Assembly: GCF_026625745.1 (NCBI RefSeq)
Contig: NZ_CP113061.1
Location: 1,761,501-1,825,500, forward strand
Reading direction: 5' to 3'
DNA: 64,000 bases
DNA from: Asticcacaulis sp. SL142
GTDB taxonomy: Bacteria > Pseudomonadota > Alphaproteobacteria > Caulobacterales > Caulobacteraceae
In this document: positions 1-64,000 of the stretch, one piece after another
Position numbering within the stretch: position 1 is the first letter of the stretch
How the letters are laid out: each line of letters begins with the position of its first letter
Position numbers and translations under genes: made by a program
The notes under the pieces: model-generated
The model's database searches: none
Told to the model about the DNA's origin: nothing
Seen by the model: only the letters and a program-made list of their open reading frames with translations

Positions 1-555
1 CAGAACCAGATGATGGAGCCTTATCTGCTTCTGCTGGAAATGCCTGAAACCCAGATTTCAGAGCTGATGATCTATGCCCAGAGCTTTTCTGAGCGCAATG
101 GCCGTAACCTGATGGAAACTCTGAACGATATCAATCAGACCATCTACCGCGATTTCAGCTATATTCCGGGCTCGACCTCGCTGTCGACGACGCCGTTTGA
201 TGTCTATGCGTCGCGCAAAGGGGTCTGTCAGGATTTCGCCAATCTGTTCATCTGTCTGGCGCGGCTTTTGGGCGTGCCGGCGCGCTACCGGATGGGCTAT
301 ATCTACACCGGCGCCAACTATGAGAATAAGATTCAGTCCGATGCCTCCCACGCCTGGGCCGAAGTCTATATTCCCTACATTGGCTGGCGCGGGTTCGACC
401 CGACCAACGGCATCATGGTGACGCAGGATCATATCCGCGTCGCCTGCGGCCGTAACTACCTCGACGCAACGCCCACATCGGGCACTATCTATCGCGGCGG
501 CGGCAAAGAAAGACTTCGGGTTCAGGTGACGATGAACGAGGTGTTTCAGACCTAA
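1..555 (+). CDS. Transglutaminase-like cysteine protease-fold protein, 3' part only
   Basis: C-terminal part of a transglutaminase-like (papain-fold) protein. The frame is open to base 1 (codons for Gln-Asn-Gln precede the first visible Met at 10), so the true start lies outside the window. The catalytic triad is visible: Cys in GVCQDF (codon at 226), His in SHAWAEVY and Asp in GFDPTNG. Such proteins are commonly encoded beside circularly permuted ATP-grasp and alpha-E genes, and the trio has been proposed to build or trim a peptide-like product. The same trio is seen here, all on the plus strand. The substrate is unknown. Family assignment is firm; role is inferred from context. Confidence 0.85.
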   Translation, partial: QNQMMEPYLLLLEMPETQISELMIYAQSFSERNGRNLMETLNDINQTIYRDFSYIPGSTSLSTTPFDVYASRKGVCQDFANLFICLARLLGVPARYRMGYIYTGANYENKIQSDASHAWAEVYIPYIGWRGFDPTNGIMVTQDHIRVACGRNYLDATPTSGTIYRGGGKERLRVQVTMNEVFQT

Positions 556-558
556 AAA

Positions 559-602
559 GCGCATTCCAAAAAGTGTGACGCGGTTTTTGGAATCAGATGC
601 GC
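559..602. repeat. Palindromic intergenic repeat, copy 1
   Basis: Hairpin with arms ATTCCAAAAA (563-572) and TTTTTGGAAT (583-592), bracketed by GCGCAT and ATGCGC and enclosing the core AGTGTGACGCGG. The same architecture recurs at 7449-7493 and 55070-55115. It resembles a dispersed element common in alphaproteobacterial genomes. It sits directly after the transglutaminase stop codon and could act as a weak terminator or mRNA stabiliser. Confidence 0.6.
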
Positions 603-646
603 GACTAAAAGACACTTAACTTTCAAAAGCCAGCAGGGGATTTAAC

Positions 647-2116
647 ATGGCTTTAGAGGCGTATCAGACCGGTGGGTTCTATGACGAACTGTTCAAAGGG
701 GACGGCGTGGCGCATGATGCCGCGTCCCCTCTGGTCAAGCAGATCGACGCCTTGAGCAAGGCAGAACTTAAGCGCAAACAAAAATGGGCCGAGGATATTC
801 TTTATCAGTCCGGCAATACCTTCAACGTCTATGGCGACAAGAAGGGCACGGAAAAGATCCTGCCGTTTGACATCATCCCGCGTATGGTGGCCGCCTCCGA
901 TTGGGACCGGCTGGAGCGCGGCATCAAGCAGCGCATCTATGCGCTTAACCTGTTTATTCAGGACATCTATAACGACCAGAAGATCCTCAAGGACGGCATT
1001 GTCCCGCGTGAGCTGATTTTCTCATCATCCTGCTACCTCAAACCGTGTGAGGGCTTAAAGCCACCCAAGGGCGTGTGGACGCACATTTCCGGCACCGATT
1101 TTGTGCGCGCAGGCGATGGTGAGTTTTATGTGCTGGAGGACAATCTGCGCTGCCCGTCGGGGATTTCCTACGTGCTCGAAAACCGGGCGGTGCTGAAGCG
1201 CATCCTGCCGCATATATTTCAGTCGATGAAGGTGCGCCCGGTCTCCGATTACGGCGATCACCTGTACCGGACGCTGAAATTCATTGCCCCCGAAGACGTC
1301 GAAGACCCCAACATCATCGTCCTCACCCCCGGCATTTATAACAGCGCCTATTTCGAGCACGCTTATCTTGCCCAACAAATGGGTGTGCCTTTGGCGCAGG
1401 GCTCCGACCTGATCGTCAAGGACGATTATGTCTGGATGCGCACCACGCGCGGCCTGAAAAAAGTCGATGTCATCTATCGCCGAATCGATGATGAATTCAT
1501 GGACCCGGAAACCTTCCGGCCGGAGTCGCTCTTAGGTGTGCCGGGGCTGATGCGTTGCTATCGGATGGGGCATGTGTCGCTTGCCAATGCGCCCGGCACC
1601 GGCATTGCCGACGATAAGGCAATCTATGCCTATGTGCCTAAGATCATTAAATATTATCTGGGCGAAGACCCGATCGCCAACAATGTCCCGACCTATATCT
1701 GCGAGGACGATAAAGAGCGCGAATACGTTCTGGCTAACCTTGATAAGCTGGTGGTCAAGGCGGTCAATCTGTCGGGCGGCTACGGGATGCTGATTGGCCC
1801 GAAAAGCACAAAAGCCGAGCAAAAAGAATTTGCCGCCCTGATCAAGGCCAAGCCGCGCGAATATATCGCCCAGCCGACGCTGAGCCTGTCGCGGGCACCA
1901 ACGCTTGTGGGCAATGCCATTGAGGGCCGTCACGTCGATTTCCGCCCCTATTCGCTGTACGGCGAAGAGATTTTCACCCTGCCCGGCGGTCTGACGCGCG
2001 TGGCCCTGAAAAAAGGCTCGCTGGTGGTCAATTCGTCTCAGGGCGGTGGCTCTAAGGACACCTGGGTTCTGGGCGATGACACCACGGTCGTGGAAGGGGG
2101 CGCAAATGCTGAGTAG
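647..2116 (+). CDS. Circularly permuted ATP-grasp protein
   Basis: 489-residue protein of the circularly permuted ATP-grasp type 2 family (DUF404/DUF407). Recognisable stretches are YNDQKIL and EDNLRCPSGISY in the middle, and the glycine-rich KAVNLSGGYGMLIGP segment in the C-terminal half that would bind nucleotide. The family is expected to form an amide bond from a carboxylate, ATP and an amine, but the product is not known. The ATG at 647 follows an AGGGGA Shine-Dalgarno sequence at 635-640. The 3' end overlaps the alpha-E gene by 11 bp, so the two are probably translationally coupled. Confidence 0.9.
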   Translation: MALEAYQTGGFYDELFKGDGVAHDAASPLVKQIDALSKAELKRKQKWAEDILYQSGNTFNVYGDKKGTEKILPFDIIPRMVAASDWDRLERGIKQRIYALNLFIQDIYNDQKILKDGIVPRELIFSSSCYLKPCEGLKPPKGVWTHISGTDFVRAGDGEFYVLEDNLRCPSGISYVLENRAVLKRILPHIFQSMKVRPVSDYGDHLYRTLKFIAPEDVEDPNIIVLTPGIYNSAYFEHAYLAQQMGVPLAQGSDLIVKDDYVWMRTTRGLKKVDVIYRRIDDEFMDPETFRPESLLGVPGLMRCYRMGHVSLANAPGTGIADDKAIYAYVPKIIKYYLGEDPIANNVPTYICEDDKEREYVLANLDKLVVKAVNLSGGYGMLIGPKSTKAEQKEFAALIKAKPREYIAQPTLSLSRAPTLVGNAIEGRHVDFRPYSLYGEEIFTLPGGLTRVALKKGSLVVNSSQGGGSKDTWVLGDDTTVVEGGANAE

Positions 2117-3053
2117 AGTCGCCAACTCGATCTACTGGATGAGCCGCTATCTTGAACGCGCCGATAATGTCGCGCGCTTCATCACGGTCAACACCCACCT
2201 GATGCTCGACCTGTCGCTCGATAAGGATTCGACCCAGTGGTATCCGCTGATCGCCACCTCCGGCGATGATGAGGATTTTTCCAAGCGCTATTCGGTCGCC
2301 GATGAAAAATCGGTCGTCAAATTCCTGACCTTTGATCTGAAAAACCCCAACTCGATCATTTCCAGCATCTATCTGGCGCGTGAAAATGCTCGCACGGTGC
2401 GCGAAATTATCCCGGTCGAGATGTGGGAGATGATCAATGAACTGTACCACCTGACCCAGGCCCAGAGCCGTAAGCGCTCGATTGCCGACCTTCAGGACTA
2501 TTATGAGTTTGTGCGCCGCTGTGGCTACATTTTCACCGGCCTTAAGAACAACACCATGTCGCGCGACCAAAGCTGGCAGTTCGCCCATCTGGGCCAGATG
2601 CTGGAACGGGCCGACAAAACCGCCCGCCTGATCGACGTCAAATACTTCCTGCTGCTGCCGCGCGGTCAGGTCATCGACAGCCCCTATGATACGGTGCAGT
2701 GGGGAGCGGTTCTGAAATCGGTTGATGCCTTGGAAATGTATCGCCAGCAATATCACTCGATCAACTACCGCAATGTGACGGAGTTTTTACTGTTCTCAAC
2801 CGCATTTCCGCGTTCGGTCAGCTTTACGCTGGAATCGGCAGCGTTTTCGCTGGGTTTGCTGTGCGGTAATGCCGATGCGCCGTCCTTGGCCATGCGGGAA
2901 ATGAAAACCCTGATCGGCAGTATTCAGGGCTCAAAAGCCGACGACATCATCGCGTCGGGCCTGCATGAATTTATCGATGTTTTTCAGTACAATCTGAACC
3001 TTGTCGACACGGCGATCTTTGAGAACTATTTCGACCCGGAGGCCAATGCCTAA
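2106..3053 (+). CDS. Alpha-E domain protein
   Basis: 315-residue all-alpha protein of the alpha-E family (DUF403), starting MLSRVANSIYWMSRYLERAD, which is the characteristic N-terminus. An upstream in-frame ATG at 2046 would add 20 residues of unrelated sequence antisense in character to the family, so 2106 is preferred. It starts within the last codons of the ATP-grasp gene, which suggests coupled synthesis and a functional partnership. The gene ends tail to tail with the dioxygenase gene, the two stop codons overlapping by 4 bp. Biochemical function is unknown. Confidence 0.9.
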   Translation: MLSRVANSIYWMSRYLERADNVARFITVNTHLMLDLSLDKDSTQWYPLIATSGDDEDFSKRYSVADEKSVVKFLTFDLKNPNSIISSIYLARENARTVREIIPVEMWEMINELYHLTQAQSRKRSIADLQDYYEFVRRCGYIFTGLKNNTMSRDQSWQFAHLGQMLERADKTARLIDVKYFLLLPRGQVIDSPYDTVQWGAVLKSVDALEMYRQQYHSINYRNVTEFLLFSTAFPRSVSFTLESAAFSLGLLCGNADAPSLAMREMKTLIGSIQGSKADDIIASGLHEFIDVFQYNLNLVDTAIFENYFDPEANA

Positions 3054-3772
3054 GCCCGCCCCAGTTTCTGCCTCAGCCAGCTTTGCGCATGGGGATCTGC
3101 GTAGTGCATCAGGGCTGTCGAGCGGATCCTGTCTACGTCACATGGCTCATTGGTATGCAGCGTGCGGTAGCCCCAGAACAGATAGATGTTGCCCGGCTCC
3201 ATCTTTAAGCGGACGGGCTTAAGCCATCCGGCCAGCACGGCGGTGCGCAAAGCCCATTGGGTGACCGGATTATCGAGACAAATCTTGTCAAACAGATTGG
3301 TCACATAGTGCCTGCGTATACGGCGGACATTGGGAAACAGGATCAGGTCGCCGGTCTGCCCCTCAGTCGGAATAATGACCGGGGCCAGCGCCGTCAGCAC
3401 ATAGGAATCGTAATGAAAATAATAGGCGTGCTTTTGACCAGTCTCCCCGGCCAGACAGCGCAGCACCAGATGAAACCGGGGCGACGGCGGTGAAGGTGAC
3501 ACGCCGCGCTCATAAATTAAGCGGCAAATATTCTGGAAATTCTTACTCTTGGACAGGTCTTGCAACAGCGTACCCGCGACCGCCTCAGCACCGGTAAAGT
3601 GCAGATATTCGCCGCGATTGGCGCGCACGCGCTCTTCGACAAAGCGACGGGTTTTGGCCAGTACCGCCTCGGACAGGCCATTTTTAATGACACCGTACCC
3701 CAAGGTCTCGATGGAATGCACTAATGCGTTCACATCCGCCACAGATAAGCCTGGAAAAATATCGCTCATCAT
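3050..3772 (-). CDS. Phytanoyl-CoA dioxygenase-like 2OG-Fe(II) protein
   Basis: 240-residue protein that looks like a 2-oxoglutarate/Fe(II)-dependent oxygenase of the PhyH superfamily. A candidate HxD iron ligand pair is in YYFHYDSY (about residue 120). A distal His is in LHTNEP (about 208), and an Arg in DRIRSTALMH could bind 2-oxoglutarate. It is encoded opposite the ATP-grasp cluster and ends against it. An AGGA sequence lies just upstream of the tandem ATG-ATG start. The substrate cannot be told; hydroxylation of a small molecule or peptide is the family norm. The assignment rests on motif spacing rather than strong similarity. Confidence 0.6.
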   Translation of the reverse strand: MMSDIFPGLSVADVNALVHSIETLGYGVIKNGLSEAVLAKTRRFVEERVRANRGEYLHFTGAEAVAGTLLQDLSKSKNFQNICRLIYERGVSPSPPSPRFHLVLRCLAGETGQKHAYYFHYDSYVLTALAPVIIPTEGQTGDLILFPNVRRIRRHYVTNLFDKICLDNPVTQWALRTAVLAGWLKPVRLKMEPGNIYLFWGYRTLHTNEPCDVDRIRSTALMHYADPHAQSWLRQKLGRA

Positions 3773-4046
3773 CTCGTTCCTAACGCAATGGTAGCAAGCG
3801 AACTCAGCAACTCATAGGAATGACATCATCAGACTAAAAAATCTTAATCCGCCCGTGACAAAGCGCACACATCTCATAACATCGATGCTTTTTCGGCGGC
3901 CTGTGCCTTTATGACCGCAATGAACCCGCCGATTGGACGAGTCCTCAAATTACCCCTAGACACAAATTAAATATTTCAATTTTCTTTAACCCGATCAATA
4001 TACGGAAAGCGACTGTTTGGATGGCATTTTTATAGGAGCCCCGATT

Positions 4047-5288
4047 ATGAGCGCAGATGAACGCTTCGATAGCGACCGCAGCGCCGCCAAACCGGCCAAC
4101 TACGGTGAAGGTATGTCGGGCACAAATCTTGAGCGGGCGGGCGATCACAACCAGCGTGTCACCCTTCAGGCTGTGCGTGCCAACGGTCCTATTACGCGCG
4201 CCGATCTGGCGCAGATCACGGGCCTGACGGCACCCGCGATTGCCAATATCACTAAGCGTCTGCTGGATGACAAAATGATCCTGAAAGCTGGCCGGCTTTT
4301 GGGCGGACGTGGCCAACCGGCGACCAAGCTGGTGGCAAACCCGGACGGCGCCTTTTCTATCGGGTTGAATATCGATCGTGACCACATCGCCGTGGTAGCC
4401 CTCGATTTTGAAGGCAAGGTTCGCGCCCGCATATCCCGCGAGGTTCATTTCGCCATGCCCGATGAGGTTGTGGACTTCTTCACGGCGGCGATTGAGCAGA
4501 TCAGAGCGGACCGTGCCATAGATTTTGACCGTTTGATCGGCATTGGTGTGGGTATGCCTGACGATCTGGGCCGTGTGCGCCTTCCCAACCGTCCCGAAGC
4601 CTACGAAGTCTGGTCGCAGATTGATGTGGCCGAACGGTTCGGCGCGATCCTCAACGTACCGGTCAGCCTCGAAAACGATGCCACGGCCGCCGCCATTGGT
4701 GAAATGCAGTTTGGTCATGGCCTGCAAACCTCCAGCTTTATCTACACGCTTATCAGCGCTGGTCTGGGGGGCGGGCTGGTCATTAATGGCCACTATTTCC
4801 GCGGCACCCACGGCCGTAGCGGTGAAATCGGCTTCCTGCCAATTGTACGCCAAAACCCTGACGGTACGAACACCGCGGCCTCTCTGCAGGACGCCGTATC
4901 GCTTTATGCGCTCTACGCCCATCTCAATGCGGCAGGCCATAGGGTATCGACCCCGACCGATCTGGAGACTCTGTCGCCGGAAGGTTTAAGCCTTGTTGAT
5001 GACTGGATCGAAATAGCCGCAGCCCACCTGCATGACCCGTTTCTGACGCTCAGTTGCGCCATAAACCCCGAAGCCCACTATATTGGCGGACGCCTGCCTG
5101 CCAGCCTCATCGAAAAGCTGTGTGCTCGCTTGAACGAAGCCTATGCCAGGCTGAGTGATCGCATTCCCAAGATTGCGCCGGTCACGCGGGCGGCCCTGGC
5201 GATAGACGCCGCACCCATGGGGGCTGCCATCCTGCCGTTCAATGAACGCTTCCTGCCGATCCGTGAAGCCCTGATGAAGACCAACTAA
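4047..5288 (+). CDS. ROK family transcriptional regulator
   Basis: 413-residue NagC/XylR(Bacillus)-type repressor. An N-terminal winged helix (about residues 30-85, with ITRADLAQITGLTAPAIANI) is followed by a ROK sugar-kinase-like sensor domain containing ENDATAAAIGE and GLGGGLVINGHYFRG. The Cys-rich zinc motif usual in ROK proteins is not evident. The start at 4047 is chosen over 4017 because AGGAG lies 8 bases upstream (4034-4038). The gene stands alone, convergent with the NrsF-like gene. It probably senses a sugar or sugar phosphate; no operator could be assigned. Confidence 0.85.
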   Translation: MSADERFDSDRSAAKPANYGEGMSGTNLERAGDHNQRVTLQAVRANGPITRADLAQITGLTAPAIANITKRLLDDKMILKAGRLLGGRGQPATKLVANPDGAFSIGLNIDRDHIAVVALDFEGKVRARISREVHFAMPDEVVDFFTAAIEQIRADRAIDFDRLIGIGVGMPDDLGRVRLPNRPEAYEVWSQIDVAERFGAILNVPVSLENDATAAAIGEMQFGHGLQTSSFIYTLISAGLGGGLVINGHYFRGTHGRSGEIGFLPIVRQNPDGTNTAASLQDAVSLYALYAHLNAAGHRVSTPTDLETLSPEGLSLVDDWIEIAAAHLHDPFLTLSCAINPEAHYIGGRLPASLIEKLCARLNEAYARLSDRIPKIAPVTRAALAIDAAPMGAAILPFNERFLPIREALMKTN

Positions 5289-5291
5289 ACC

Positions 5292-5945
5292 CTACCACCG
5301 CAACATCCGCCGCGACATAAGCCCGGCCACCCCGCCCACGGCCAATATAGGCAGAACGTACCAGACCAGCACATAGGTGGGCGCATCGCGGTCACAGCGG
5401 AGCGCATAGGTAGCCGCCACAAGGCACGCCACACCTACCGCCGCCATGGCACCGAATACCGCCGGCCGGGCCGGTGCGGCTTTGCGCAGCCACAGCGCCC
5501 ACAGCAGGCCAAATGCGATCAGCCCGCCAAAAAAATTGGTAATGATGCATTGTGAGGCATAGTCATCGACGCGGCTCAGGCTTTCGATCACGCCCATTTC
5601 TGCGAACTGACGCGCGATATTCAGCAGCAATAGAATAACCGGCGCTGTCATAAAGGCCCAGACCGTGCCTCCGAGTTGCCCCTCTGGTCTGTAAAGCCGG
5701 GCAACACCCCACAGGCAAGCTAACCCCGCCCACAGTAACAGCAGCGGCTTACCATAGACCGCTTCATTGACGGTAAAGGTCAGGTGCATCATGGCCAGAT
5801 ATTCCGGCCGCACGCCAAACCGACTAACGACATAGATCGCCGTCAGAGCAATGATCAGGGCCCCCACGCCCCACAAATGGGCCGACCGCAGCGCGGGTAT
5901 CGGTTTTAAATCCTCCACCAGTTTATCGATCACGACCTGCGTCAT
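5292..5945 (-). CDS. NrsF-like membrane anti-sigma factor (DUF1109)
   Basis: 217-residue protein with about six hydrophobic segments and the N-terminal DLKPIPALR motif of DUF1109 anti-sigma factors. Two cysteines, C133 and C184, sit near membrane segments. In Caulobacter NrsF two similarly placed cysteines are reported to be needed for sensing heavy metals (recalled, not checked). Its start overlaps the sigma-factor stop codon by 4 bp (ATGA), the usual layout for a sigma/anti-sigma pair. Predicted role: hold the ECF sigma factor at the inner membrane until metal or thiol stress releases it. Confidence 0.85.
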   Translation of the reverse strand: MTQVVIDKLVEDLKPIPALRSAHLWGVGALIIALTAIYVVSRFGVRPEYLAMMHLTFTVNEAVYGKPLLLLWAGLACLWGVARLYRPEGQLGGTVWAFMTAPVILLLLNIARQFAEMGVIESLSRVDDYASQCIITNFFGGLIAFGLLWALWLRKAAPARPAVFGAMAAVGVACLVAATYALRCDRDAPTYVLVWYVLPILAVGGVAGLMSRRMLRW

Positions 5946-6490
5946 AAGGCGCCACCGGCAATCAGGGCCTGAAGCCGCTTGACGCCGCGGTGGACCATGA
6001 CGCGCACATTGGCCATGCTATGGCCGGTCACGCGCGAGACCTCCTCAACATTCAGCTCCTTAAGCTTATGCAGCCTGATCACTCGCGCCTGATCCCTGGG
6101 CAGTTGCGTCAGCAGGATTGCTACATCGCGTCTGGCCAGGGCCGGCCCATAGCCATCAACAGCGCATAAGCTATCATCCAGTTCCACATGAACGGCCTTT
6201 TTGGTTTTGCGCACATAGTCGATCAGTTTATGCCGGGCCACAGCCATAAGCCATGGCACAAACGGCGCGGAACGATCATAGGTCGCGCGCTTTTCATGCA
6301 GGCTCAAAAGGGTCATCTGCACCAGGTCCTCAACCTCCGCCTGCCCGTGATGTCCGGCATTAAGGCGGCGGGAAAAATAGCCGACCAGAAACGGTCTGAT
6401 ACTCATCAGCAGATCACGGTAAGCCTGAGCATCGCCGTCCAGCGCCGCCCGCATCCACTTCTGCCATGTTTCAGGATAATACGCAGCCAT
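5942..6490 (-). CDS. sigF: SigF-like ECF RNA polymerase sigma factor
   Basis: 182-residue ECF sigma factor. Region 2 includes EVEDLVQMTLLSLHEKRATYD and the WLMAVARHKLIDYVRK segment that contacts the -10 element. Region 4 includes LPRDQARVIRLHKLKELNVEEVS and GHSMANVRVMVHRGVKRL, the -35 helix-turn-helix. Co-transcribed with the DUF1109 anti-sigma gene. An ECF-like promoter (6573-6598) lies between this gene and the divergent DUF2063 gene. The symbol is given by analogy with Caulobacter SigF and is not proven. Confidence 0.85.
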   Translation of the reverse strand: MAAYYPETWQKWMRAALDGDAQAYRDLLMSIRPFLVGYFSRRLNAGHHGQAEVEDLVQMTLLSLHEKRATYDRSAPFVPWLMAVARHKLIDYVRKTKKAVHVELDDSLCAVDGYGPALARRDVAILLTQLPRDQARVIRLHKLKELNVEEVSRVTGHSMANVRVMVHRGVKRLQALIAGGAL

Positions 6491-6572
6491 GGGTCTGATC
6501 GTTACACATTCTCAAAAAAAATCGACCCTTTTTGTCATAAGAACCCAAACCCTCAAATATTTTATACGGGAT

Positions 6573-6598
6573 GTAACCTGACGGATAGCTGAACCGTA
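6573..6598 (+). promoter_or_regulatory. Predicted SigF-type ECF promoter
   Basis: GTAACC at 6573-6578, then a 16-bp spacer, then CGTA at 6595-6598. This closely matches the GTAACC / CGwA form recalled for Caulobacter SigF promoters. It points toward the DUF2063 gene, whose ATG lies 67 bp downstream. No equivalent well-placed motif was found pointing toward the sigma gene. Confidence 0.6.
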
Positions 6599-6664
6599 AG
6601 GCAAACAGAGCCGTGTTTACTCAACGGCTGAGTGTTTTGGCCCGCATTTTGGGGATACTGTTCG

Positions 6665-7444
6665 ATGACTGACGATAACCATAGCCCTGTCCCCGCAGCC
6701 GCAGGCACCCTCTCCACGGCAAACATCAGTCTGACCGACATTTTGACCTATCGCTGCGGATCAGCCTCGGGCGCGCTTGACTATCGGGCTGAGATTGCGC
6801 GCGCCCGACTTATGGCGCGTCGGCAGGATCAGATTGAACACCTGCATGACCTTTTGCACGCCAGCTACCCTGTCACCCGCTCGGTCCTGAGCGACGGAGC
6901 GTTCAGGGATCTGTGCGCCGCCTATGTGCGTGATAGCCTTGTGTCGTATGATGGCTGGGGCAGCCCGCCAGGTTTTGCCGCCCATTGTCAGGCTCATCCG
7001 CCTTTGGGTGCGTTTCCCTACCTCTACGACCTGGTGCAACTGGAATGGGCGATCTCCGAAGCGCGTAAGGGCGCAGATGCCTACCGGCTGGACATGGACG
7101 ACTTCTTGCTGGATGAGGGGGAGTTGCCGGTGGCTCTGCATCCGTCCGTGCACATATTGCACGTTGGCTTTGATGTCCTCAGTCTGCATCAGGCCTTTCA
7201 AACCACAGATGTGACCGCCATTGAGGTTGTCCCGGCCAGCGATCTTATTCTGGTCTGGCGGGATCGCAATCACGCCGCGCGTCAGATACGCCTCAGTCCG
7301 CAGCAGGACCAGTTTTTGAGTACGCTCCTCGATACGGAAAACCTGTGCCAGACCCTCAAAGGCTTGAATGGCGATGACCAGGGGGATCTCTACGCGTTCT
7401 TAAGCGATGCTATCCGCGACGGCCTGTTTGTGGCGTCGGTTTAG
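6665..7444 (+). CDS. DUF2063 / HvfC-like protein, orphan
   Basis: 259-residue protein with an N-terminal DUF2063-like helical domain (RQDQIEHLHDLLHASYPVTRSVLSDGAFRDLC, about residues 55-95) and YLYDLVQLEWA further on, both typical of HvfC/BufC partners of MNIO (DUF692) enzymes. In such systems this protein delivers a small Cys-rich precursor peptide to the iron enzyme. Here no DUF692 enzyme and no DUF2282-like precursor is adjacent. The start at 6665 follows a GGGG sequence; an upstream ATG at 6632 is less likely. It is divergent from the sigF-like gene and has its own ECF-like promoter, so it is probably a stress-induced target. Confidence 0.7.
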   Translation: MTDDNHSPVPAAAGTLSTANISLTDILTYRCGSASGALDYRAEIARARLMARRQDQIEHLHDLLHASYPVTRSVLSDGAFRDLCAAYVRDSLVSYDGWGSPPGFAAHCQAHPPLGAFPYLYDLVQLEWAISEARKGADAYRLDMDDFLLDEGELPVALHPSVHILHVGFDVLSLHQAFQTTDVTAIEVVPASDLILVWRDRNHAARQIRLSPQQDQFLSTLLDTENLCQTLKGLNGDDQGDLYAFLSDAIRDGLFVASV

Positions 7445-7448
7445 AGAA

Positions 7449-7493
7449 CACGCATCTTACTCCCAAAACCGCGTACACTTTTGGGGATGCGCT
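7449..7493. repeat. Palindromic intergenic repeat, copy 2
   Basis: Arms TCCCAAAA (7461-7468) and TTTTGGGGA (7479-7487) with flanking CGCAT and ATGCGC, matching the architecture of copy 1. It fills the whole gap between the convergent DUF2063 and carboxylesterase genes, where a two-way terminator would be useful. Confidence 0.55.
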
Positions 7494-9050
7494 TTAAGGC
7501 CGGTTGAGCAGGTCGCAAATGCCCCCGCGCAGACGCTGACGCACCACCGGGCCGGTACGCGAAAACGTCATATAGTTTTCGTCAAGGCCATACTCCGTCC
7601 ACGCCATCAGGTTGGGGCCACCTGGCACCCCTGTGGCAGCAAAACCGGCCCAGTAAGACAACATCGGCGGCCACGCGCTTAAGCTTGCCCCGGCGGGCGG
7701 ACGGTTGAACACAAAGGCCAGCTCCGAGCCGTGGCCTGCGGGCTTAGCCGGGTCAGCATCGACCTCAAGCTGATAGAGCCAGACCTTTTGACCGATTGAG
7801 GCCTGATGATCGGCCACCCACGCCGACGGACAGCGGAAACTGATATCGGTCGCCAGTTGCAGATCGGCAGAGCCCAGCACCGGATCGGCGGGCGGATCGA
7901 GGTTGATATCAAGCTTATAATAGCGCTTGGCGGTAAAGGCGCGTTCGCCAAATTCGTGCTGGATGGTGCTGTAGACCGCCTCCTTACCGCCGTGCAGCCC
8001 CAGTTCACGCGCCGACATACCGATGATGAGGGGCACCTTGGCCTGATCGCCATCCATGAACACATCTTCGGGCGCACGCGGCAGGACATAGCCATCCACG
8101 GTCGGTTGCAGCCAGATGAAGCTGTCGTCAGGGATCGGGGCATCCAACTTATCCGCCGCCGCTTGCAGGGCCTTGGCCGGTGCCGCCCGCAAGGCCGCCA
8201 GAGCGCGGGCGCTGGCCGGATCTTTTTCGGTGCGCGATCCGACGGTTTTAGCCAGTTCGACGCCCAAAGCCTCGTTCTGGGTCAGGGTGCGCGGGGCCAT
8301 GCCGAACTGTGGCGTGCCACTTTGCATGATCGCCTTATGAAACAAGCCCTTCGCCAAGGGCGAGGTCAGCAGCAACCCGACATCGTGGCTGCCCGCACTG
8401 TGGCCAAAGATCGTGACATTGTCCGGATCGCCGCCAAAAGCCGCTATATTGGCCTTCACCCACTCAAGGCCCGCGATCATATCCATCAGAGCATAGTTGC
8501 CCGAAACCTTGTACGGGCTTTCGGCGCTTAAGGCCGGATGGGACATGAACCCCAGAATCCCCAGCCGGTATTGCAGGCTGACCAGCACAACCCCGTCATC
8601 GACCATGGCCGACGATATGGTGCCCGCCCCGCCCCCGGCGCGATTGGCACCGCCATGGATAAAGACCATGACCGGCTTTTTGGCACCGGTCTCAAGGGTC
8701 GGGGTGCGCAGTTCCAGATAAAGGCAATCTTCGGCACTGGAGGCCGCGTCCTTTTCGTTCCAGCCATAGGACACCTGCAAACAGGCCGGTGCGCTTTTCT
8801 GAGCCAGCCGCACGCCCTTCCACGCCGCAACCGGCTGAGGCGGGCGCCAGCGCAGATCTCCGACCGGAGCCTTGGCAAACGGCACGCCCTTGAACGCAAA
8901 GCTTTTGTTGGGGCCGGTTTCGCCCATCAGCGCGCCTTGGGCCGTCCTGACCGCCGGGCCATCAGGTTTTGGCGATTGCGCCTGAGCCATGGCGGACATC
9001 GCCATCCACAGACCTATTGCCACCCCAACCCTGAATCCGATCTTCGCCAT
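7494..9050 (-). CDS. Secreted type-B carboxylesterase
   Basis: 518-residue alpha/beta-hydrolase of the carboxylesterase type B family, close to the usual family length. A signal peptide ends near AMAQAQS (residue 25). Nucleophile elbow GHSAG is at 216-220 (Ser218), the oxyanion segment is VFIHGGANRAGGG (about 129-141), and the catalytic His is probably that in AGHGSELAFVF. It would cleave esters in the periplasm or outside the cell, possibly acyl groups on plant glycans given the surrounding genes, although the substrate is unproven. It is on the same strand as the upstream ROK kinase and transporter, but a hairpin separates it from the kinase gene. Confidence 0.85.
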   Translation of the reverse strand: MAKIGFRVGVAIGLWMAMSAMAQAQSPKPDGPAVRTAQGALMGETGPNKSFAFKGVPFAKAPVGDLRWRPPQPVAAWKGVRLAQKSAPACLQVSYGWNEKDAASSAEDCLYLELRTPTLETGAKKPVMVFIHGGANRAGGGAGTISSAMVDDGVVLVSLQYRLGILGFMSHPALSAESPYKVSGNYALMDMIAGLEWVKANIAAFGGDPDNVTIFGHSAGSHDVGLLLTSPLAKGLFHKAIMQSGTPQFGMAPRTLTQNEALGVELAKTVGSRTEKDPASARALAALRAAPAKALQAAADKLDAPIPDDSFIWLQPTVDGYVLPRAPEDVFMDGDQAKVPLIIGMSARELGLHGGKEAVYSTIQHEFGERAFTAKRYYKLDINLDPPADPVLGSADLQLATDISFRCPSAWVADHQASIGQKVWLYQLEVDADPAKPAGHGSELAFVFNRPPAGASLSAWPPMLSYWAGFAATGVPGGPNLMAWTEYGLDENYMTFSRTGPVVRQRLRGGICDLLNRP

Positions 9051-9129
9051 AACGCCGCGACCACTTTAATGAATTACGCAGACATTATCTGTCTTAAAAA
9101 CAACTGATCTGCCAGATAAAAATCGATTA

Positions 9130-9163
9130 GAGCGGAATGACTTTTAATGGAAACATTCCGCTC
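9130..9163. repeat. Inverted repeat between ROK kinase and esterase genes
   Basis: GAGCGGAATG (9130-9139) and CATTCCGCTC (9154-9163) form a perfect 10-bp stem with a 14-base loop. It has no clear U-tract on either strand, so it looks more like a dispersed palindromic element than a standard terminator. Confidence 0.55.
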
Positions 9164-9187
9164 AAGCCGCCACCGCCCGGCGAGGAT

Positions 9188-10111
9188 CTAGTTGTCCCGC
9201 CAGAGATAGGCCGCCCCGCGCACGCCGGACGAATCCCCCCAACGAGCGGCACTGAGGCGCGCCTGCCAGCTATCGGAAAAGACATAGGGTTCAATCATCC
9301 CCGGCAACCGCTCATAGATTTCAGGCACGTTCGACAACCCGCCCCCGAATACAAAGACTTCCGGATCGAGGATATTCACGATTGAGGCCATGCTGCGGCC
9401 CAACCGGCCAAGCAGGCGGTCAAAGGCCGCCATGGCGTCACGATCACCGGCGCGCATGGCCCCGATAATGTCCTCGCCCTTCATATGCCGTCCTGTGGTT
9501 TCCACGAAATCACGGGCAAAGCCGGTGCCGGACACCCAGGTCTCAAGGCAGCCATGCAGGCCGCACCAGCATTTCGGGCCGGGATACTCCTCAGGCTTAG
9601 GCCACGGCAGGGACATATGGCCCCATTCCCCGGCAATGCCATTGGCACCTTCGGCCAGATGACCATTGACGACCAGCCCGCCTCCGCAGCCGGTGCCGAC
9701 AATAATCGCAAAGACGGAGCCCGCCCCAGCACCCGCCCCATCGACGGCTTCGCTGAGCGCCAGACAGTTGGCGTCATTGGCCAGCTTTATCGGCCTCCCC
9801 AGTGCGCTTTCCAGATCCTGACGGAACGGCTTGCCATTCAGATAGGTGGAGTTTGAATTGCGCATGACTCCGGTGCGCGGCGACATGGAACCGGGCGAGC
9901 CGATTCCTACGGTAGCGCTAACACGCTCAAGTTCCGGTGCCTTGGTTTTTGCCTCAGCCTCCACCCGTGCGATCAGGTCACGCACCAGACGAATAGCCGC
10001 CGGATAACTGCCGGGATTGGGCTCACGCTGGCGGCTCAGGAAAGTGCCATCTGTTGACAGCGCCGCCGCCTCGATCTTTGTGCCCCCGAAATCAACGCCA
10101 ATATAAAGCAT
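9188..10111 (-). CDS. ROK family sugar kinase (glucokinase/fructokinase type)
   Basis: 307-residue cytoplasmic sugar kinase. It has the phosphate-binding N-terminus YIGVDFGGTKIEAAAL, the sugar-binding region KLANDANCLALSEA, GTGCGGGLVVNGHL, and the ROK zinc motif in PKCWCGLHGCLE (about 180-191). The lack of an HTH domain separates it from the ROK repressor at 4.0-5.3 kb. It follows the hexose transporter gene on the same strand, after a terminator, so transporter and kinase may act in sequence on an imported hexose such as glucose or fructose. Exact sugar uncertain. Confidence 0.85.
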   Translation of the reverse strand: MLYIGVDFGGTKIEAAALSTDGTFLSRQREPNPGSYPAAIRLVRDLIARVEAEAKTKAPELERVSATVGIGSPGSMSPRTGVMRNSNSTYLNGKPFRQDLESALGRPIKLANDANCLALSEAVDGAGAGAGSVFAIIVGTGCGGGLVVNGHLAEGANGIAGEWGHMSLPWPKPEEYPGPKCWCGLHGCLETWVSGTGFARDFVETTGRHMKGEDIIGAMRAGDRDAMAAFDRLLGRLGRSMASIVNILDPEVFVFGGGLSNVPEIYERLPGMIEPYVFSDSWQARLSAARWGDSSGVRGAAYLWRDN

Positions 10112-10156
10112 CTTTTATCCCAGAATACCCAGATTACTCAGTTTGGTTTAACTCAA

Positions 10157-10197
10157 ATAAAAAGGCCCCTGCCTGTTTTAAGGCTTAAGCAGGGGCC
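10157..10197 (-). terminator. Intrinsic terminator after the MFS gene
   Basis: Stem GGCCCCTGC (10164-10172) and GCAGGGGCC (10189-10197). Read on the minus strand it is followed by TTTTTATTT, giving a classic Rho-independent terminator just downstream of the transporter stop codon. It separates the transporter from the ROK kinase gene. Confidence 0.8.
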
Positions 10198-10227
10198 CTC
10201 GTTTACAGTTCAGCGTAGACGACCAGA

Positions 10228-11577
10228 TTAATGGCCGCTAGCAACGCCTTCTTCGATGGCATGGGTCGGGGCCTTGGGGGCCACGATCGCAAACCACAAC
10301 ACATAGACATAACAGATCAGCGGCGCGATGAAGCCGAGGTTACGGCTGCCGGTCATGTCGGTAATGTAACCGAACACCAGCGGCAGGAACGCACCACCGA
10401 CGATCGCCAGCACCAGAAGGCCCGACGTGGCCGAAGTGGCCGCCGTTGAACGCTCCAGTGTCAGGGTGAAGATGGTCGGGAACATGATCGAGTTAAACAG
10501 CCCCACCAGCAGAGCCGCAAAGCCCGGAATGACGCCGGTGGTCAGCGGCAGGTTGACGCCCAGCAGGTTGACGCTGGAGTTCATATCCGCAGGCACCAGA
10601 CCATTGGAGAAGATAACCACCAGACACATGGCCATCGCACCGACGGCAAATACGCCGAGCAGGATATAGCCCTTGATGAACTTCAACATGGCCGAACCGG
10701 CAAAGCGACCGATCATGGCAAACAGCATGTAGAAGGTGATCAGCTTACCCGCATCCTGAGCGCCCAGAGCAAAGATATTTTTTTGCTCAAGGAACAAAAG
10801 CAGGTTCAGCGAAATCGCGACTTCCGCACCGACATAAAGGAAGATGCCGATAGCGCCGAGATTGGCCCACTTAGACTGTAGCGCTGAGAACGGCGATACC
10901 AGATGGCCCATCTTTGGCGCGGCATCGGTGATCTTTTGACGCACCAGCCAGATGGCGACGATGAACACAGCCAGAGCGGCGGCGATCAGGAAGTAGACAT
11001 TGCCCACGAAAGCCAGGGTTTCCTGACGCAGGGCTTCGGTGACAACGACCTCTTCCTTGAAGATGTCGCCGCCCAAAAGGAACTGTGCGCCGAAGAACAT
11101 GCCGCACGCCGCACCCAGCGAGTTAAAGGCTTGCGACAGGTTAAGCCGGAAGTGTGAATCCTTGGCCGAGCCCAGCGAGGCGATCAACGGATTGGCCGCA
11201 ACCTGAAGCAGGGTGACCCCTGACGCCATGGTGAACAAGGCGACCAGGAAGACCGGATAAATCTGAACCTTGGTGGCCACCAGCGCGATCAGACAGCCGA
11301 TGACGATACCGCCAAGGCCAAGCAGAACCGATTTGGCATAGCCGAATTTTGAAAGGAAAGCTGCCGAGGGGAACGACATGACCCCATAGGCTATGAAGAA
11401 AGCAAAGCCAGTCAGGTTGGCTTCGAGGTTATTCAGTGTGAAGACCGTTTTCATGGCCTTCAAAAGCGGATCTAGCAAATTAGTGACGAACGCCCATATG
11501 AAGAAAAGCGCTGTGACATAGATGACCGCCAGGACAAGGCCGGAGCCTTTTTTGGCGCTAGGTGTTGGTTCGGACAT
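10228..11577 (-). CDS. Sugar:H+ symporter of the FucP/GluP MFS family
   Basis: 449-residue inner-membrane transporter with about 12 hydrophobic segments. The N-terminal half contains FIWAFVTNLLDPLLKAMK, GFAFFIAYGVMSFPSAAFL and LLQVAANPLIASLGS, and the C-terminal half FNSIMFPTIFTLTLE. These are hallmarks of the fucose/glucose/galactose symporter family. The imported sugar is probably a hexose such as glucose or galactose. It differs from the second FucP-like gene at 23.7 kb, so the two are unlikely to be redundant. It lies downstream of the halogenase pair on the same strand after a 348-bp gap. Confidence 0.85.
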   Translation of the reverse strand: MSEPTPSAKKGSGLVLAVIYVTALFFIWAFVTNLLDPLLKAMKTVFTLNNLEANLTGFAFFIAYGVMSFPSAAFLSKFGYAKSVLLGLGGIVIGCLIALVATKVQIYPVFLVALFTMASGVTLLQVAANPLIASLGSAKDSHFRLNLSQAFNSLGAACGMFFGAQFLLGGDIFKEEVVVTEALRQETLAFVGNVYFLIAAALAVFIVAIWLVRQKITDAAPKMGHLVSPFSALQSKWANLGAIGIFLYVGAEVAISLNLLLFLEQKNIFALGAQDAGKLITFYMLFAMIGRFAGSAMLKFIKGYILLGVFAVGAMAMCLVVIFSNGLVPADMNSSVNLLGVNLPLTTGVIPGFAALLVGLFNSIMFPTIFTLTLERSTAATSATSGLLVLAIVGGAFLPLVFGYITDMTGSRNLGFIAPLICYVYVLWFAIVAPKAPTHAIEEGVASGH

Positions 11578-11925
11578 GTACCCTACCCTGTGTTCGGTGA
11601 CGAAGGCTCTTTATAGGCCCTTCCCGATTAAATAAATCAAATTTCAAAAAGCGCGTTTTGGAGTTAATTTGCAACTGAAAAAACCTGCGAACGTCAATTT
11701 TTTTCATTTTTCGCTCTTAAGGCGCAAATCGTGAAAAGACTGATTTTCAGCAAGTACTTATAATTAGCCAACAAATTTGCCAGACAATTGCAAAAGCGCC
11801 CTTAAAAGACGAAAATTAACCCTTACGCGAAAATTTCATGAAAAAATTTCGTAACTTAAGTTTTTTTGACGTTAATGCCGATTTTGCACCGCACCATTGC
11901 TGATTCGTATATTCGCGGTGCCGGG
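11578..11925. other. Gene-free AT-rich stretch, 348 bp
   Basis: Separates the MFS gene start from the end of the first halogenase-like gene. It is much richer in A and T than its surroundings, with several AAATTT-type tracts, and presumably holds the transporter promoter on the minus strand. No convincing ORF, operator palindrome or terminator was found. Confidence 0.5.
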
Positions 11926-13458
11926 TTACACGATTTCAGTCGCGATATTAGGTTTGCCGAAATGCTGTTGCAGGAAGTCCTCATGCCGAGGCGCCTGGGC
12001 GGCGCTACGCAAATATGTACGGCTAATGTGAGCGAGATTTTGGCGAATGTCATCAATCGTCATGCGATCCGCCAGAGGGTCATAATCCTGCGGAAATATC
12101 CCCTGCCCCAACATCACCGACAGCCAGCTTGGGTCGCGGAAAAGCTCCGTCTCGCCGGTAAAGATGCGCCCGCTTTCGCGAAACAGATCCATGCGCGCTT
12201 TCAGGCGATCTGAGATGTCCTGCTCACGACAATACCGCCAGAACGCCCCGTCACGAGCGTTGGCTTTATAGTGCAGCATTAGAAAATCCCGCACATCCTC
12301 GTATTCATGGCGGGTCTCACGATTGAAGTGATCCATAAGGTGAGGCGCAAAAGCCCCCCCAGCAGTCGCCTGCCGCGGCAGGCACTGGATCAGCTTACTC
12401 ACCCCCTTCTGGATCAGATGGATCGAGGTCGATTCCAGCGGCTCCAGAAAGCCGGCTGATAATCCCACCGCCGCACAGTTTTTCACCCAGGCTGATTTAC
12501 GCCGTCCGGTCAGAAACCGAATAGGTCGCGGATCAGCCAGCGCCTTGCCTTCAAGGCTACTGAGGAGCGTTTGCGCGGCCTCGTCATCGCTCATATGAGA
12601 CGAACTGTAGACCAATCCGTTACCCGTGCGGTGCTGTAGTGGAATACGCCATTGCCATCCGGCTTTGCGGGCGGTGGCACGGGTGTAGGGCGTCAACTGC
12701 GCCGGGTTTTCAGACGGCACCGCCACCGCCCGATCACACGGCAGCAGGTGCGACCAGTCTTCGAAACCGGCCTTGAGCGCCCCTTCGATCAGCAGGCCGC
12801 GAAAGCCTGAGCAATCAATAAAAAAATCCCCGGCAATGACGCGACCGTCTTTCAGGGTCACCCCTTCGATGTAGCCGGTTTCGCTGTTTTGACCGACCTG
12901 AGTGATCATGCCCTCAAGGCGGCGCGCCCCCCGCGCCTCGGCATAACTACGCAGATATCGCGCATAAAGCCCGGCATCAAAATGGTAAGCATAGACCACA
13001 GACGATAACGGTGAATTTTTATCCGGTGATGGTGGGGCAAACCGGCCCTGACGCGATAAAACGGCACTCAGATTGTAGTCGAGTATGTCCCCGCCTTCAC
13101 CCATCTGTTTTAGACGCAGCCAGTAATGGTGAAACGCGGCCAGATCGAAATTGGTACCAAAACTGCCGAACGGGTGCATATAGCTCTGGCCCTCACCACC
13201 CCAACCGACAAACTCGATCCCAAGCTTGAAAGTGGCACGGGTCTTAGCCATAAACTCGCGCTCATCAATGCGCAGCAGGCTGTTGAAATGGGCGATCGAG
13301 GGTATGCTGGCTTCACCCACCCCAATCGTGCCGATATCATCGGACTCTATCAGGGTGATGGTCGCCAGTTGCGGCGGGCAGGCCAGCGACAGCCCCGCCG
13401 CCGTCATCCACCCGGCCGTGCCGCCGCCCACAATAACAATATTCAGCGGCGCGCCCAT
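11926..13458 (-). CDS. Tryptophan-halogenase-like flavoprotein A
   Basis: 510-residue FAD-dependent halogenase-family protein. The N-terminal FAD motif is IVIVGGGTAGWMTAA. The lysine that positions hypohalous acid is conserved in ATFKLGIEF (K78, matching K79 of PrnA). The WxWxIP motif is WQWRIP (about 267-272), and EPLESTSI holds the second catalytic Glu. The start at 13458 lies one base past the stop of the upstream paralogue and begins at the FAD motif; the longer frame from 13587 only reads through that paralogue. Such genes often sit next to TonB receptors for glycans, where their true substrate is unknown. Halogenation of free tryptophan is not implied. Confidence 0.85.
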   Translation of the reverse strand: MGAPLNIVIVGGGTAGWMTAAGLSLACPPQLATITLIESDDIGTIGVGEASIPSIAHFNSLLRIDEREFMAKTRATFKLGIEFVGWGGEGQSYMHPFGSFGTNFDLAAFHHYWLRLKQMGEGGDILDYNLSAVLSRQGRFAPPSPDKNSPLSSVVYAYHFDAGLYARYLRSYAEARGARRLEGMITQVGQNSETGYIEGVTLKDGRVIAGDFFIDCSGFRGLLIEGALKAGFEDWSHLLPCDRAVAVPSENPAQLTPYTRATARKAGWQWRIPLQHRTGNGLVYSSSHMSDDEAAQTLLSSLEGKALADPRPIRFLTGRRKSAWVKNCAAVGLSAGFLEPLESTSIHLIQKGVSKLIQCLPRQATAGGAFAPHLMDHFNRETRHEYEDVRDFLMLHYKANARDGAFWRYCREQDISDRLKARMDLFRESGRIFTGETELFRDPSWLSVMLGQGIFPQDYDPLADRMTIDDIRQNLAHISRTYLRSAAQAPRHEDFLQQHFGKPNIATEIV

Positions 13459-13459
13459 C

Positions 13460-14977
13460 TTAGCTGGCGGCCATGAAGTTTTGCGATGGGCAATGCTGCG
13501 CAATAAAGGTGCTGTGCAGTGGCACTTGCGGCACGACACGGGCAATCGCGTCGCGCCGCCCACGCATGAGCTGGCGCAATTCATCAAGCGGTAACCGGTC
13601 GGTCAGACCATCATAGGTTTGTGAAATCACACCCTGACCATTGAACACCGCCTGCCAGCTTGGGCGCGCAAAATGATCCTCTTCAAACATCACCACATGA
13701 CCGCGGCGCGAGAATATGTCGATCTTTTGCTGCAACTCATCCGGTATAGGCATGTGAGCACAATATTTCCACAGTTCCCCGTCCTGACGCTCATTAAGTC
13801 TGTAATGTAGAATAATGAAATCGCGCACCCGCTCATAACCGAGGGTCATCTGACGATTATATTCATGTATCAGCCCCGGATCGCAATCGCGGCCCGGATA
13901 GAGGTCAAGGAAGCGCGTGATACCGGTCTGAACCAGATTGATAGAGGTCGATTCCAGCGGTTCAAGAAACCCCGACGCCAGACCCAACGACAGGCAGTTT
14001 TTGTCCCAGATTTTAGTGCGATGGCCGGTTTTGAAACGGATCAGCATCGGATCTTTCAACGGCATGCCGTCCAGATTTGCCATCAGGGTATCCAGGGCTT
14101 TGTCCTGATCGATAAAGTTCGACGCAAACACATGGCCGTTGCCGGTACGATGCTGCAGCGGGATGCGCCACTGCCAGCCGGCTTCATGGGCGGTAGAACG
14201 GGTATAGGGCGTTAACTCACCGCGGGTTTGGCACGGAACCGCCCATGCCCGATCGACTGGCAGATAGTGCGACCAGTCAGTAAATCCGGCCTTGAGCGCG
14301 CCTTCGATCAGCAGCCCGCGAAAGCCGGAACAGTCCATGAAAAAATCGGCATACTCGACCGCGCCATTATCAAGGCGCAGGCCGTCGATAAAGCCGTCTT
14401 CTGGCCGTAAAACAACCTCGGTAATCTTGGCGTTGAGCCGCTTAACCCCACGCGCTTCGGCATGACTCCGTAGAAACTTTGCAAACAATCCCGCATCGAA
14501 ATGGTATGCATAGGTGTAGTCATGCATCGGTGAGCGCGGATCGGGATTGGGCGGGAAAAACCGGTTGGCATAGGCCAGCGCTGCCGGTAGAGACCATGCC
14601 TCCAGCGGGGTGTCATCGCCCTCAGCCCGCAACCGCCGCCATAAACTATAGGCGCTGATGGCCTGATGATCAGCGCCATAATCGCCAAAGCCGTGAAAGT
14701 AGCGGCTGTCCTTGCGGCCCCAGCCCAGAAACTCGATGCCGAGTTTAAACGTCGCCTCGGTCGAGCGGATAAATTCGCCCTCATTCAAACCGAGATGTTC
14801 ATTGAATTTTCGGATGGTGGGAATGGTCGCTTCGCCAACGCCGACCGTGCCGATATCCTCGGATTCGATCAGCAATATCTCCACCGATTTCGGCAGGGCC
14901 ACACTCAAAGCCGCCGCCGTCATCCATCCGGCGGTGCCTCCGCCCGCGATAATCAGCTTATTGATCGGGTTTTGCAT
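13460..14977 (-). CDS. Tryptophan-halogenase-like flavoprotein B
   Basis: 505-residue paralogue of the next gene, colinear throughout. It has the FAD motif LIIAGGGTAGWMTAA, Lys in ATFKLGIEFLGWG, WQWRIPLQHRTGNGHVF (about 267-283) and LEPLESTSINLVQTG. All catalytic positions known for flavin halogenases are kept, so there is no sign of decay. A GGGGGG sequence precedes the ATG at 14977. It lies 87 bp downstream of the TonB receptor gene behind a terminator-like hairpin. A separate flavin reductase would be needed and none is encoded in the window. Confidence 0.85.
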   Translation of the reverse strand: MQNPINKLIIAGGGTAGWMTAAALSVALPKSVEILLIESEDIGTVGVGEATIPTIRKFNEHLGLNEGEFIRSTEATFKLGIEFLGWGRKDSRYFHGFGDYGADHQAISAYSLWRRLRAEGDDTPLEAWSLPAALAYANRFFPPNPDPRSPMHDYTYAYHFDAGLFAKFLRSHAEARGVKRLNAKITEVVLRPEDGFIDGLRLDNGAVEYADFFMDCSGFRGLLIEGALKAGFTDWSHYLPVDRAWAVPCQTRGELTPYTRSTAHEAGWQWRIPLQHRTGNGHVFASNFIDQDKALDTLMANLDGMPLKDPMLIRFKTGHRTKIWDKNCLSLGLASGFLEPLESTSINLVQTGITRFLDLYPGRDCDPGLIHEYNRQMTLGYERVRDFIILHYRLNERQDGELWKYCAHMPIPDELQQKIDIFSRRGHVVMFEEDHFARPSWQAVFNGQGVISQTYDGLTDRLPLDELRQLMRGRRDAIARVVPQVPLHSTFIAQHCPSQNFMAAS

Positions 14978-15008
14978 AAACGCCCCCCAAAAGAGCGCAA
15001 ATTTTCAA

Positions 15009-15046
15009 AAGAAAAAGGCTTCTCCCGCATTATACGGGAGAAGCCT
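15009..15046 (-). terminator. Terminator or attenuator between TonB receptor and halogenases
   Basis: AGGCTTCTCCCG (15016-15027) and CGGGAGAAGCCT (15035-15046) form a perfect 12-bp stem with a 7-base loop. On the minus strand it is followed by TTTTTCTTTT. It is located between the receptor stop codon and the halogenase start, so partial read-through would give much receptor and little enzyme from one promoter. Confidence 0.85.
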
Positions 15047-15064
15047 CTGGTCGTCACCTCTAGT

Positions 15065-18000
15065 TTAGAAGCTGCCGCGCAGCACCAAAGAGATACGGCG
15101 ATCAGTCTTGGTCGCCGAGTAGTATTGCGTCTCCAGCGGACGGCTCAGGTCGCTCGATACACGGGTATAGGCCACATCACGTCCCAGGTTGGTGCCCTGG
15201 ATACCGATTTTGAATTTCGGCGTGATGTCGTAGAAGATTGAGCCATCAAGCTGACCGTAGGCCTCAGCCCACATCGGACGGTTCACATTGGCCGCCGAGG
15301 TGGTGTAGAGGTAGTCAGAGCGCCAGTTATATGCCAGACGCGCCGAGATGCCGTACTTTTCGTACATGACCGCAAGGTTGTAGCTGTCAGGTGACATGCC
15401 TTCCAGAGGCAGATCATTCAGGTTGGAATTGGATACCTGGTTGCCATCGGAGATCGACACCACCGGATTACGCCCGCCCGAAGATTCGATGCGCGTATAG
15501 TTGGCCTGCGCCCCGAGCCCTGACCAGATACCCGGCAAGAAGTCGAAGAACTGATTGTAGGCGATTTCAAACCCTTCGACCTTGCCTTCTTCTGAGCCAT
15601 TCACATAACGGTTAACGTTAAACGTCAGGGTCTGGCCATTATTGGTGTAGGTTTCCGGTATTGACTGAACATAGATATAGTTCTTCATGTCCTTACGGAA
15701 CAGCGCCAGCGTCAAGCTGCTGGTCGGGGCGAAATACCACTCCGCCGTCAGGTCATACTGATTGGCTTCGACCGGCTGGATATCAGCGGTTCCGCCCTGA
15801 CCGGTCAGGCTGTAGGACTGCACATAGTAGGTCGGATTACCGTTACCGTCCAAAATCGGATCGGGATCAGAACCGGCATCCGGGCCATCCGGTGTCGTGC
15901 GCGCCACTGTCGTAAAGCTTGACCCCAGGGTCGTATAAGGCGATAGCCATGACATTTCCGGACGCACAATGGCCTTGGAGGCTGCAAAGCGGAACTGAAG
16001 CTGATCTGAATATTTCAGACGCAGATTCAGGCTCGGCAGGACATTGGTGTATTCCGTACCACCGCTAACCGGGAAGCTGGCCGCACCGAACGCAATCACG
16101 CTATTGTAAACCGCGCAATTTCCGGCCGTTTGTGTTGTATCTACGCAGCTGACGACAGATGTCGGCGCCGTGGTCGTAACGAAGGATTCCCCCACATCGG
16201 TTTCGGTCTTAACGACACGAACGCCGATATTCCCGTCAACTTCACGGCCACCCCAGCTATCGAGGTTACCCCCGAAGCGAATCAGACCGTAAACGGCTTT
16301 GGTTTGCTCGTTCTGTGTGTTGAGGCCGGCAGCCCCTTGGTTGGTGAGTGTGGCCGGTGACCAACCCCAGCCTGCCGTTTCCGTGGCCTTAAGTTGCTCA
16401 TACATCGCCTGCGGACCCGACGAAACCAGACCTTCCGAAGGGAACCAGATATTGCCTGGCACCGGTACATCACCGTGCATGAAGTTGTCAAAGCTTACAA
16501 GTTCCGACTGGGCGGGCAGGTTGGCATTGGCGGGCGAAGACGCCCAACCCACATCCCAGCCACCGGCTTCGTCAAGATAGACCGGTTGGCTTACGCCGCC
16601 GGATAGAAAGCCCCAGTACTGATGGCTAAGCGCACCCCAGTTCCAGTTGGACTGGCGCGTGATGTAGTCGCGGTCGGTGGTGCGGGCACCGAACTTAAAA
16701 GATTTCAGCCAGCTTCCGTCGTCGAAATCGTAACGGCCATCGAGGCGGATCGATTTTTGTTCGGCTTCGTTATCTTCGATATGATCCATAGCGGCGGCCC
16801 AATAGTAATTGGCCTGAATGTCTTCACCGCTGTCTAGGATGCTAATTTTGGGCAGGTCGCCACGCAGATCGATGCTGGCATCAGCCTTACCGGCAACAGT
16901 GCAGCTACCACCGACCATTTCGGTACAATACTGCACAAAAGCCGTATTCGACAGGATTTCAGCCGTCGATTTAATGTACTGAATATCACCGGTTAGGGTC
17001 AGTTTGTCGCTGACGTACCACTTGGCCGCTAAAGCGATATCCGTGGTCGTCTTGACATCTTTGCCGTAACGGGTGTTCGCGGTGATACCAGCACCATAAA
17101 CTGTGCCGTTTTCAAAGGTGCCCGAGGAGTCATAACCGTAGGTCGCAGCCGAAGCCGTCGGCATACGCACGCCGCCCGATTCGGTGTAAAGGCTCGTCAT
17201 TTCACCAGAGTCGTTATAGAATCCGACATTGTATTCGGTATTCTCGGGCGTCGCCTTGGAATGGAAAGCCTGCAAGGTAAACTCAAGGCTGTCGTTCGGA
17301 CGCCACTGAAAGGCTGCGGCCACAGCTTCGCGCTTTTGGGTCCAGTCAATCGTGCGCCAGCCCATGGTATTCGGCACCAACACATCATCACCGGCGGCGG
17401 TTTCAGCATTCACATAACGGTCAACCGCGATCACATTGGTCAGGTTACCCACATTGCCAAGCGAGTAGTTGAGCAACAGACCCATTTCACCGACTTTGGT
17501 GTCCCAGCGATCAGAGTAAACCACGCTGCCCGATGTCAGATAATCTTTCTGAAGGTCGCCGTAAGTCGAGTCGATGGTGAAGGCCATGATGCGCTTACGC
17601 GAATCGAACGGCAGGCGCGTGCGCAGATTGACCGTGCCGCCAATCCCGCCTTCAATCATATCGGCAGCCGGGTTCTTATAGACATCAACACCGGCCAGCA
17701 AATCAGCCGACACATCTTCGAAGCTCAGCGAACGACCATTTTTGGCCGAAAAGATATCGCGGCCATTGGTCTCTGAACGTACCCAGGTCAGACCGCGAAT
17801 GACGACCCCGCCACCTTCAGCGGTCATACGGATTGGATCGCGCGCTTCAGAGGCGCGCTGGATTTGCAGACCTGCAACCCGTTGAAGGGCTTCAGATACC
17901 GATCGGTCCGGCAGGGCGCCAATGTCAACCGCGGTGATCGAATCGACGACCACTTCGGCATCTCTCTTGATCTTTTGCGCCGTTTTGATCTGGGCGCGCT

Positions 18001-18172
18001 GACCGGTGACGACCACTTCGGTCACGTCCGAATCTTCGGCCGGAGCGTCCTGTGCCATGGCCGGCATGGCCAGAGCCGCTGCCAGCGCAGCAAGTGCCAC
18101 TGCAGATACCCCGTTTTTAAGCGCGATGCTGTAAACGCTGCGCCCGTTAAGCGCAGTACGTGAGTTTTTCAT
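15065..18172 (-). CDS. TonB-dependent receptor, likely glycan importer
   Basis: 1035-residue outer-membrane receptor. Signal peptide (cleavage near AMPAMAQDA), a TonB-box-like segment near DVTEVVVTGQR, a plug domain with ALPDRSVSEALQRVAGLQI and VVIRGLTWVRSETNGRD, then a long beta-barrel ending in the aromatic terminus VLRGSF. The length is typical of the large Caulobacter/Xanthomonas carbohydrate receptors. The start at 18172 is preferred over 18313 because GGAGGAGT lies just upstream and a signal peptide follows. Two LacI-type operator copies lie 316-372 bp upstream. It would import oligosaccharides, plausibly xyloglucan fragments given the shared operator. Confidence 0.9.
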   Translation of the reverse strand: MKNSRTALNGRSVYSIALKNGVSAVALAALAAALAMPAMAQDAPAEDSDVTEVVVTGQRAQIKTAQKIKRDAEVVVDSITAVDIGALPDRSVSEALQRVAGLQIQRASEARDPIRMTAEGGGVVIRGLTWVRSETNGRDIFSAKNGRSLSFEDVSADLLAGVDVYKNPAADMIEGGIGGTVNLRTRLPFDSRKRIMAFTIDSTYGDLQKDYLTSGSVVYSDRWDTKVGEMGLLLNYSLGNVGNLTNVIAVDRYVNAETAAGDDVLVPNTMGWRTIDWTQKREAVAAAFQWRPNDSLEFTLQAFHSKATPENTEYNVGFYNDSGEMTSLYTESGGVRMPTASAATYGYDSSGTFENGTVYGAGITANTRYGKDVKTTTDIALAAKWYVSDKLTLTGDIQYIKSTAEILSNTAFVQYCTEMVGGSCTVAGKADASIDLRGDLPKISILDSGEDIQANYYWAAAMDHIEDNEAEQKSIRLDGRYDFDDGSWLKSFKFGARTTDRDYITRQSNWNWGALSHQYWGFLSGGVSQPVYLDEAGGWDVGWASSPANANLPAQSELVSFDNFMHGDVPVPGNIWFPSEGLVSSGPQAMYEQLKATETAGWGWSPATLTNQGAAGLNTQNEQTKAVYGLIRFGGNLDSWGGREVDGNIGVRVVKTETDVGESFVTTTAPTSVVSCVDTTQTAGNCAVYNSVIAFGAASFPVSGGTEYTNVLPSLNLRLKYSDQLQFRFAASKAIVRPEMSWLSPYTTLGSSFTTVARTTPDGPDAGSDPDPILDGNGNPTYYVQSYSLTGQGGTADIQPVEANQYDLTAEWYFAPTSSLTLALFRKDMKNYIYVQSIPETYTNNGQTLTFNVNRYVNGSEEGKVEGFEIAYNQFFDFLPGIWSGLGAQANYTRIESSGGRNPVVSISDGNQVSNSNLNDLPLEGMSPDSYNLAVMYEKYGISARLAYNWRSDYLYTTSAANVNRPMWAEAYGQLDGSIFYDITPKFKIGIQGTNLGRDVAYTRVSSDLSRPLETQYYSATKTDRRISLVLRGSF

Positions 18173-18487
18173 AAAACTCCTCCCTCTAAATAAACCAAGG
18201 CTCAATCTCCGGTCTTTGCAGCCGGTGTGATTGAATGCGTCCCAAAATTGATGATCCCGGCCCGGAGATTGCCTGCATGGGCAGTCTCTCTGAGAATTGT
18301 GAACCGCGATCACAGTTATTCAGTCAAAAAGGGCGGATATTCGAGGATGTATGAGGAAGCCCGGAACGTACACACCACGTCCGGCAATTGCGCCCTTAAC
18401 CTGAAACCCTTCCAGTTTGACTGTCGTCCGGCACCCTGCCGCAGATATGTTTAAAAACCAAAAACACACTGAAACGGGCACTCTTGA

Positions 18488-18503
18488 ATGGTAGCGATAT
18501 CAT
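18488..18503. promoter_or_regulatory. Degenerate LacI-type operator, TonB receptor promoter
   Basis: ATGGTAGCGATATCAT fits the ATGRYAGCGCTRYCAT motif with one core mismatch (A in place of C). It lies 41 bp from the better copy at 18529-18544, close to four helical turns, so two repressor dimers could bind on the same face. Confidence 0.5.
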
Positions 18504-18528
18504 AATATCAATGAGAAGCTACTAAAGA

Positions 18529-18544
18529 TTGACAGCGCTGCCAT
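18529..18544. promoter_or_regulatory. LacI-type (XylR-like) operator, TonB receptor promoter
   Basis: TTGACAGCGCTGCCAT, with the AGCGCT core intact and TGAC/GCCA arms. It matches TGnnAnCGnTnnCA, the general form of LacI-family operators. Same motif as the sites at 33529, 38663 and 51040. Confidence 0.7.
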
Positions 18545-18797
18545 AAAAATATGCGATGCTGACGCAAAAGTCACACAAATAGTCCGTAAAAAAGATTTTA
18601 AGCGTAAAGTTTTGACCATTGTGTCAATTTTACACACTCTTGCGGGCCTCATTTTTACTATTTGTTATAAAAATATGACTTGACCAGGCGTTAAGAAGCA
18701 GCGCTTTGTCGCAGCAACAAGCCCGGCCGGGACAAAAGCGCTGCATCTACCGCTTTCAGCTCTACAAGGCCGCTGAGTCGTCAATACCCAACTGTTA

Positions 18798-20276
18798 GTG
18801 AGTCCTGCCTTGAAGATACTTCGCCGCCGTCGTACCAAAATTGTCGCCACATTGGGCCCTGCCTCCTCGAACCCCGAAATGCTCCAGCAGTTGTTTCAGG
18901 CCGGTGCCGATGTTTTCCGCCTAAATTTCTCCCACGGCAGCCACGAAGATCACGGCCGCAATATCGATCTGATCCGCGAGCTTGAGGCGCGCACCAAGCA
19001 CCCGATCGGTATTCTGGCTGACGTTCAGGGTCCGAAACTGCGGGTTGGCCGCTTCATGGGCGGTGCCATCGTTCTTAATAATGGTCAGACGTTCCGGCTG
19101 GATCTGAATCCGACACCGGGCGATTCCCGCCGTGCCAACCTGCCACATCCTGAGATTATTGCCGCGGCCCAGATCGGCTCGCACCTGCTGCTCGATGATG
19201 GCAAGCTGAAACTCAAAGTCACCCACGTCCGCGAAGACCATCTCGAAACCGTGGTCATTAACGGTGGCCGCCTCAGCGACCGCAAGGGCGTCAACGTCCC
19301 CGACGTGGTGCTGCCGATCCCGGCCCTGACCAAAAAAGACCGCGAAGATATGGCATTCGCCCTGGAACGCGGGGTTGAATATATCGGCCTGTCGTTCGTT
19401 CAACGCCCCGAAGACGTGCTCGAAGCGAAAGAAATCATTAAAGGCCGGGCATGGGTGCTTTCCAAGCTGGAGAAACCGCAAGCGCTTGATAATTTGGAAG
19501 AAATCATGGCGCTGTCCGATGCCGTCATGGTCGCCCGCGGCGACCTTGGGGTCGAACTGCCGCCCGAAGAAGTGCCTCTGGCGCAAAAGCGTATTATCCA
19601 GTCGGCGCGCATGATGGGTAAGCCGGTGGTCGTGGCAACCCAAATGCTGGAATCGATGATTTCCGCGCCGACCCCTACCCGCGCCGAAGCGTCGGACGTC
19701 GCCACCGCCGTATTTGACGGTGCCGATGCCGTCATGCTGTCGGCTGAAACCGCCGCGGGCCAGTTCCCGATCGAGGCCGTAACCATCATGGACCGCATTG
19801 TCGCTCGCGTTGAAACCGACGAGGGCTGGCGCGCCAACACCGATCGCCGTCGTCCAGAGCCTGAAAAAACCACGTCCGGCGCCATGGCCGCCGCAGCCCG
19901 TCAGGTCGCGCAAACCATTGACGCGTCGGCGATTGCGGCCTTGACCAACTCGGCCTCAACGGCGCTTCGGGTAGCGCGCGAACGTCCGAACGTGCCGATC
20001 TTAGGTCTGACGCCGAATATAGAAACCGCCCGCCGTCTGGCCATCACCTGGGGCGTGCATGCCACGACCGCGCCCGTGACCCATTCGATGTCGGAAACGG
20101 TCGCCGTCGCCACGCAATTGGCGCGTACCGAAGGCATATCCGAAGTGGGCGAAAATATCGTTATCGTCGCGGGTATGCCGTTTGGAAAATCAGGCTCAAC
20201 CAATGCCCTGCGGGTCGCCAAGGTCACCCGCACCCATGCACCGGAGCCTGAATTTATTGCGGATCCTAAAGTTTAA
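18798..20276 (+). CDS. pyk: Pyruvate kinase
   Basis: About 492-residue glycolytic enzyme converting phosphoenolpyruvate and ADP to pyruvate and ATP. Visible motifs are TKIVATLGPASS at the N-terminus, FRLNFSHGSHEDH, VMVARGDLGVELPPEEVPLAQK (catalytic and metal-binding region) and DAVMLSAETAAGQFP. The length is normal for the family. The start is uncertain: GTG at 18798 or TTG at 18810, with no ATG and no strong Shine-Dalgarno sequence. It is a stand-alone unit ending at a strong hairpin, and is probably housekeeping rather than part of the glycan locus. Confidence 0.93.
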   Translation: MSPALKILRRRRTKIVATLGPASSNPEMLQQLFQAGADVFRLNFSHGSHEDHGRNIDLIRELEARTKHPIGILADVQGPKLRVGRFMGGAIVLNNGQTFRLDLNPTPGDSRRANLPHPEIIAAAQIGSHLLLDDGKLKLKVTHVREDHLETVVINGGRLSDRKGVNVPDVVLPIPALTKKDREDMAFALERGVEYIGLSFVQRPEDVLEAKEIIKGRAWVLSKLEKPQALDNLEEIMALSDAVMVARGDLGVELPPEEVPLAQKRIIQSARMMGKPVVVATQMLESMISAPTPTRAEASDVATAVFDGADAVMLSAETAAGQFPIEAVTIMDRIVARVETDEGWRANTDRRRPEPEKTTSGAMAAAARQVAQTIDASAIAALTNSASTALRVARERPNVPILGLTPNIETARRLAITWGVHATTAPVTHSMSETVAVATQLARTEGISEVGENIVIVAGMPFGKSGSTNALRVAKVTRTHAPEPEFIADPKV

Positions 20277-20300
20277 GCGGATCAAGTCTCAATTACTGAA

Positions 20301-20340
20301 AAAATAATGCCCTGAAACTTCGATTTCAGGGCATTATTTT
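20301..20340. terminator. Bidirectional intrinsic terminator after pyk
   Basis: Perfect 17-bp inverted repeat: AAAATAATGCCCTGAAA (20301-20317) and TTTCAGGGCATTATTTT (20324-20340) with loop CTTCGA. The A/T-rich stem ends give U-runs on both strands. It serves pyruvate kinase and possibly the facing CMD gene. Confidence 0.85.
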
Positions 20341-20501
20341 TAGGTTCACCATCCACGGCAACATACTTAAAAAATCACCCTATTTATGTTAACCTATCAA
20401 AATAAACTAAAATAATTTTTATTAGAAGAATCACCAACTCTGCGAACCGGGATGACACGGTCTGTTTCAACCTCTCAGAAGCTTGGCTTTTGCTGATCCC
20501 G

Positions 20502-20909
20502 TTAAGCCTTTGAGCGCTGTTCAAAAACTTCCTTCGTCGCAAACAATCCATTAAGCGCGGCCGGGAAGCCCGCATAAACGGCCATCTGCATGATGACCTC
20601 AATAATCTCCTCCTGAGTCAGCCCCACGTTTAAGCCCGCGTCGATATGGACTTTCAGTTGAGGGGTTGCGTTACCCATAGCCGTCAGGGCCGCAATGGTG
20701 GCGATCTCCCGATCGCGCAGATTAAGGCCCGGGCGACTATAGATGTCGCCAAAAGGAAATTCGAACAAATAGGTTACGAAGTCGGGGGCGATGTCAGCCA
20801 GCGCGGCCACGACCTTATGTCCGGCATCACCGTCGATTTCAGCGAGTGCGCGCCGCCCGCGTTCCAGTCGGCTTTCGCCTGCGCTCTGGTGGTGGTGTGT
20901 CATACTCAT
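20502..20909 (-). CDS. Carboxymuconolactone decarboxylase family protein
   Basis: 135-residue small helical protein of the CMD/AhpD-like family, with PGLNLRDREIATIAALTAMG and HIDAGLNVGLTQEEIIEVIMQMAVYAGFPAALNG. The CxxC redox motif of AhpD is absent, so it belongs to the non-peroxidase branch; the reaction is unknown. The ATG at 20909 follows AGAGGA with good spacing, although the start lies 71 bp inside the MerR gene. The overlap and shared strand suggest the MerR protein controls it. Confidence 0.85.
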   Translation of the reverse strand: MSMTHHHQSAGESRLERGRRALAEIDGDAGHKVVAALADIAPDFVTYLFEFPFGDIYSRPGLNLRDREIATIAALTAMGNATPQLKVHIDAGLNVGLTQEEIIEVIMQMAVYAGFPAALNGLFATKEVFEQRSKA

Positions 20910-21267
20910 TTATCCTCTGTTGCGAGCCGGCATAACCGGCCATCTTGGCGTCGAGGACAAGAAGAGAGGCGTTCAGCTCCGTTACATGGGCGCGAACCCG
21001 TTCACGATGGTGTTCAAGTATAAGACGGCGCTCAGCCTCAGTGTCGACGCCGCTTTCCCGCAAGACTGCATAGCGCAGCATATCTCGGATCGGCATTCCG
21101 GTCGTTCTTAGACGGTTCAGAAACTCGATCCAGATCAGGATAGTTGCGTCGTAGTCACGCTGGCTCGATTGATTTCTGTAAGCATAAGGCAGCAGCCCTA
21201 TCCGCTCATAATAACGGATGGTGTGAGCCGACAATCCTGAACGCTTCGCAAGTTCACCAATCTTCAT
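20839..21267 (-). CDS. MerR family transcriptional regulator
   Basis: 142-residue regulator starting MKIGELAKRSGLSAHTIRYYERIGLLP, the classic MerR winged helix, followed by a coiled-coil dimerisation helix (about 75-115). There is no metal-binding Cys pattern, which points to the organic-compound or stress-sensing group. The start at 21267 is chosen because the conserved helix begins there; 21294 is also open. The basic C-terminal tail (PERRRKPTGTRAARTR) is translated from the start region of the CMD gene in another frame. Confidence 0.85.
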   Translation of the reverse strand: MKIGELAKRSGLSAHTIRYYERIGLLPYAYRNQSSQRDYDATILIWIEFLNRLRTTGMPIRDMLRYAVLRESGVDTEAERRLILEHHRERVRAHVTELNASLLVLDAKMAGYAGSQQRINEYDTPPPERRRKPTGTRAARTR

Positions 21268-21410
21268 GAACACCCTTTTCTCGCCACGACGCATAGGAAC
21301 CTACGAGTTAGAGTGCGCTCTAAGTCAAGGGAGAATTTCAGCCCGACGGGACGGCTATCTGCAGCCTAGGGCGGTTGTCAGGGAAATAAACGCCCGGAGG
21401 CCTTAGCCTG

Positions 21411-21971
21411 TTACCCGTACGGGCCATCGGTCTCAGAGAAACACACCGCGGGCGGGGCCAGTTTCCATGAACCACCCGTATCATCAAACCGGCAGGCGAA
21501 ATAGGCGGTCAGATAGCTTTGGCGCAGGAAGGTTTCGTCTTCCATCTGATCAGCATATTCGGTCAGATAAAAGAGCACCGTAAATTCGTGATCGGCGCGA
21601 TCGATTTCCTTGATGGCGATTGAGCCTGATGCCAACAGCGGGCGCAAGGCCTTTTGGATATGGTCACGCTCAACCTGATTGAGCTTGCCCTTTTCGGAGT
21701 ACATATCCTCAAAGCTCTGATAGCCGAGAATGAGCTTTTCATCGTCGCTATTGAGCGCGGTGATAAACTTGGCGGCCTGCGGCGGCAGGTCAGCGGTACT
21801 GGAGCGTGGTGCCCGCATTTCGGACTGCATATAGCTGTCGTCAACACGGATCGGCACGGTCGCGGGTAAGGCGTCATCGGGCACAGCGGGCTTAGCCGGT
21901 TGCGGCTTATCGCACGCCCCCAACAGGATGAGGCCGGTTACTGCTGCCAAACTGATTTGCCGCAAAGCCAT
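21411..21971 (-). CDS. Putative lipoprotein, unknown function
   Basis: About 186 residues with a lipoprotein signal peptide: hydrophobic stretch then the lipobox LLGAC, cysteine near residue 19. The mature part is polar and soluble (SYMQSEMRAPRSSTADLPPQAAKFITAL, then DMYSEKGKLNQVERDHIQ), with no family I can name. The start is uncertain between 21971 and 21983; both keep the signal peptide. The next gene upstream on the strand, 88 bp away, is the sugar dehydrogenase; no link is evident. Confidence 0.6.
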   Translation of the reverse strand: MALRQISLAAVTGLILLGACDKPQPAKPAVPDDALPATVPIRVDDSYMQSEMRAPRSSTADLPPQAAKFITALNSDDEKLILGYQSFEDMYSEKGKLNQVERDHIQKALRPLLASGSIAIKEIDRADHEFTVLFYLTEYADQMEDETFLRQSYLTAYFACRFDDTGGSWKLAPPAVCFSETDGPYG

Positions 21972-22059
21972 GCCTCCCCCCATTCCAAGACGTTGAACCC
22001 GCATTAACCTTAGCGCATCGTCTGTCGCCTCGCCACCGGATTTCCCCCATCCGGCGAGA

Positions 22060-23034
22060 TTACTCGATATAGGCCGGAGCTTCGATGCGTTTGCCGACCA
22101 TAAAGGCATCCGCCACAACCCGTAGCGGGCTCAGGTCAACATCCGAGGTGCCGCTTTTGACCAGATCATAGAAGTGGGCATAAAGGCCTGAATATTCAGC
22201 CTCTTTTTCCTTGATGATCGTCTTGCCGTCAATCTCAAGCTCGGTGCCGCCCATGGACAGGGTCAGTTTTTCACCGGCCTCGGATTCCACAAAAATGCTC
22301 CAGGTCTGCACGCCAGTTTGCAGGAAGTCATAATCGGCGCGAATGGGCAGGCCCAGATCGGTCTGCATGTTCATTTCGACCTGAATCGGCGCCTGACAAT
22401 TGGACGGGAAATGCAGATCGGCTGATTTAACGATTACGATATCGCGCACAATCCGCGTCAGGATCGAGAGGGAATTGATACCCGGATCGAACACGCCCAT
22501 GCCACCAGCCTCAAAGATCCAGGTCTGACCCGGATGCCATTGGCGAACATTTTCTTTCCAGACGATATGGACCGACTTGATCGGACGCTCACCCATCCAT
22601 TTGCGGGTCGCTTCGACCGCCGGGGCATAGCGTGAGTGCCAGCTCGCCAGGGCCGAGACGCCTTTGGCCTTAGCCAGATCACGGATAAGTTCGGCCTCAC
22701 CCATGGTCGCTGCGGGCGGCTTTTCAAGGAAAACGTGACGACCGGCCTCAATGACTTCGCGCGCAACGCTCAACCGCACCTGCGGCGGCGTACAGACGGA
22801 GACCGCCTCGATCTCCGGGTGGGCTTTCAGCATTTCCGCCAGGGTGTTATAGGCCACAACCCCTTGCGGACGCGACCCTGGGCTGGCACCGGCGACCAGT
22901 TCAAGGTTTTTATTGGCGCGGATGGACGGGATATGCTGATCGACCGCGATCTTGCCCAGCCCGATCAGACCGATCTTAAGGGTCTGAGTTTGGGTTGCCC
23001 CTTTTTGTGCTTTTGCTTTACCGAAACCGAACAT
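22060..23034 (-). CDS. Gfo/Idh/MocA oxidoreductase, likely D-galactose 1-dehydrogenase
   Basis: 324-residue NAD(P)-dependent sugar dehydrogenase. The Rossmann motif is KIGLIGLGKIAVDQHIPSIR, the catalytic segment is VFLEKPPAATMGEAE with the conserved EKP lysine, and VWKENVRQWHPGQTWIFEAGGMGVFDPGINSLSIL is a signature of bacterial D-galactose/L-arabinose 1-dehydrogenases. It would oxidise galactose to galactonolactone. That fits a nearby GH35 beta-galactosidase and aldose epimerase, although downstream galactonate enzymes are not in the window. The ATG at 23034 follows AGGGA; the frame extends upstream without family sequence. Confidence 0.75.
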   Translation of the reverse strand: MFGFGKAKAQKGATQTQTLKIGLIGLGKIAVDQHIPSIRANKNLELVAGASPGSRPQGVVAYNTLAEMLKAHPEIEAVSVCTPPQVRLSVAREVIEAGRHVFLEKPPAATMGEAELIRDLAKAKGVSALASWHSRYAPAVEATRKWMGERPIKSVHIVWKENVRQWHPGQTWIFEAGGMGVFDPGINSLSILTRIVRDIVIVKSADLHFPSNCQAPIQVEMNMQTDLGLPIRADYDFLQTGVQTWSIFVESEAGEKLTLSMGGTELEIDGKTIIKEKEAEYSGLYAHFYDLVKSGTSDVDLSPLRVVADAFMVGKRIEAPAYIE

Positions 23035-23207
23035 CAACGCTTTCCCTGCACTTGAAACCTGCTGCCATGCCCTTAGCCGAACCTCTCGGCCAAGGCAATT
23101 ATCATATAATTCATCATGTCTGGTTGCCTGGACCATTTGTCCGGCAATTTGTTTCGTCAGATATCCCGACAGACCGGAACTGTGAAGCGCTTTTTTGCGT
23201 ATGTCGC

Positions 23208-23561
23208 CTATGGCTGCTGCGTCAGGTCGAAAATACGGGTCATTTCAACCCATTTTTCGTCCGCTTTGGCAAACGGCAGAGGCTTCTGAAACGCCCACAT
23301 CAGGCGCTCCCACGCCTGAACGTCTTCTGAGGCGGCATCCGCCGCCGCCTTAGCCGTCGCTGAAAACGCTGGCCCAGTTTCCATGATCATGAACATGCGA
23401 TCCCCCGCCTGCCAGATTTCCATACTGCGGATATCGGCGTCACGAATGGAAGCCACAATCGCCGCAGGCACCTGTCCCGGCTGATGCCAGACCTTATAAC
23501 GCTCGATCAAAGCGGCATCATTATGCAGATCAAGGGCGAAACAATATCGGTTCAAGGTCAT
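23208..23561 (-). CDS. L-rhamnose/L-fucose mutarotase family protein
   Basis: 117-residue protein of the RhaM/DUF718 mutarotase family, starting MTLNRYCFALDLHNDAALIERYKVWH with the conserved His, Asp and Tyr positions, then SMEIWQAGDRMFMIMET and a C-terminal W-containing helix. It interconverts sugar anomers so that the dehydrogenase receives the right form. The start at 23561 has AGGAG seven bases upstream. It is divergent from the L-fucose operon (164-bp gap), which argues for L-fucose rather than L-rhamnose as substrate. Confidence 0.8.
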   Translation of the reverse strand: MTLNRYCFALDLHNDAALIERYKVWHQPGQVPAAIVASIRDADIRSMEIWQAGDRMFMIMETGPAFSATAKAAADAASEDVQAWERLMWAFQKPLPFAKADEKWVEMTRIFDLTQQP

Positions 23562-23724
23562 GTGGCGTCTCCTGCCTTTAAGGTTATACGTGGCATTTTT
23601 ATCCATGCCGACATTTTTTGACAATGATGTAAATTTCATATTTGACGATTTGGTTTATATGTGATGTCTTGCTTTGCAAAGGGCGACTTTAAAAAATAAC
23701 GCCCACACAGGTTGAGGATATTTC

Positions 23725-25029
23725 ATGCGCGCATCTGACACGTCGCGCCCGGCAACGGGTGCGCTCTGGCCCCTTATTCTGATTACCAGTCTGTTCTTTT
23801 TCTGGGGCATGGCCAACAATCTCAATGACGTGCTGATCCCCCAGTTTAAAAAGGCGTTCAGCCTGACCGACCTGCAATCAGGTCTGGTGCAGTCGGCCTT
23901 TTACATGGGCTATTTTTTGCTGGCCATTCCGGCGGGGCTGTTCATGCGCCGCTTTGGATACAAGGCGGCGGTGATTGCGGGCCTGTTGCTGTTTGCCGCC
24001 GGGGCCCTGCTGTTTTATCCCGCCGCTGACAATCACCAATATAGCTGGTTCTTAGGCGCGCTGTTTGTGATCGCGTCAGGTCTAGCGTTTTTAGAGACCT
24101 CAGCCAATCCGCTGATCACCGTGCTGGGGCCGCCCGAAAAGGCCGCCTTCCGGCTTAATCTGGCGCAGGCCTTTAATCCGCTGGGGTCGCTTACCGGCAT
24201 CTGGGTCGGTAAGGAGTATATACTGTCGGGGGTCGAGCATGACGAATCGTCTTTGAGCGCCCTGTCTGATCAGGCCCGTCAGGCCTTTTACATTTCCGAA
24301 TCTCAGGCCGTTCAGGTGCCGTATCTGATCATCGGTGCCATCATCATTGCCTGGGCGGTGCTGGTAGCCCTGTCGAAGTTCCCGGCCGCCGCGACCGAAA
24401 ACACCCACGAACATACTGGCGAAAACCTCTCTGCCGGACGTTCTTTAAGCGGCCTGTTTGCCAAACCCCACTTCCTGTTTGGCGTGATGGCGCAGTTTTT
24501 CTATGTCGGCGCACAGGTCGGGATCTGGAGCTACATGATCCGCTACGCCCAGTCCGAACTGGCCATGCCGGAAAAAGACGCCGCTAACTTCCTGTTCATC
24601 GCCCTGATCCTGTTTGCCGTTGGCCGGTTTGTTGGCACGGCCCTGATGAGCCGCCTGTCGCCAGTGCGAATTCTGGCTGTCTTTGCCGTCATCAATATCG
24701 GCCTGTGCGCCTATGCGGCAACCGCAGGCGGACTATATGGCCTCTATGCCCTGACCGCGACATCGTTCTTTATGTCGATCATGTTCCCGACGATTTTCGC
24801 CACCGCCGTGGATGGCCTTGGGCCGCTGACCAAAACCGGCTCATCGCTTCTGGTCATGAGCATCGTCAGCGGGGCCTTGCTGCCGCCGCTGATGGGGCTG
24901 ATTTCGGATGCGTCGCATATCCGCACCTCTATCTTCATCCCCGCCTTGTGCTTTGTCGTTATCGCCTGGTACGGGCTGAAATCGCCCAAGCGCCCCCTTA
25001 GCGCGACGCCCGTAGCCACCACACACTGA
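23725..25029 (+). CDS. fucP: L-fucose:H+ symporter
   Basis: 434-residue MFS transporter with about 12 hydrophobic segments. It contains SLFFFWGMANNLNDVLIPQFKKAF, GYFLLAIPAGLFMRRFGYK, LETSANPLITVLGPPE and MSIMFPTIFATAVDGLGP, all characteristic of FucP. In E. coli FucP an Asp and a Glu in the N-terminal half carry the proton; the Asp in NDVL is consistent with this. First gene of the L-fucose operon, 7 bp ahead of the lactonase gene. Confidence 0.88.
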   Translation: MRASDTSRPATGALWPLILITSLFFFWGMANNLNDVLIPQFKKAFSLTDLQSGLVQSAFYMGYFLLAIPAGLFMRRFGYKAAVIAGLLLFAAGALLFYPAADNHQYSWFLGALFVIASGLAFLETSANPLITVLGPPEKAAFRLNLAQAFNPLGSLTGIWVGKEYILSGVEHDESSLSALSDQARQAFYISESQAVQVPYLIIGAIIIAWAVLVALSKFPAAATENTHEHTGENLSAGRSLSGLFAKPHFLFGVMAQFFYVGAQVGIWSYMIRYAQSELAMPEKDAANFLFIALILFAVGRFVGTALMSRLSPVRILAVFAVINIGLCAYAATAGGLYGLYALTATSFFMSIMFPTIFATAVDGLGPLTKTGSSLLVMSIVSGALLPPLMGLISDASHIRTSIFIPALCFVVIAWYGLKSPKRPLSATPVATTH

Positions 25030-25036
25030 GGGTCGG

Positions 25037-25900
25037 ATGGTCATCGACGCCCACCATCACTTCTGGCAGATCGGACGCAACGGCCACGAATGGCCTACGT
25101 CCGATCTTGGGCCGATCTACCGGGATTTTAGGCCGCAGGATCTAAGGTCGGAGGCGGTGGGCGTCAGCCTGTCCGGCACCATAGTGGTGCAGTCGCAAGC
25201 TCATGACGCCGACACCGACTGGCTGCTTGAAGTCGCGGGCAATGACAATCTGATCTTAGGCGTCGTCGGCTGGGTCGATATGTCGCCCCCCGGTGCCGCC
25301 GACCGCATCGCCCATCTGGCGCAGCAGCCCAAATTCAAAGGCGTGCGGCCCATGCTGCAATCCTTGCCCGATGACGACTGGATCAATCAGCCCGCCGTGG
25401 CACCGGCGCTTGAAGCGCTCACCCGCCACGACCTTACCTTCGACGCCTTGATCTTTACCCGCCACCTGCCCGCGATTGAGCGGCTGGCGAAGACCTGCCC
25501 GGCTTTGCGCATCGTCATTGATCACGGCGCCAAACCCCCGATTGCCCACCGTCACAGCCATCCGGAAGAGACGCGGCACTGGCGCGCGCAGATCACCGCC
25601 ATTGCCCATAACCCCAATGTCCACGCCAAGCTGTCAGGGCTGGTCACCGAAATGATGCCGGGTCAGCCGATTGATGATCTGTGGCCCTATGTGGACCACC
25701 TGCTTGAACAGTTCGGGCCGCATCGGGTGATGTGGGGCTCGGACTGGCCGGTCGTCAATCTGCGCCAATCTTACCGGTCATGGTTCGATCAGGTTGACCA
25801 CCATCTGCGGGCATTGCCTGCCAATAACATTCATAAAATTTTCGAAACCAATGCCAAATCCTTTTATAAAATTAAATCTGAACCAGGGGTAACGCTATGA
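25037..25900 (+). CDS. Amidohydrolase-2 family lactonase, likely L-fuconolactonase
   Basis: 287-residue TIM-barrel hydrolase. The N-terminal DAHHHFW metal motif, later IDHGAKPP, a Lys in HAKLSGLVTE, and the terminal VMWGSDWPV Asp are standard for amidohydrolase-2 sugar lactonases. It is expected to open L-fucono-lactone to L-fuconate after the dehydrogenase step. Its 3' end overlaps the IclR start by 4 bp (ATGA). Confidence 0.85.
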   Translation: MVIDAHHHFWQIGRNGHEWPTSDLGPIYRDFRPQDLRSEAVGVSLSGTIVVQSQAHDADTDWLLEVAGNDNLILGVVGWVDMSPPGAADRIAHLAQQPKFKGVRPMLQSLPDDDWINQPAVAPALEALTRHDLTFDALIFTRHLPAIERLAKTCPALRIVIDHGAKPPIAHRHSHPEETRHWRAQITAIAHNPNVHAKLSGLVTEMMPGQPIDDLWPYVDHLLEQFGPHRVMWGSDWPVVNLRQSYRSWFDQVDHHLRALPANNIHKIFETNAKSFYKIKSEPGVTL

Positions 25901-26718
25901 ATCTGCACCAAAATCTGCGTGACGACGATAAGGATACCGAAACCACCGTCCTGAAATACCGCGCCCCGGCGTTAGAAAAAGGCCTTGATGTGCTGGAACT
26001 GCTGGCGGCCCATAAACGCCCGCTGACCCTGTCGCAGATATCAGCCCATCTTGACCGCTCGGTCAGCGAATTATTCCGCATGGTGCAGGTGCTGGAAAAC
26101 CGCGGCTATGTGGCCCCGGCCCTGCGCGGCGACGGGCTGGAACTGACCAATAAGCTGTTCTCGCTTGGCATGAGCCGTGGCCCCAGCCAGAACCTGTTGG
26201 CCAGCGCCATGCCGGTCATGCAGGGTTTAAGCGAATCGACGCGCCAGTCATGTCATATCGCCATCGCCTCCGACAACCAGATCGTCGTTATCGCCCGCGT
26301 CGAAGCGCCCGGCGATCTCGGCTTTTCGGTACGGGTCGGCCATCAGGCCCCGGTCGTGAAATCGACCTCCGGCGTCACCCTGTTCAGCTTTCAGCCGCAT
26401 AAGATGAAGGAAGTCTGGCGCGCCCAACTGATGGCGGAGACTGCGCCTGATACCTGGCGCACCTTTGATGAGCTGTGCCAGTTTGCCCAGAAAAACAACT
26501 ATGTGCAGCGCCGCTCGGATTTCACAGACGGGATCACCGATATTTCCTGCCCGATCTTCAGCGACGGCACCGTCATCGCCGCCCTGACCATCCCCTATAT
26601 CCGCTCGCTCGGTAGCGAAAGCCTTGAGGACGCCACCCGCAAACTCCAGACCGCCGTTCAGACCATATCGAAATCGCTCGGTGGCGTTGATACCGTCGAA
26701 CGCATCCCCATCCGATAG
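25897..26718 (+). CDS. IclR family regulator of the L-fucose operon
   Basis: 273-residue IclR-type regulator. The N-terminal winged helix (about 25-90) includes ALEKGLDVLELLAAHKRPLTLSQISAHL, and the C-terminal effector domain (about 100-260) includes GVTLFSFQPH and ITDISCPIFSDGTVIAALTIPY. It is embedded between catabolic genes and coupled to the lactonase gene. A perfect 18-bp palindrome in the gap downstream (26794-26811) is a candidate operator. The inducer may be L-fucose or a pathway intermediate. Confidence 0.88.
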   Translation: MNLHQNLRDDDKDTETTVLKYRAPALEKGLDVLELLAAHKRPLTLSQISAHLDRSVSELFRMVQVLENRGYVAPALRGDGLELTNKLFSLGMSRGPSQNLLASAMPVMQGLSESTRQSCHIAIASDNQIVVIARVEAPGDLGFSVRVGHQAPVVKSTSGVTLFSFQPHKMKEVWRAQLMAETAPDTWRTFDELCQFAQKNNYVQRRSDFTDGITDISCPIFSDGTVIAALTIPYIRSLGSESLEDATRKLQTAVQTISKSLGGVDTVERIPIR

Positions 26719-26793
26719 GCGGCTTTTTCTCGCTGAGCGTACAAAAGCCTTGAGTTGTGCGCGCCAAAAGCTTACTTTTATCAGTAACAACGA

Positions 26794-26811
26794 TTTCATT
26801 TATAAATGAAA
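26794..26811. promoter_or_regulatory. 18-bp perfect palindrome, candidate IclR operator
   Basis: TTTCATTTATAAATGAAA, a perfect palindrome 20 bp before the aldo/keto reductase ATG and immediately after the IclR gene. Its symmetry and length suit an IclR or similar dimeric regulator. A related but imperfect element (ATGTAAATTTCAT) occurs near 23626-23638 in the promoter region shared by the mutarotase and transporter genes. Confidence 0.5.
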
Positions 26812-26830
26812 CCTAACCGGAAACGTCATA

Positions 26831-27877
26831 ATGTCAGGGGCTGACACCTTGAATTTAATTGGCCGCACCAGTGTGCGCGTCCCTGCCCTTGGGTTTGGGG
26901 CCGCCGCCATAGGCAATCTCTATCGCCCGCTGAGCGATGAGGCGGCGAGCGCCTGCGTGACCACGGCCCTTGAGGCGGGTATTCGCTATTTCGACACCGC
27001 CCCGCGTTACGGCCATGGCCTGAGTGAGCGTCGCTTAGGGGCCGTCCTGCCGCATGACGTGATCGTCTCCACCAAGGTCGGGCGTGTCCTGACGCCCATC
27101 GCCCCGCCCCCGTCCGGAACCCAGCGCCATGGCTTTGTTGATGGCGACCCGTTCGAGGAACATTTCGACTACAGCTATGACGGCGTGATGCGATCGTTCG
27201 AGTCGAGCCTTACCCGACTGAAGCGCGAACGGATCGATATTCTGCTGGCCCATGATCTGGGCCGCCTGACCCATGGCGATGATCATGATCACCACCTGAA
27301 AGCGTTCCTTAGCGGTGGCCTCAAAGCCATGCAGACGCTGAAATCCGAAGGCAGCATCGGCGCCATCGGGCTGGGGGTCAACGAGACCGAAATTTGTGAC
27401 CAGGTGCTGGATCACGCCGATCTGGACGCCGTCCTGCTGGCGGGCCGCTATACCCTGCTGGAACAGGCACCACTGACGGCCTTTCTGCCCCGCTGTGTGG
27501 CACGCGGCGTCTCGATCATTCTGGGCGGGCCGTTCAATTCCGGCATACTAATTACCGGTGCAGGCAATGGCCGGACACCGTTTTACGACTACGCCCCCGC
27601 CCCGCCTGAGATCATCACGCGGGTGCGGCGCATCGAAGCCATTTGCGCCGATCACCATGTCCCCCTGGCGGCGGCGGCCTTACAGTTTCCGCTGGCTCAT
27701 CCGGCGGTCGTCAGCGTCATTCCCGGCATGGCCACGCCCGACGAGGTGCGCAGCAATGCTGCCCTGTTTCACCACCCGATTCCGCCCGCCCTGTGGGATG
27801 ACCTGAAAACCGGCGGGCTGATACCGCCCAACTCCCCGACACCTGCCCCGACACCTGAAACGCCTGTATCCGCATGA
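26831..27877 (+). CDS. Aldo/keto reductase, likely L-fucose 1-dehydrogenase
   Basis: 348-residue aldo/keto reductase of the D-threo-aldose/L-fucose dehydrogenase group. It has GFGAAAIGNLYRPLSDEAA near the N-terminus, FDTAPRYGHGLSERRLG containing the catalytic Asp and Tyr, the catalytic Lys in DVIVSTKVGR, the His in ILLAHDLGR, and VVSVIPGMATPDEV near the NAD site. It would oxidise L-fucose to the lactone. It begins the second half of the operon, downstream of the palindrome, and overlaps the next gene by 4 bp. Confidence 0.83.
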   Translation: MSGADTLNLIGRTSVRVPALGFGAAAIGNLYRPLSDEAASACVTTALEAGIRYFDTAPRYGHGLSERRLGAVLPHDVIVSTKVGRVLTPIAPPPSGTQRHGFVDGDPFEEHFDYSYDGVMRSFESSLTRLKRERIDILLAHDLGRLTHGDDHDHHLKAFLSGGLKAMQTLKSEGSIGAIGLGVNETEICDQVLDHADLDAVLLAGRYTLLEQAPLTAFLPRCVARGVSIILGGPFNSGILITGAGNGRTPFYDYAPAPPEIITRVRRIEAICADHHVPLAAAALQFPLAHPAVVSVIPGMATPDEVRSNAALFHHPIPPALWDDLKTGGLIPPNSPTPAPTPETPVSA

Positions 27878-28164
27878 TTTCCCCCCTTATCCTTTTGCAC
27901 CCCGACGACAATGTGCTGGTGTGCCGCGCCCCCATTACGGCGGGCTTTGAAACGGTCATTGACGGCGACACCGTCATCATCCCGGCCGCCATTGAGGTCG
28001 GCCATAAGGTCGCGCGCGGCGATTTGCAGGCCGGTGATAAAATCCTGAAATACGGCGCGCCGATTGGCTCCATGACAGCGGACGCCAAACGCGGCGATCA
28101 CGTCCATCTGCACAATATGAAAAGCGATTATATTTCCTCCCACACCCGAAAGATCGTCGGCTGA
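27874..28164 (+). CDS. UxaA-type dehydratase, N-terminal SAF subunit
   Basis: 96-residue SAF-domain protein matching the N-terminal part of altronate/galactarate dehydratases (UxaA family). It has HKVARGDLQAGDKILKYGAPIG and the terminal HVHLHNMKSDY motif. In one-chain family members this domain is fused to the catalytic part; here it is a separate chain, with its TGA overlapping the ATG of the large subunit by one base. This gives near-obligate coupling and suggests a two-subunit enzyme. In this operon the acid substrate is expected to be L-fuconate. Confidence 0.85.
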   Translation: MISPLILLHPDDNVLVCRAPITAGFETVIDGDTVIIPAAIEVGHKVARGDLQAGDKILKYGAPIGSMTADAKRGDHVHLHNMKSDYISSHTRKIVG

Positions 28165-29405
28165 TGACCATCCGCAACGCGTATCTCAGGCCCGATGGCC
28201 GCAAAGGCATCCGCAATGTCATTGCCGTTGCCTATCTGGTCGAATGTGCCCACCATGTCGCGCGCGGCATCGTCAACCGCTTTACGGACTATGATCAATT
28301 GGCGTCCGCGACCATCGGGATTACGCCCGAAGTTCATCTGATCGGCTTTCCGGGCTGCTATCCCAATGCCTATGCCTTCAAGATGATGCAGGCCCTGACC
28401 ACTCACCCCAATGTCGGTGGTGTGCTGCTGATCTCGCTCGGCTGCGAAAGCTTTAACCGTGAGCAGCTAAAAACCACCATCGAAGCGTCAGGCCGGCCGG
28501 TTGAGACTCTGGTGATCCAGAATTCCGGCGGCACCGCCTCGACCATTCAAAAAGGCGTCGAAGCGGTCAAACGGATGCAGGCCATGGCCGCTCAAGCCCC
28601 ACGCGTGGATATGGACATTTCCGAACTGATTATCGGCACCATCTGCGGCGGTTCGGACGGCACCTCAGGCATCACCGCCAATCCGGCGGTCGGGCGCGCA
28701 TTCGATACTTTTGGGGCGGCGGGGGCGGCCTGTATCTTTGAGGAAACCGGCGAACTGGTCGGCTGTGAAACCATCATGGCCGACCGGGCCGTCACACCGG
28801 AGCTGGGGGCCGCGTTAGAGAAAAGCGTTGAAAAGGCCGAACGCTATTACACCATTATGGGCTTTGGATCGTTTGCGCCCGGCAATGCCGAAGGCGGGCT
28901 GACGACCCAGGAAGAAAAGTCGATGGGGGCTTATTCCAAGTCCGGGTCAGCCCCGATCTGTGGCATCTTGAAACCCGGTGATCAGCCACCGACCGGCGGG
29001 CTTTACCTGCTGGATGTGGTGCCGGACGGTGAGCCGCGCTTTGGCTTTCCCAATATCTCCGACAATGCCGAAATCGTCGAACTGATCGCCTGCGGGGCGC
29101 ACCTGACCCTGTTTACCACGGGCAGAGGTTCGGTCGTGGGCTCAGCGATTTCGCCGGTCATCAAGATTTGCGCCAATCCGGAAACCTATCGCAAGCTGTC
29201 CGAAGACATGGATATCGATGCGGGCCGGATCATGGAAGGCCGCGCCACGCTGGATGACGTGGGGCAGGAGATCACTGATCTGGTGCTTAAGGTCGCTGCC
29301 GGTGCCCGCACCAAATCCGAAGCCCTCGGCCACCAGGAATTTATCCTCACCTATAAGGCGTTCGAGCCGATTGGCCCTTCATGCTTACCTTTAAAGCGAG
29401 CCTGA
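28164..29405 (+). CDS. UxaA-type dehydratase, catalytic subunit (likely L-fuconate dehydratase)
   Basis: 413-residue large subunit of an altronate-dehydratase-type enzyme. It has GFPGCYPNAYAFKMMQAL, LISLGCESFN, GTICGGSDGTSGITANPAVG (the core signature) and HLTLFTTGRGSVVGSAISPVIKICANP. The conserved Cys residues in these motifs suit the iron-dependent chemistry of the family. It should remove water from a sugar acid to give a 2-keto-3-deoxy acid. It occupies the position held by the enolase-type FucD in the classical non-phosphorylating L-fucose pathway. Altronate or galactonate remain possible substrates. Confidence 0.83.
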   Translation: MTIRNAYLRPDGRKGIRNVIAVAYLVECAHHVARGIVNRFTDYDQLASATIGITPEVHLIGFPGCYPNAYAFKMMQALTTHPNVGGVLLISLGCESFNREQLKTTIEASGRPVETLVIQNSGGTASTIQKGVEAVKRMQAMAAQAPRVDMDISELIIGTICGGSDGTSGITANPAVGRAFDTFGAAGAACIFEETGELVGCETIMADRAVTPELGAALEKSVEKAERYYTIMGFGSFAPGNAEGGLTTQEEKSMGAYSKSGSAPICGILKPGDQPPTGGLYLLDVVPDGEPRFGFPNISDNAEIVELIACGAHLTLFTTGRGSVVGSAISPVIKICANPETYRKLSEDMDIDAGRIMEGRATLDDVGQEITDLVLKVAAGARTKSEALGHQEFILTYKAFEPIGPSCLPLKRA

Positions 29406-29406
29406 C

Positions 29407-30141
29407 ATGAGACTGCAAAACAAAACCGCCCTGATCACCGCCGCCGGACAAGGCATTGGCCGCGCCACCGTCGAAGCTTACGTGCGCGAAGGTGCCCACG
29501 TCATCGCCGCCGATATCAATGATGCGTCATTGGCCGAACTTTCCGGCATCCCCGGCGTCACGGCGCGTAAGCTCGATGTCACCGATGCCGAAGCTATCAA
29601 GGCCATCGCCGCCGAATTTCCAAACATCAACGTGCTCTATAACTGCGCAGGCTTTGTACACGCGGGCACGATCCTTGACTGCGACGAAGACGACTGGGCC
29701 TTTTCCAACAGCCTCAACGTCACCGCCCAGTACCGCCTGATCCGCGCGGTGTTGCCGAATATGATCAAGAACTGCGGGGGCTCGATCATCAACATGTCGT
29801 CGATCGCCTCTTCTATCAAAGGCATCCCCAACCGCTTTGCCTACTGCGCCACCAAGGCCGCCGTTATCGGCCTGACCAAGGCTGTGGCCGCCGATTTCGT
29901 CGCCCAAGGCATCCGCTGCAACGCCATCTGCCCCGGCACAGTTGAGACCCCGTCCCTGCTGCAACGCCTGCGCGACACCGGCGACTTCGATAAAGCCTAC
30001 AGCGAGTTCACGTCGCGTCAGGCCATGGGCCGCTTCGGCAAGGCCGAAGAGCTGGCCGCCTTGGCGGTATTCCTAGGCTCCGACGAATCCGCCTTTATCA
30101 CCGGCCAGCCCTATATTATCGACGGCGGCTGGGTGAATTAA
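29407..30141 (+). CDS. SDR, likely 2-keto-3-deoxy-L-fuconate dehydrogenase
   Basis: 244-residue short-chain dehydrogenase. It has the cofactor motif TAAGQGIGRAT, NCAG, Ser in INMSSIASSIKG, the YCATK catalytic Tyr-Lys pair, and the C-terminal GQPYIIDGGW. An Asp after the second strand (AADIND) favours NAD. It closely resembles 2-keto-3-deoxy-L-fuconate dehydrogenases and BDH2-type enzymes. It starts one base after the dehydratase stop and is the last gene of the operon. A hydrolase or aldolase to cleave the product is not adjacent. Confidence 0.83.
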   Translation: MRLQNKTALITAAGQGIGRATVEAYVREGAHVIAADINDASLAELSGIPGVTARKLDVTDAEAIKAIAAEFPNINVLYNCAGFVHAGTILDCDEDDWAFSNSLNVTAQYRLIRAVLPNMIKNCGGSIINMSSIASSIKGIPNRFAYCATKAAVIGLTKAVAADFVAQGIRCNAICPGTVETPSLLQRLRDTGDFDKAYSEFTSRQAMGRFGKAEELAALAVFLGSDESAFITGQPYIIDGGWVN

Positions 30142-30154
30142 GTGGCCGCACGGG

Positions 30155-30859
30155 TCAGCCCGAATATTTGCTAAACATTCTTTCGGCAGACGACCATTCA
30201 ATGTTGGACATGTATGCATCCACATAGGCGGAAGCTTTCGCACCGTAATCCATGTGATAAGCATGCTCATACATGTCCAGTGCCAGTAACGGCGTGCCAT
30301 CTGCAACGGTCATCGTATGATCCGCCGCCCATTGATTGACCAAGCGCCCTGCCCGTGGTGACCAGGACAGCAATACCCACCCCGATCCGCCGCCCAAAGC
30401 CTTGCCCATGGCGGCAAATTCCTGCGTCCAGCGTTCAAAGCTACCGAAATCTGTTTCGATCTGCTGCAGTAACTTTGCACCGGGACGTGAAGCGCTTTTG
30501 CCCAGAGACTTAAAATATATCTCATGCAAAATCATCGAATTGAAGGCCAACAGTTCCTCGCGCTTTAGGCCATTAAGCACAAATCCCTGCGTTGCCTTCA
30601 TATCCAATTTAGCAAAGTCGGCCCCGATCATGTTGAGGCGTTTAACAGCACCGACATAGTTATTGTCATGGTGACTGGTAAGGATTTTTTCCGACAACCA
30701 TGCAAGGCTTTTGGGATCAAATGGCAGCATCTCCGGCTGGTAAGATTTAACAGCAGGACTTGATCCCGACTGCGCTACTGCTTGGGCGGACGTCATGATC
30801 AGCCCCCCGGCCCCTATAGCTGTAATTAATGCACTGCGACGGCTAACCGTAGAGGTCAT
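30155..30859 (-). CDS. Exported iron/manganese superoxide dismutase, divergent type
   Basis: 234-residue Fe/Mn SOD family protein with a probable Tat signal (SRRSALITAIGAG, cleavage near AQAVAQS), so it acts in the periplasm. C-terminal features are GSGWVLLSW and DMYEHAYHMDYG, containing the metal-binding Asp and His, with Tyr in place of the usual Trp. The N-terminal metal-binding stretch is SHHDNNYVGAVKRLN. It lacks about three residues of the usual HxxxHHxxYVxxLN spacing, a form seen in a divergent bacterial subfamily. It converges on the fucose operon with a 13-bp gap; no functional link to it is obvious. Confidence 0.8.
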   Translation of the reverse strand: MTSTVSRRSALITAIGAGGLIMTSAQAVAQSGSSPAVKSYQPEMLPFDPKSLAWLSEKILTSHHDNNYVGAVKRLNMIGADFAKLDMKATQGFVLNGLKREELLAFNSMILHEIYFKSLGKSASRPGAKLLQQIETDFGSFERWTQEFAAMGKALGGGSGWVLLSWSPRAGRLVNQWAADHTMTVADGTPLLALDMYEHAYHMDYGAKASAYVDAYMSNIEWSSAERMFSKYSG

Positions 30860-30923
30860 GATATGTCTCCAAAAATATCTAGGCGAGTAACACCTTATAG
30901 AGCCAAATCATAATAGAAATGAG

Positions 30924-31829
30924 TCACCCATGCAGGGTCATGTCCATCCACATCATCGCACTTTCACCGGTCTTAAGGCATTTCAGGCCGGAATTGGGTT
31001 TATTGAACGGATCGGGCATGTGATTGACCGGCTCGGCGCAGAAGAAATCCTCCCCCGGCGGCACATAGATATGCAGCCAGTGGCAGTCGGGTGAGGCCTT
31101 GACGGTCAGCGTCGCCTCTTCGCCCTCAAAGATATCAAACCGGCCATTAAATTCGGTGTGACAGTGATCGAGCAATTGCTCGGCATCAACCACATCGCCA
31201 TTCGTCCAGTCCTTGCCGCGATAGATACCGCCGTGCCATTCGGTCGGCAGGCAGTCGTCGCTCGACAGCCACACGCCCTCGACATGGGCCTTAAGACGCG
31301 TCTGTTCAGTTTTTAGGAAATAGGGATGAAAGCCCAGCCCCGCCGGCATGGCGCAGGTCGACAGATTGGTCACCGACAGATAGATCCTTAAGCCCCCGTC
31401 ACGCAGTTCATAGATTACTTCGGCCCGGTAATCCCACGGCCATTCCCCGACCTTATGGTCAAACACCAGCCGCGCCCGCGAATCTGATATCTCCGCAACC
31501 TGCCAGGCCGCACGCCAACCCTGACCGTGCAGGGTGTGGGGATGGTCGCCCAGATTGGGCTTAAGCTGAATGTCCTTGGTGCCAATGACAAAATGTCCGT
31601 TTTTGATGCGGTTCGCAAACGGCACCAGTAGGAAATTGCCGGTCTGCAACACATCGCCTGCCCCATCCGGTGCTCGCCGCAAATAATCGCGGCCCTTATG
31701 GGTCAGGCTCAAGGTCGAGGCTCCCAGATGCGGGGCGATCCTTAGCTGCGTATCGGCGACGGTAAGCGTGCACACGGCGTCACGCGCACGGCTGAGGGTG
31801 AGCGTATCACCCTCTGTAATATCGGACAT
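30924..31829 (-). CDS. Aldose 1-epimerase
   Basis: 301-residue galactose-mutarotase-fold protein. It has LLVPFANRIKNGHF, the catalytic His in HTLHGQGWRAAW and in LGFHPYFL, and the Glu in FCAEPVNHMPDPFNKP near the C-terminus. It equilibrates aldose anomers and could feed both the xylose and galactose dehydrogenases. The start at 31829 is preferred to 31892 because the family sequence begins just after it. It lies 102 bp downstream of xylE on the same strand and is probably read from the xylE promoter with its XylR-like operator. Confidence 0.85.
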   Translation of the reverse strand: MSDITEGDTLTLSRARDAVCTLTVADTQLRIAPHLGASTLSLTHKGRDYLRRAPDGAGDVLQTGNFLLVPFANRIKNGHFVIGTKDIQLKPNLGDHPHTLHGQGWRAAWQVAEISDSRARLVFDHKVGEWPWDYRAEVIYELRDGGLRIYLSVTNLSTCAMPAGLGFHPYFLKTEQTRLKAHVEGVWLSSDDCLPTEWHGGIYRGKDWTNGDVVDAEQLLDHCHTEFNGRFDIFEGEEATLTVKASPDCHWLHIYVPPGEDFFCAEPVNHMPDPFNKPNSGLKCLKTGESAMMWMDMTLHG

Positions 31830-31931
31830 GATGGCGGCCTTCCCGGTTTTATTTTTTATAGTTTTATAAGCCATAACGGCGGGGCTATGCACCCCGCCGC
31901 CGTTTAGATGCAGATCAAGTCTACGCCATTA

Positions 31932-33368
31932 TCAGTGCTTTTTCCAGAGACCTTCGATGGCCTCCAGGGTCTTGCCCTTGGTTTCAGGCACGAATTTCCA
32001 CACGAATATTGCCGCCAGAACCGAACACGTCCCATACACATAGAACGAGAAACCGTGGTTAAACAAGGCGATCAGGGTCGAGTTACCGTCCATCATCGGG
32101 AAGGTCTGAGACACGATATAGTTGGCGATCCACTGGGCCGCGACCGCAATCGACATGGCCGTGCCCTTGATCGAGTTCGGGAACATTTCGGCCAGCAGCA
32201 CCCACACAATCGGCCCCCACGACAGGGAGAACCCGGCGATATAGACGATAGCCGTCACCAGGAAGATCATGCCCTGTTGGTGGGTCTGGTACAGATAGCC
32301 CAAGAAAAACAGCGACACGGCCATGACCACGGCGCCGAGGATCAACAGAGGCTTACGCCCCCAGTTATCGACGGTGAACAGGGCGATAATGGTGAACACC
32401 ACCATTGCCACGCCCATTATGACGGTTTGCAGCATGGCGGCATTGGTTTCCATGCCGACATTCTTGAACATACTGGGGGCATAATAAAGCACGGCATTAA
32501 TGCCCACGACCTGTTGAAAGACCGACAGCAGGATACCAACCACCAGAACGCCTGCCCCGAACGAGAACAGCTTACCCGAATGGTTGACCAGACTGCCGCG
32601 GATTTCAACCATGGTGGCCTTGGCCGTATCCGGGTCGTTCAGTTCATGCAGCAGTTTTTCAGCCTTGGCCTCATGGCCCTTCATCATGTACCAGCGCGGG
32701 GTGTCCGGCATCAGGAAGGCCGCCGTCAGGAACAGAGCGGCCGGAATAGCGCACGAGGCCAGCATGTAGCGCCAGCCGAGCGCGTGAATCCAGGTGTCGT
32801 CGCCATTACCGGCTTCGGCGATTTTCATATTGACGAAATAGACCAGCGTAATCCCCACAACGATGGCGATCTGTTGCAAAGACACCAGCAACCCGCGGTG
32901 CTTGGCGGGGGCAATTTCCGCGATATACATCGGCGAAATCAGCGACGCCATACCGATCGCGATCCCGCCAAAGACGCGGTAGATCATATAGGGCCACAGG
33001 GTATCGACGCCCAGTGTGCCCATCGGGGCGATAAAGGTTTCCGGAAAGCCCGACATAATGGACGATACGAAAAACAGAGCGGCGGCAATCATCATGCCGA
33101 CCCGGCGGCCAAACTTGGTCGCTAGTGGCCCTGCGATGGCTGAGCCGATCACGCAGCCCAGCAGCGCAATACCGACCGCCAGACCGTGAAAAAAGTTCTT
33201 TTGGGTTTCATCCCATGCCATATTCGGCAGGATGTAGTTATGCTTGATTGAGGCTTCCGCACCCGAAATAACGGCGGTGTCGTAGCCGAACAAAAGGCCC
33301 CCCAGAGCGGCACCGATCGCCAGCCCCATGACAAGCCCCATATTCACCTTAGCCAGTGACGAGGTCAT
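31932..33368 (-). CDS. xylE: D-xylose:H+ symporter of the MFS sugar porter family
   Basis: 478-residue, about 12-TM sugar porter. It has GGLLFGYDTAVISGA, the loop motif GRRVGMM, the inter-domain PDTPRWYMMKGHEAKAEKLL, QQVVGINAVLYYAP (sugar site), DNWGRKPLL and VPETKGKTLE at the C-terminus, all as in E. coli XylE/GLUT relatives. The position beside xylD and an operator 161-176 bp upstream support D-xylose. In Caulobacter the equivalent gene is also the last of the xyl operon. Confidence 0.88.
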   Translation of the reverse strand: MTSSLAKVNMGLVMGLAIGAALGGLLFGYDTAVISGAEASIKHNYILPNMAWDETQKNFFHGLAVGIALLGCVIGSAIAGPLATKFGRRVGMMIAAALFFVSSIMSGFPETFIAPMGTLGVDTLWPYMIYRVFGGIAIGMASLISPMYIAEIAPAKHRGLLVSLQQIAIVVGITLVYFVNMKIAEAGNGDDTWIHALGWRYMLASCAIPAALFLTAAFLMPDTPRWYMMKGHEAKAEKLLHELNDPDTAKATMVEIRGSLVNHSGKLFSFGAGVLVVGILLSVFQQVVGINAVLYYAPSMFKNVGMETNAAMLQTVIMGVAMVVFTIIALFTVDNWGRKPLLILGAVVMAVSLFFLGYLYQTHQQGMIFLVTAIVYIAGFSLSWGPIVWVLLAEMFPNSIKGTAMSIAVAAQWIANYIVSQTFPMMDGNSTLIALFNHGFSFYVYGTCSVLAAIFVWKFVPETKGKTLEAIEGLWKKH

Positions 33369-33528
33369 TGATAGCTTCCTTCCTGAAGGCCATCCCCACG
33401 ATGGTGATGCACCCTGTTGTGTCAGCGCACACGCCCGATTGGGTGTATGCGTCCGCCTCTGATCCGTCGCGCTTGTGTGCGGAATTTAAGCGTTGTTGCC
33501 CGCGCGCGTATCGGTCTCAAATCTATGA

Positions 33529-33544
33529 ATGGCAGCGCTGTCAT
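33529..33544. promoter_or_regulatory. LacI-type (XylR-like) operator upstream of xylE
   Basis: ATGGCAGCGCTGTCAT with an intact AGCGCT core, a near-perfect palindrome. It lies in the 252-bp gap between the xylD stop and the xylE start, showing that xylE has its own regulated promoter as well as any read-through from xylXBCD. Nothing else was recognised in this gap. Confidence 0.75.
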
Positions 33545-33620
33545 TTTCAAGCGAATACACCCTTGTTCGCGAGAAAATAGGCAGCGACTGCCGGGATTTC
33601 TCCCGTTATTTCAAACTCGA

Positions 33621-35408
33621 TTAATGGTTATGGCGCGGCATCTGATCGGCGATATGGGTAAATTTTAGCGCCGGTTCCATGACCGCACCCGTATGCAATT
33701 GCCCGACCGTCTGACGGTAGATTTCCTGCCACGGCGTCATGCTGGCCGGATAGGCCGGAATACCCTCAGCCTTGCGGGCCGCGATATCGTCATCAGCCAC
33801 CAGCGCATCGCAGGTGCCGGTATTGATGTCGATGCGGATGACATCGCCGGTTCTGAGCCACGCCAGCCCGCCACCGACCGCGCTTTCGGGTGAGGCGTTG
33901 AGGATCGACGGCGAATCCGCCGTGCCCGATTGACGGCCATCGCCCAGAGTCGGCAGAGAGGTGATCCCGCGCTTCAACAGCGCATCGGGCGGCTGCATAT
34001 TGACGACCTCGGCCGATCCGGGCCAGCCGACCGGGCCGGAGCCACGGATGACCAGTATGGTGTTTTCGTCGATATTCAGCGCCGGATCATTGATGCGCTC
34101 ATGGTAATCGGTCGAGCCATCAAACACGACCGCCTTGGCTTCAAAGATGTTTTCCTGACCCGGCGTGGACAGATAGCGCGTGCGGAATTCATCCGAAATC
34201 ACACTGGTTTTCATGATGGCAAAGTCAAACAAATTGCCTTTGAGGACAAGGAAACCGGCCCGCTCCATCATCGGGTCTGCGACCGTATAGATCATCTCGC
34301 GGTCTTTGGTTTCACGGCCAATGACGTTTTCCGCCAAAGTTTTTCCGGTAATGGTTTTGGCATCGCCGTCGATCAGGTTTTCTTTGAGCAGTTCGACATG
34401 GATAGCGGGTACGCCACCGGCGCGGTGGAAGCGCTCCCCCAGATATTTACCCGCAGGCTGCATATTGAGGATCAACGGAATATCGTAAGCGGCCATCCAG
34501 TCCTGATCGGTCAGTTCAACCCCGGCGTGACGGGCCATGGCCACAATATGCGGCTGGGCATTGGTCGAACCGCCGACCGCCGCGACCAGCGCAATGGCAT
34601 TGAGGAACGAATTACGGGTCAGGATTTTCGAGGGCTTTAGGTCTTCCCACGCCATCTCAACAATGCGCTTACCCGTCTCATAGGCCATCTGCCCGCGCTC
34701 ACGATAAGGCGCCGGAATGGCCGAACAGCCGGGCAGGCTGAGGCCGAGCGTTTCGGCAACCGCATTCATGGTTGAGGCCGTGCCCATGGTGTTGCAATGG
34801 CCCGCTGAGGGGGCAGAAGCCGCAGCCGCTTCGATAAACTCATCCTCGGTCATCTGACCGGCCGCTAGCTTACGGCGTGAGCGCCAGATGACGGTGCCGG
34901 AACCAACCAGATCGCCTTCGTGATGGCCGTCCAACATCGGTCCGCCCGACAGGACAATGGCCGGAATATCGACGGCGGTCGCGGCCATGATACCTGCGGG
35001 CGTCGTCTTATCGCAACCGGTCGTCAGCACCACGGCGTCGATCGGATAGCCGTGCAGGATCTCGATCATCGTCATGTAGCTGAGGTTACGGTCGATGGCC
35101 GCCGTTGGCCTGCGGCAGTTTTCAAAGATCGGATGACACGGAAACTCCATCGGAACCCCACCCGCATCGCGGATACCGGCCTTGACGCGATCGGCAAGGT
35201 CAAGGTGGATGCGGTTGCACGGCGATATGTCCGAGCCCGTCTGGGCGATACCTATGATCGGACGGCCTGAGCGCAGTTCCGCGGGCGTCAGCCCGTAGTT
35301 CATAAACCGCTCAAGGTAGAGGGCCGCCATGTCGATATGGCCGGGAGCCTCGAACCATTCCTGAGAGCGGAAACGACCATTGGGCGTGGCGGGAATGCGT
35401 TTAGACAT
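33621..35408 (-). CDS. xylD: D-xylonate dehydratase (IlvD/Edd family)
   Basis: 595-residue Fe-S dehydratase converting D-xylonate to 2-keto-3-deoxy-xylonate. It has GIAQTGSDISPCNRIHLDLADRV, LTTGCDKTTPAGIMAA, SAGHCNTMGTASTMNAVAETLGLSLPG and VAAVGGSTNAQPHI; the three motif cysteines that hold the cluster are present. Pentonate dehydratases of this subfamily are somewhat longer than IlvD. The start at 35408 overlaps the end of xylC by 8 bp, so translation is probably coupled. The context with xylB and xylX separates it from isoleucine-valine IlvD. Confidence 0.92.
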   Translation of the reverse strand: MSKRIPATPNGRFRSQEWFEAPGHIDMAALYLERFMNYGLTPAELRSGRPIIGIAQTGSDISPCNRIHLDLADRVKAGIRDAGGVPMEFPCHPIFENCRRPTAAIDRNLSYMTMIEILHGYPIDAVVLTTGCDKTTPAGIMAATAVDIPAIVLSGGPMLDGHHEGDLVGSGTVIWRSRRKLAAGQMTEDEFIEAAAASAPSAGHCNTMGTASTMNAVAETLGLSLPGCSAIPAPYRERGQMAYETGKRIVEMAWEDLKPSKILTRNSFLNAIALVAAVGGSTNAQPHIVAMARHAGVELTDQDWMAAYDIPLILNMQPAGKYLGERFHRAGGVPAIHVELLKENLIDGDAKTITGKTLAENVIGRETKDREMIYTVADPMMERAGFLVLKGNLFDFAIMKTSVISDEFRTRYLSTPGQENIFEAKAVVFDGSTDYHERINDPALNIDENTILVIRGSGPVGWPGSAEVVNMQPPDALLKRGITSLPTLGDGRQSGTADSPSILNASPESAVGGGLAWLRTGDVIRIDINTGTCDALVADDDIAARKAEGIPAYPASMTPWQEIYRQTVGQLHTGAVMEPALKFTHIADQMPRHNH

Positions 35409-36301
35409 GATCAATCTCATATTGCGGTTGGCCGGAAATATCGGCTTCAAAACTAAACAGGCCACCGGCCAGAGGTTGGGCGGCGATGTCGTCTGCGGAC
35501 AATCCCTTGGCGGCCGTGGTGGCGTACACGGTTTTCAAATCGCGTCCGCCAAAGGCAATCTTGGTGACATTGGAGACGGGGAATTTAACCTTGTGGATCA
35601 GGCGGCCATCGGGGGCATAACAGTTGACACCCCAGCCAAAGAACAGTGCGTTCCAGACATTGCCCGCGCTATCGACCACCGGCCCATCCATATAGCCTTC
35701 GCCATGCGGTGGGGTATGTCCGGCTTCGTCCAGACGCGCAAAGACGCGCTTGCCCGCGATCTCGCCGTCGTCATCCAGATCAAAGGCGTAGATGATCTTT
35801 TTCAGGGTGTCGTTGTGATAGAGGGTTTTGCCGTCCGGGCTGACCGCAGGGCCATTGGTGATGACGTAATCATCATCCATTTTCTTTAAGCCCCGCGCAT
35901 CATAGCGATAGAGCGCGCCGGTCGGATTGGCTTCATTATCGTCCATTGACCCGAACCACAGGCGACCTTTTGAGTCGACAAAGCCGTCATTCAGGCGGTT
36001 GCCCGGCAGGTGAGGTTCAATGTGCGTCAGGAGTGTAAAATCGCCCGTTTTGGGCTCAAACAGATAAAGCCCGCTCTTGCAGCCGACCACCAAAGCCGCC
36101 GCGTTTGCGCGGGGCGATAAAGCCGCACGGTGACGGCGCGGTCCAGGACTGTTTTGAGCCGATGCTGACGTCATAGCGATGGATTTTCGATGACTTGATA
36201 TCGACAAACCAGACGGCGTGGTCTTTGGCCGACCAGATCGGGCCTTCGCCCAAGATGGCCTTCAAGTCCCAGACGCAGGTGACCTCAAAATTACCGCTCA
36301 T
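35401..36301 (-). pseudogene. xylC: Xylonolactonase (SMP-30 family), interrupted by a one-base frameshift
   Basis: SMP-30/gluconolactonase family protein split between two frames. Reading from 36301 gives MSGNFEVTCVWDLKAILGEG and ILGEGPIWSAKDHAVWFVD, running to CGFIAPR. The other frame resumes at ANAAALVVGCKSGLYLFEP, with NRLNDGFVDSKGRLWFGSMD, ITNGPAVSPDGKTLYHNDT and YMDGPVVDSAGNVWNALFFGW. Removing one base from the GGGG run at 36111-36114 joins both into about 299 residues, the normal family size, with the metal ligands Glu, Asn and Asp retained. It may be a sequencing error or a recent mutation. The lactone also opens spontaneously, so loss could be tolerated. Confidence 0.8.
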
Positions 36302-36324
36302 TGCTCCCACCTTGCGTTTTTTTA

Positions 36325-36499
36325 GAACTCCCCCTGTTGCAGGGGGAGCTTGATGGCGATGCCTGCATCGGCATCAAGAGGGGGGAATCCGGCACGGACA
36401 TTACCCCCACCACCACATCTCGCCTTCGGCTCGTGCGGCCTCCTCCCCGGCGCATTTTAGTGCGCTACCGCTGCGCTGCTTGAGCGCAATTGGGGAGGT
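36325..36499. repeat. Modular hairpin repeat, copy R1 (inside the xyl operon)
   Basis: Outer hairpin GAACTCCCCCTGTTGCAGGG...AGCT (from 36325), an inner hairpin with arms TTGATGGCGATGC (36350-36362) and GCATCGGCATCAA (36365-36377), then AGAGGGGG, a CCCCCACCACC block, a CCTCCTCCCC stretch, and a closing GGGGAGGT near 36499. It has the same order of parts as R3 and, inverted, R2, but with an unrelated inner hairpin. It fills most of the gap between xylB and xylC and could affect expression of the genes downstream. Confidence 0.7.
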
Positions 36500-36558
36500 A
36501 TATTTTCTTTCCACCGAAAATGTATTGGCGCACCGCGCCAAACTTTTCGGTGAAATCC

Positions 36559-37308
36559 CTAGCGCCATCCCGCGTCGATCCAGTAGCCATGTCCGGTGCA
36601 CAGCGACGCATCGTCCGACGCCAGAAACAGCGCCAGAGACGCCACATGCTTAGGCTCGATCCGACCCGGCAAGCATTGCGATTCGACGATCTGGCGCTCA
36701 CCTTCGGGGGTGTACCACTTCATCTGGCGCGGGGTTTTGACATTGCCCGGAATGATCGAGGTGACGCGGATATTGTCGGGACCAAGCTCACGCGCCAGCG
36801 CGCGGGTCATGCCCTCGATGCCCGCCTTGGCGGTCTCATAAAGCACCAGATCGGGCAGACCTAAGTGCCAGGAGATCGAGCCAAAATTGATGATCGCGCC
36901 CCCACCCGCAGCCTTCATGCCCGGTGCAATGACGCGCGTCGTCATGGCCAGATGCTTGAGGTTAACAGCGATGTTCTTATCGAAAAATTCCGAGGTCACT
37001 TCCGACAGGGTGTGACGGTCATCGCGGGCGGCATTGTTCAGCAGAATGTTAACCGGCCCATCGGCCAGAACGGCGGCCAGCGCGGCTTCTAAGGCCGGGG
37101 TGTCGGTCAGATCGCACTTATAGAATGTGGGGGCTACCCCCAGCACGCCGGTATCGAGCGTGGCCGATACCTCATCGACCAGATCGATAAAGTGAACGCG
37201 CGCGCCTTGCTGCACAAAGGCCGTCACAAGGCCCGCCCCGATGCCGGAACCGCCGCCCGTGATGAGTACTTTTTTACCTTTAAGGCTTGGATAGATTGCC
37301 GACGACAT
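36559..37308 (-). CDS. xylB: D-xylose 1-dehydrogenase (NAD+, SDR)
   Basis: 249-residue short-chain dehydrogenase converting D-xylose to xylonolactone. It begins MSSAIYPSLKGKKVLITGGG and contains GGGSGIGAGL, INFGSISWHLGL, the YETAK catalytic pair, REGP-like ARELGPDNIRVTSIIPGNVK, and ends CTGHGYWIDAGWR. From memory these stretches are nearly the same as Caulobacter crescentus XylB, making this one of the surest calls in the window. Second gene of the operon, 34 bp after xylX. Confidence 0.95.
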   Translation of the reverse strand: MSSAIYPSLKGKKVLITGGGSGIGAGLVTAFVQQGARVHFIDLVDEVSATLDTGVLGVAPTFYKCDLTDTPALEAALAAVLADGPVNILLNNAARDDRHTLSEVTSEFFDKNIAVNLKHLAMTTRVIAPGMKAAGGGAIINFGSISWHLGLPDLVLYETAKAGIEGMTRALARELGPDNIRVTSIIPGNVKTPRQMKWYTPEGERQIVESQCLPGRIEPKHVASLALFLASDDASLCTGHGYWIDAGWR

Positions 37309-37342
37309 CGGTCCCCATACTTTCTTTAGTTGTATTTATTTT

Positions 37343-38539
37343 TTACGCGACCGCGTCGTGCGGCTGTACTTTTTTGGTATTCAGCAGGCCGCGACCGGCC
37401 AGATTTTGCATCAGGTCAACAATGCCGTAGGCCCACGGTGCCGCGTCTTTCGAGGTCACCACGCGGTTGGTAAGGGTGCCAAGCTTTGGCGACGATACGC
37501 TGACGATATCGCCGACCTTATGGGTGAAACCACGGCCCGGAACGTCACGGTCCTGGGTTGGGGCAAATAGCGTGCCCATCATCAGGATAAAGCCATCGGG
37601 ATATTGATGCTCACTCAGGGTCTGGCGCACCAGTTCCAACGGATCGCGGCTGATCTCAGTCATGCTCGACTTGCCCTTAAGCACATAGCCTTCAGGGCCG
37701 GTGATATCGAGATCAAGCTTGGCCTGACGGACATCGTCAATGCCAAACGTGTCGTCAAACATGCGGATGAACGGCCCAAGGCCGGTCGAAGCGTTATTGT
37801 CCTTGGCCTTACCCAGCAGCAGCGCCGAACGACCTTCAAAGCAGCGCAGATTGACATCGTTGCCGAGCATGGCCCCAACCGGACGGCCCTTGGGATCGAC
37901 CACCAGAACCACTTCGGGTTCGGGGTTGTTCCAGGTCGAATCCGATCGAATACCGACTTCGTCGCCCCAACCGATCGATGACAACACCGGCCCCTTGGTG
38001 AACACTTCGGCGTCCGGGCCAATCGCCACTTCGAGATATTGCGACCACATGCCATCGGCAATCAGGGCATCTTTCAGCTTGGCGGCATCTTGGGACCCCG
38101 GCACGACCGAGCGGATATCGGCCCCGATACGCTCTTTCAGGGCATCACGGATGCCTTGCGCCTTATCGGCATCGCCGCGGGCGCGCTCTTCGATGACGCG
38201 CTCAACCGCCGACACAGCGAAGGTGACCCCGGCTGCCTTGACGCATTGCAGATCAATCGGTGACAGCAGTTTGTCTTTAGATGCCTCACCCGACCATGTG
38301 GTCGTGAAGTTAAAGCCTTCGAGGTCACCGAGCAGTTTCCCGCCGCTGGGCGCACCCTTTTCAGGCCACACCGCCATCAGTTGCGCCACGGTCGGCGCCA
38401 CCGGCGTCATGTCATAAACCTTACCACCGCGCACCATAACCGGCGTCGGGCCTTCCGGCAGAAGGATGCGTCCGATCAGGGTTGCGTCGCGCCAGTCCTG
38501 CGGAAGGGCGCTGATCAGGCTGTGGTCGGCATTTGGCAT
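37343..38539 (-). CDS. xylX: 2-keto-3-deoxy-D-xylonate dehydratase (FAH family)
   Basis: 398-residue fumarylacetoacetate-hydrolase-fold protein of the long pentonate type. It has TFAVSAVERVIEERARGD (acidic/metal region), SWNNPEPEVVLV with the metal-binding Glu pair, GNDVNLRCFEGRSALLLGKAK and LMMGTLFAPTQDRD. It should convert 2-keto-3-deoxy-xylonate to 2-oxoglutarate semialdehyde. The start at 38539 is chosen over 38602 because family sequence begins there. First structural gene after the xylR-like gene, with an operator 124-139 bp upstream. The length and neighbours argue against the shorter hydrolase of the fucose pathway. Confidence 0.9.
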   Translation of the reverse strand: MPNADHSLISALPQDWRDATLIGRILLPEGPTPVMVRGGKVYDMTPVAPTVAQLMAVWPEKGAPSGGKLLGDLEGFNFTTTWSGEASKDKLLSPIDLQCVKAAGVTFAVSAVERVIEERARGDADKAQGIRDALKERIGADIRSVVPGSQDAAKLKDALIADGMWSQYLEVAIGPDAEVFTKGPVLSSIGWGDEVGIRSDSTWNNPEPEVVLVVDPKGRPVGAMLGNDVNLRCFEGRSALLLGKAKDNNASTGLGPFIRMFDDTFGIDDVRQAKLDLDITGPEGYVLKGKSSMTEISRDPLELVRQTLSEHQYPDGFILMMGTLFAPTQDRDVPGRGFTHKVGDIVSVSSPKLGTLTNRVVTSKDAAPWAYGIVDLMQNLAGRGLLNTKKVQPHDAVA

Positions 38540-38662
38540 GGCCTTGTTTTTCCTCAATTTTTCTTGTGCGCATTTGGGCAAAACGCACACACTCAACGTC
38601 ATGGCGGATCTGGCATTTTTGCCAAAACCGTCAAAATTGAACGCGCCGTTAGCTTTTACGCC

Positions 38663-38678
38663 ATGATAGCGCTACCAT
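38663..38678. promoter_or_regulatory. LacI-type (XylR-like) operator upstream of xylX
   Basis: ATGATAGCGCTACCAT. It is very close to the recalled operator core of the Caulobacter xylX promoter (GTTAGCGCTACCA). It lies between the xylR stop codon and the xylX start. The same 235-bp gap holds a second small inverted repeat, TGGCATTTTTGCCA at 38611-38624, of unknown role. Confidence 0.8.
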
Positions 38679-38774
38679 TTGCGCTGCCGACAGGCTCATG
38701 TCAAGCCAAAACACTCATATCGCAGTGCGAATTTTGGGGCCATCCCCATCAGATTTTACATGACGTATAAAAAC

Positions 38775-39827
38775 TCAGGTATCACTTACCGCAGCCGACG
38801 ATTGGCGCTCAATCAGGGAGAAATCCCGGATTTCACGGATCGGCGTATAGGACACGCCGGTACGCTTGGCCCGGATCTGATCCAGCAACAGTTTAAGCGC
38901 CAAAGCCGACATGTCCGAGATCGGCTGACGCACCGTCGTCAGTTCCGGCCAGACCATGGTCGCCATGGCCGTGTCATCGAATCCCACGATCGAGACCTGC
39001 GACGGAACGTCCAGACCCAGCCGATGGGCGGTCGCCACGGCCCCTGCGGCCATATCATCGTTGGAGGCGAAAATCGCCGTTGGCCGTTCCTCACGCCCCA
39101 GCAGGGTTTCGGCGGCATCAAAGCCGGAGCGATAGGTGAAATAACCCTGCACCACATCCGAATCGTCAACCTCAAGCCCGGCCTTGGCCATGGCCGCCAC
39201 AAAGCCGTCATAGCGAAGCTGGCTGCCGTAGTTATTCGGGTGCCCCTTGATGAAGCCGATCCGGCGGTGCCCCAGCGCGATCAGGCGCTTAGTCATCGAA
39301 TAGGCGGCCTTATAGTCGTCAATACTGACCGAGGTTATATCCGGTGAGGGCCGCGCCGTCGCCACGCCCACAAACGGGATATTGAGATCCTTAAGCGCCT
39401 TGGCCACGCGCGTTGAATCCGACAGGGGTGCGGGCAAGACAACTCCGTCTGTGCCGGTGGATTTCAACTTCTCAATCGCCGACGCCGCCCCTTCGGGGCC
39501 GTCACAGCTTTCAATAGTCAACTGGCAACCGCTCTGGGCGCTTTGCTCAAGGATGCCTAACAAAAACTCGCTGAGATAGGCTGAGGACGGGTTGGAATAC
39601 AAAAGCGCCACCCGCGCCACATCCTGCGTCGCCAGACTGCGCGCCGCCATATTCGGCGAATAGTTGAGCGCCTCAACCGAGGCCAGTACCTTTTGACGGG
39701 TTTCCTCACGCACATTTTTTTCGCCATTGATGACCCGCGACACGGTCATGGGCGATACGCCCACATGACGCGCCACATCATGAATAGTCACTATATTGCC
39801 GCCGCGACGCCCGACTTTTCTCGCCAA
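38775..39827 (-). CDS. xylR: LacI family repressor, XylR-like
   Basis: 350-residue LacI-type repressor. The N-terminal helix-turn-helix and hinge are IHDVARHVGVSPMTVSRVIN and LNYSPNMAARSLAT (about 13-67), followed by a periplasmic-binding-protein-like sensor domain with GHRRIGFIKGHP and PTAIFASNDDMAAGAV. It appears to start with TTG at 39827, seven bases after AGGGGA. It is encoded directly upstream of xylX, as a local repressor would be, and is the best candidate to bind the AGCGCT palindromes in the window. Its inducer is probably D-xylose. Confidence 0.88.
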   Translation of the reverse strand: MARKVGRRGGNIVTIHDVARHVGVSPMTVSRVINGEKNVREETRQKVLASVEALNYSPNMAARSLATQDVARVALLYSNPSSAYLSEFLLGILEQSAQSGCQLTIESCDGPEGAASAIEKLKSTGTDGVVLPAPLSDSTRVAKALKDLNIPFVGVATARPSPDITSVSIDDYKAAYSMTKRLIALGHRRIGFIKGHPNNYGSQLRYDGFVAAMAKAGLEVDDSDVVQGYFTYRSGFDAAETLLGREERPTAIFASNDDMAAGAVATAHRLGLDVPSQVSIVGFDDTAMATMVWPELTTVRQPISDMSALALKLLLDQIRAKRTGVSYTPIREIRDFSLIERQSSAAVSDT

Positions 39828-39980
39828 GTTGTTCCCCTAGCTTATTCATTTTATTACCACTCGCTTTCCCCGGCGATGATAATGAAAATGATATGTAATC
39901 AACCAGCTATAGCCATAATCCGCTTTGGCGCTCAAAGCAAACGGCGCGATTTTCACATGTAAAATCTTTTCCACCTTGCC

Positions 39981-40058
39981 AATTTTGCGTTTTTGCGCTT
40001 AATTTATCCTACAAATATCAAAGGCTTGTTCGGCACGCATCTTCGCAAACGCAAAATT
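39981..40058. promoter_or_regulatory. Long-range inverted repeat in the xylR-GH74 divergent gap
   Basis: AATTTTGCGTTT (39981-39992) and AAACGCAAAATT (40047-40058) are exact reverse complements 54 bp apart, in an AT-rich stretch before the GH74 gene. They may be two half-operators for a looping regulator or a chance pairing. The AGCGCT palindrome is missing from this 284-bp gap. Confidence 0.35.
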
Positions 40059-40111
40059 AAGTTTGCACCGTCTCCGAAAAGACAGGCCCAAAAATATAAC
40101 GGGAAGCAACT

Positions 40112-42301
40112 ATGGTACGGGAAGGTTTAATTGCGGCTGGGGTCTCGGCCGCCATGTTAGCGCTCACATCAATCAGCCTGGCGCAAACCCCAGCGCCCGC
40201 CCCTAAACCGGCCACGGCACCGGTCTATGCCTGGCAAAATGTCGAAATCCTGGGCGGTGGCTTTGTACCGGGCGTGGTGTTTCATCCGACCGAAAAGGGC
40301 CTGGTCTATGCCCGCACTGACATTGGCGGGGCCTATCGCTTTGATCCCGTAGCTGGCCGTTGGGTCCAGATGCTCGATTTTCTGGGCAAGGCCGATTCGC
40401 AGCTTTATGGTGTGCTCTCGATCGGTCTCGATCCCCAAAAACCTGATCGCGTTTATCTGGCCGCCGGTGAATATCTCGGCGGCAATGCCCGTAAAGGCGC
40501 GATCCTGATTTCCAAGGATCGCGGCAAGACCTTCACCAAGACCGAACTGCCGTTCTGGCTGGGCGGCAATGCCGATGGCCGCTCTACCGGTGAGCGCCTT
40601 GTGGTCGATCCGAAAAACCCGCAAACCCTGTGGCTGGGCACCAGCCGCGACGGCCTGTGGCGCAGCGAGGATGCAGGTCTGACGTGGACAAAGACTGCCC
40701 TGCCCGCCGACCATATCCTGTGGGCACTACCGGACGGTAAAGGCAGTCTCTATGCCGGTGCGGAGGCCAGGGACGGCAAAAGCCTTTATGTCTCAAAGGA
40801 CGGCGGCACCTCATGGGCGGCGGTTTCGGGCACACCCAAGGGCCTGATGCCCCACCACGCGGAATTCGATGCGGGCGGCAAGTTGTTCCTGACGTTTTCG
40901 GATAGTGTCGGCCCCAACGGCGTCAAGGACGGCGCGGTCAAGACCTATGATCCGACTACCGGCAAATGGGACGACATCACCCCGCTTAAGCCCACAGCGG
41001 AAACCTTCGGCTATGCGGGCCTGTCGCTGGACAGGCAAAAACCCGGCACGCTGGTGGTCTCGACCCTTAACCGCTGGGGTTCAGGCGATGAGATTTTCCG
41101 CTCGACCAATGGCGGCAAATCGTGGACGCCGCTCAGCAAAAAATCGACATTCGACACATCCCAAGCCCCATGGTTACTGCCCTATGCGGGCGGCAGCCAT
41201 GACCACCTCGGCCACTGGATCGGCGATATCGATATCGATCCGTTTGATTCCAGCCGGGTGTTCTACGTCACTGGCTATGGCCTGTGGGAAAACCGCGAAT
41301 TGGCCAGCTTTGATACCGGTTCAAAGCTCAACTGGCGCTTTACCAATCAGGGACTGGAAGAAACCGCCGTTCTGGAACTGGTCTCGCCACCGGTGGGCGC
41401 ACCCGTGTTTTCGGCGCTGGGCGATATCGGCGGGTTCCGCCATGACGACCTGACCTCGGCCCAGAATTCGACCTATTTCCATCCCAATGGCGTCCACACG
41501 CGCGGCATGGATTTCGCCGAGGCCAAGCCCAGCCTGATCGTGCGCACCTCCGACCGGCCGCCGTTTGGCTATTATTCCGAAGATGGCGGAAAGACCTGGA
41601 CCGGCTTTGCGTCACGCCCCCCCACCGTCACCGGCACTGATTACCAGACTATGGGCATTGGGGTATCGGCAGACGGCGCGTCGTGGGTGTGGATGCCCGC
41701 CAAGTCTGAGCCCTATGTGTCTACCGACAAAGGCCAGACCTGGGTCAAATCGACGGGCGCACCGGTCAACAGTGAAAGCCATATCTTCCCGATTGCCGAC
41801 CGGGTGAACCCTAAGAAATTCTACCTTTATGATAACCGCAAAAAGACGGTCTATGCCTCCGAAGACGATGGGTTGACGTTCAAGGTCGCCACAATGAGCG
41901 CCGTCGATTGGGGCGGACGGATGAGGGCCGCTCCCGGCCATGAGGGCCATCTTTGGGTCGGCGGCTGGAACGCGCTTAATGTCTCCGATGACGGCGGCAA
42001 GACCTTTTCCACTCTGCCCGGTTTTCAGGAAGCCTGGTCGGTAGCCTTTGGCAAATCGGCTCCGGGTGAAACCTATCCGGCCCTGTTTGTGTGGGGTAAG
42101 CTTAATGACCGCGAAGGGCTTTATTTCTCATCCGATCTGGGGGCACGCTGGGTCAGGCTGACCACGCCGTCAAAGCAGTTCGGCTCGATCCGCGGCGTCA
42201 TGGCGGGCGACCCCAAGGTGTTTGGCCGACTCTATATCGGCACGGATGGTAGGGGTGTATTGTATGGTGATTTCAAACTGCCGGAAGCGGCCAATAAATA
42301 G
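40112..42301 (+). CDS. GH74 endo-xyloglucanase
   Basis: 729-residue secreted enzyme. The signal peptide ends near SISLAQT, followed by tandem seven-bladed propellers. At least eight Asp-box turns are visible, such as SKDRGKTF, SEDAGLTW, STNGGKSW, SEDGGKTW and SDDGGKTF. The GH74 catalytic Asp is in ARTDIGGAYRFD (about residue 70) and the second in GDIDIDPFDSSRV (about 371). It hydrolyses the beta-1,4-glucan backbone of xyloglucan. It heads an operon with the esterase (9-bp gap) and fucosidase genes. No carbohydrate-binding module is present. Confidence 0.92.
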   Translation: MVREGLIAAGVSAAMLALTSISLAQTPAPAPKPATAPVYAWQNVEILGGGFVPGVVFHPTEKGLVYARTDIGGAYRFDPVAGRWVQMLDFLGKADSQLYGVLSIGLDPQKPDRVYLAAGEYLGGNARKGAILISKDRGKTFTKTELPFWLGGNADGRSTGERLVVDPKNPQTLWLGTSRDGLWRSEDAGLTWTKTALPADHILWALPDGKGSLYAGAEARDGKSLYVSKDGGTSWAAVSGTPKGLMPHHAEFDAGGKLFLTFSDSVGPNGVKDGAVKTYDPTTGKWDDITPLKPTAETFGYAGLSLDRQKPGTLVVSTLNRWGSGDEIFRSTNGGKSWTPLSKKSTFDTSQAPWLLPYAGGSHDHLGHWIGDIDIDPFDSSRVFYVTGYGLWENRELASFDTGSKLNWRFTNQGLEETAVLELVSPPVGAPVFSALGDIGGFRHDDLTSAQNSTYFHPNGVHTRGMDFAEAKPSLIVRTSDRPPFGYYSEDGGKTWTGFASRPPTVTGTDYQTMGIGVSADGASWVWMPAKSEPYVSTDKGQTWVKSTGAPVNSESHIFPIADRVNPKKFYLYDNRKKTVYASEDDGLTFKVATMSAVDWGGRMRAAPGHEGHLWVGGWNALNVSDDGGKTFSTLPGFQEAWSVAFGKSAPGETYPALFVWGKLNDREGLYFSSDLGARWVRLTTPSKQFGSIRGVMAGDPKVFGRLYIGTDGRGVLYGDFKLPEAANK

Positions 42302-42310
42302 GGGGATATC

Positions 42311-44248
42311 ATGCGGGCTTTATTGATGGCCATTGCGACCTTGAGTGTAGCGGCTCCGGCAGAGGCGCAGGTCGCTTTTGACCATATCTTCAACGACCAT
42401 GCCGTTTTGCAACGGGACACGCCGGTTAAGGTTTGGGGCCGAGCGGCTGCGAACGCGCCGGTCACGGTTGAACTGGCAGGCGCGTCGGTACCTGTAACCG
42501 CCGACGCCAAGGGTGAGTGGGCGGTGACCCTGCCCGCCACCAAGGCCGGTGGGCCATACACCCTTAAGGCCACCAGCGGTTCTGCGACCACAACCCTGAA
42601 CGATGTCGTCATGGGCGATGTCTGGCTGTGTTCGGGCCAATCGAACATGGAATTTCAGACCAAATACGCCACCAATGCCTATAACGAGATCCAGAACTCG
42701 GCCAATCCTGATATTCGCTTTGTGACGGTCGATCGGAATGCACAACCAAACCCGCTGGACACCTTGCCCAAGCGCCTTGAGTGGCGCGCAGTCGGGCCGG
42801 AGACAACCGGCGATACCTCGGCGGTGTGCTATTACATGGCCAAGGCACTGCAAAAAACCCAAAACGCCCCCATCGGCATGATCCATTCGTCATGGGGCGG
42901 TACCACCATTCAGTCGTGGATGTCCGAGCCTGCCCTGCGCGATCTGAAAACCTATGATCAGGGCCTTGAGACCTTGAAAACCTACAGCCGCGATCAGGCT
43001 CGCGCTAAAACCGAGTGGCAGGCGGTCATGCTCGACTGGTGGCAGGCCAATGAACCTGACGCCAAGCTTAAGGCGACCTGGGCAACGCGCGATTTCGACG
43101 ACCGCGACTGGGACACAATCACCGCCAATGGCTTCTGGGAAAGTGCAGGCAAGCCGGAGCTAACCTATTTCGACGGGGTGATCTGGTACCGCGGCTCGGT
43201 CACGCTGACAGCCGCACAGGCAAAACAGGCCGCCACGATTGAACTCGGCCCCGTAGATGACGGCGACACCACCTTTGTCAACGGCAAGGTCGTCGGGGCG
43301 ACCGAAAGCTGGAACGCGCCGCGCACCTACGCCATCCCCAAGGGGACGCTTAAGGCCGGTAAAAACGTCATTGCCGTCCGCGCCTATGATTCCGGCGGGG
43401 GCGGAGGATTGTGGGGCAAGCCCCAAGACCGGCGCATCGCCTTTGCGGACGGATCGAGCATCACCCTGCCCGCCCAGTGGAAATATAAGGTCTCGGCCCC
43501 GCTGTCGGCGCTTAAAAATTCACCCACGACACCGTGGCTTGCGAACAGCGGCCTGACCAACCTTTATAATGGTATGATCGCCCCAATTGCGCCTTACACC
43601 CTCAAAGGGGCAGCGTGGTATCAGGGCGAGGCCAATGTCTCACAGGCTGCCGAATATGCCCGCCTGCTGCCCGCAATGATTAAGGATTGGCGCAGAGCAT
43701 TCGATGCCCCTGACCTGCCGTTTCTGGTCGTGCAACTGGCCAATTTCGGGCCAGTGGCCAAGTTGCCAGTACAATCGGCATGGGCCGAACTGCGCGAAGC
43801 CCAGCGTCAAACCGTTAATAATGATTCGAAAACCGGACTGGCCGTCACCATAGATATTGGTGACCGCGTCGATATCCACCCGACCCAAAAAAACGTGGTG
43901 GGGCAGCGTCTGGCACTGGCGGCGCGCAAAGTCGCCTATGGTGAGGCTGTCGTCTCCGGTGGCCCGCAGCCGGTGACCGTCGTGCGCAGCGGCACCGATA
44001 TCGTCATCACCTTTGATGCCGCACTCAGAGCCTATTCCTCGGCTCAGGCCATCGGGTTTGAAGTGTGTGATGCGGCCAAAACCTGCCGGTTCACGGCCAC
44101 CGATGTGTCGGGCATGACCGTCACGCTCAAAGCCGCCAATACACCGCAGGCCAAATTCGTGCGCTATGCCTGGGCCGACGCACCCTATGTTAATCTCTAT
44201 TCCGACCAGGATCTGCCCGCTATTCCGTTTGAAGAGGCCATTCCATGA
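42311..44248 (+). CDS. Sialate-O-acetylesterase-like carbohydrate esterase
   Basis: 645-residue SGNH-type esterase. Signal peptide (cleavage near PAEAQ), an N-terminal beta domain, then the nucleophile block WLCSGQSNMEFQ, IHSSWGGTTIQSWM, an inserted galactose-binding-like jelly roll (about 245-385, with WYRGSVTLTAAQ), WYQGEANVS, and the catalytic Asp-His in DRVDIHPTQKNVVG. Nothing points to sialic acid here. Removal of acetyl groups from acetylated xyloglucan side chains fits the neighbours. The stop codon overlaps the fucosidase ATG by 4 bp. Confidence 0.87.
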   Translation: MRALLMAIATLSVAAPAEAQVAFDHIFNDHAVLQRDTPVKVWGRAAANAPVTVELAGASVPVTADAKGEWAVTLPATKAGGPYTLKATSGSATTTLNDVVMGDVWLCSGQSNMEFQTKYATNAYNEIQNSANPDIRFVTVDRNAQPNPLDTLPKRLEWRAVGPETTGDTSAVCYYMAKALQKTQNAPIGMIHSSWGGTTIQSWMSEPALRDLKTYDQGLETLKTYSRDQARAKTEWQAVMLDWWQANEPDAKLKATWATRDFDDRDWDTITANGFWESAGKPELTYFDGVIWYRGSVTLTAAQAKQAATIELGPVDDGDTTFVNGKVVGATESWNAPRTYAIPKGTLKAGKNVIAVRAYDSGGGGGLWGKPQDRRIAFADGSSITLPAQWKYKVSAPLSALKNSPTTPWLANSGLTNLYNGMIAPIAPYTLKGAAWYQGEANVSQAAEYARLLPAMIKDWRRAFDAPDLPFLVVQLANFGPVAKLPVQSAWAELREAQRQTVNNDSKTGLAVTIDIGDRVDIHPTQKNVVGQRLALAARKVAYGEAVVSGGPQPVTVVRSGTDIVITFDAALRAYSSAQAIGFEVCDAAKTCRFTATDVSGMTVTLKAANTPQAKFVRYAWADAPYVNLYSDQDLPAIPFEEAIP

Positions 44249-45879
44249 CCCCCACCCGTCGCGATCTTCTGGCCTCCGGTTCGGCGCTGACTGCCGCCGC
44301 AATGGCACCTGCCGTCCAAGCTAAACCCGTCAAATTCAAACCGACCTGGGAGTCTTTGTCTGAGAACTATCAGACCCCGGAATGGTTTAAGGACGCCAAG
44401 CTCGGCATCTGGGCGCACTGGGGGCCGCAGTGCGTGCCGGAGGCCGGCGACTGGTATGGCCGCCAGATGTATATGCAGGGCAATCATTATTACGATCACC
44501 ACGTCAAACACTATGGTCACCCCAGCAAAACCGGCTTTATGGAGATCATTGGTCAGTGGCGCGCCGAAAAGTGGGAGCCGGAAAAACTGATCCAGCTCTA
44601 TAAGGCGGCGGGCGCGAAATATTTCGTGGCTATGGCCAATCACCACGACAACCTCGATCTGTTCGATTCCAAATATCACGCCTGGAACAGTGTCCGCGTC
44701 GGCCCAAAAAAGGATATTGTAGGTACTTGGGAAAAGCTGGTGAAGGCGCAAGGGTTGCGCTTTGGCGTCTCCAATCACTCGGCCCATGCTTGGCATTGGT
44801 GGCAGACGGCCTATGGCTATGACGCCGAGGGGCCGATGCAGGGCGTGCGCTATGACGCCTTCCGCCTGACCAAAAAAGACGGCAAGGGCACATGGTGGGA
44901 GGGCCTCGACCCGCAGGAACTTTATACCGGCCCGGCCGAGGGCATGGTCCCGCCCGATGGCATTACCTCCATCAAAGACATGCAGGCGTTTAACGACAAG
45001 ACCTCCGGCGACTGGACCGAAGCTCAGCCGAAGAATAACCCCTATTACGCCAAGCAGTGGCTCGCTCGTCAGAACGACCTGATGGATAAGTACAAACCCG
45101 ATTTTGTCTATATGGACAACTATGTCACGCCACTAGCCGGTGTCGGGCTTGAGGCCACCGCCTATTTCTATAACCAATCCACCAAATGGCACGGCAAAAA
45201 CGAAGCTGTGGTGACTGGTAACAAATTGGATGCCACTCAGGCCAAGGCCCTGACCAACAATGTCGAGCGCGGGGCGTCGGCCTACCTGCGGCCTGAATAC
45301 TGGCAGACCTGCACCTGCATTGGCAACTGGCACTACGACCGCGCCCTTTATGAGCGCGATGGCTATAAATCGGCCAAGCAGGTTATCCAGTTGTTGATCG
45401 ATGCGGTCTCAAAGAATGGCAACCTGTTGCTGTCGATTCCGATTCGCGGCAATGGGGAAATCGACGAGAAAGAAGTGGCGATCCTTAAGGACATGGCGGC
45501 GTGGATGGCCGTCAATGGCGAGGCTATCTTTGGCACCCGCGCCTGGCATACTTTTGGCGAAGGCCCAACCGAAGTCGGCGCCGGTCACCAGAACGAAGCC
45601 GCTGCCAAACCTTTTACCGATAAGGATATTCGCTTCACCACCAAGGACGGCGCGCTTTATGCGCTGGCTCAGGACTGGCCCGAAGGCGGGCAGATGCTCA
45701 TAACCACGTTCGCAAAAAATACGCTCACTTCCAAAGCCACTATTGAACGTGTCGAACTTTTGGGTATAGCTCAACCTCTGGAATTTGAATTGTCTCCAGA
45801 CGGACTAAATGTGAAACTGCCCGCTCAGCGTCCGGCCGCAACGCCGGTGCTGAAAATCACCGGCCAGACTCTGGTTTAG
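44245..45879 (+). CDS. GH29 alpha-L-fucosidase
   Basis: 544-residue exported glycosidase with a Tat-like signal (TPTRRDLLASG, cleavage near VQAKP). GH29 features are WFKDAKLGIWAHWGPQCVP, YFVAMANHHDNLDLF, FGVSNHSAHAWHWW, and the nucleophile Asp in PDFVYMDNY (about residue 290). A C-terminal beta-sandwich follows (about 440-540). It would release the terminal L-fucose from fucosylated xyloglucan, which links the polymer genes to the L-fucose operon at 23.7-30.1 kb. The exact linkage preference cannot be read from the sequence. Confidence 0.9.
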   Translation: MTPTRRDLLASGSALTAAAMAPAVQAKPVKFKPTWESLSENYQTPEWFKDAKLGIWAHWGPQCVPEAGDWYGRQMYMQGNHYYDHHVKHYGHPSKTGFMEIIGQWRAEKWEPEKLIQLYKAAGAKYFVAMANHHDNLDLFDSKYHAWNSVRVGPKKDIVGTWEKLVKAQGLRFGVSNHSAHAWHWWQTAYGYDAEGPMQGVRYDAFRLTKKDGKGTWWEGLDPQELYTGPAEGMVPPDGITSIKDMQAFNDKTSGDWTEAQPKNNPYYAKQWLARQNDLMDKYKPDFVYMDNYVTPLAGVGLEATAYFYNQSTKWHGKNEAVVTGNKLDATQAKALTNNVERGASAYLRPEYWQTCTCIGNWHYDRALYERDGYKSAKQVIQLLIDAVSKNGNLLLSIPIRGNGEIDEKEVAILKDMAAWMAVNGEAIFGTRAWHTFGEGPTEVGAGHQNEAAAKPFTDKDIRFTTKDGALYALAQDWPEGGQMLITTFAKNTLTSKATIERVELLGIAQPLEFELSPDGLNVKLPAQRPAATPVLKITGQTLV

Positions 45880-45905
45880 TCCGCCCATAAGGAACCCGCG
45901 CCTTA

Positions 45906-46094
45906 ATGCCTGTTGATGACCCCTGCTGCCCGATCAGCCGCTATGCGCGCCAATTGCGTAATTATATGTGGGCGGTCGAGGACATGATCTGCGAACAAAA
46001 GCTGGAACAGGCCCGCAAGGTCGAGGCCGTCAGGGCGTGGCTGGTGAGCCTGAACATCGATCCCGACCGGCCCCTGCCGTTCAAGCGCAAATAA
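45906..46094 (+). CDS. Small conserved-looking protein, 62 aa, function unknown
   Basis: MPVDDPCCPISRYARQLRNY and MICEQKLEQARKVEAVRAWL suggest a small soluble protein with a central amphipathic helix and two N-terminal cysteines. An AAGGAA sequence lies 12 bases before the ATG. It fits neatly between the fucosidase gene (26-bp gap) and a strong terminator that starts just after its stop codon, supporting a real last gene of the operon. No family is recognised. Confidence 0.5.
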   Translation: MPVDDPCCPISRYARQLRNYMWAVEDMICEQKLEQARKVEAVRAWLVSLNIDPDRPLPFKRK

Positions 46095-46097
46095 CAC

Positions 46098-46129
46098 CCC
46101 CCGCCGGAGCGATCCGGCGGGGGTTTTTC
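46098..46129 (+). terminator. Intrinsic terminator of the GH74 operon
   Basis: CCCCCGCCGGA (46098-46108) and TCCGGCGGGGG (46113-46123), loop GCGA, followed by TTTTTC. A textbook plus-strand terminator. A smaller inverted repeat (GCAGGTAC / GTACCTGC, 46192-46212) nearby may serve the facing GH31 gene. Confidence 0.9.
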
Positions 46130-46251
46130 TTTAAAATCAGGCTCGAATATAAGATTGGGAGATTTGAGTCATATAATAGCCGGCAAGCGCCGCAGGTACA
46201 TTTAGTACCTGCAAGCGCAGACTGCGTATTAGATGGCCAAAGACCGCAATC

Positions 46252-49122
46252 TTACCGCTTCACGGTCACAGCCTTGCCCGTATAGGTCACGGTCCGGTCG
46301 GCTGCGTCAAAGTCGGTGGTTTTGCCACCGTCCTTGATAAAGCGGACCTTGAACGTGCGGTTGGCCACCATGCCCTTATAGCTGCCCGAACGCGCCCCGA
46401 TCTTCAGTTCGCCGGTCTTGTCGTTATAGGCAAACGGGATACGGCTGAACTGCCCCTTGATGTAGGCATTGGAGACACCGTCATCTTCATAGAGGCTATA
46501 GCTGCCGTCGGCGCCGGTATAGACGTTGAGGGTCAGCGGTGCGTCCGGTGTTTCGTCGACATACTGCATGACCGGCCCCATAGGCACGATCGCACCGGAT
46601 TTGACAAACAGCGGGATCTGATCGAGCGGCGCGTCAACCGTGATCGTCTGACCGCCTGTGGTTTTCGCGCCGGTATAGGCATTATACCAGTCAGCGCCCA
46701 TCGGCAGGTAGACACTGCGCGACGTCGCCTGATACTTCGTCACCGGAGCGACCAGGATCGACTTGCCGAACATATACTGGTCGTTGACGTTCTTAGCCTT
46801 GGCGTCCGTCGGGAAATCAAGGGCAAAGCCGCGCATAATCGGCGCCGAAGTATAGTGGCTGTCGGCCGCCGCCGAATAGATATACGGCATCAGGCGGTAG
46901 CGCAGTTCCAGGAACCACACCATGTTGGCGCGCATGGGCGAGCCTTCGGGCGAGATTTCGTGGATTTCCCGCTTCACCCCTTCGCCGTGTGAGCGCATCA
47001 GGGGGCTAAACGTCCCGAACTGCCACCAGCGCTGGTTCAGCTCACGCCATTCTTTCAGGTCTTCGGCGGTGCCAGTGCCGCCAGCGGCACGGTTCTCTTG
47101 GAGCCCACCGACATCGCTACCCTGAAAACGCGTTTCCTGCGCATAACCACCGATGTCGTGCGTCCAGTTGGGCACGCCGGAGAAGCCCGTCTGCACACCG
47201 GCTGAGATCTGATCGAACAGGTTGTCCCAGGTGCCGACGACATCGCCCGACCACAGGGCCGCCGCGTTGCGTTGCACACCGGCAAAACCTGAGCGGGTCA
47301 GGATGAACTGGCGCGTATCGGGCTGATCGACCTTGAGGCCGTCATACATGGCCTGCGTGTTCATGGTGGCATAGGCATTGTGAACCAGAGCGCCCGGCCC
47401 CATCTGGGTCGGGGTGATCAGTTCAGCGAACTCTTCCGGTGAGGTATTTGAGCGGACGTCAGGCTCGGTATTGTCCATCCACCACGCATCGAAGCCATAT
47501 TTCACCAGACCTTCTTTCATCTGGCGGTAATAGATGTCGCGGGCTTCTTTGTTATAGGGCGAATAGTGGCTGTTGAGATAGCCCGGGCCGACCCAGTCCT
47601 TATAGCCCAGTTCGACGTTCTTGGTCCACATATAGCCCTTGGCTTCGAACTCCTTATAGTTATCAGTGTTCGGATAGTACTTGCCCCAGATCGAAATCAT
47701 GATGCGGGCGTTTTGCTTATGGACCTCATCGACCAGCTTTTGCGGATCGGGGAAGCGAATGGGGTCGAACTTGTGGCTGCCCCATTGATCCTGCGGCCAG
47801 TAGAACCAGTCCTGCACGATGTTGTCGATCGGCCATTTGTTGTCGCGGTAGGTTTTGAGCACGCCCAGCAACTGATCCTGGGTCTCATAGCGTTGACGCG
47901 ACTGCCAGAAGCCGTAGGCCCATTTCGGCATCATCGGCGGGGTGCCGGTGACATGATGATAACCGCCGATCACGCCTTCGATATCTTTGCCCGCGATGAA
48001 ATAGTAGTTCAGGCCCGTGCCTGCCTCAGAGGTAAAGCGCAGCGAGTGCTTATCGGCATCGGGTTCCGGGTTGGAGTGATGCAGGGAGATCAGGCCGCCT
48101 GACGGCTCCCATTCGAGGCTGAGCGGAACCGGCTTACCGGCCTCAAAGCTCTGCTCGAAATTGTTGTACCAGGCATTCCAGCCCATGCGCCAGATATCAT
48201 GATCAAACAGGGTCTTGCCGTCGACTTTGAGGATCGCATAGTCAGACGCAAACAGGCGCATCTTATGCACGCCCGGTTGGTCGGACGTCATGGTGCCTTC
48301 CCAGACGACCTTGACCTTTTTGCCTGTCGTGGCTTCCTTGGAAAGTGCCGCGTCTTTCGGCCAATATTTGTCGACATCGCTCAGGAACTGGTAGCGGATA
48401 TCCGGCTCGCTGCGGGTCAGAATCAGCTTACCGTCGACATAGTACTTGGCGGTCAAACCGGCCTTGCCGTCCAGCCCTTGCAATTTAAGGTCGCGGCTGG
48501 CCAGACCGAAGCGGATCGGGTTACCAAAGCGTGTGACCGAGTTGTTGTCCCACAGGATGCCGTAGTTCATGTCGGAGACGACAAACGGAATGCCGATGTC
48601 CATATTGTGCTGGCGCAGTTCGACATCTTCGCCGTTCAGGTTCATCTGGGCGTTCTGGTGCTGGCCCAGACCGTAGAAAACCTCAGACGTACCCTTATTG
48701 AACTGGGCATGGGTCGCGACATAGGGCTTACCCTCAACCATAACCGGCTTGATGTCGGCCTTGGCCTGCGTCAGCAGTGTCTTGCCGCTGGCGTCCTTGA
48801 AGGTTATCAGCCCGCTTTTCAGGGACACCACGGCCTTGGCCTTACCGGCATCAAGCGTGACGGTATCGGCAGCACCAGTGACCGTGAACTTGCCTTCGGG
48901 CTTGGCCATCGCCATCAGGGATTCGATCTGCGGGCGGGCCGGACCATCGACCGCCAGTACATGGATGATCGAGTCGTTAATGACCTCAAGGCGCACTTCC
49001 TTGGCGGGGCCCGCATCAGGCTTGACCACAATGCCGGTCGCTGTTTTTTCAAATGAGCCAGCAAGCGTCGTGCTGGCCATCAGTAATGCGACAAACGCCG
49101 GAGCATAGATAAATGGTTTCAT
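46252..49122 (-). CDS. GH31 alpha-xylosidase with PA14 insert
   Basis: 956-residue exported glycosidase (signal peptide ending near TTLAGS). The N-terminal beta-sandwich is interrupted by a PA14 domain (about 225-375, with GLTAKYYVDGKL and HKMRLFASDYAILKVDGK). It is followed by the GH31 barrel with MPKWAYGFWQSRQRY, the nucleophile Asp in FDAWWMDNTEPD (about 550) and DIGGYAQ. A PA14 insert in GH31 is typical of xyloglucan alpha-xylosidases such as the Cellvibrio enzyme. It would remove non-reducing-end xylose. It lies 20 bp after GH35 in a two-gene operon. Confidence 0.9.
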   Translation of the reverse strand: MKPFIYAPAFVALLMASTTLAGSFEKTATGIVVKPDAGPAKEVRLEVINDSIIHVLAVDGPARPQIESLMAMAKPEGKFTVTGAADTVTLDAGKAKAVVSLKSGLITFKDASGKTLLTQAKADIKPVMVEGKPYVATHAQFNKGTSEVFYGLGQHQNAQMNLNGEDVELRQHNMDIGIPFVVSDMNYGILWDNNSVTRFGNPIRFGLASRDLKLQGLDGKAGLTAKYYVDGKLILTRSEPDIRYQFLSDVDKYWPKDAALSKEATTGKKVKVVWEGTMTSDQPGVHKMRLFASDYAILKVDGKTLFDHDIWRMGWNAWYNNFEQSFEAGKPVPLSLEWEPSGGLISLHHSNPEPDADKHSLRFTSEAGTGLNYYFIAGKDIEGVIGGYHHVTGTPPMMPKWAYGFWQSRQRYETQDQLLGVLKTYRDNKWPIDNIVQDWFYWPQDQWGSHKFDPIRFPDPQKLVDEVHKQNARIMISIWGKYYPNTDNYKEFEAKGYMWTKNVELGYKDWVGPGYLNSHYSPYNKEARDIYYRQMKEGLVKYGFDAWWMDNTEPDVRSNTSPEEFAELITPTQMGPGALVHNAYATMNTQAMYDGLKVDQPDTRQFILTRSGFAGVQRNAAALWSGDVVGTWDNLFDQISAGVQTGFSGVPNWTHDIGGYAQETRFQGSDVGGLQENRAAGGTGTAEDLKEWRELNQRWWQFGTFSPLMRSHGEGVKREIHEISPEGSPMRANMVWFLELRYRLMPYIYSAAADSHYTSAPIMRGFALDFPTDAKAKNVNDQYMFGKSILVAPVTKYQATSRSVYLPMGADWYNAYTGAKTTGGQTITVDAPLDQIPLFVKSGAIVPMGPVMQYVDETPDAPLTLNVYTGADGSYSLYEDDGVSNAYIKGQFSRIPFAYNDKTGELKIGARSGSYKGMVANRTFKVRFIKDGGKTTDFDAADRTVTYTGKAVTVKR

Positions 49123-49142
49123 AATCGTCTTCCCTGTATCGT

Positions 49143-50810
49143 TTAATAGGTAGCGAGTTTGATTTTAAGGACAGCCGGTTCCCCGGTCAGATTAAGGCCG
49201 TAGTCGGTCTGATCGCCGTTCCAGACGAAATCTACCACCCACTTGCCGTTTTCAAAATGGCCCTGCTCCACCGCGCGGAAGATCAGGTTCTTACCTTTTT
49301 GCTTGTCGCCCACGCCAAAATTGAGGCGGGCATGGACGCCAGTAACCAGAAACTCGTCTTCGGACAGTTGCGCGATGACGATACCGCCATTGGGCTTCTC
49401 ACGGCCCGGCACCGGATCGATCTTACCCAGCCAAGCCCATTCGGTCAGGCCAAACTGCCACTCACCGTACATGACATCGACCTTCCACTTGCCGCCAAGG
49501 TCAATCGACTGCGGCTTGCGGTCGTCAGCTTCGGCCACACCCCAGACCGGCTTTTCCCAGGCGATTTTCGCCCAGTCGCGCATCATCGGCGCAAACAGGG
49601 CATACTTTTCGCGGAAAGGCTTCAACCCCTCATAGGTGATGTCTTTGCCGCCCAGCGGATAGTTGGTGTAGCCGGTATAGTCGATGCCGAAGGGTGAAAA
49701 CCCTATCCCGCCACGGCCCAGCACGCTAAAAATATAGCGGGCAAACTCGCTGTCAGAGCCTGTTTCCGGTACGAACAGCGGATTGTTATGCTTTGAATAG
49801 TGGTTAAGGGCGGCCTCGTAATTGGCCGAGTCGCGCTTATAGATATCGGGGGCTACGATATCGATGGCCGGGGCCGCCGCCTGATAGATATCAATGACAT
49901 TGTGGGTTGGCCCGCCCGACGAATAGGTCTCCGGCCCGACATCAAGCAAAGGCTCACGCAGGGCTGCGTTCACAAACATCGGCAGGTCATAGACCTTGCG
50001 TCCAGCTTCTGCGATCTCGTTGATGTAGCTGGCGATATACCAGGCGTGGAAATATTCATCAGCGTGCTTACCGAATACGTCCGCCCACGTCCCACCCTTA
50101 GCGATACCCTTCTTTTTCAGAAGCGCGTGAGGCACCTGACCAGCGAACACCTTCTCGGCCTTGGCCGAATAGTCACGCACCGAACCATAGGTGCCGCTCT
50201 CATTCTGCGGCTGGATCATGATGACCGTGTGCTGATCGCCGTCGATCTTTTTCAGGTGCGTCATCAGGGCGACGAAAGCCTTTTTGTCGGCCTCCAGCGT
50301 CGTGCGCTCCATCGGCGACAGGCAGTAGGACATGGTGCCGTCTTTTTTGGTGATGCGCGGGAAGCGCTTATTGTCCAGCTTCACCCAGTCCGGCGTATAG
50401 TTGGGCGAGGTATTCTTCCACGTCCCGAACCACAACAGCACCAGCCGGACATTGTTCGCGCGGGCTTGCTTAACCAGTTCATCGACATAGGAAAAATCGA
50501 ACTGACCTTCTTTGGGCTCGATCTGCTCCCACGCCACCGGAATCTCCAGCGTATTGGCGTGGATGTCCTTCAATGCTGGCCAGACCTTGGGCAGTTGCGA
50601 CGGATAGTTGGACGAATTATTGGCCTGCGCCCCCAGGATCAGATAGGGCGCACCGTCGACAAATAAAGCGGCCTTGCCATTCTTTTTTTCAATACGCGGC
50701 AGCTCATTCGCGACCTGCGCCAGTGTTGGCATTGCCGACGACACCACCATCAGGCTAGCACAGGCGCCCATCAGAAAACGACGCGTCAGCTTTGCGTGTG
50801 CGGATATCAT
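49143..50810 (-). CDS. GH35 beta-galactosidase (Bgl35A-like)
   Basis: 555-residue exported enzyme with an N-terminal signal ([13 protein letters not shown], cleavage near PTLAQ). GH35 features are [20 protein letters not shown], the acid/base Glu in [12 protein letters not shown] (about 201) and the nucleophile Glu in [12 protein letters not shown] (about 349). The C-terminal beta domain resembles DUF5597 found in xyloglucan-specific beta-galactosidases. It would expose xylose for GH31 by removing galactose. An operator palindrome lies 230-245 bp upstream, giving the GH35-GH31 pair its own xylose-responsive promoter. Confidence 0.88.
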
Positions 50811-51268
50811 ACTGAATTTCCGGTTACCCGGCTCCCTCTGAAGTCATCATTTGTTTGCCGGGAATATACGCCAAGCGTGCGCCAGCGTCATGCGCCGCGC
50901 TCTCAGCCGCAAGTGGGATGTCCCTTCACCATCTCTTCCCGATGTTTGCCCTTGCCGCGGTATTATTTATTTGGCACGCGGTGAGCTATTTTATCTTACA
51001 AATTTGTGTATCATCAAAAATTGAAACAGCAAGTCAAAATTGATAGCGCTATCATTGAAAAGCGTGTCCAATAGGGGAAGTTCACGAAATTGAGTGGCCG
51101 GGGGAGGCAGAACCGTTCCTGAAAAACCTGCGCCTTGGCAAAAAATGTGTGTTTGCAGCCATTTAAACTGGACAAAATCACCGTTTTTTGCCGATTAAAG
51201 GTAACCGTCCACAATTTCATATATAATGACTCCCGCCAAGCGAGCATAAAAAGGCAAGGTAGAGAAAC
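50811..51268. other. Divergent regulatory region, 458 bp
   Basis: Between GH35 (leftward) and the GntR gene (rightward). It contains the perfect operator palindrome at 51040-51055 and a TATAAT hexamer at 51222-51227 that could serve the GntR gene. No convincing ORF. Confidence 0.6.
51040..51055. promoter_or_regulatory. LacI-type (XylR-like) operator upstream of GH35-GH31
   Basis: TTGATAGCGCTATCAT: the central 14 bases TGATAGCGCTATCA form a perfect palindrome, the most symmetric copy in the window. It is a LacI-type sequence, not the TGGTnnnACCA form of FadR-type GntR proteins, so it is unlikely to be a site for the neighbouring GntR regulator. Confidence 0.78.
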
Positions 51269-51976
51269 ATGCGTACCCAACGTGGCTCCAGCCTCACATA
51301 CGGTCTGCTTGAGACCCTGGGGCAATCGATCGTGATCGGCGATTTTGACAAAAGCGGTTTTCCAACCGAAGCGGAGCTTTGCATCCGCTTTGGCGCCAGC
51401 CGCACCGTCGCCCGCGAAGCCGTTAAAATGCTGACCGCCAAGGGCCTTTTGAGCGCCCGCCCGCGTCAAGGCACCAAGGTCGAGCCAATCACCCACTGGA
51501 ACCTGCTCGATCCCGATGTCACGCGCTGGCTGATGGAGCGGCAATATTCTAACAAGATTTACCGCGAATTCACCGAGGTGCGTCTGGCGATTGAGCCGGT
51601 GGCCGCCGCCCTCGCCGCCCAGCGTGCCAATAAGGCCGATATCCGCGCCATCAGGGACGGCCTGAACGGCATGCGCAACGAAGCCGGTGAGCATGATCTG
51701 GCGCTGCTGGCCGATATCGACTTTCATGTGGCTATCCTTAAGGCGTCGGGCAATCCGTTCTTCCTGCAACTGAGGGCCCTGATCAATACCGCACTGCGCA
51801 TTTCCATCGGCCTGACCAATAAGATCGCCGGTCATACCGCCTCCATCCCTGCCCACGAAGCGGTTCTGGTGGCGATTGAAAACGGCGATGCGGTGGGGGC
51901 TGAAAAAGCCATGCGGACGATCCTGTTGGAGTCGCTGGAACTTCTGGCCTCCTTCCAGCCTGAAACCGCCCACTAA
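51269..51976 (+). CDS. FadR-subfamily GntR transcriptional regulator
   Basis: 235-residue regulator. The N-terminal winged helix contains LPTEAEL-like FPTEAELCIRFGASRTVAREAVKMLTAKGLL (about 30-62). The C-terminal FCD helical domain has the metal-binding Asp and His residues in DIDFHVAILKASGNPFF and AHEAVLVAIENGD. It resembles DgoR/UxuR-type regulators of sugar-acid catabolism, so D-galactonate or a related acid is a plausible effector. It is divergent from GH35-GH31 and may regulate genes outside the window. Confidence 0.87.
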   Translation: MRTQRGSSLTYGLLETLGQSIVIGDFDKSGFPTEAELCIRFGASRTVAREAVKMLTAKGLLSARPRQGTKVEPITHWNLLDPDVTRWLMERQYSNKIYREFTEVRLAIEPVAAALAAQRANKADIRAIRDGLNGMRNEAGEHDLALLADIDFHVAILKASGNPFFLQLRALINTALRISIGLTNKIAGHTASIPAHEAVLVAIENGDAVGAEKAMRTILLESLELLASFQPETAH

Positions 51977-52084
51977 AGTTCGATCTGCCATAAACCTTTT
52001 CTAAGCCTGATACCTATATTGTGCGTGACGGGACGGTGTTTGGCGGCTAAACACGCCCGCAGGGAACGGCAGTCAAAGGGTTCG

Positions 52085-53074
52085 GTGACATTGGCTAAGA
52101 CGGCAATACTGGTAACGGGCGTAGCGGGCTTTATCGGCTTTCACGTAGCAAGCGCCCTGTTGGCGCGCGGCGAAACCGTGGTCGGCATTGATATTGTCAA
52201 TGACTATTACGATCCGTCCCTAAAAGATGCCCGCCTGAAGCAGATTAATGATCACCCGGCCTTTCGTTTCGTCAAGATGGATGTGGCCGATGCCGATGAC
52301 GTCAAGGCACTGGTGCTTGACGCCGGCATCACCCGCATTATTCACCTCGCCGCCCAGGCCGGGGTGCGCTATTCGATTGAAAACCCGTTTGCTTATCAGC
52401 GCTCAAACCTTCAGGGTCATTTGAGCATCCTTGAGGCCTGCCGTGCCGCCCAAGGTTTTGAGCATCTGGTCTACGCCTCGTCGTCATCCGTGTACGGCGA
52501 CCGTCCTCTGGCCGGTGACGGTTTTAGCGAAGATGACCGCGTAAATGAGCCCGTCTCGCTCTATGCCGCCACCAAGCGCTCTGGCGAACTGATGAGCACG
52601 ACCTACAGCCACCTGTACGGCATTCCACAGTCGGGCTTAAGGTTCTTTACGGTCTATGGCCCGTGGGGCCGCCCCGACATGGCCTATTTCAGCTTCTCCG
52701 AAAAGATCATGAAGGGTGAGGCCATCGAAGTTTATGGTGAGGGTCATATGCACCGTGACTTCACCTATATCGACGATATCGTTGAGGGCATTATCGGCGT
52801 TCTTGATCATCCACCCGCCGGTGGCAAAAACGAGATCTACAATATTGGCGCCCATCAGCCGGTCGGCCTGATGGACATGATTTCCACACTTGAGACCGCG
52901 CTCGGCCGTGAGGCCAACAAGATCATGCGCCCGATGCAGCCAGGTGATGTCACCACGACCTATGCCGATGTCTCAAAGCTCAAGGCCGTTACGGGTTACG
53001 CCCCCTCCACCCCGCTCAAAGACGGACTGGAGCGCTTTGCGACCTGGTTTAAGGGTTATAAGGGCCTCAATTAG
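52085..53074 (+). CDS. NAD-dependent epimerase, likely UDP-glucuronate 4-epimerase
   Basis: About 329-residue extended SDR. It has the NAD motif ILVTGVAGFIGFHVASALL, HLAAQAGVRYSIENPFAYQ, Ser in YASSSSVYGD, the YAATK catalytic pair, LRFFTVYGPWGRPDMA and HRDFTYIDDIVEG. This set matches UDP-glucuronate 4-epimerases, which supply UDP-galacturonate for cell-surface polysaccharides. No ATG begins the family sequence; GTG at 52085, eight bases after AAAGGG, is the likely start. It ends tail to tail with the methyltransferase gene (4-bp overlap). Confidence 0.85.
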   Translation: MTLAKTAILVTGVAGFIGFHVASALLARGETVVGIDIVNDYYDPSLKDARLKQINDHPAFRFVKMDVADADDVKALVLDAGITRIIHLAAQAGVRYSIENPFAYQRSNLQGHLSILEACRAAQGFEHLVYASSSSVYGDRPLAGDGFSEDDRVNEPVSLYAATKRSGELMSTTYSHLYGIPQSGLRFFTVYGPWGRPDMAYFSFSEKIMKGEAIEVYGEGHMHRDFTYIDDIVEGIIGVLDHPPAGGKNEIYNIGAHQPVGLMDMISTLETALGREANKIMRPMQPGDVTTTYADVSKLKAVTGYAPSTPLKDGLERFATWFKGYKGLN

Positions 53075-53847
53075 CGACACAGATGATAGAGCACGATCCC
53101 GCTGGTGGTAGCGACATTCAGGCTGTCGAAGCCGCCGTGCATGGGTATCTGCACACTGATGGCGGCGTCCAGAATGCCGCGGCTCAGGCCCGGCCCTTCG
53201 GCACCCAGTAAAAACGCCGACCGTTCAGCGGGCATAATCTGATCCAGCACCACATCACCCGCTGGACTTAGAGCATAGGCGGTCAGGCCGTGGTTGCTCA
53301 GAACGTCAAGCAAACCCTGCCCCACCCCTAACCGATAATGCGGCACCACCAGAGCGCCCCCAACACTGACGCGGATGGCCTTACGGTACAACGGATCGCA
53401 GCAGGCACTATCCAGCACCACCGCATCGACGCCAAAGGCCGCCGCATTGCGCATCAGCCCGCCCATATTGTCGGTATTGGCAATGGCACTTAGCGCCATA
53501 ATCCGTAGCCGCCCCTGACGCGCCAGAATATCTTCAAGGGTTTGCGGCGGGACGTATCGCCCCAGCGCCAGATAGCCGCGATGGATCGGAAAGCCCGCCA
53601 CGTCATCCATCACCGTTTGATCCACGACATAGACCGGCACATCATCGGGCACGCTTAAGCCCTCAAGCCGCGCCGGTGTGGTAAGGACGCTGACCGTCTC
53701 ACACAGGGGCGAAGCAAACAGCCGCTCCAGCACCACCTTGCCCTCAGCCATAAACAGGCCCTGCCGCCCGGTCAGGTCACGGTCTTTGACATCACGGTAA
53801 GGCTCAAGGCGCGGGTCATCGGGGTCAGTGAGGTAAAATTCGGGCAT
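53071..53847 (-). CDS. SpoU/TrmH family RNA 2'-O-methyltransferase
   Basis: 258-residue SPOUT methyltransferase. An N-terminal substrate domain (GLFMAEGKVVLERLFASPL, about 30-50) is followed by the knotted catalytic domain with ALSAIANTDNMGGLMRNAAAFG (motif 1), LLGAEGPGLSRGI (motif 2) and IPMHGGFDSLNVATTSGIVLYH (motif 3). It methylates rRNA or tRNA; which one cannot be told. The start at 53847 lies 23 bp inside the MscS gene, so the two are co-transcribed. Confidence 0.9.
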   Translation of the reverse strand: MPEFYLTDPDDPRLEPYRDVKDRDLTGRQGLFMAEGKVVLERLFASPLCETVSVLTTPARLEGLSVPDDVPVYVVDQTVMDDVAGFPIHRGYLALGRYVPPQTLEDILARQGRLRIMALSAIANTDNMGGLMRNAAAFGVDAVVLDSACCDPLYRKAIRVSVGGALVVPHYRLGVGQGLLDVLSNHGLTAYALSPAGDVVLDQIMPAERSAFLLGAEGPGLSRGILDAAISVQIPMHGGFDSLNVATTSGIVLYHLCR

Positions 53848-54904
53848 CGGTTTCCATAGGCTCCAGCAAGGCCCGTGTCTTGGGCAGGCAGTGCGGATAA
53901 TTGGCGTGAATAAAGCCCACCATCTTTTCCCGCACCAGACAGCGCAGATCCCAGGCGGTGGGGGAATCCGCCGCACTTACCAGAATGCGGATCTTGATGA
54001 CATCTCTTTCGGCCTCAGTGACCTGAACGACCTGCACCTTTTGATCCCACAGCTTGGTCTCATTCAATATGCGCACCAGTTCGGCACGCAACGGCTCAAT
54101 CGGCAAAGAATAGTCAGCGAACAATTCGACCGAGCCTATGATATCGGCCGAATTGCGCGTCCAGTTCTGGAACGGCTTTTCGATAAAATAGCTGATCGGC
54201 AACACCAGACGACGCAGGTCCCAGATGCGGATAACCACATAGGTCAGGGTGATTTCTTCGATCCAGCCCCACTCGCCTTCGACCACGACCGCATCGCCCA
54301 TGCGGATCGGCTGGGCAATGGCGATCTGAATGCCGGCCAGCAGATTGCCCAGCGTCTTTTGCGCGGCAAAACCGATGATCAGACCGGCCATACCGGCGGA
54401 CGCCAGCAGACTAACCCCCAAACCGCGCAGGCTTTCAAACATCATGAACACAGCGGCGAGCGCGATCAGGAACAGCAGGAAGGACACGATGCGCCGCACG
54501 ACCACAATCCGGGTCTGAATGCGCCGCGCCCGCAGATTGTCACGCACATTGACATCATAACGGCGCATGACGGCGGCAGACACCATGCCGACAATACTGA
54601 CGGCCAGCCAGTATACAAAACTGACCGCCAGTATCTTAATCACACCCTCATAGAACGGATTGGCCGAGGCTTCCGGCCAGGTCAGGCGCACCGCAATGAT
54701 CGCCATCAGCAGGGGTATGACCATGTACAGCGGCCTGCGCAGGCGGTGAACATTGAACTGATAGGGAGCGCTGGCATTAAGGCTGGCTAACTTGCGCGCC
54801 GACGCCATCAATAGCCGCGCCACCAATAGCCCGATCAGTAAAAACAGAACCGCCGCCCCCACTACGATCAGCCAGTGGGGGATATAGTCTCTCAAAATGT
54901 TCAT
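53825..54904 (-). CDS. Small-conductance mechanosensitive channel (MscS family)
   Basis: 359-residue inner-membrane channel. Four hydrophobic segments are followed by the pore helix and the beta domain with LLASAGMAGLIIGFAAQKTLGNLLAGIQIAIAQPIRMGDAV and VEGEWGWIEEITLTYVVIRIWDLRRLVLPISYF, and then an alpha/beta C-terminus. The extra N-terminal helix pair makes it larger than E. coli MscS. The start at 54904 follows GGAGA; the longer frame to 55030 has no family sequence. It releases solutes on hypo-osmotic shock. Confidence 0.9.
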   Translation of the reverse strand: MNILRDYIPHWLIVVGAAVLFLLIGLLVARLLMASARKLASLNASAPYQFNVHRLRRPLYMVIPLLMAIIAVRLTWPEASANPFYEGVIKILAVSFVYWLAVSIVGMVSAAVMRRYDVNVRDNLRARRIQTRIVVVRRIVSFLLFLIALAAVFMMFESLRGLGVSLLASAGMAGLIIGFAAQKTLGNLLAGIQIAIAQPIRMGDAVVVEGEWGWIEEITLTYVVIRIWDLRRLVLPISYFIEKPFQNWTRNSADIIGSVELFADYSLPIEPLRAELVRILNETKLWDQKVQVVQVTEAERDVIKIRILVSAADSPTAWDLRCLVREKMVGFIHANYPHCLPKTRALLEPMETDARILPH

Positions 54905-55264
54905 GGGTTGGTCTCCGATATGAAGCGGATGAAACACCATGCCACCAGCCTTGAGGCCGGAAACACGACAAAGGGATTCGATTGGAATAGCGCGCCCGCA
55001 AACGGCGGGAATAGAACATTTCCCGATCAACTTTGATCGTTGAAATGCTCTAAGTTTTTTGTTTTATCGCGCATTGGATTCCGAAAACCGCTTCACACTT
55101 TTCGGCATGCGCTCTAAGATCTGCGCCTTTGTGATCACATTTCCGTGGCGCTTAGAGGCCACCGTGATTTAAAGGTTGAAAATATAGCTTAAGCGGCCAT
55201 GATCAATATCAAATCACCATAAAGACCTGTAAGTCTTTGATAAAAATGAGCCCAGAAGGCAATC
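54905..55264. other. Gene-free stretch before puuA-like gene, 360 bp
   Basis: Holds an alphaproteobacterial repeat (listed separately) and a second short inverted repeat, GATCAA / TTGATC, around 55024-55036. The remainder up to the ATG at 55265 is AT-rich and presumably carries the puuA promoter. No ORF is supported. Confidence 0.5.
55070..55115. repeat. Palindromic intergenic repeat, copy 3
   Basis: TTCCGAAAA and TTTTCGG arms around a CCGCTTCACAC core with flanking GCGCAT and ATGCGC, the reverse orientation of copy 1. It is preceded by an ATGCTCTAAG stretch, and together they resemble a composite element common in Rhizobiales and Caulobacterales. Confidence 0.6.
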
Positions 55265-56668
55265 ATGAAGTCCAAATCCAAACGTCCCCAAACCGGCTAT
55301 AACAAGCGCGGCGCCAAAGACATCCGTGAAGCGGCTGATTGGTGCGCCTCCCAGAATATCGAAGAAATCGAGTGCATGGTGCCGGATCTTGCCGGTGTCG
55401 CCCGCGGCAAGATCATGCCGGTGCGCAAGTTTATTCAGGTCGGTTCCATGAACCTGCCGCTGTCGATTTTCTATCAAACCATCACCGGTGACTTTCCGGA
55501 TTTAGAAGGCATTGTCGGCACGGTACAAAGCGATACCGACGTGTTTTTACGGCCTGATTTCAACACCCTAAGCGTCGTGCCGTGGGCGAACGATCCAACC
55601 GCTCAGATCATCCACGACGCCTTTCTGCCCGATGGCCGCCCCGTTGAGGAAAGCCCGCGTCAGGTCTTGCGGCGCGTGCTCAAACTCTATCACGACAAAG
55701 GCTGGAAGCCGGTCATTGCGCCAGAGCTTGAATTCTATCTGGTCGAAAAGAACATCGACCCCGATTATGCGCTCAAGCCCCCGACAGGGCGTTCCGGGCG
55801 GCCTGAGACCGGCCGTCAGGGCTATTCGATTTCGGCGGTTAATGAATTTGATGCCCTGTTTGAGGACATGTACGAATATTCGGAAAGTCAGGGGCTTGAG
55901 ATCGACACCCTGATCCACGAATCAGGCGTGGCCCAGATGGAAATCAATCTGCGCCACGGTGATCCGCTTGAACTGGCCGATCAGGTGTTCATGTTCAAGC
56001 GCACCATCAAGGAAACGGCGCTGGAGCACGATATCTACGCGACCTTTATGGCCAAGCCGATGGCGCTCGAGCCCGGTTCGGCCATGCACATTCACCAGTC
56101 GGTTCTGGATGCGCAGACGGGCAACAACCTGTTTTCCGACCCCAAAACCGGTGAGCCGACCGAAGCCTTTTTCCACTTCATCGCCGGTCAGCAGAAATAT
56201 ATGCCGGCGATCACCTCGCTGCTGGCACCCTATGTCAATTCGTACCGGCGCCTGACGCGCGGGTCAGGCGCGCCGGTTAACACCCACTGGGGCTATGATA
56301 ACCGCACCGCAGGTCTGCGCGTGCCGCCATCGGACGCCGAAAACCGTAGGCTTGAGAACCGGATTCCGTCTTCGGATGCCAACCCGTATTTGGCTATCGC
56401 AGGCGTACTGGCGACCGGTTATCTTGGAATGATTGAGGCCAATAAACCGGCTGCCCCGGTCGATACCGACATGAGCGAGGTGCCGTCCGGCGACATGCCC
56501 TACAGCCTCATTCAGGCCCTGATCAAGATGGAGCGCTCTGAGCCGGTAGCCGAGATTCTGGGCCAGCAGTTCATCACCGCCTATTCGCGCGTCAAGCAGC
56601 ACGAATATGAGACCTTCATGCGCACCATCAGCCCGTGGGAACGGGAGTTCTTGCTACTCAGCGTGTAG
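55265..56668 (+). CDS. puuA: Glutamine-synthetase family protein, likely gamma-glutamylputrescine synthetase
   Basis: 467-residue GS-type ligase. It has ECMVPDLAGVARGKIMP in the N-terminal domain, APELEFYLVEKN and AQMEINLRHGDP (metal-binding Glu residues), SAMHIHQSVLD (ATP-site His), and NRTAGLRVPPSDAENRRLENRIPSSDANPYLAIAGVLA. The adenylylation loop of true glutamine synthetase is absent. It would join glutamate to putrescine using ATP. It is followed 69 bp later by a PuuB-like oxidase gene, supporting a polyamine catabolic pair. Confidence 0.85.
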   Translation: MKSKSKRPQTGYNKRGAKDIREAADWCASQNIEEIECMVPDLAGVARGKIMPVRKFIQVGSMNLPLSIFYQTITGDFPDLEGIVGTVQSDTDVFLRPDFNTLSVVPWANDPTAQIIHDAFLPDGRPVEESPRQVLRRVLKLYHDKGWKPVIAPELEFYLVEKNIDPDYALKPPTGRSGRPETGRQGYSISAVNEFDALFEDMYEYSESQGLEIDTLIHESGVAQMEINLRHGDPLELADQVFMFKRTIKETALEHDIYATFMAKPMALEPGSAMHIHQSVLDAQTGNNLFSDPKTGEPTEAFFHFIAGQQKYMPAITSLLAPYVNSYRRLTRGSGAPVNTHWGYDNRTAGLRVPPSDAENRRLENRIPSSDANPYLAIAGVLATGYLGMIEANKPAAPVDTDMSEVPSGDMPYSLIQALIKMERSEPVAEILGQQFITAYSRVKQHEYETFMRTISPWEREFLLLSV

Positions 56669-56676
56669 CCCATTTT

Positions 56677-56699
56677 CCTCCCCTGCAACGCGGGGGAGG
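56677..56699. repeat. Short GC-rich hairpin related to the modular repeats
   Basis: CCTCCCCTGCAACGCGGGGGAGG, between the puuA-like and puuB-like genes. It looks like a solo copy of the right-hand shell hairpin of the R1-R3 family (compare CTCCCCTGCAACAGGGGAGG in R3). Confidence 0.5.
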
Positions 56700-56737
56700 T
56701 GGATTTTGCGCCAGCAAAAGACGGACGGGGCATTAGA

Positions 56738-58015
56738 ATGAAAAACACCGGCCATCCCGCAGACTCCTGGTACACCCAGACCGCCGACATTCCGGCGGCA
56801 GCACCCGCGCTGAGCGGCGATGTTCGCACCCATGTCTGCATCATCGGCGGGGGCTATACCGGTCTGGGGGCGGCCATAGAGTTACGGCGGCGCAGCATAG
56901 AATGCGTCCTGCTGGAAGGGGCGCGCGTCAGCTCCGGCGCGTCAGGGCGCAATGGCGGACAGATGCATGTCGGTCAGCGCCTGGATCCGCAGTATCTGGA
57001 AAGCCTGTTTGGGCCAGATGACGCCCGCGCCTTCTGGGATATGTCGCAAGCCGCGATGGCCAGTTTGCACGGACTGATTGATGAGTTCAGCATCGACTGC
57101 GATGTCAAACGCGGGCTGATCCACGCCTGGCACCGCCCGAAGTTTGCCGACGACGACATTGCCTATGCCGAGTTTGTGCGCACAAACTATGGCTATGACC
57201 AAACCCGCGTCCTGACCAAATCCGACGTCGCCACGGAGCTTGGCACCGATGTCTATCACGGCGGGATACTGGATAGGGGCGGCGGCCATCTGCACCCGCT
57301 GAAACTGGCGCTCGGTATGGCGGGGGCCGCCCGCACACTGGGGGCGCAGATTTATGAACACAGCCGTGTGGCGAGCGTTACCCCAAAAGGCGACAGCTAT
57401 GAGGTTTTGACCGAAACGGGCCGCGTCACCTGTGATCATGTTTTGCTGTGCGGCAACGGCTATATGCATGGCCTGAGCGATGAGGCCGATGCGAAGGTTC
57501 TGCCGATCAACAACTTTATCCTGACGACCGATCCGCTGACCGATCCGGCGATATTGCCGAACGACTATGCCGCCGCTGACTCGCGCTTTGTCGTCAATTA
57601 TTGGCGAAAGACGCCCGATAACCGCCTGTTGTTTGGCGGCGGCGAAAACTACATGCCGTGGTTCCCGAAAGATATCCGCGCCTTTGTGCGCAAGAACATG
57701 CTGAAAATTTACCCACAGCTTTCTGACGTTACCATCAGCCACGGCTGGGGGGGGACACTGGCCATCACGCTTACTCGTGCGCCCTTTGTGCGCCAGCTTA
57801 GCCGTAATTTCCTGTGCGCCGCCGGATATTCCGGTCAGGGGGTAGTGCTGGCCCCCTATTTCGGCAAGTTGCTCGCGCACGCCGTATCTGGCGATGGCCG
57901 CGATATCGACCTGCTCAGCCGTCTGCCCGTAGCGCCATTTCCGGGCGGGCGACGTTTACGCACCCCGGCCCTGATTGCGGGCCTGAGCTGGTATTCACTT
58001 ATGGATAAGCTCTAA
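56738..58015 (+). CDS. puuB: FAD-dependent amine oxidase, likely gamma-glutamylputrescine oxidase
   Basis: 425-residue DAO-family flavoprotein. It has the FAD motif VCIIGGGYTGLGAAIELRRR, SGASGRNGGQMHVGQR (flavin-contacting), DRGGGHLHPLKLALGMA, LCGNGYMHGL and CAAGYSGQGVVLAPYFGKLLA near the C-terminus. It would oxidise gamma-glutamylputrescine to the aldehyde. The ATG at 56738 begins the family sequence; 56699 is also open but adds unrelated residues. Later Puu enzymes are not in the window. Confidence 0.83.
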   Translation: MKNTGHPADSWYTQTADIPAAAPALSGDVRTHVCIIGGGYTGLGAAIELRRRSIECVLLEGARVSSGASGRNGGQMHVGQRLDPQYLESLFGPDDARAFWDMSQAAMASLHGLIDEFSIDCDVKRGLIHAWHRPKFADDDIAYAEFVRTNYGYDQTRVLTKSDVATELGTDVYHGGILDRGGGHLHPLKLALGMAGAARTLGAQIYEHSRVASVTPKGDSYEVLTETGRVTCDHVLLCGNGYMHGLSDEADAKVLPINNFILTTDPLTDPAILPNDYAAADSRFVVNYWRKTPDNRLLFGGGENYMPWFPKDIRAFVRKNMLKIYPQLSDVTISHGWGGTLAITLTRAPFVRQLSRNFLCAAGYSGQGVVLAPYFGKLLAHAVSGDGRDIDLLSRLPVAPFPGGRRLRTPALIAGLSWYSLMDKL

Positions 58016-58174
58016 TAAGCTGTCGCAAATGACGACACTTCTTAGATTATGCACACCCCTCACCTAAAATAGTATACGAAATGTGAGCCCCCTCGTTCGG
58101 CCTTTATAGTTAATTAACATTTCCGGCAGATGGTTGCATATCTTACCACTCAGCCGGTATCACTAGGGGGGACC

Positions 58175-59221
58175 GTGTCTATAGTCTCGGCCACAAAATC
58201 TGTCAGCGTCAATGACATTATCGCCCACACCGCCAAGGCCAAGGCGGTCACCAACGGTAAGGTGCGTGACATTCGCTCGGTCACCAACATGCTCAAGATT
58301 CTGGCGCTCAACGCCCTGATCGAAGCCAATCGCGCCGGTGAGCTCGGCCGTGGGTTTTCGGTCGTTGCTGACGAAGTGCGCGGCATTTCCACCGAAGTCG
58401 AAGGGTTGTCAGCAGCTCTGGCCAAAGAACTGGGTGGAGAGTTCGACACACTTGAAAAACTGACGCAGGACATGGCCCTGCAAAGTCAGGGTGCGCGCCT
58501 GACCGATCTGGCGCTCAACGCCATCGAGCTAATTGACCGCAACCTCTATGAGCGCACCTGCGATGTGCGCTGGTGGGCGACCGATGCGGCGATGGTTGAG
58601 GCCGCCGCCGATCCTGCGGCCGACAATTGCGCCTACGCCTCAAAGCGGCTGGGCGTCATCCTTGATGCCTATACGGTCTATATTGATCTGTGGCTGTGTG
58701 ATTTAAGCGGTAACATCATCGCGTCAGGTCGGCCGGGCCAGTACGGGGTCGCCGGACACAATGTCAGCAATCGTGACTGGTTTCAGCGCGCCCGCGCCCT
58801 GCATAGCGGTAATGATTTCGCCGTCGCCGATATCACCACGGAGCCTTTGCTGAACGGCGCACAAATTGCGACCTATGCCACAGGTGTACGCGCGGGCGGC
58901 GAAGCGGACGGCAAGCTTCTGGGGATTTTAGGGGTGCATTTCGACTGGCAGCCGCAAGCCCAGACGATCATGACCGGCATCCGTTTGGGCGACGAAGAAC
59001 GCGCCAAGACCCGCGCCCTGTTGGTCGATGCGTCAGGCCTGATCATCGCGTCTTCCGACGGTAAGGGTATATTGTCTGAGCGGCTGCAGATCAAGTCCGA
59101 TGGCCGCGAGTCGGGCCACTACCGCGACCCTGACGGCACTATCACCGCCTACCACAAAACGCCGGGCTATGAGACCTATGATGGCCTCGGCTGGCGCGGG
59201 GTTTTGGTGCAGCGGCCCTAA
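58175..59221 (+). CDS. Soluble chemoreceptor-like protein: MCP tip followed by Cache sensor
   Basis: About 348 residues with no membrane segment and no signal peptide. Residues about 15-80 form a short helical hairpin carrying the MCP tip (ILALNALIEANRAGELGRGFSVVADEVRGIS), the part that binds CheA and CheW. A linker helix leads to a Cache-like sensor (about 150-345) with IDLWLCDLSGNIIASGRPG, NVSNRDWFQRA and LLVDASGLIIASSDGKG. The order is reversed compared with membrane receptors. GTG at 58175 after AGGGGGG is the likely start. It may sense an internal ligand and feed a chemotaxis array. Confidence 0.75.
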   Translation: MSIVSATKSVSVNDIIAHTAKAKAVTNGKVRDIRSVTNMLKILALNALIEANRAGELGRGFSVVADEVRGISTEVEGLSAALAKELGGEFDTLEKLTQDMALQSQGARLTDLALNAIELIDRNLYERTCDVRWWATDAAMVEAAADPAADNCAYASKRLGVILDAYTVYIDLWLCDLSGNIIASGRPGQYGVAGHNVSNRDWFQRARALHSGNDFAVADITTEPLLNGAQIATYATGVRAGGEADGKLLGILGVHFDWQPQAQTIMTGIRLGDEERAKTRALLVDASGLIIASSDGKGILSERLQIKSDGRESGHYRDPDGTITAYHKTPGYETYDGLGWRGVLVQRP

Positions 59222-59572
59222 TCAGTTGTTACGAGAAAATGGCCCGAAGCCTGATGCGGTATAATTAGGTATCTCTTCTGATTTTGCCGTCTCAACTGTC
59301 CATGTCGTTAAATAATCAGGATCGACAACGATTTCGCCAGTGGCCCTAAGTCTATATTCACCGGCTGCGGCTTCATGCAGATTCTCTACATCTGGCGGCA
59401 GATAAAAAATTCCAGCGCCGTTGGCTTGCTCGATAGTCACACCATCTCGATCATTGATCGAGGTAATAATGCCGTGGGTTTGGAATTGTTCGAGAACGAC
59501 ATCATCCGCGTCAACGAAGGTTATACCTATAAGCAGACGCTTGCCGATATATTCATCATGTGAGTTATCCAT
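59222..59572 (-). CDS. Hypothetical protein, 116 aa
   Basis: Acidic, probably soluble beta-rich protein. It begins MDNSHDEYIGKRLLIGITFV and includes GIITSINDRDGVTIEQ and AAAGEYRLRATGEIVVDPDY. The start at 59572 gives a compact protein; the frame extends to 59650 without clear coding features. I do not recognise the family; the composition resembles small immunity-type or conserved hypothetical proteins. It is read toward the end of the chemoreceptor gene and ends against it. Confidence 0.6.
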   Translation of the reverse strand: MDNSHDEYIGKRLLIGITFVDADDVVLEQFQTHGIITSINDRDGVTIEQANGAGIFYLPPDVENLHEAAAGEYRLRATGEIVVDPDYLTTWTVETAKSEEIPNYTASGFGPFSRNN

Positions 59573-59612
59573 GAGCAGAATATCGTCGCATAACTTTACA
59601 CTTGCAACCCAA

Positions 59613-59640
59613 AACGCCCTTCCGCAAGCGAAAGGGCGTT
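59613..59640 (-). terminator. Hairpin downstream of clpB
   Basis: AACGCCCTT (59613-59621) and AAGGGCGTT (59632-59640), followed on the minus strand by TTTTGGG. A moderate terminator. A second stem (GCAGGGACT / AGTCCCTGC, 59668-59686) lies at the clpB stop codon. Confidence 0.55.
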
Positions 59641-59685
59641 CTGTTAGCAACCTCTGGTCAATCGGGTGCAGGGACTAAGTCCCTG

Positions 59686-62265
59686 CTAGTTGACGGTGGG
59701 TTTGGCGATCACCAGTTCCTCGCCGTCGTAGCCGACGCTGATGACATCGCCATCGGCCAGTGCGCCGCTGAGGATTTGCTTGGCGATATGATCGACCAGT
59801 TCTTTCTGTATGACCCGTTTCAGCGGGCGCGCACCATAAGCCGGATCATAGCCGCGCTCGGCCAGATGGCTTAGGGCCGCGTCATCAATCACCAGACTCA
59901 TGCCGCGCTCAGACAGGCGCTTTTCAATGCCTTTGAGCTGAATGCGGACGATGGCGGCCATGTTTTCCCGACCGAGGCGATGGAACAGGATAGTCTCATC
60001 AATCCGGTTGAGGAACTCCGGCCGGAAATGACGGCGCACATCGTCCATGACCAAAGGCCGCACGGTTTCAATATCCGTGTCCTCGGTCATGCTGACCAGA
60101 TATTGTGAGCCCAGGTTCGACGTCATGACGATCAGGGTGTTGCGGAAATCGACCACACGCCCCTGCCCGTCCGTCAGGCGTCCATCATCCAGCACTTGCA
60201 GCAGGATATTGAACACATCCGGGTGGGCCTTTTCGACCTCATCGAACAGCACGACCTGATAGGGACGACGGCGCACCGCCTCCGTCAAGGCCCCGCCTTC
60301 GTCATAACCGACATAGCCGGGCGGCGCGCCGATCATGCGTGAGACGGAATGTTTTTCCATATATTCGGACATATCCAGTCGCGTGATGGCCGCTTCGTCG
60401 TCAAACAGGAACTCGGCCAAAGCCTTATTCAACTCGGTCTTACCGACGCCGGTTGGCCCCAGAAACAGGAACGAGCCGATCGGCCGGTTCGGGTCTTTCA
60501 GGCCCGCCCGCGCGCGTCGCACGGCATCGGACACGGCTTCCAGCGCCTCATCCTGGCCCACGACCCGCTTACGCAGTTCGTCTTCCATGCGCAGCAGCTT
60601 ATCGCGCTCGCCTTCCAGCATCTTATCGACGGGGATGCCGGTCCAGCGCGACACGACCTGCGCGATCTGGGATGAGTCCACGACTTCCGGCGTGAGGGGG
60701 GCTTCCTGAGAGGTGGCCTCGGCCCGTTCCAATTGCTTTTCCAGCGCGGGAATTTGCCCGTACAGGATCTCCGACGCCTTTTGCAGATCACCGGCGCGCT
60801 GGACATTGGCCAGCTCAATCCGCGCCCGATCGAGCGCTTCACGCGCCACGGCGGCGGCCCCGACCTTATCCTTTTCGGCCTTCCATTTTTGCGTCAGATC
60901 AGCCGATTGCGATTCCAGTTCGGACAGTTCTTCGCTGAGCTTTTCCAAACGGGTTTTGGAACCGGCATCGGTTTCCTTATTGAGGGCCTCGCGCTCGATC
61001 TTAAGCTGCACGACGCGGCGGTCGATTTCGTCCAGTTCTTCTGGCTTGGAATCTACCGCCATGCGCACGCGCGACGCCGCTTCATCAATCAAATCAATCG
61101 CTTTATCCGGCAGGAAGCGATCCGCAATATAGCGGTTGGACAGGGTCGCCGCCGACACAATGGCGCTGTCGGAAATGCGCACGCCGTGGTGGACTTCGTA
61201 CTTTTCTTTCAGGCCGCGCAGGATCGAAATCGTGTCCTCAACGGTCGGTTCCGAGACAAACACCGGCTGAAACCGGCGGGCCAGAGCTGCGTCTTTTTCG
61301 ACGTGCTTACGGTATTCATCAAGGGTCGTGGCGCCCACGCAGTGCAGTTCACCGCGCGCCAAAGCGGGCTTGAGCAGGTTCGACGCATCCATGGCGCCGT
61401 CCGATTTCCCGGCCCCGACCAGCGTGTGCATTTCGTCGATAAACAGCACGATCTGGCCTTCGGCTTGCGTCACCTCGTTGAGCACGGCCTTAAGGCGTTC
61501 CTCGAACTCACCGCGGTATTTGGCACCCGCAATCAGCGAACCCATATCGAGCGAAAACAGCTTTTTGTCCTTCAAGCTCTCCGGCACATCACCATTGATG
61601 ATGCGCATGGCCAGCCCTTCGACAATGGCGGTTTTACCCACCCCAGGCTCACCGATCAGGACGGGGTTGTTCTTGGTACGACGCGCCAGAACCTGAATCG
61701 TGCGGCGGATTTCTTCGTCGCGGCCAATGACGGGGTCAATCTTGCCGTCAAGCGCGGCTTGGGTCAGATCGCGGGCATATTTATTAAGCGCATCAAAGCC
61801 TTCGTCGGCCGAGGCGGAATTGGCAGGTTTGCCTTTGCGGAAGTTCACTTGCGCCTCCTGTAATTGTTTGGCGGTGACGCCGGCGGCTTTGAGTAGGGGC
61901 GCGCTATCATTAAGCCCCGCGATGGCGATCAGCAATCGGTCAGGCGTGACAAAACTGTCGCCCGCCTTGGCCGCTTCGGATTCGGCGTCGTTAAAGACCT
62001 TGGCTGTGTCATTGTGCATGTAAAGCTGCTGACCTGCGCCCGTGACCGCAGGCAGCTTGGTCAGCGCCTGATCGACCGCGCCGGTGAAGGCCGTGGCATT
62101 GCCGCCCGCCAGCTCAATCAGGTGCTTCGACAGGCTGTCCTTGTCGTCCAGCATGGCCTTAAGCAGGTGGGTCGGCGTGAAATATTGGTGGCTATTGGCC
62201 TGCGCTAAGGTTTGCGCGGCGCGGATAATGGACTGGGTCTTTTCGGTATATTTTTCGATGTTCAT
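59686..62265 (-). CDS. clpB: ATP-dependent disaggregase ClpB
   Basis: 859-residue AAA+ chaperone, full family length. N-domain (about 1-150), first AAA module with Walker [14 protein letters not shown] (about 206) and Walker [15 protein letters not shown], coiled-coil M-domain (about 410-525, rich in Glu/Lys/Leu), and second AAA module with [17 protein letters not shown] and [16 protein letters not shown]. It works with DnaK to dissolve protein aggregates after heat stress. A leading heat-shock promoter could not be confirmed in the 261-bp upstream gap. Confidence 0.96.
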
Positions 62266-62386
62266 GGCATCCCCTCATAAGGCGGAAATTATGGGCGATC
62301 CTCACGAGAGCAACCGCCGACATGAACCTGATATGGTGTGATATATGGATCACACAAGGGGGAGCAGATGTGGAATTTTGTCGCAC

Positions 62387-62520
62387 GAACCTCCCCTCTT
62401 GGAGGGGAGGGGAACCGCAAGCGTAGCGCAGCGGTGGTGGGGTAAAACCTCCGTAAGCTTACCCCCTCTTTGCGCACATAGAGATATGCGCAAAGCTCCC
62501 CCTGCAACAGGGGGAGTTCT
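62387..62520. repeat. Modular hairpin repeat, copy R2 (inverted)
   Basis: Reads in the opposite direction to R1 and R3. Outer stem GAACCTCCCCTCTTGGAGGG, a GGTGGTGGGGTAA block, an inner hairpin with arms CTTTGCGCA (62468-62476) and TGCGCAAAG (62487-62495), then the closing hairpin CTCCCCCTGCAACAGGGGGA ending GTTCT near 62520. It lies between the clpB start and the end of the MOSC gene. Confidence 0.7.
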
Positions 62521-62526
62521 TTTACG

Positions 62527-63309
62527 TCACATCACATGGCCAATATCATCGACGCGCACAGTGCCTGCGCGGATGACACGGCAATAGATACCGCAGTCAC
62601 GGCGGCCATAGTGCTCAAACAATGCCCCCACCAGATCTACATCGCGCTCAGCGGTATCCGGGTTCACATGGGTGGCCACACAGCGCACGATCGGTTTCAA
62701 AACCTCAAGCTCCGGCCCGTGATCTCCCAGCCTAATCGTCTTGCCCACCCAGTCATGATCCACAAATGGCGGCAGCCCCTTCATCCACACATTGGCCCGC
62801 AGGCGCAACGGATCAAGATCGCGGCCAATCTTCGCGCCTAAATCCTTCAGCGAATTGAGGTTGAGCAGTGACACAAACCCCTTGGCCGAATCGGTAAAGC
62901 GGTGATGATCGGCCCGCGTTTCCAGCAGCTTTAGCGGAAAGCGCACAGGATCATAATCTTCATGGGCGGCCAGCACGTTTTCAACGTGGCGCGCCAGTGA
63001 GGCCCTGGCCACCGCTTGCGTCAGGTCAAACACCTCAACCGAACCGTCCTCATCTTCGATGCGAAAGGTCTCGGCAATCTCATCATAGCGGGTTTTTAGC
63101 CGGGCCACGGCCGCAAAGCGCGCCAGCACCGCAAACTTCATTTTGGACAGGAACTGAGGGTCTTCGGCGGTAAAGCCCGACGGCCCGACCTCCAGCGCAT
63201 AAAGCCGGTCAAACGGAAAAAAGCCGTCCTCGACCAAGGTTGCGACTTGAAGCGGCTCCGGCGTAAAGCCTTTGATGGGATGGCGGTACAGTCCGGAAAT
63301 CGTGAACAT
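62527..63309 (-). CDS. MOSC domain protein
   Basis: 260-residue molybdenum-cofactor-sulfurase C-terminal family protein. The N-terminal MOSC beta-barrel domain contains YRHPIKGFTPEPLQVATLVEDGFFPFDRLYALE, and the catalytic region has LRLRANVWMKGLPPFVDHDWVG and PIVRCVATHVNPDTAERDVD with the conserved Cys. Such proteins bind molybdopterin and carry out sulfur transfer or N-reduction chemistry. It is flanked on both sides by modular repeats R2 and R3; no molybdenum-enzyme partner is in the window. Confidence 0.88.
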   Translation of the reverse strand: MFTISGLYRHPIKGFTPEPLQVATLVEDGFFPFDRLYALEVGPSGFTAEDPQFLSKMKFAVLARFAAVARLKTRYDEIAETFRIEDEDGSVEVFDLTQAVARASLARHVENVLAAHEDYDPVRFPLKLLETRADHHRFTDSAKGFVSLLNLNSLKDLGAKIGRDLDPLRLRANVWMKGLPPFVDHDWVGKTIRLGDHGPELEVLKPIVRCVATHVNPDTAERDVDLVGALFEHYGRRDCGIYCRVIRAGTVRVDDIGHVM

Positions 63310-63324
63310 TAAACACCTTTCCTA

Positions 63325-63443
63325 GAACTCCCCCTGTTGCAGGGGGAGCTGATATTTGAGCCATAGCTCAAATATCAGAGGGGCAATGACCCCACCTTCC
63401 GGCCTGACGGCCTCCCTCCTCCCCTGCAACAGGGGAGGTTCTA
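63325..63443. repeat. Modular hairpin repeat, copy R3
   Basis: Outer hairpin GAACTCCCCCTGTTGCAGGG...AGCT, a perfect inner hairpin with arms TGATATTTGAGC (63350-63361) and GCTCAAATATCA (63366-63377), AGAGGGG, a GACCCCACC block, and the closing stem CTCCCCTGCAACAGGGGAGG ending TTCT. It fills the gap between the MOSC gene start and the prfA stop codon. Confidence 0.72.
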
Positions 63444-63444
63444 A

Positions 63445-64000
63445 CTAGCCCATCTCATCTTCAAGCATGGCCAGACGCTCGGCCTGATCCTCATTGATCA
63501 GGGCGTTGATCATGGAGTCCATCTCCCCTTCCATAAACTGCGGCAGGTTATAGATGGTCAGGTTGATGCGGTGATCGGTGATACGGCCTTGCGGATAGTT
63601 ATAGGTACGGATGCGTTCCGACCGATCGCCAGAGCCGACCTGAGATTTACGCGCATCAGAGCGGGCGGTATCGAGCGCCTGACGCTGCTGATCGTACAGC
63701 CGCGCTTTCAGGTTACGCATGGCAATCGCGCGGTTCATGTGCTGCGATTTTTCGGATGAGGTCACCACGATGCCCGACGGCATGTGGGTGATCCGCACCG
63801 CCGAATCGGTCTTGTTAACGTGCTGCCCGCCGGAACCCGACGCGCGATAGGTGTCGATGCGGATGTCTTTGTCGAGGATTTCGATCTCAACATCCTGGGC
63901 TTCGGGCAGAACCGCCACGGTGGCCGCCGAGGTATGGATGCGCCCTTGGGTTTCGGTGGCGGGGACGCGCTGAACGCGGTGAACACCGGACTCAAACTTC
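63445..64000 (-). CDS. prfA: Peptide chain release factor 1, C-terminal part
   Basis: 3' portion (about 184 residues) of RF1; the gene runs off the right edge of the window. It has [28 protein letters not shown], the catalytic GGQ in [18 protein letters not shown], and [15 protein letters not shown], which are typical of RF1 rather than RF2. It ends translation at UAA and UAG codons. The GGQ loop is intact, so the visible part looks functional. Confidence 0.95.

Follow-up and report, generated by a model that had tools for sequence, protein, structure and literature searches.

Two classes of LacI-type operator among the xylose and xyloglucan genes of Asticcacaulis sp. SL142 suggest two related repressors

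Introduction

A stretch of 64,000 nucleotides of the Asticcacaulis sp. SL142 genome (positions 1761501-1825500 of the 3.706-Mb single-contig genome, G000; hereafter the window) carries five LacI-type palindromes, which are dispersed among a TonB-dependent receptor gene, xylose catabolic genes and xyloglucan hydrolase genes. Are all five read by a single xylose repressor, as the initial annotation had proposed? Our comparison of the sites across 25 Asticcacaulis genomes suggests, with a probability of about 0.7, that two related LacI-family repressors with look-alike operators, here XylR and GluR, share the region.

Results

The pattern ATGRYAGCGCTRYCAT, with up to two mismatches, occurs at exactly five places in the 64-kb window against 0.36 expected, and none of 100 shuffles reached five (largest count, two). 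The palindromes annotated at 18488, 18529, 33529, 38663 and 51040 are all present there, far above chance. The statement that only the first is mismatched holds for the 14-bp core; against the 16-mer as originally written, those at 18529 and 51040 each have one mismatch as well (first base T). All five do lie between accepted genes, as had been stated, in a window of which about 9% is intergenic according to a simple gene caller. A mechanical 325-aa ORF (51014-51991, minus strand) covers 51040; it has no Pfam match and a negative codon-use score, and it overlaps the GntR gene.

Across the genome, the strict pattern TGNYARCGYTRNCA has 24 sites against three for the reversed control. Outside genes lie 22 of the 24, a figure that includes five sites inside ORFs of 83-325 aa that we judged spurious; the two genic sites are in a 188-aa ORF and within the first codons of tpiA, which was missed by the gene caller and recognised by eye from its N-terminus. 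The motif is therefore not equally common in coding regions, and the sites withstood this check. The placement figure covers the strict sites only; when up to two mismatches were allowed, there were 84 genomic matches against 29 in the control. Over the 25 Asticcacaulis genomes, TGNYAGCGCTRNCA gave a summed 347 matches against 49 in the control, counts that are not independent events since the genomes are related. Start codons were set mechanically, so that distances to starts are approximate.

Across the 25 genomes, the operators fell into two classes, told apart by position 4 of the operator (the fourth base of each half-site). We built an XylR matrix from the xylX sites of 19 genomes and a GluR matrix from the zwf sites of 15, and at this position the first has T (T-A sites) and the second C (C-G sites); the own genome and the four relatives nearest to it (G005, G008, G014 and G020) were kept out of the training. 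The operators at 38663 upstream of xylX (38664..38677, TGATAGCGCTACCA; XylR 24.1, GluR 5.6 bits), at 51040 (51041..51054, TGATAGCGCTATCA; 23.6 and 13.0 bits) and at 18488 (18489..18502, TGGTAGCGATATCA; 17.4 and -0.2 bits) scored as XylR-class, whereas the operator at 18529 (18530..18543, TGACAGCGCTGCCA) and its reverse complement at 33529 upstream of xylE (33530..33543, TGGCAGCGCTGTCA) both scored 18.7 bits with the GluR matrix and 8.8 bits with the XylR matrix.

The same promoters carry sites across the genus. An XylR-class site was found at xylX in 24 of the 25 genomes (19 training sites and five new ones; the other genome has none), and sites like it also occur in Caulobacterales and sphingomonad loci. 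At the best GH35 match, 21 of 24 genomes have an XylR-class site, alone in 20 and together with a GluR-class site in one; of the three misses, two (L184 and L186) do hold a T-A site, which falls shortly after the called start. At the zwf-gluR loci of the Entner-Doudoroff pathway (n = 21), all 63 strict sites are GluR-like, 15 of them being training sites and 19 being hybrids (TGACAGCGCTATCA) that lean to GluR by only 3.6 bits; zwf is preceded by a strict site in the own genome, as it is in 19 of the 20 other loci. GluR-like sites mark pyk in 18 of 25 genomes. Where pyk lies away from the receptor gene (n = 15), 11 sites are GluR-like, two are T-type or hybrid (that of G009 is T-type) and two genomes have none; where it adjoins the receptor gene (n = 10), seven intergenic regions hold a C-G site, and in those of G006, G007 and G018 we found no C-G site, only a T-A site.

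The split between XylR and GluR operators is not absolute, as the hybrids show. The hybrid TGTTAGCGCTGTCA, present at sucC of the own genome and at pyk of G021, is XylR-like by about 4 bits; the sucC copy (genome position 2631169, upstream of sucC, from our test of sucABCD) leans towards XylR by 4.1 bits. The 14-mer TGATAGCGTTATCA, which occurs in eight GH35 and seven receptor promoters of relatives and also upstream of gap in the own genome, has an XylR lead of only 4.2 bits. Among the 24 strict sites of the own genome, the GluR matrix leads by more than 3 bits at 12, and the XylR matrix leads by more than 10 bits at eight and by 4-6 bits at four, the last being those at a GPH transporter gene with GH94, at gap, at the LacI gene L101 with a receptor gene, and at sucC. 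Of the eight sites with a strong XylR lead, six stand next to genes of xylose, xylan or xyloglucan breakdown (xylX, GH35, GH3, MFS with GH43, a GH3/GH10 pair, and GH43); the remaining two lie at a pair of PL11-type lyase and TonB receptor genes and at a hydroxyproline-type locus. An XylR-class site, TGTTAGCGCTATCA at L133:7338 (genome position 3443337), has a GntR gene and a locus of the hydroxyproline-epimerase type next to it. An MFS gene at L128:8102-9370 (genome positions 943101-944369), which adjoins an XylR-class site and GH43, was called in two pieces of 242 and 173 aa, and the search with this gene used the first piece only.

The xylose genes form a Weimberg-type operon that adjoins a LacI-family gene. 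It contains xylX (37343..38602, minus strand; FAA hydrolase family by Pfam and placed by its position in the operon), an xylB-like SDR, an xylC-like SGL lactonase and an xylD-like dehydratase (33621..37308, minus strand; Pfam and NCBIfam), xylE for a D-xylose transporter (31932..33368, minus strand; NCBIfam NF007484 above cut-off) and an aldose epimerase gene. No xylA (aldehyde dehydrogenase, KGSADH) was found in the operon (31932-38602), and none of the nine Aldedh matches in the genome lies at a T-A site or in the hydroxyproline-type locus.

The class of the xylE site varies within the genus: 21 of the 25 genomes have an XylR-class site only, the own genome, G014 and G005 have a GluR-class site only, and G024 has both, so that the T-A site is present in 22 genomes and missing from three. 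The C-G site of these three aligns with that of G024. The XylE of G020 is 99% identical, yet this genome has the T-A site and lacks the C-G site. Two overlapping terminator-like hairpins, one per strand, lie between xylD and xylE (33580-33605; two against 0.6 expected); if they are real, xylE would need its own promoter. Scans for E. coli-type promoters gave no match in the intergenic regions upstream of the receptor gene and xylE, one match at xylX (0.3 expected) and three at GH35 (0.7 expected). Several of the sites are more than 200 bp from called starts, outside the range of -140 to -30 into which over 75% of LacI-family sites fall in the excerpted text of PMC4052901.

The xyloglucan enzymes GH74, GH31, GH35, acetylesterase and fucosidase are all encoded together in the window. 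An operon for GH74, a CE20-like acetylesterase and a GH29 fucosidase (40112..45879, plus strand) was assigned from Pfam and from solved relatives, which include xyloglucanases among the closest to GH74 and esterases such as 7kmm. The genes for GH35 beta-galactosidase and GH31 alpha-xylosidase (46252..50810, minus strand) have 3u7v and 7kmn (GH35-type) and 2xvg and 7kmp (alpha-xylosidases) as the closest solved relatives of their products, and the three best for GH31 are alpha-xylosidases. The operator at 51040 lies between GH35 and a divergent GntR/FCD gene (51269-51976, plus strand), which shares this intergenic region and had gone unmentioned in the initial annotation.

The set of five sites proved to be incomplete. 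A further XylR-class operator, TGTTAGCGCTCACA (40155..40168; XylR 17.5, GluR -1.3 bits), lies 43 bp inside the called GH74 ORF and is identical in G005, G008, G014 and G020. A site at the GH74 start scored at least 16.6 bits in all seven genomes seen with GH74 beside xylR, including G016 (16.6 bits, a hybrid) and G024 (17.0 bits). The operator at 40155 would bring the backbone enzyme GH74 into the predicted XylR set. A second further site of the XylR class, CGGTAGCGCTAACA (9910-9923), lies inside a ROK-family gene; it is kept in G005 and G020 and was not found in G008, and it is probably driven by the coding sequence. Separately, the genes at 22060-30141 (amidohydrolase, IclR, aldo-keto reductase, GD_AH dehydratase, SDR and MFS) resemble acid-sugar or L-fucose-type catabolism and would fit well with the fucosidase encoded among the xyloglucan genes, a fucose reading that comes from gene content only.

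Both classes meet in the region between the TonB-dependent receptor gene (15065..18313, minus strand; TIGR01782, NCBIfam above cut-off) and the divergent pykA for pyruvate kinase (18798..20276, plus strand; Pfam PK and TIGR01064 above cut-off). The initial annotation had assigned the sites at 18488 and 18529 to the receptor gene and made no mention of pykA, which has this region in common with it. Among 20 genomes, the best receptor match has an XylR-class site only in five, a GluR-class site only in two, both in nine and none in four. Seven of the resulting 14 XylR-class sites lead by only 4.2 bits. Where both classes occur, they are 41 bp apart in seven genomes and 21 bp apart in two; five of the seven with the 41-bp spacing are close relatives, which leaves at most about four lineages. 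We considered whether the C-G site serves pykA alone, and found this insufficient, since GluR-like sites lie upstream of receptor genes in G017, G021, G022 and G023, where pyk is elsewhere. Next to the receptor gene are two tandem genes of the tryptophan-halogenase family (11926-14977).

The LacI-family gene beside xylX (38775..39827, minus strand; Pfam LacI and Peripla_BP_3), whose product we named XylR, encodes a protein that can be aligned with CcpA and PurR and has the recognition helix S-P-M-T-V-S-R. Its identity to three relatives from the Caulobacterales is 57-59%; the XylR of Caulobacter crescentus is CC3065. The own genome has 10 matches to the LacI-type HTH, nine of them above cut-off. 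The gene gluR (genome positions 3220192-3221271) is a LacI gene that follows zwf, edd, glk and eda at 1.4 Mb from the window and is preceded by TGCCAGCGCTGTCA, the same 14-mer that is found at the receptor gene in G005, G014 and G020. The GH3 gene that comes just after gluR has two GluR-like sites upstream (L125:11614 and 11800), which are kept in several relatives.

The two regulators differ in the residues that follow S in the recognition helix. XylR relatives have x-Met in 78 of 79 pattern matches from 80 loci (PM in 51, AM in 23 and other pairs in four; the exception is QP), a set that may extend beyond XylR orthologues, and GluR has Ile-Lys in 24 of 24 matches from 24 GluR loci. In the alignment, CcpA has Met-Ala and PurR has Thr-Thr at these two positions. 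In the Lac repressor, it is the residues at the start of the helix that read the corresponding part of the operator.

Discussion

Sites of two classes, conserved in the genus, thus stand beside sugar genes in the window, and regulators with differing recognition helices are encoded in the genome. We interpret them as the operators of two repressors because the matrices sort both the promoters of the genus and the sites of the window into two classes, because the recognition helices differ (x-Met in XylR and Ile-Lys in GluR), and because both classes coexist at the receptor gene in nine of 20 genomes and at xylE of G024. XylR is predicted to bind the T-A sites at 38663 (xylX operon), 51040 (GH35-GH31), 18488 (receptor gene) and 40155 (GH74-CE20-GH29) and to release them when xylose is present. 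GluR is predicted to bind the C-G sites at 18529, for pykA, the receptor gene or both, and at 33529 (xylE), and is proposed to release them in response to glucose. The binding, the repression and the effectors are inferred in each case. This interpretation is weakened by the hybrids, the 4.2-bit leads, the pyk regions of G006, G007 and G018 and the paralogs that share a Lys helix; by the xylE site, which is GluR-class in only four of 25 genomes and T-A instead in G020; and by the distance of several sites from starts (more than 200 bp) together with the empty promoter scans at the receptor gene and xylE.

The occurrence of both operator classes at the receptor promoter in nine of 20 genomes suggests a two-input switch. 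With sites approximately four helical turns apart, or two in two relatives, the receptor promoter may respond to both of the sugars freed from xyloglucan. In its full form this proposal is tentative, and we give it somewhat less than an even chance: the promoter would be a conserved switch of XylR and GluR at a fixed spacing of 41 or 21 bp in up to four lineages, integrating xylose and glucose for an importer of plant polysaccharide by way of two sister repressors, with operators distinguished mainly by a single base pair in each half-site, and xylE would apparently have passed from XylR to GluR control in the genome of the window and two close relatives.

The initial annotation had placed all five sites in one xylose regulon covering import, side-chain hydrolysis and catabolism. 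Its core, from the xyl operon to the side-chain hydrolases, is borne out by the XylR-class sites at xylX and GH35 across the genus and by further sites of this class at xylan-type genes; it is not supported for 18529 and 33529, whose matrix scores, with the zwf, gluR, GH3 and pyk targets of their class, speak against a place in a single regulon. It could be argued that one regulator is enough, with XylR accepting C at position 4 of the operator and so binding the whole set of five, since all share TGNYARCGYTRNCA or nearly so and lie by sugar genes, xylE itself encodes a xylose transporter, and hybrid T/C sites exist. We consider this unlikely: within the genus, zwf, gluR, GH3 and pyk carry GluR-like sites, the C-G form is absent from all 24 xylX promoters that have a site, both classes stand together at one promoter, and the recognition helices differ.

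Another LacI paralog (L101, L103 or L104) might recognise the C-G sites, instead of or in addition to GluR, which we regard as improbable. These three proteins have Lys at the second helix position and share a helix ending in K-T-V-S-R, and the excerpts of PMC4052901 describe BglR paralogs of GluR for Caulobacterales; however, the 12-kb stretches around L103 and L104 have no strict-pattern site, and the site in the L101 stretch is AACGTT-centred. That the palindromes are chance matches or non-regulatory repeats is hardly credible, as the window shuffles, the reversed-pattern control, the placement outside genes and the genus-wide recurrence at the same promoters argue against it.

If two repressors share the region as we propose, the promoters of a single pathway for plant polysaccharide may be divided, or held in common, between sister repressors whose operators are almost the same. 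The locus is also a natural setting in which to test the rule that this part of the operator is read by the residues at the start of the LacI recognition helix. A LacI-like palindrome is not by itself enough to identify its regulator, and a difference of one base between classes changes the predicted regulon.

The two regulators each belong to a known kind, as does the xyloglucan locus, and the interleaving of the operator sets is the new part; among the literature matches listed, none of the titles we saw concerned XylR or GluR sites of Asticcacaulis. As in C. crescentus and Xanthomonas, XylR is a LacI-family regulator of xylose genes. For Caulobacter, PMC7198004 describes a 14-bp operator of XylR at xylX, and the Xanthomonas xyl-box, given as TGGTAGCGCTAACA in excerpts of PMC7748154, is identical to the xylX site of eight of the 25 Asticcacaulis genomes. 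Different from these systems are the position of xylR directly upstream of xylX and the reach of the predicted regulon to the GH74/GH35/GH31 xyloglucan locus.

GluR (CC2053) is a LacI-family regulator of central carbon metabolism in Caulobacter, with zwf-pgl-edd-glk, pykA, sucABCD and others as its predicted targets and with release by glucose proposed; its gene lies downstream of the zwf operon and is preceded by a site (PMC4052901). Asticcacaulis matches this account in the LacI gene that ends the zwf-edd-glk cluster with its own site before it, and in the sites at zwf and pykA. It departs from the account, as far as the excerpts go, in having C-G sites also at the TonB receptor promoter, xylE and GH3, in a class that we defined from the zwf sites of the genus. 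The xyloglucan utilization locus of Xanthomonas, as given in part of PMC8245568, likewise comprises GH74, GH31, GH35, a CE20-type esterase, a fucosidase and TonB receptors; its fucosidase is GH95, in contrast to GH29 here, and the receptor of the window, a possible importer of xyloglucan oligosaccharides, is encoded approximately 22 kb from GH74.
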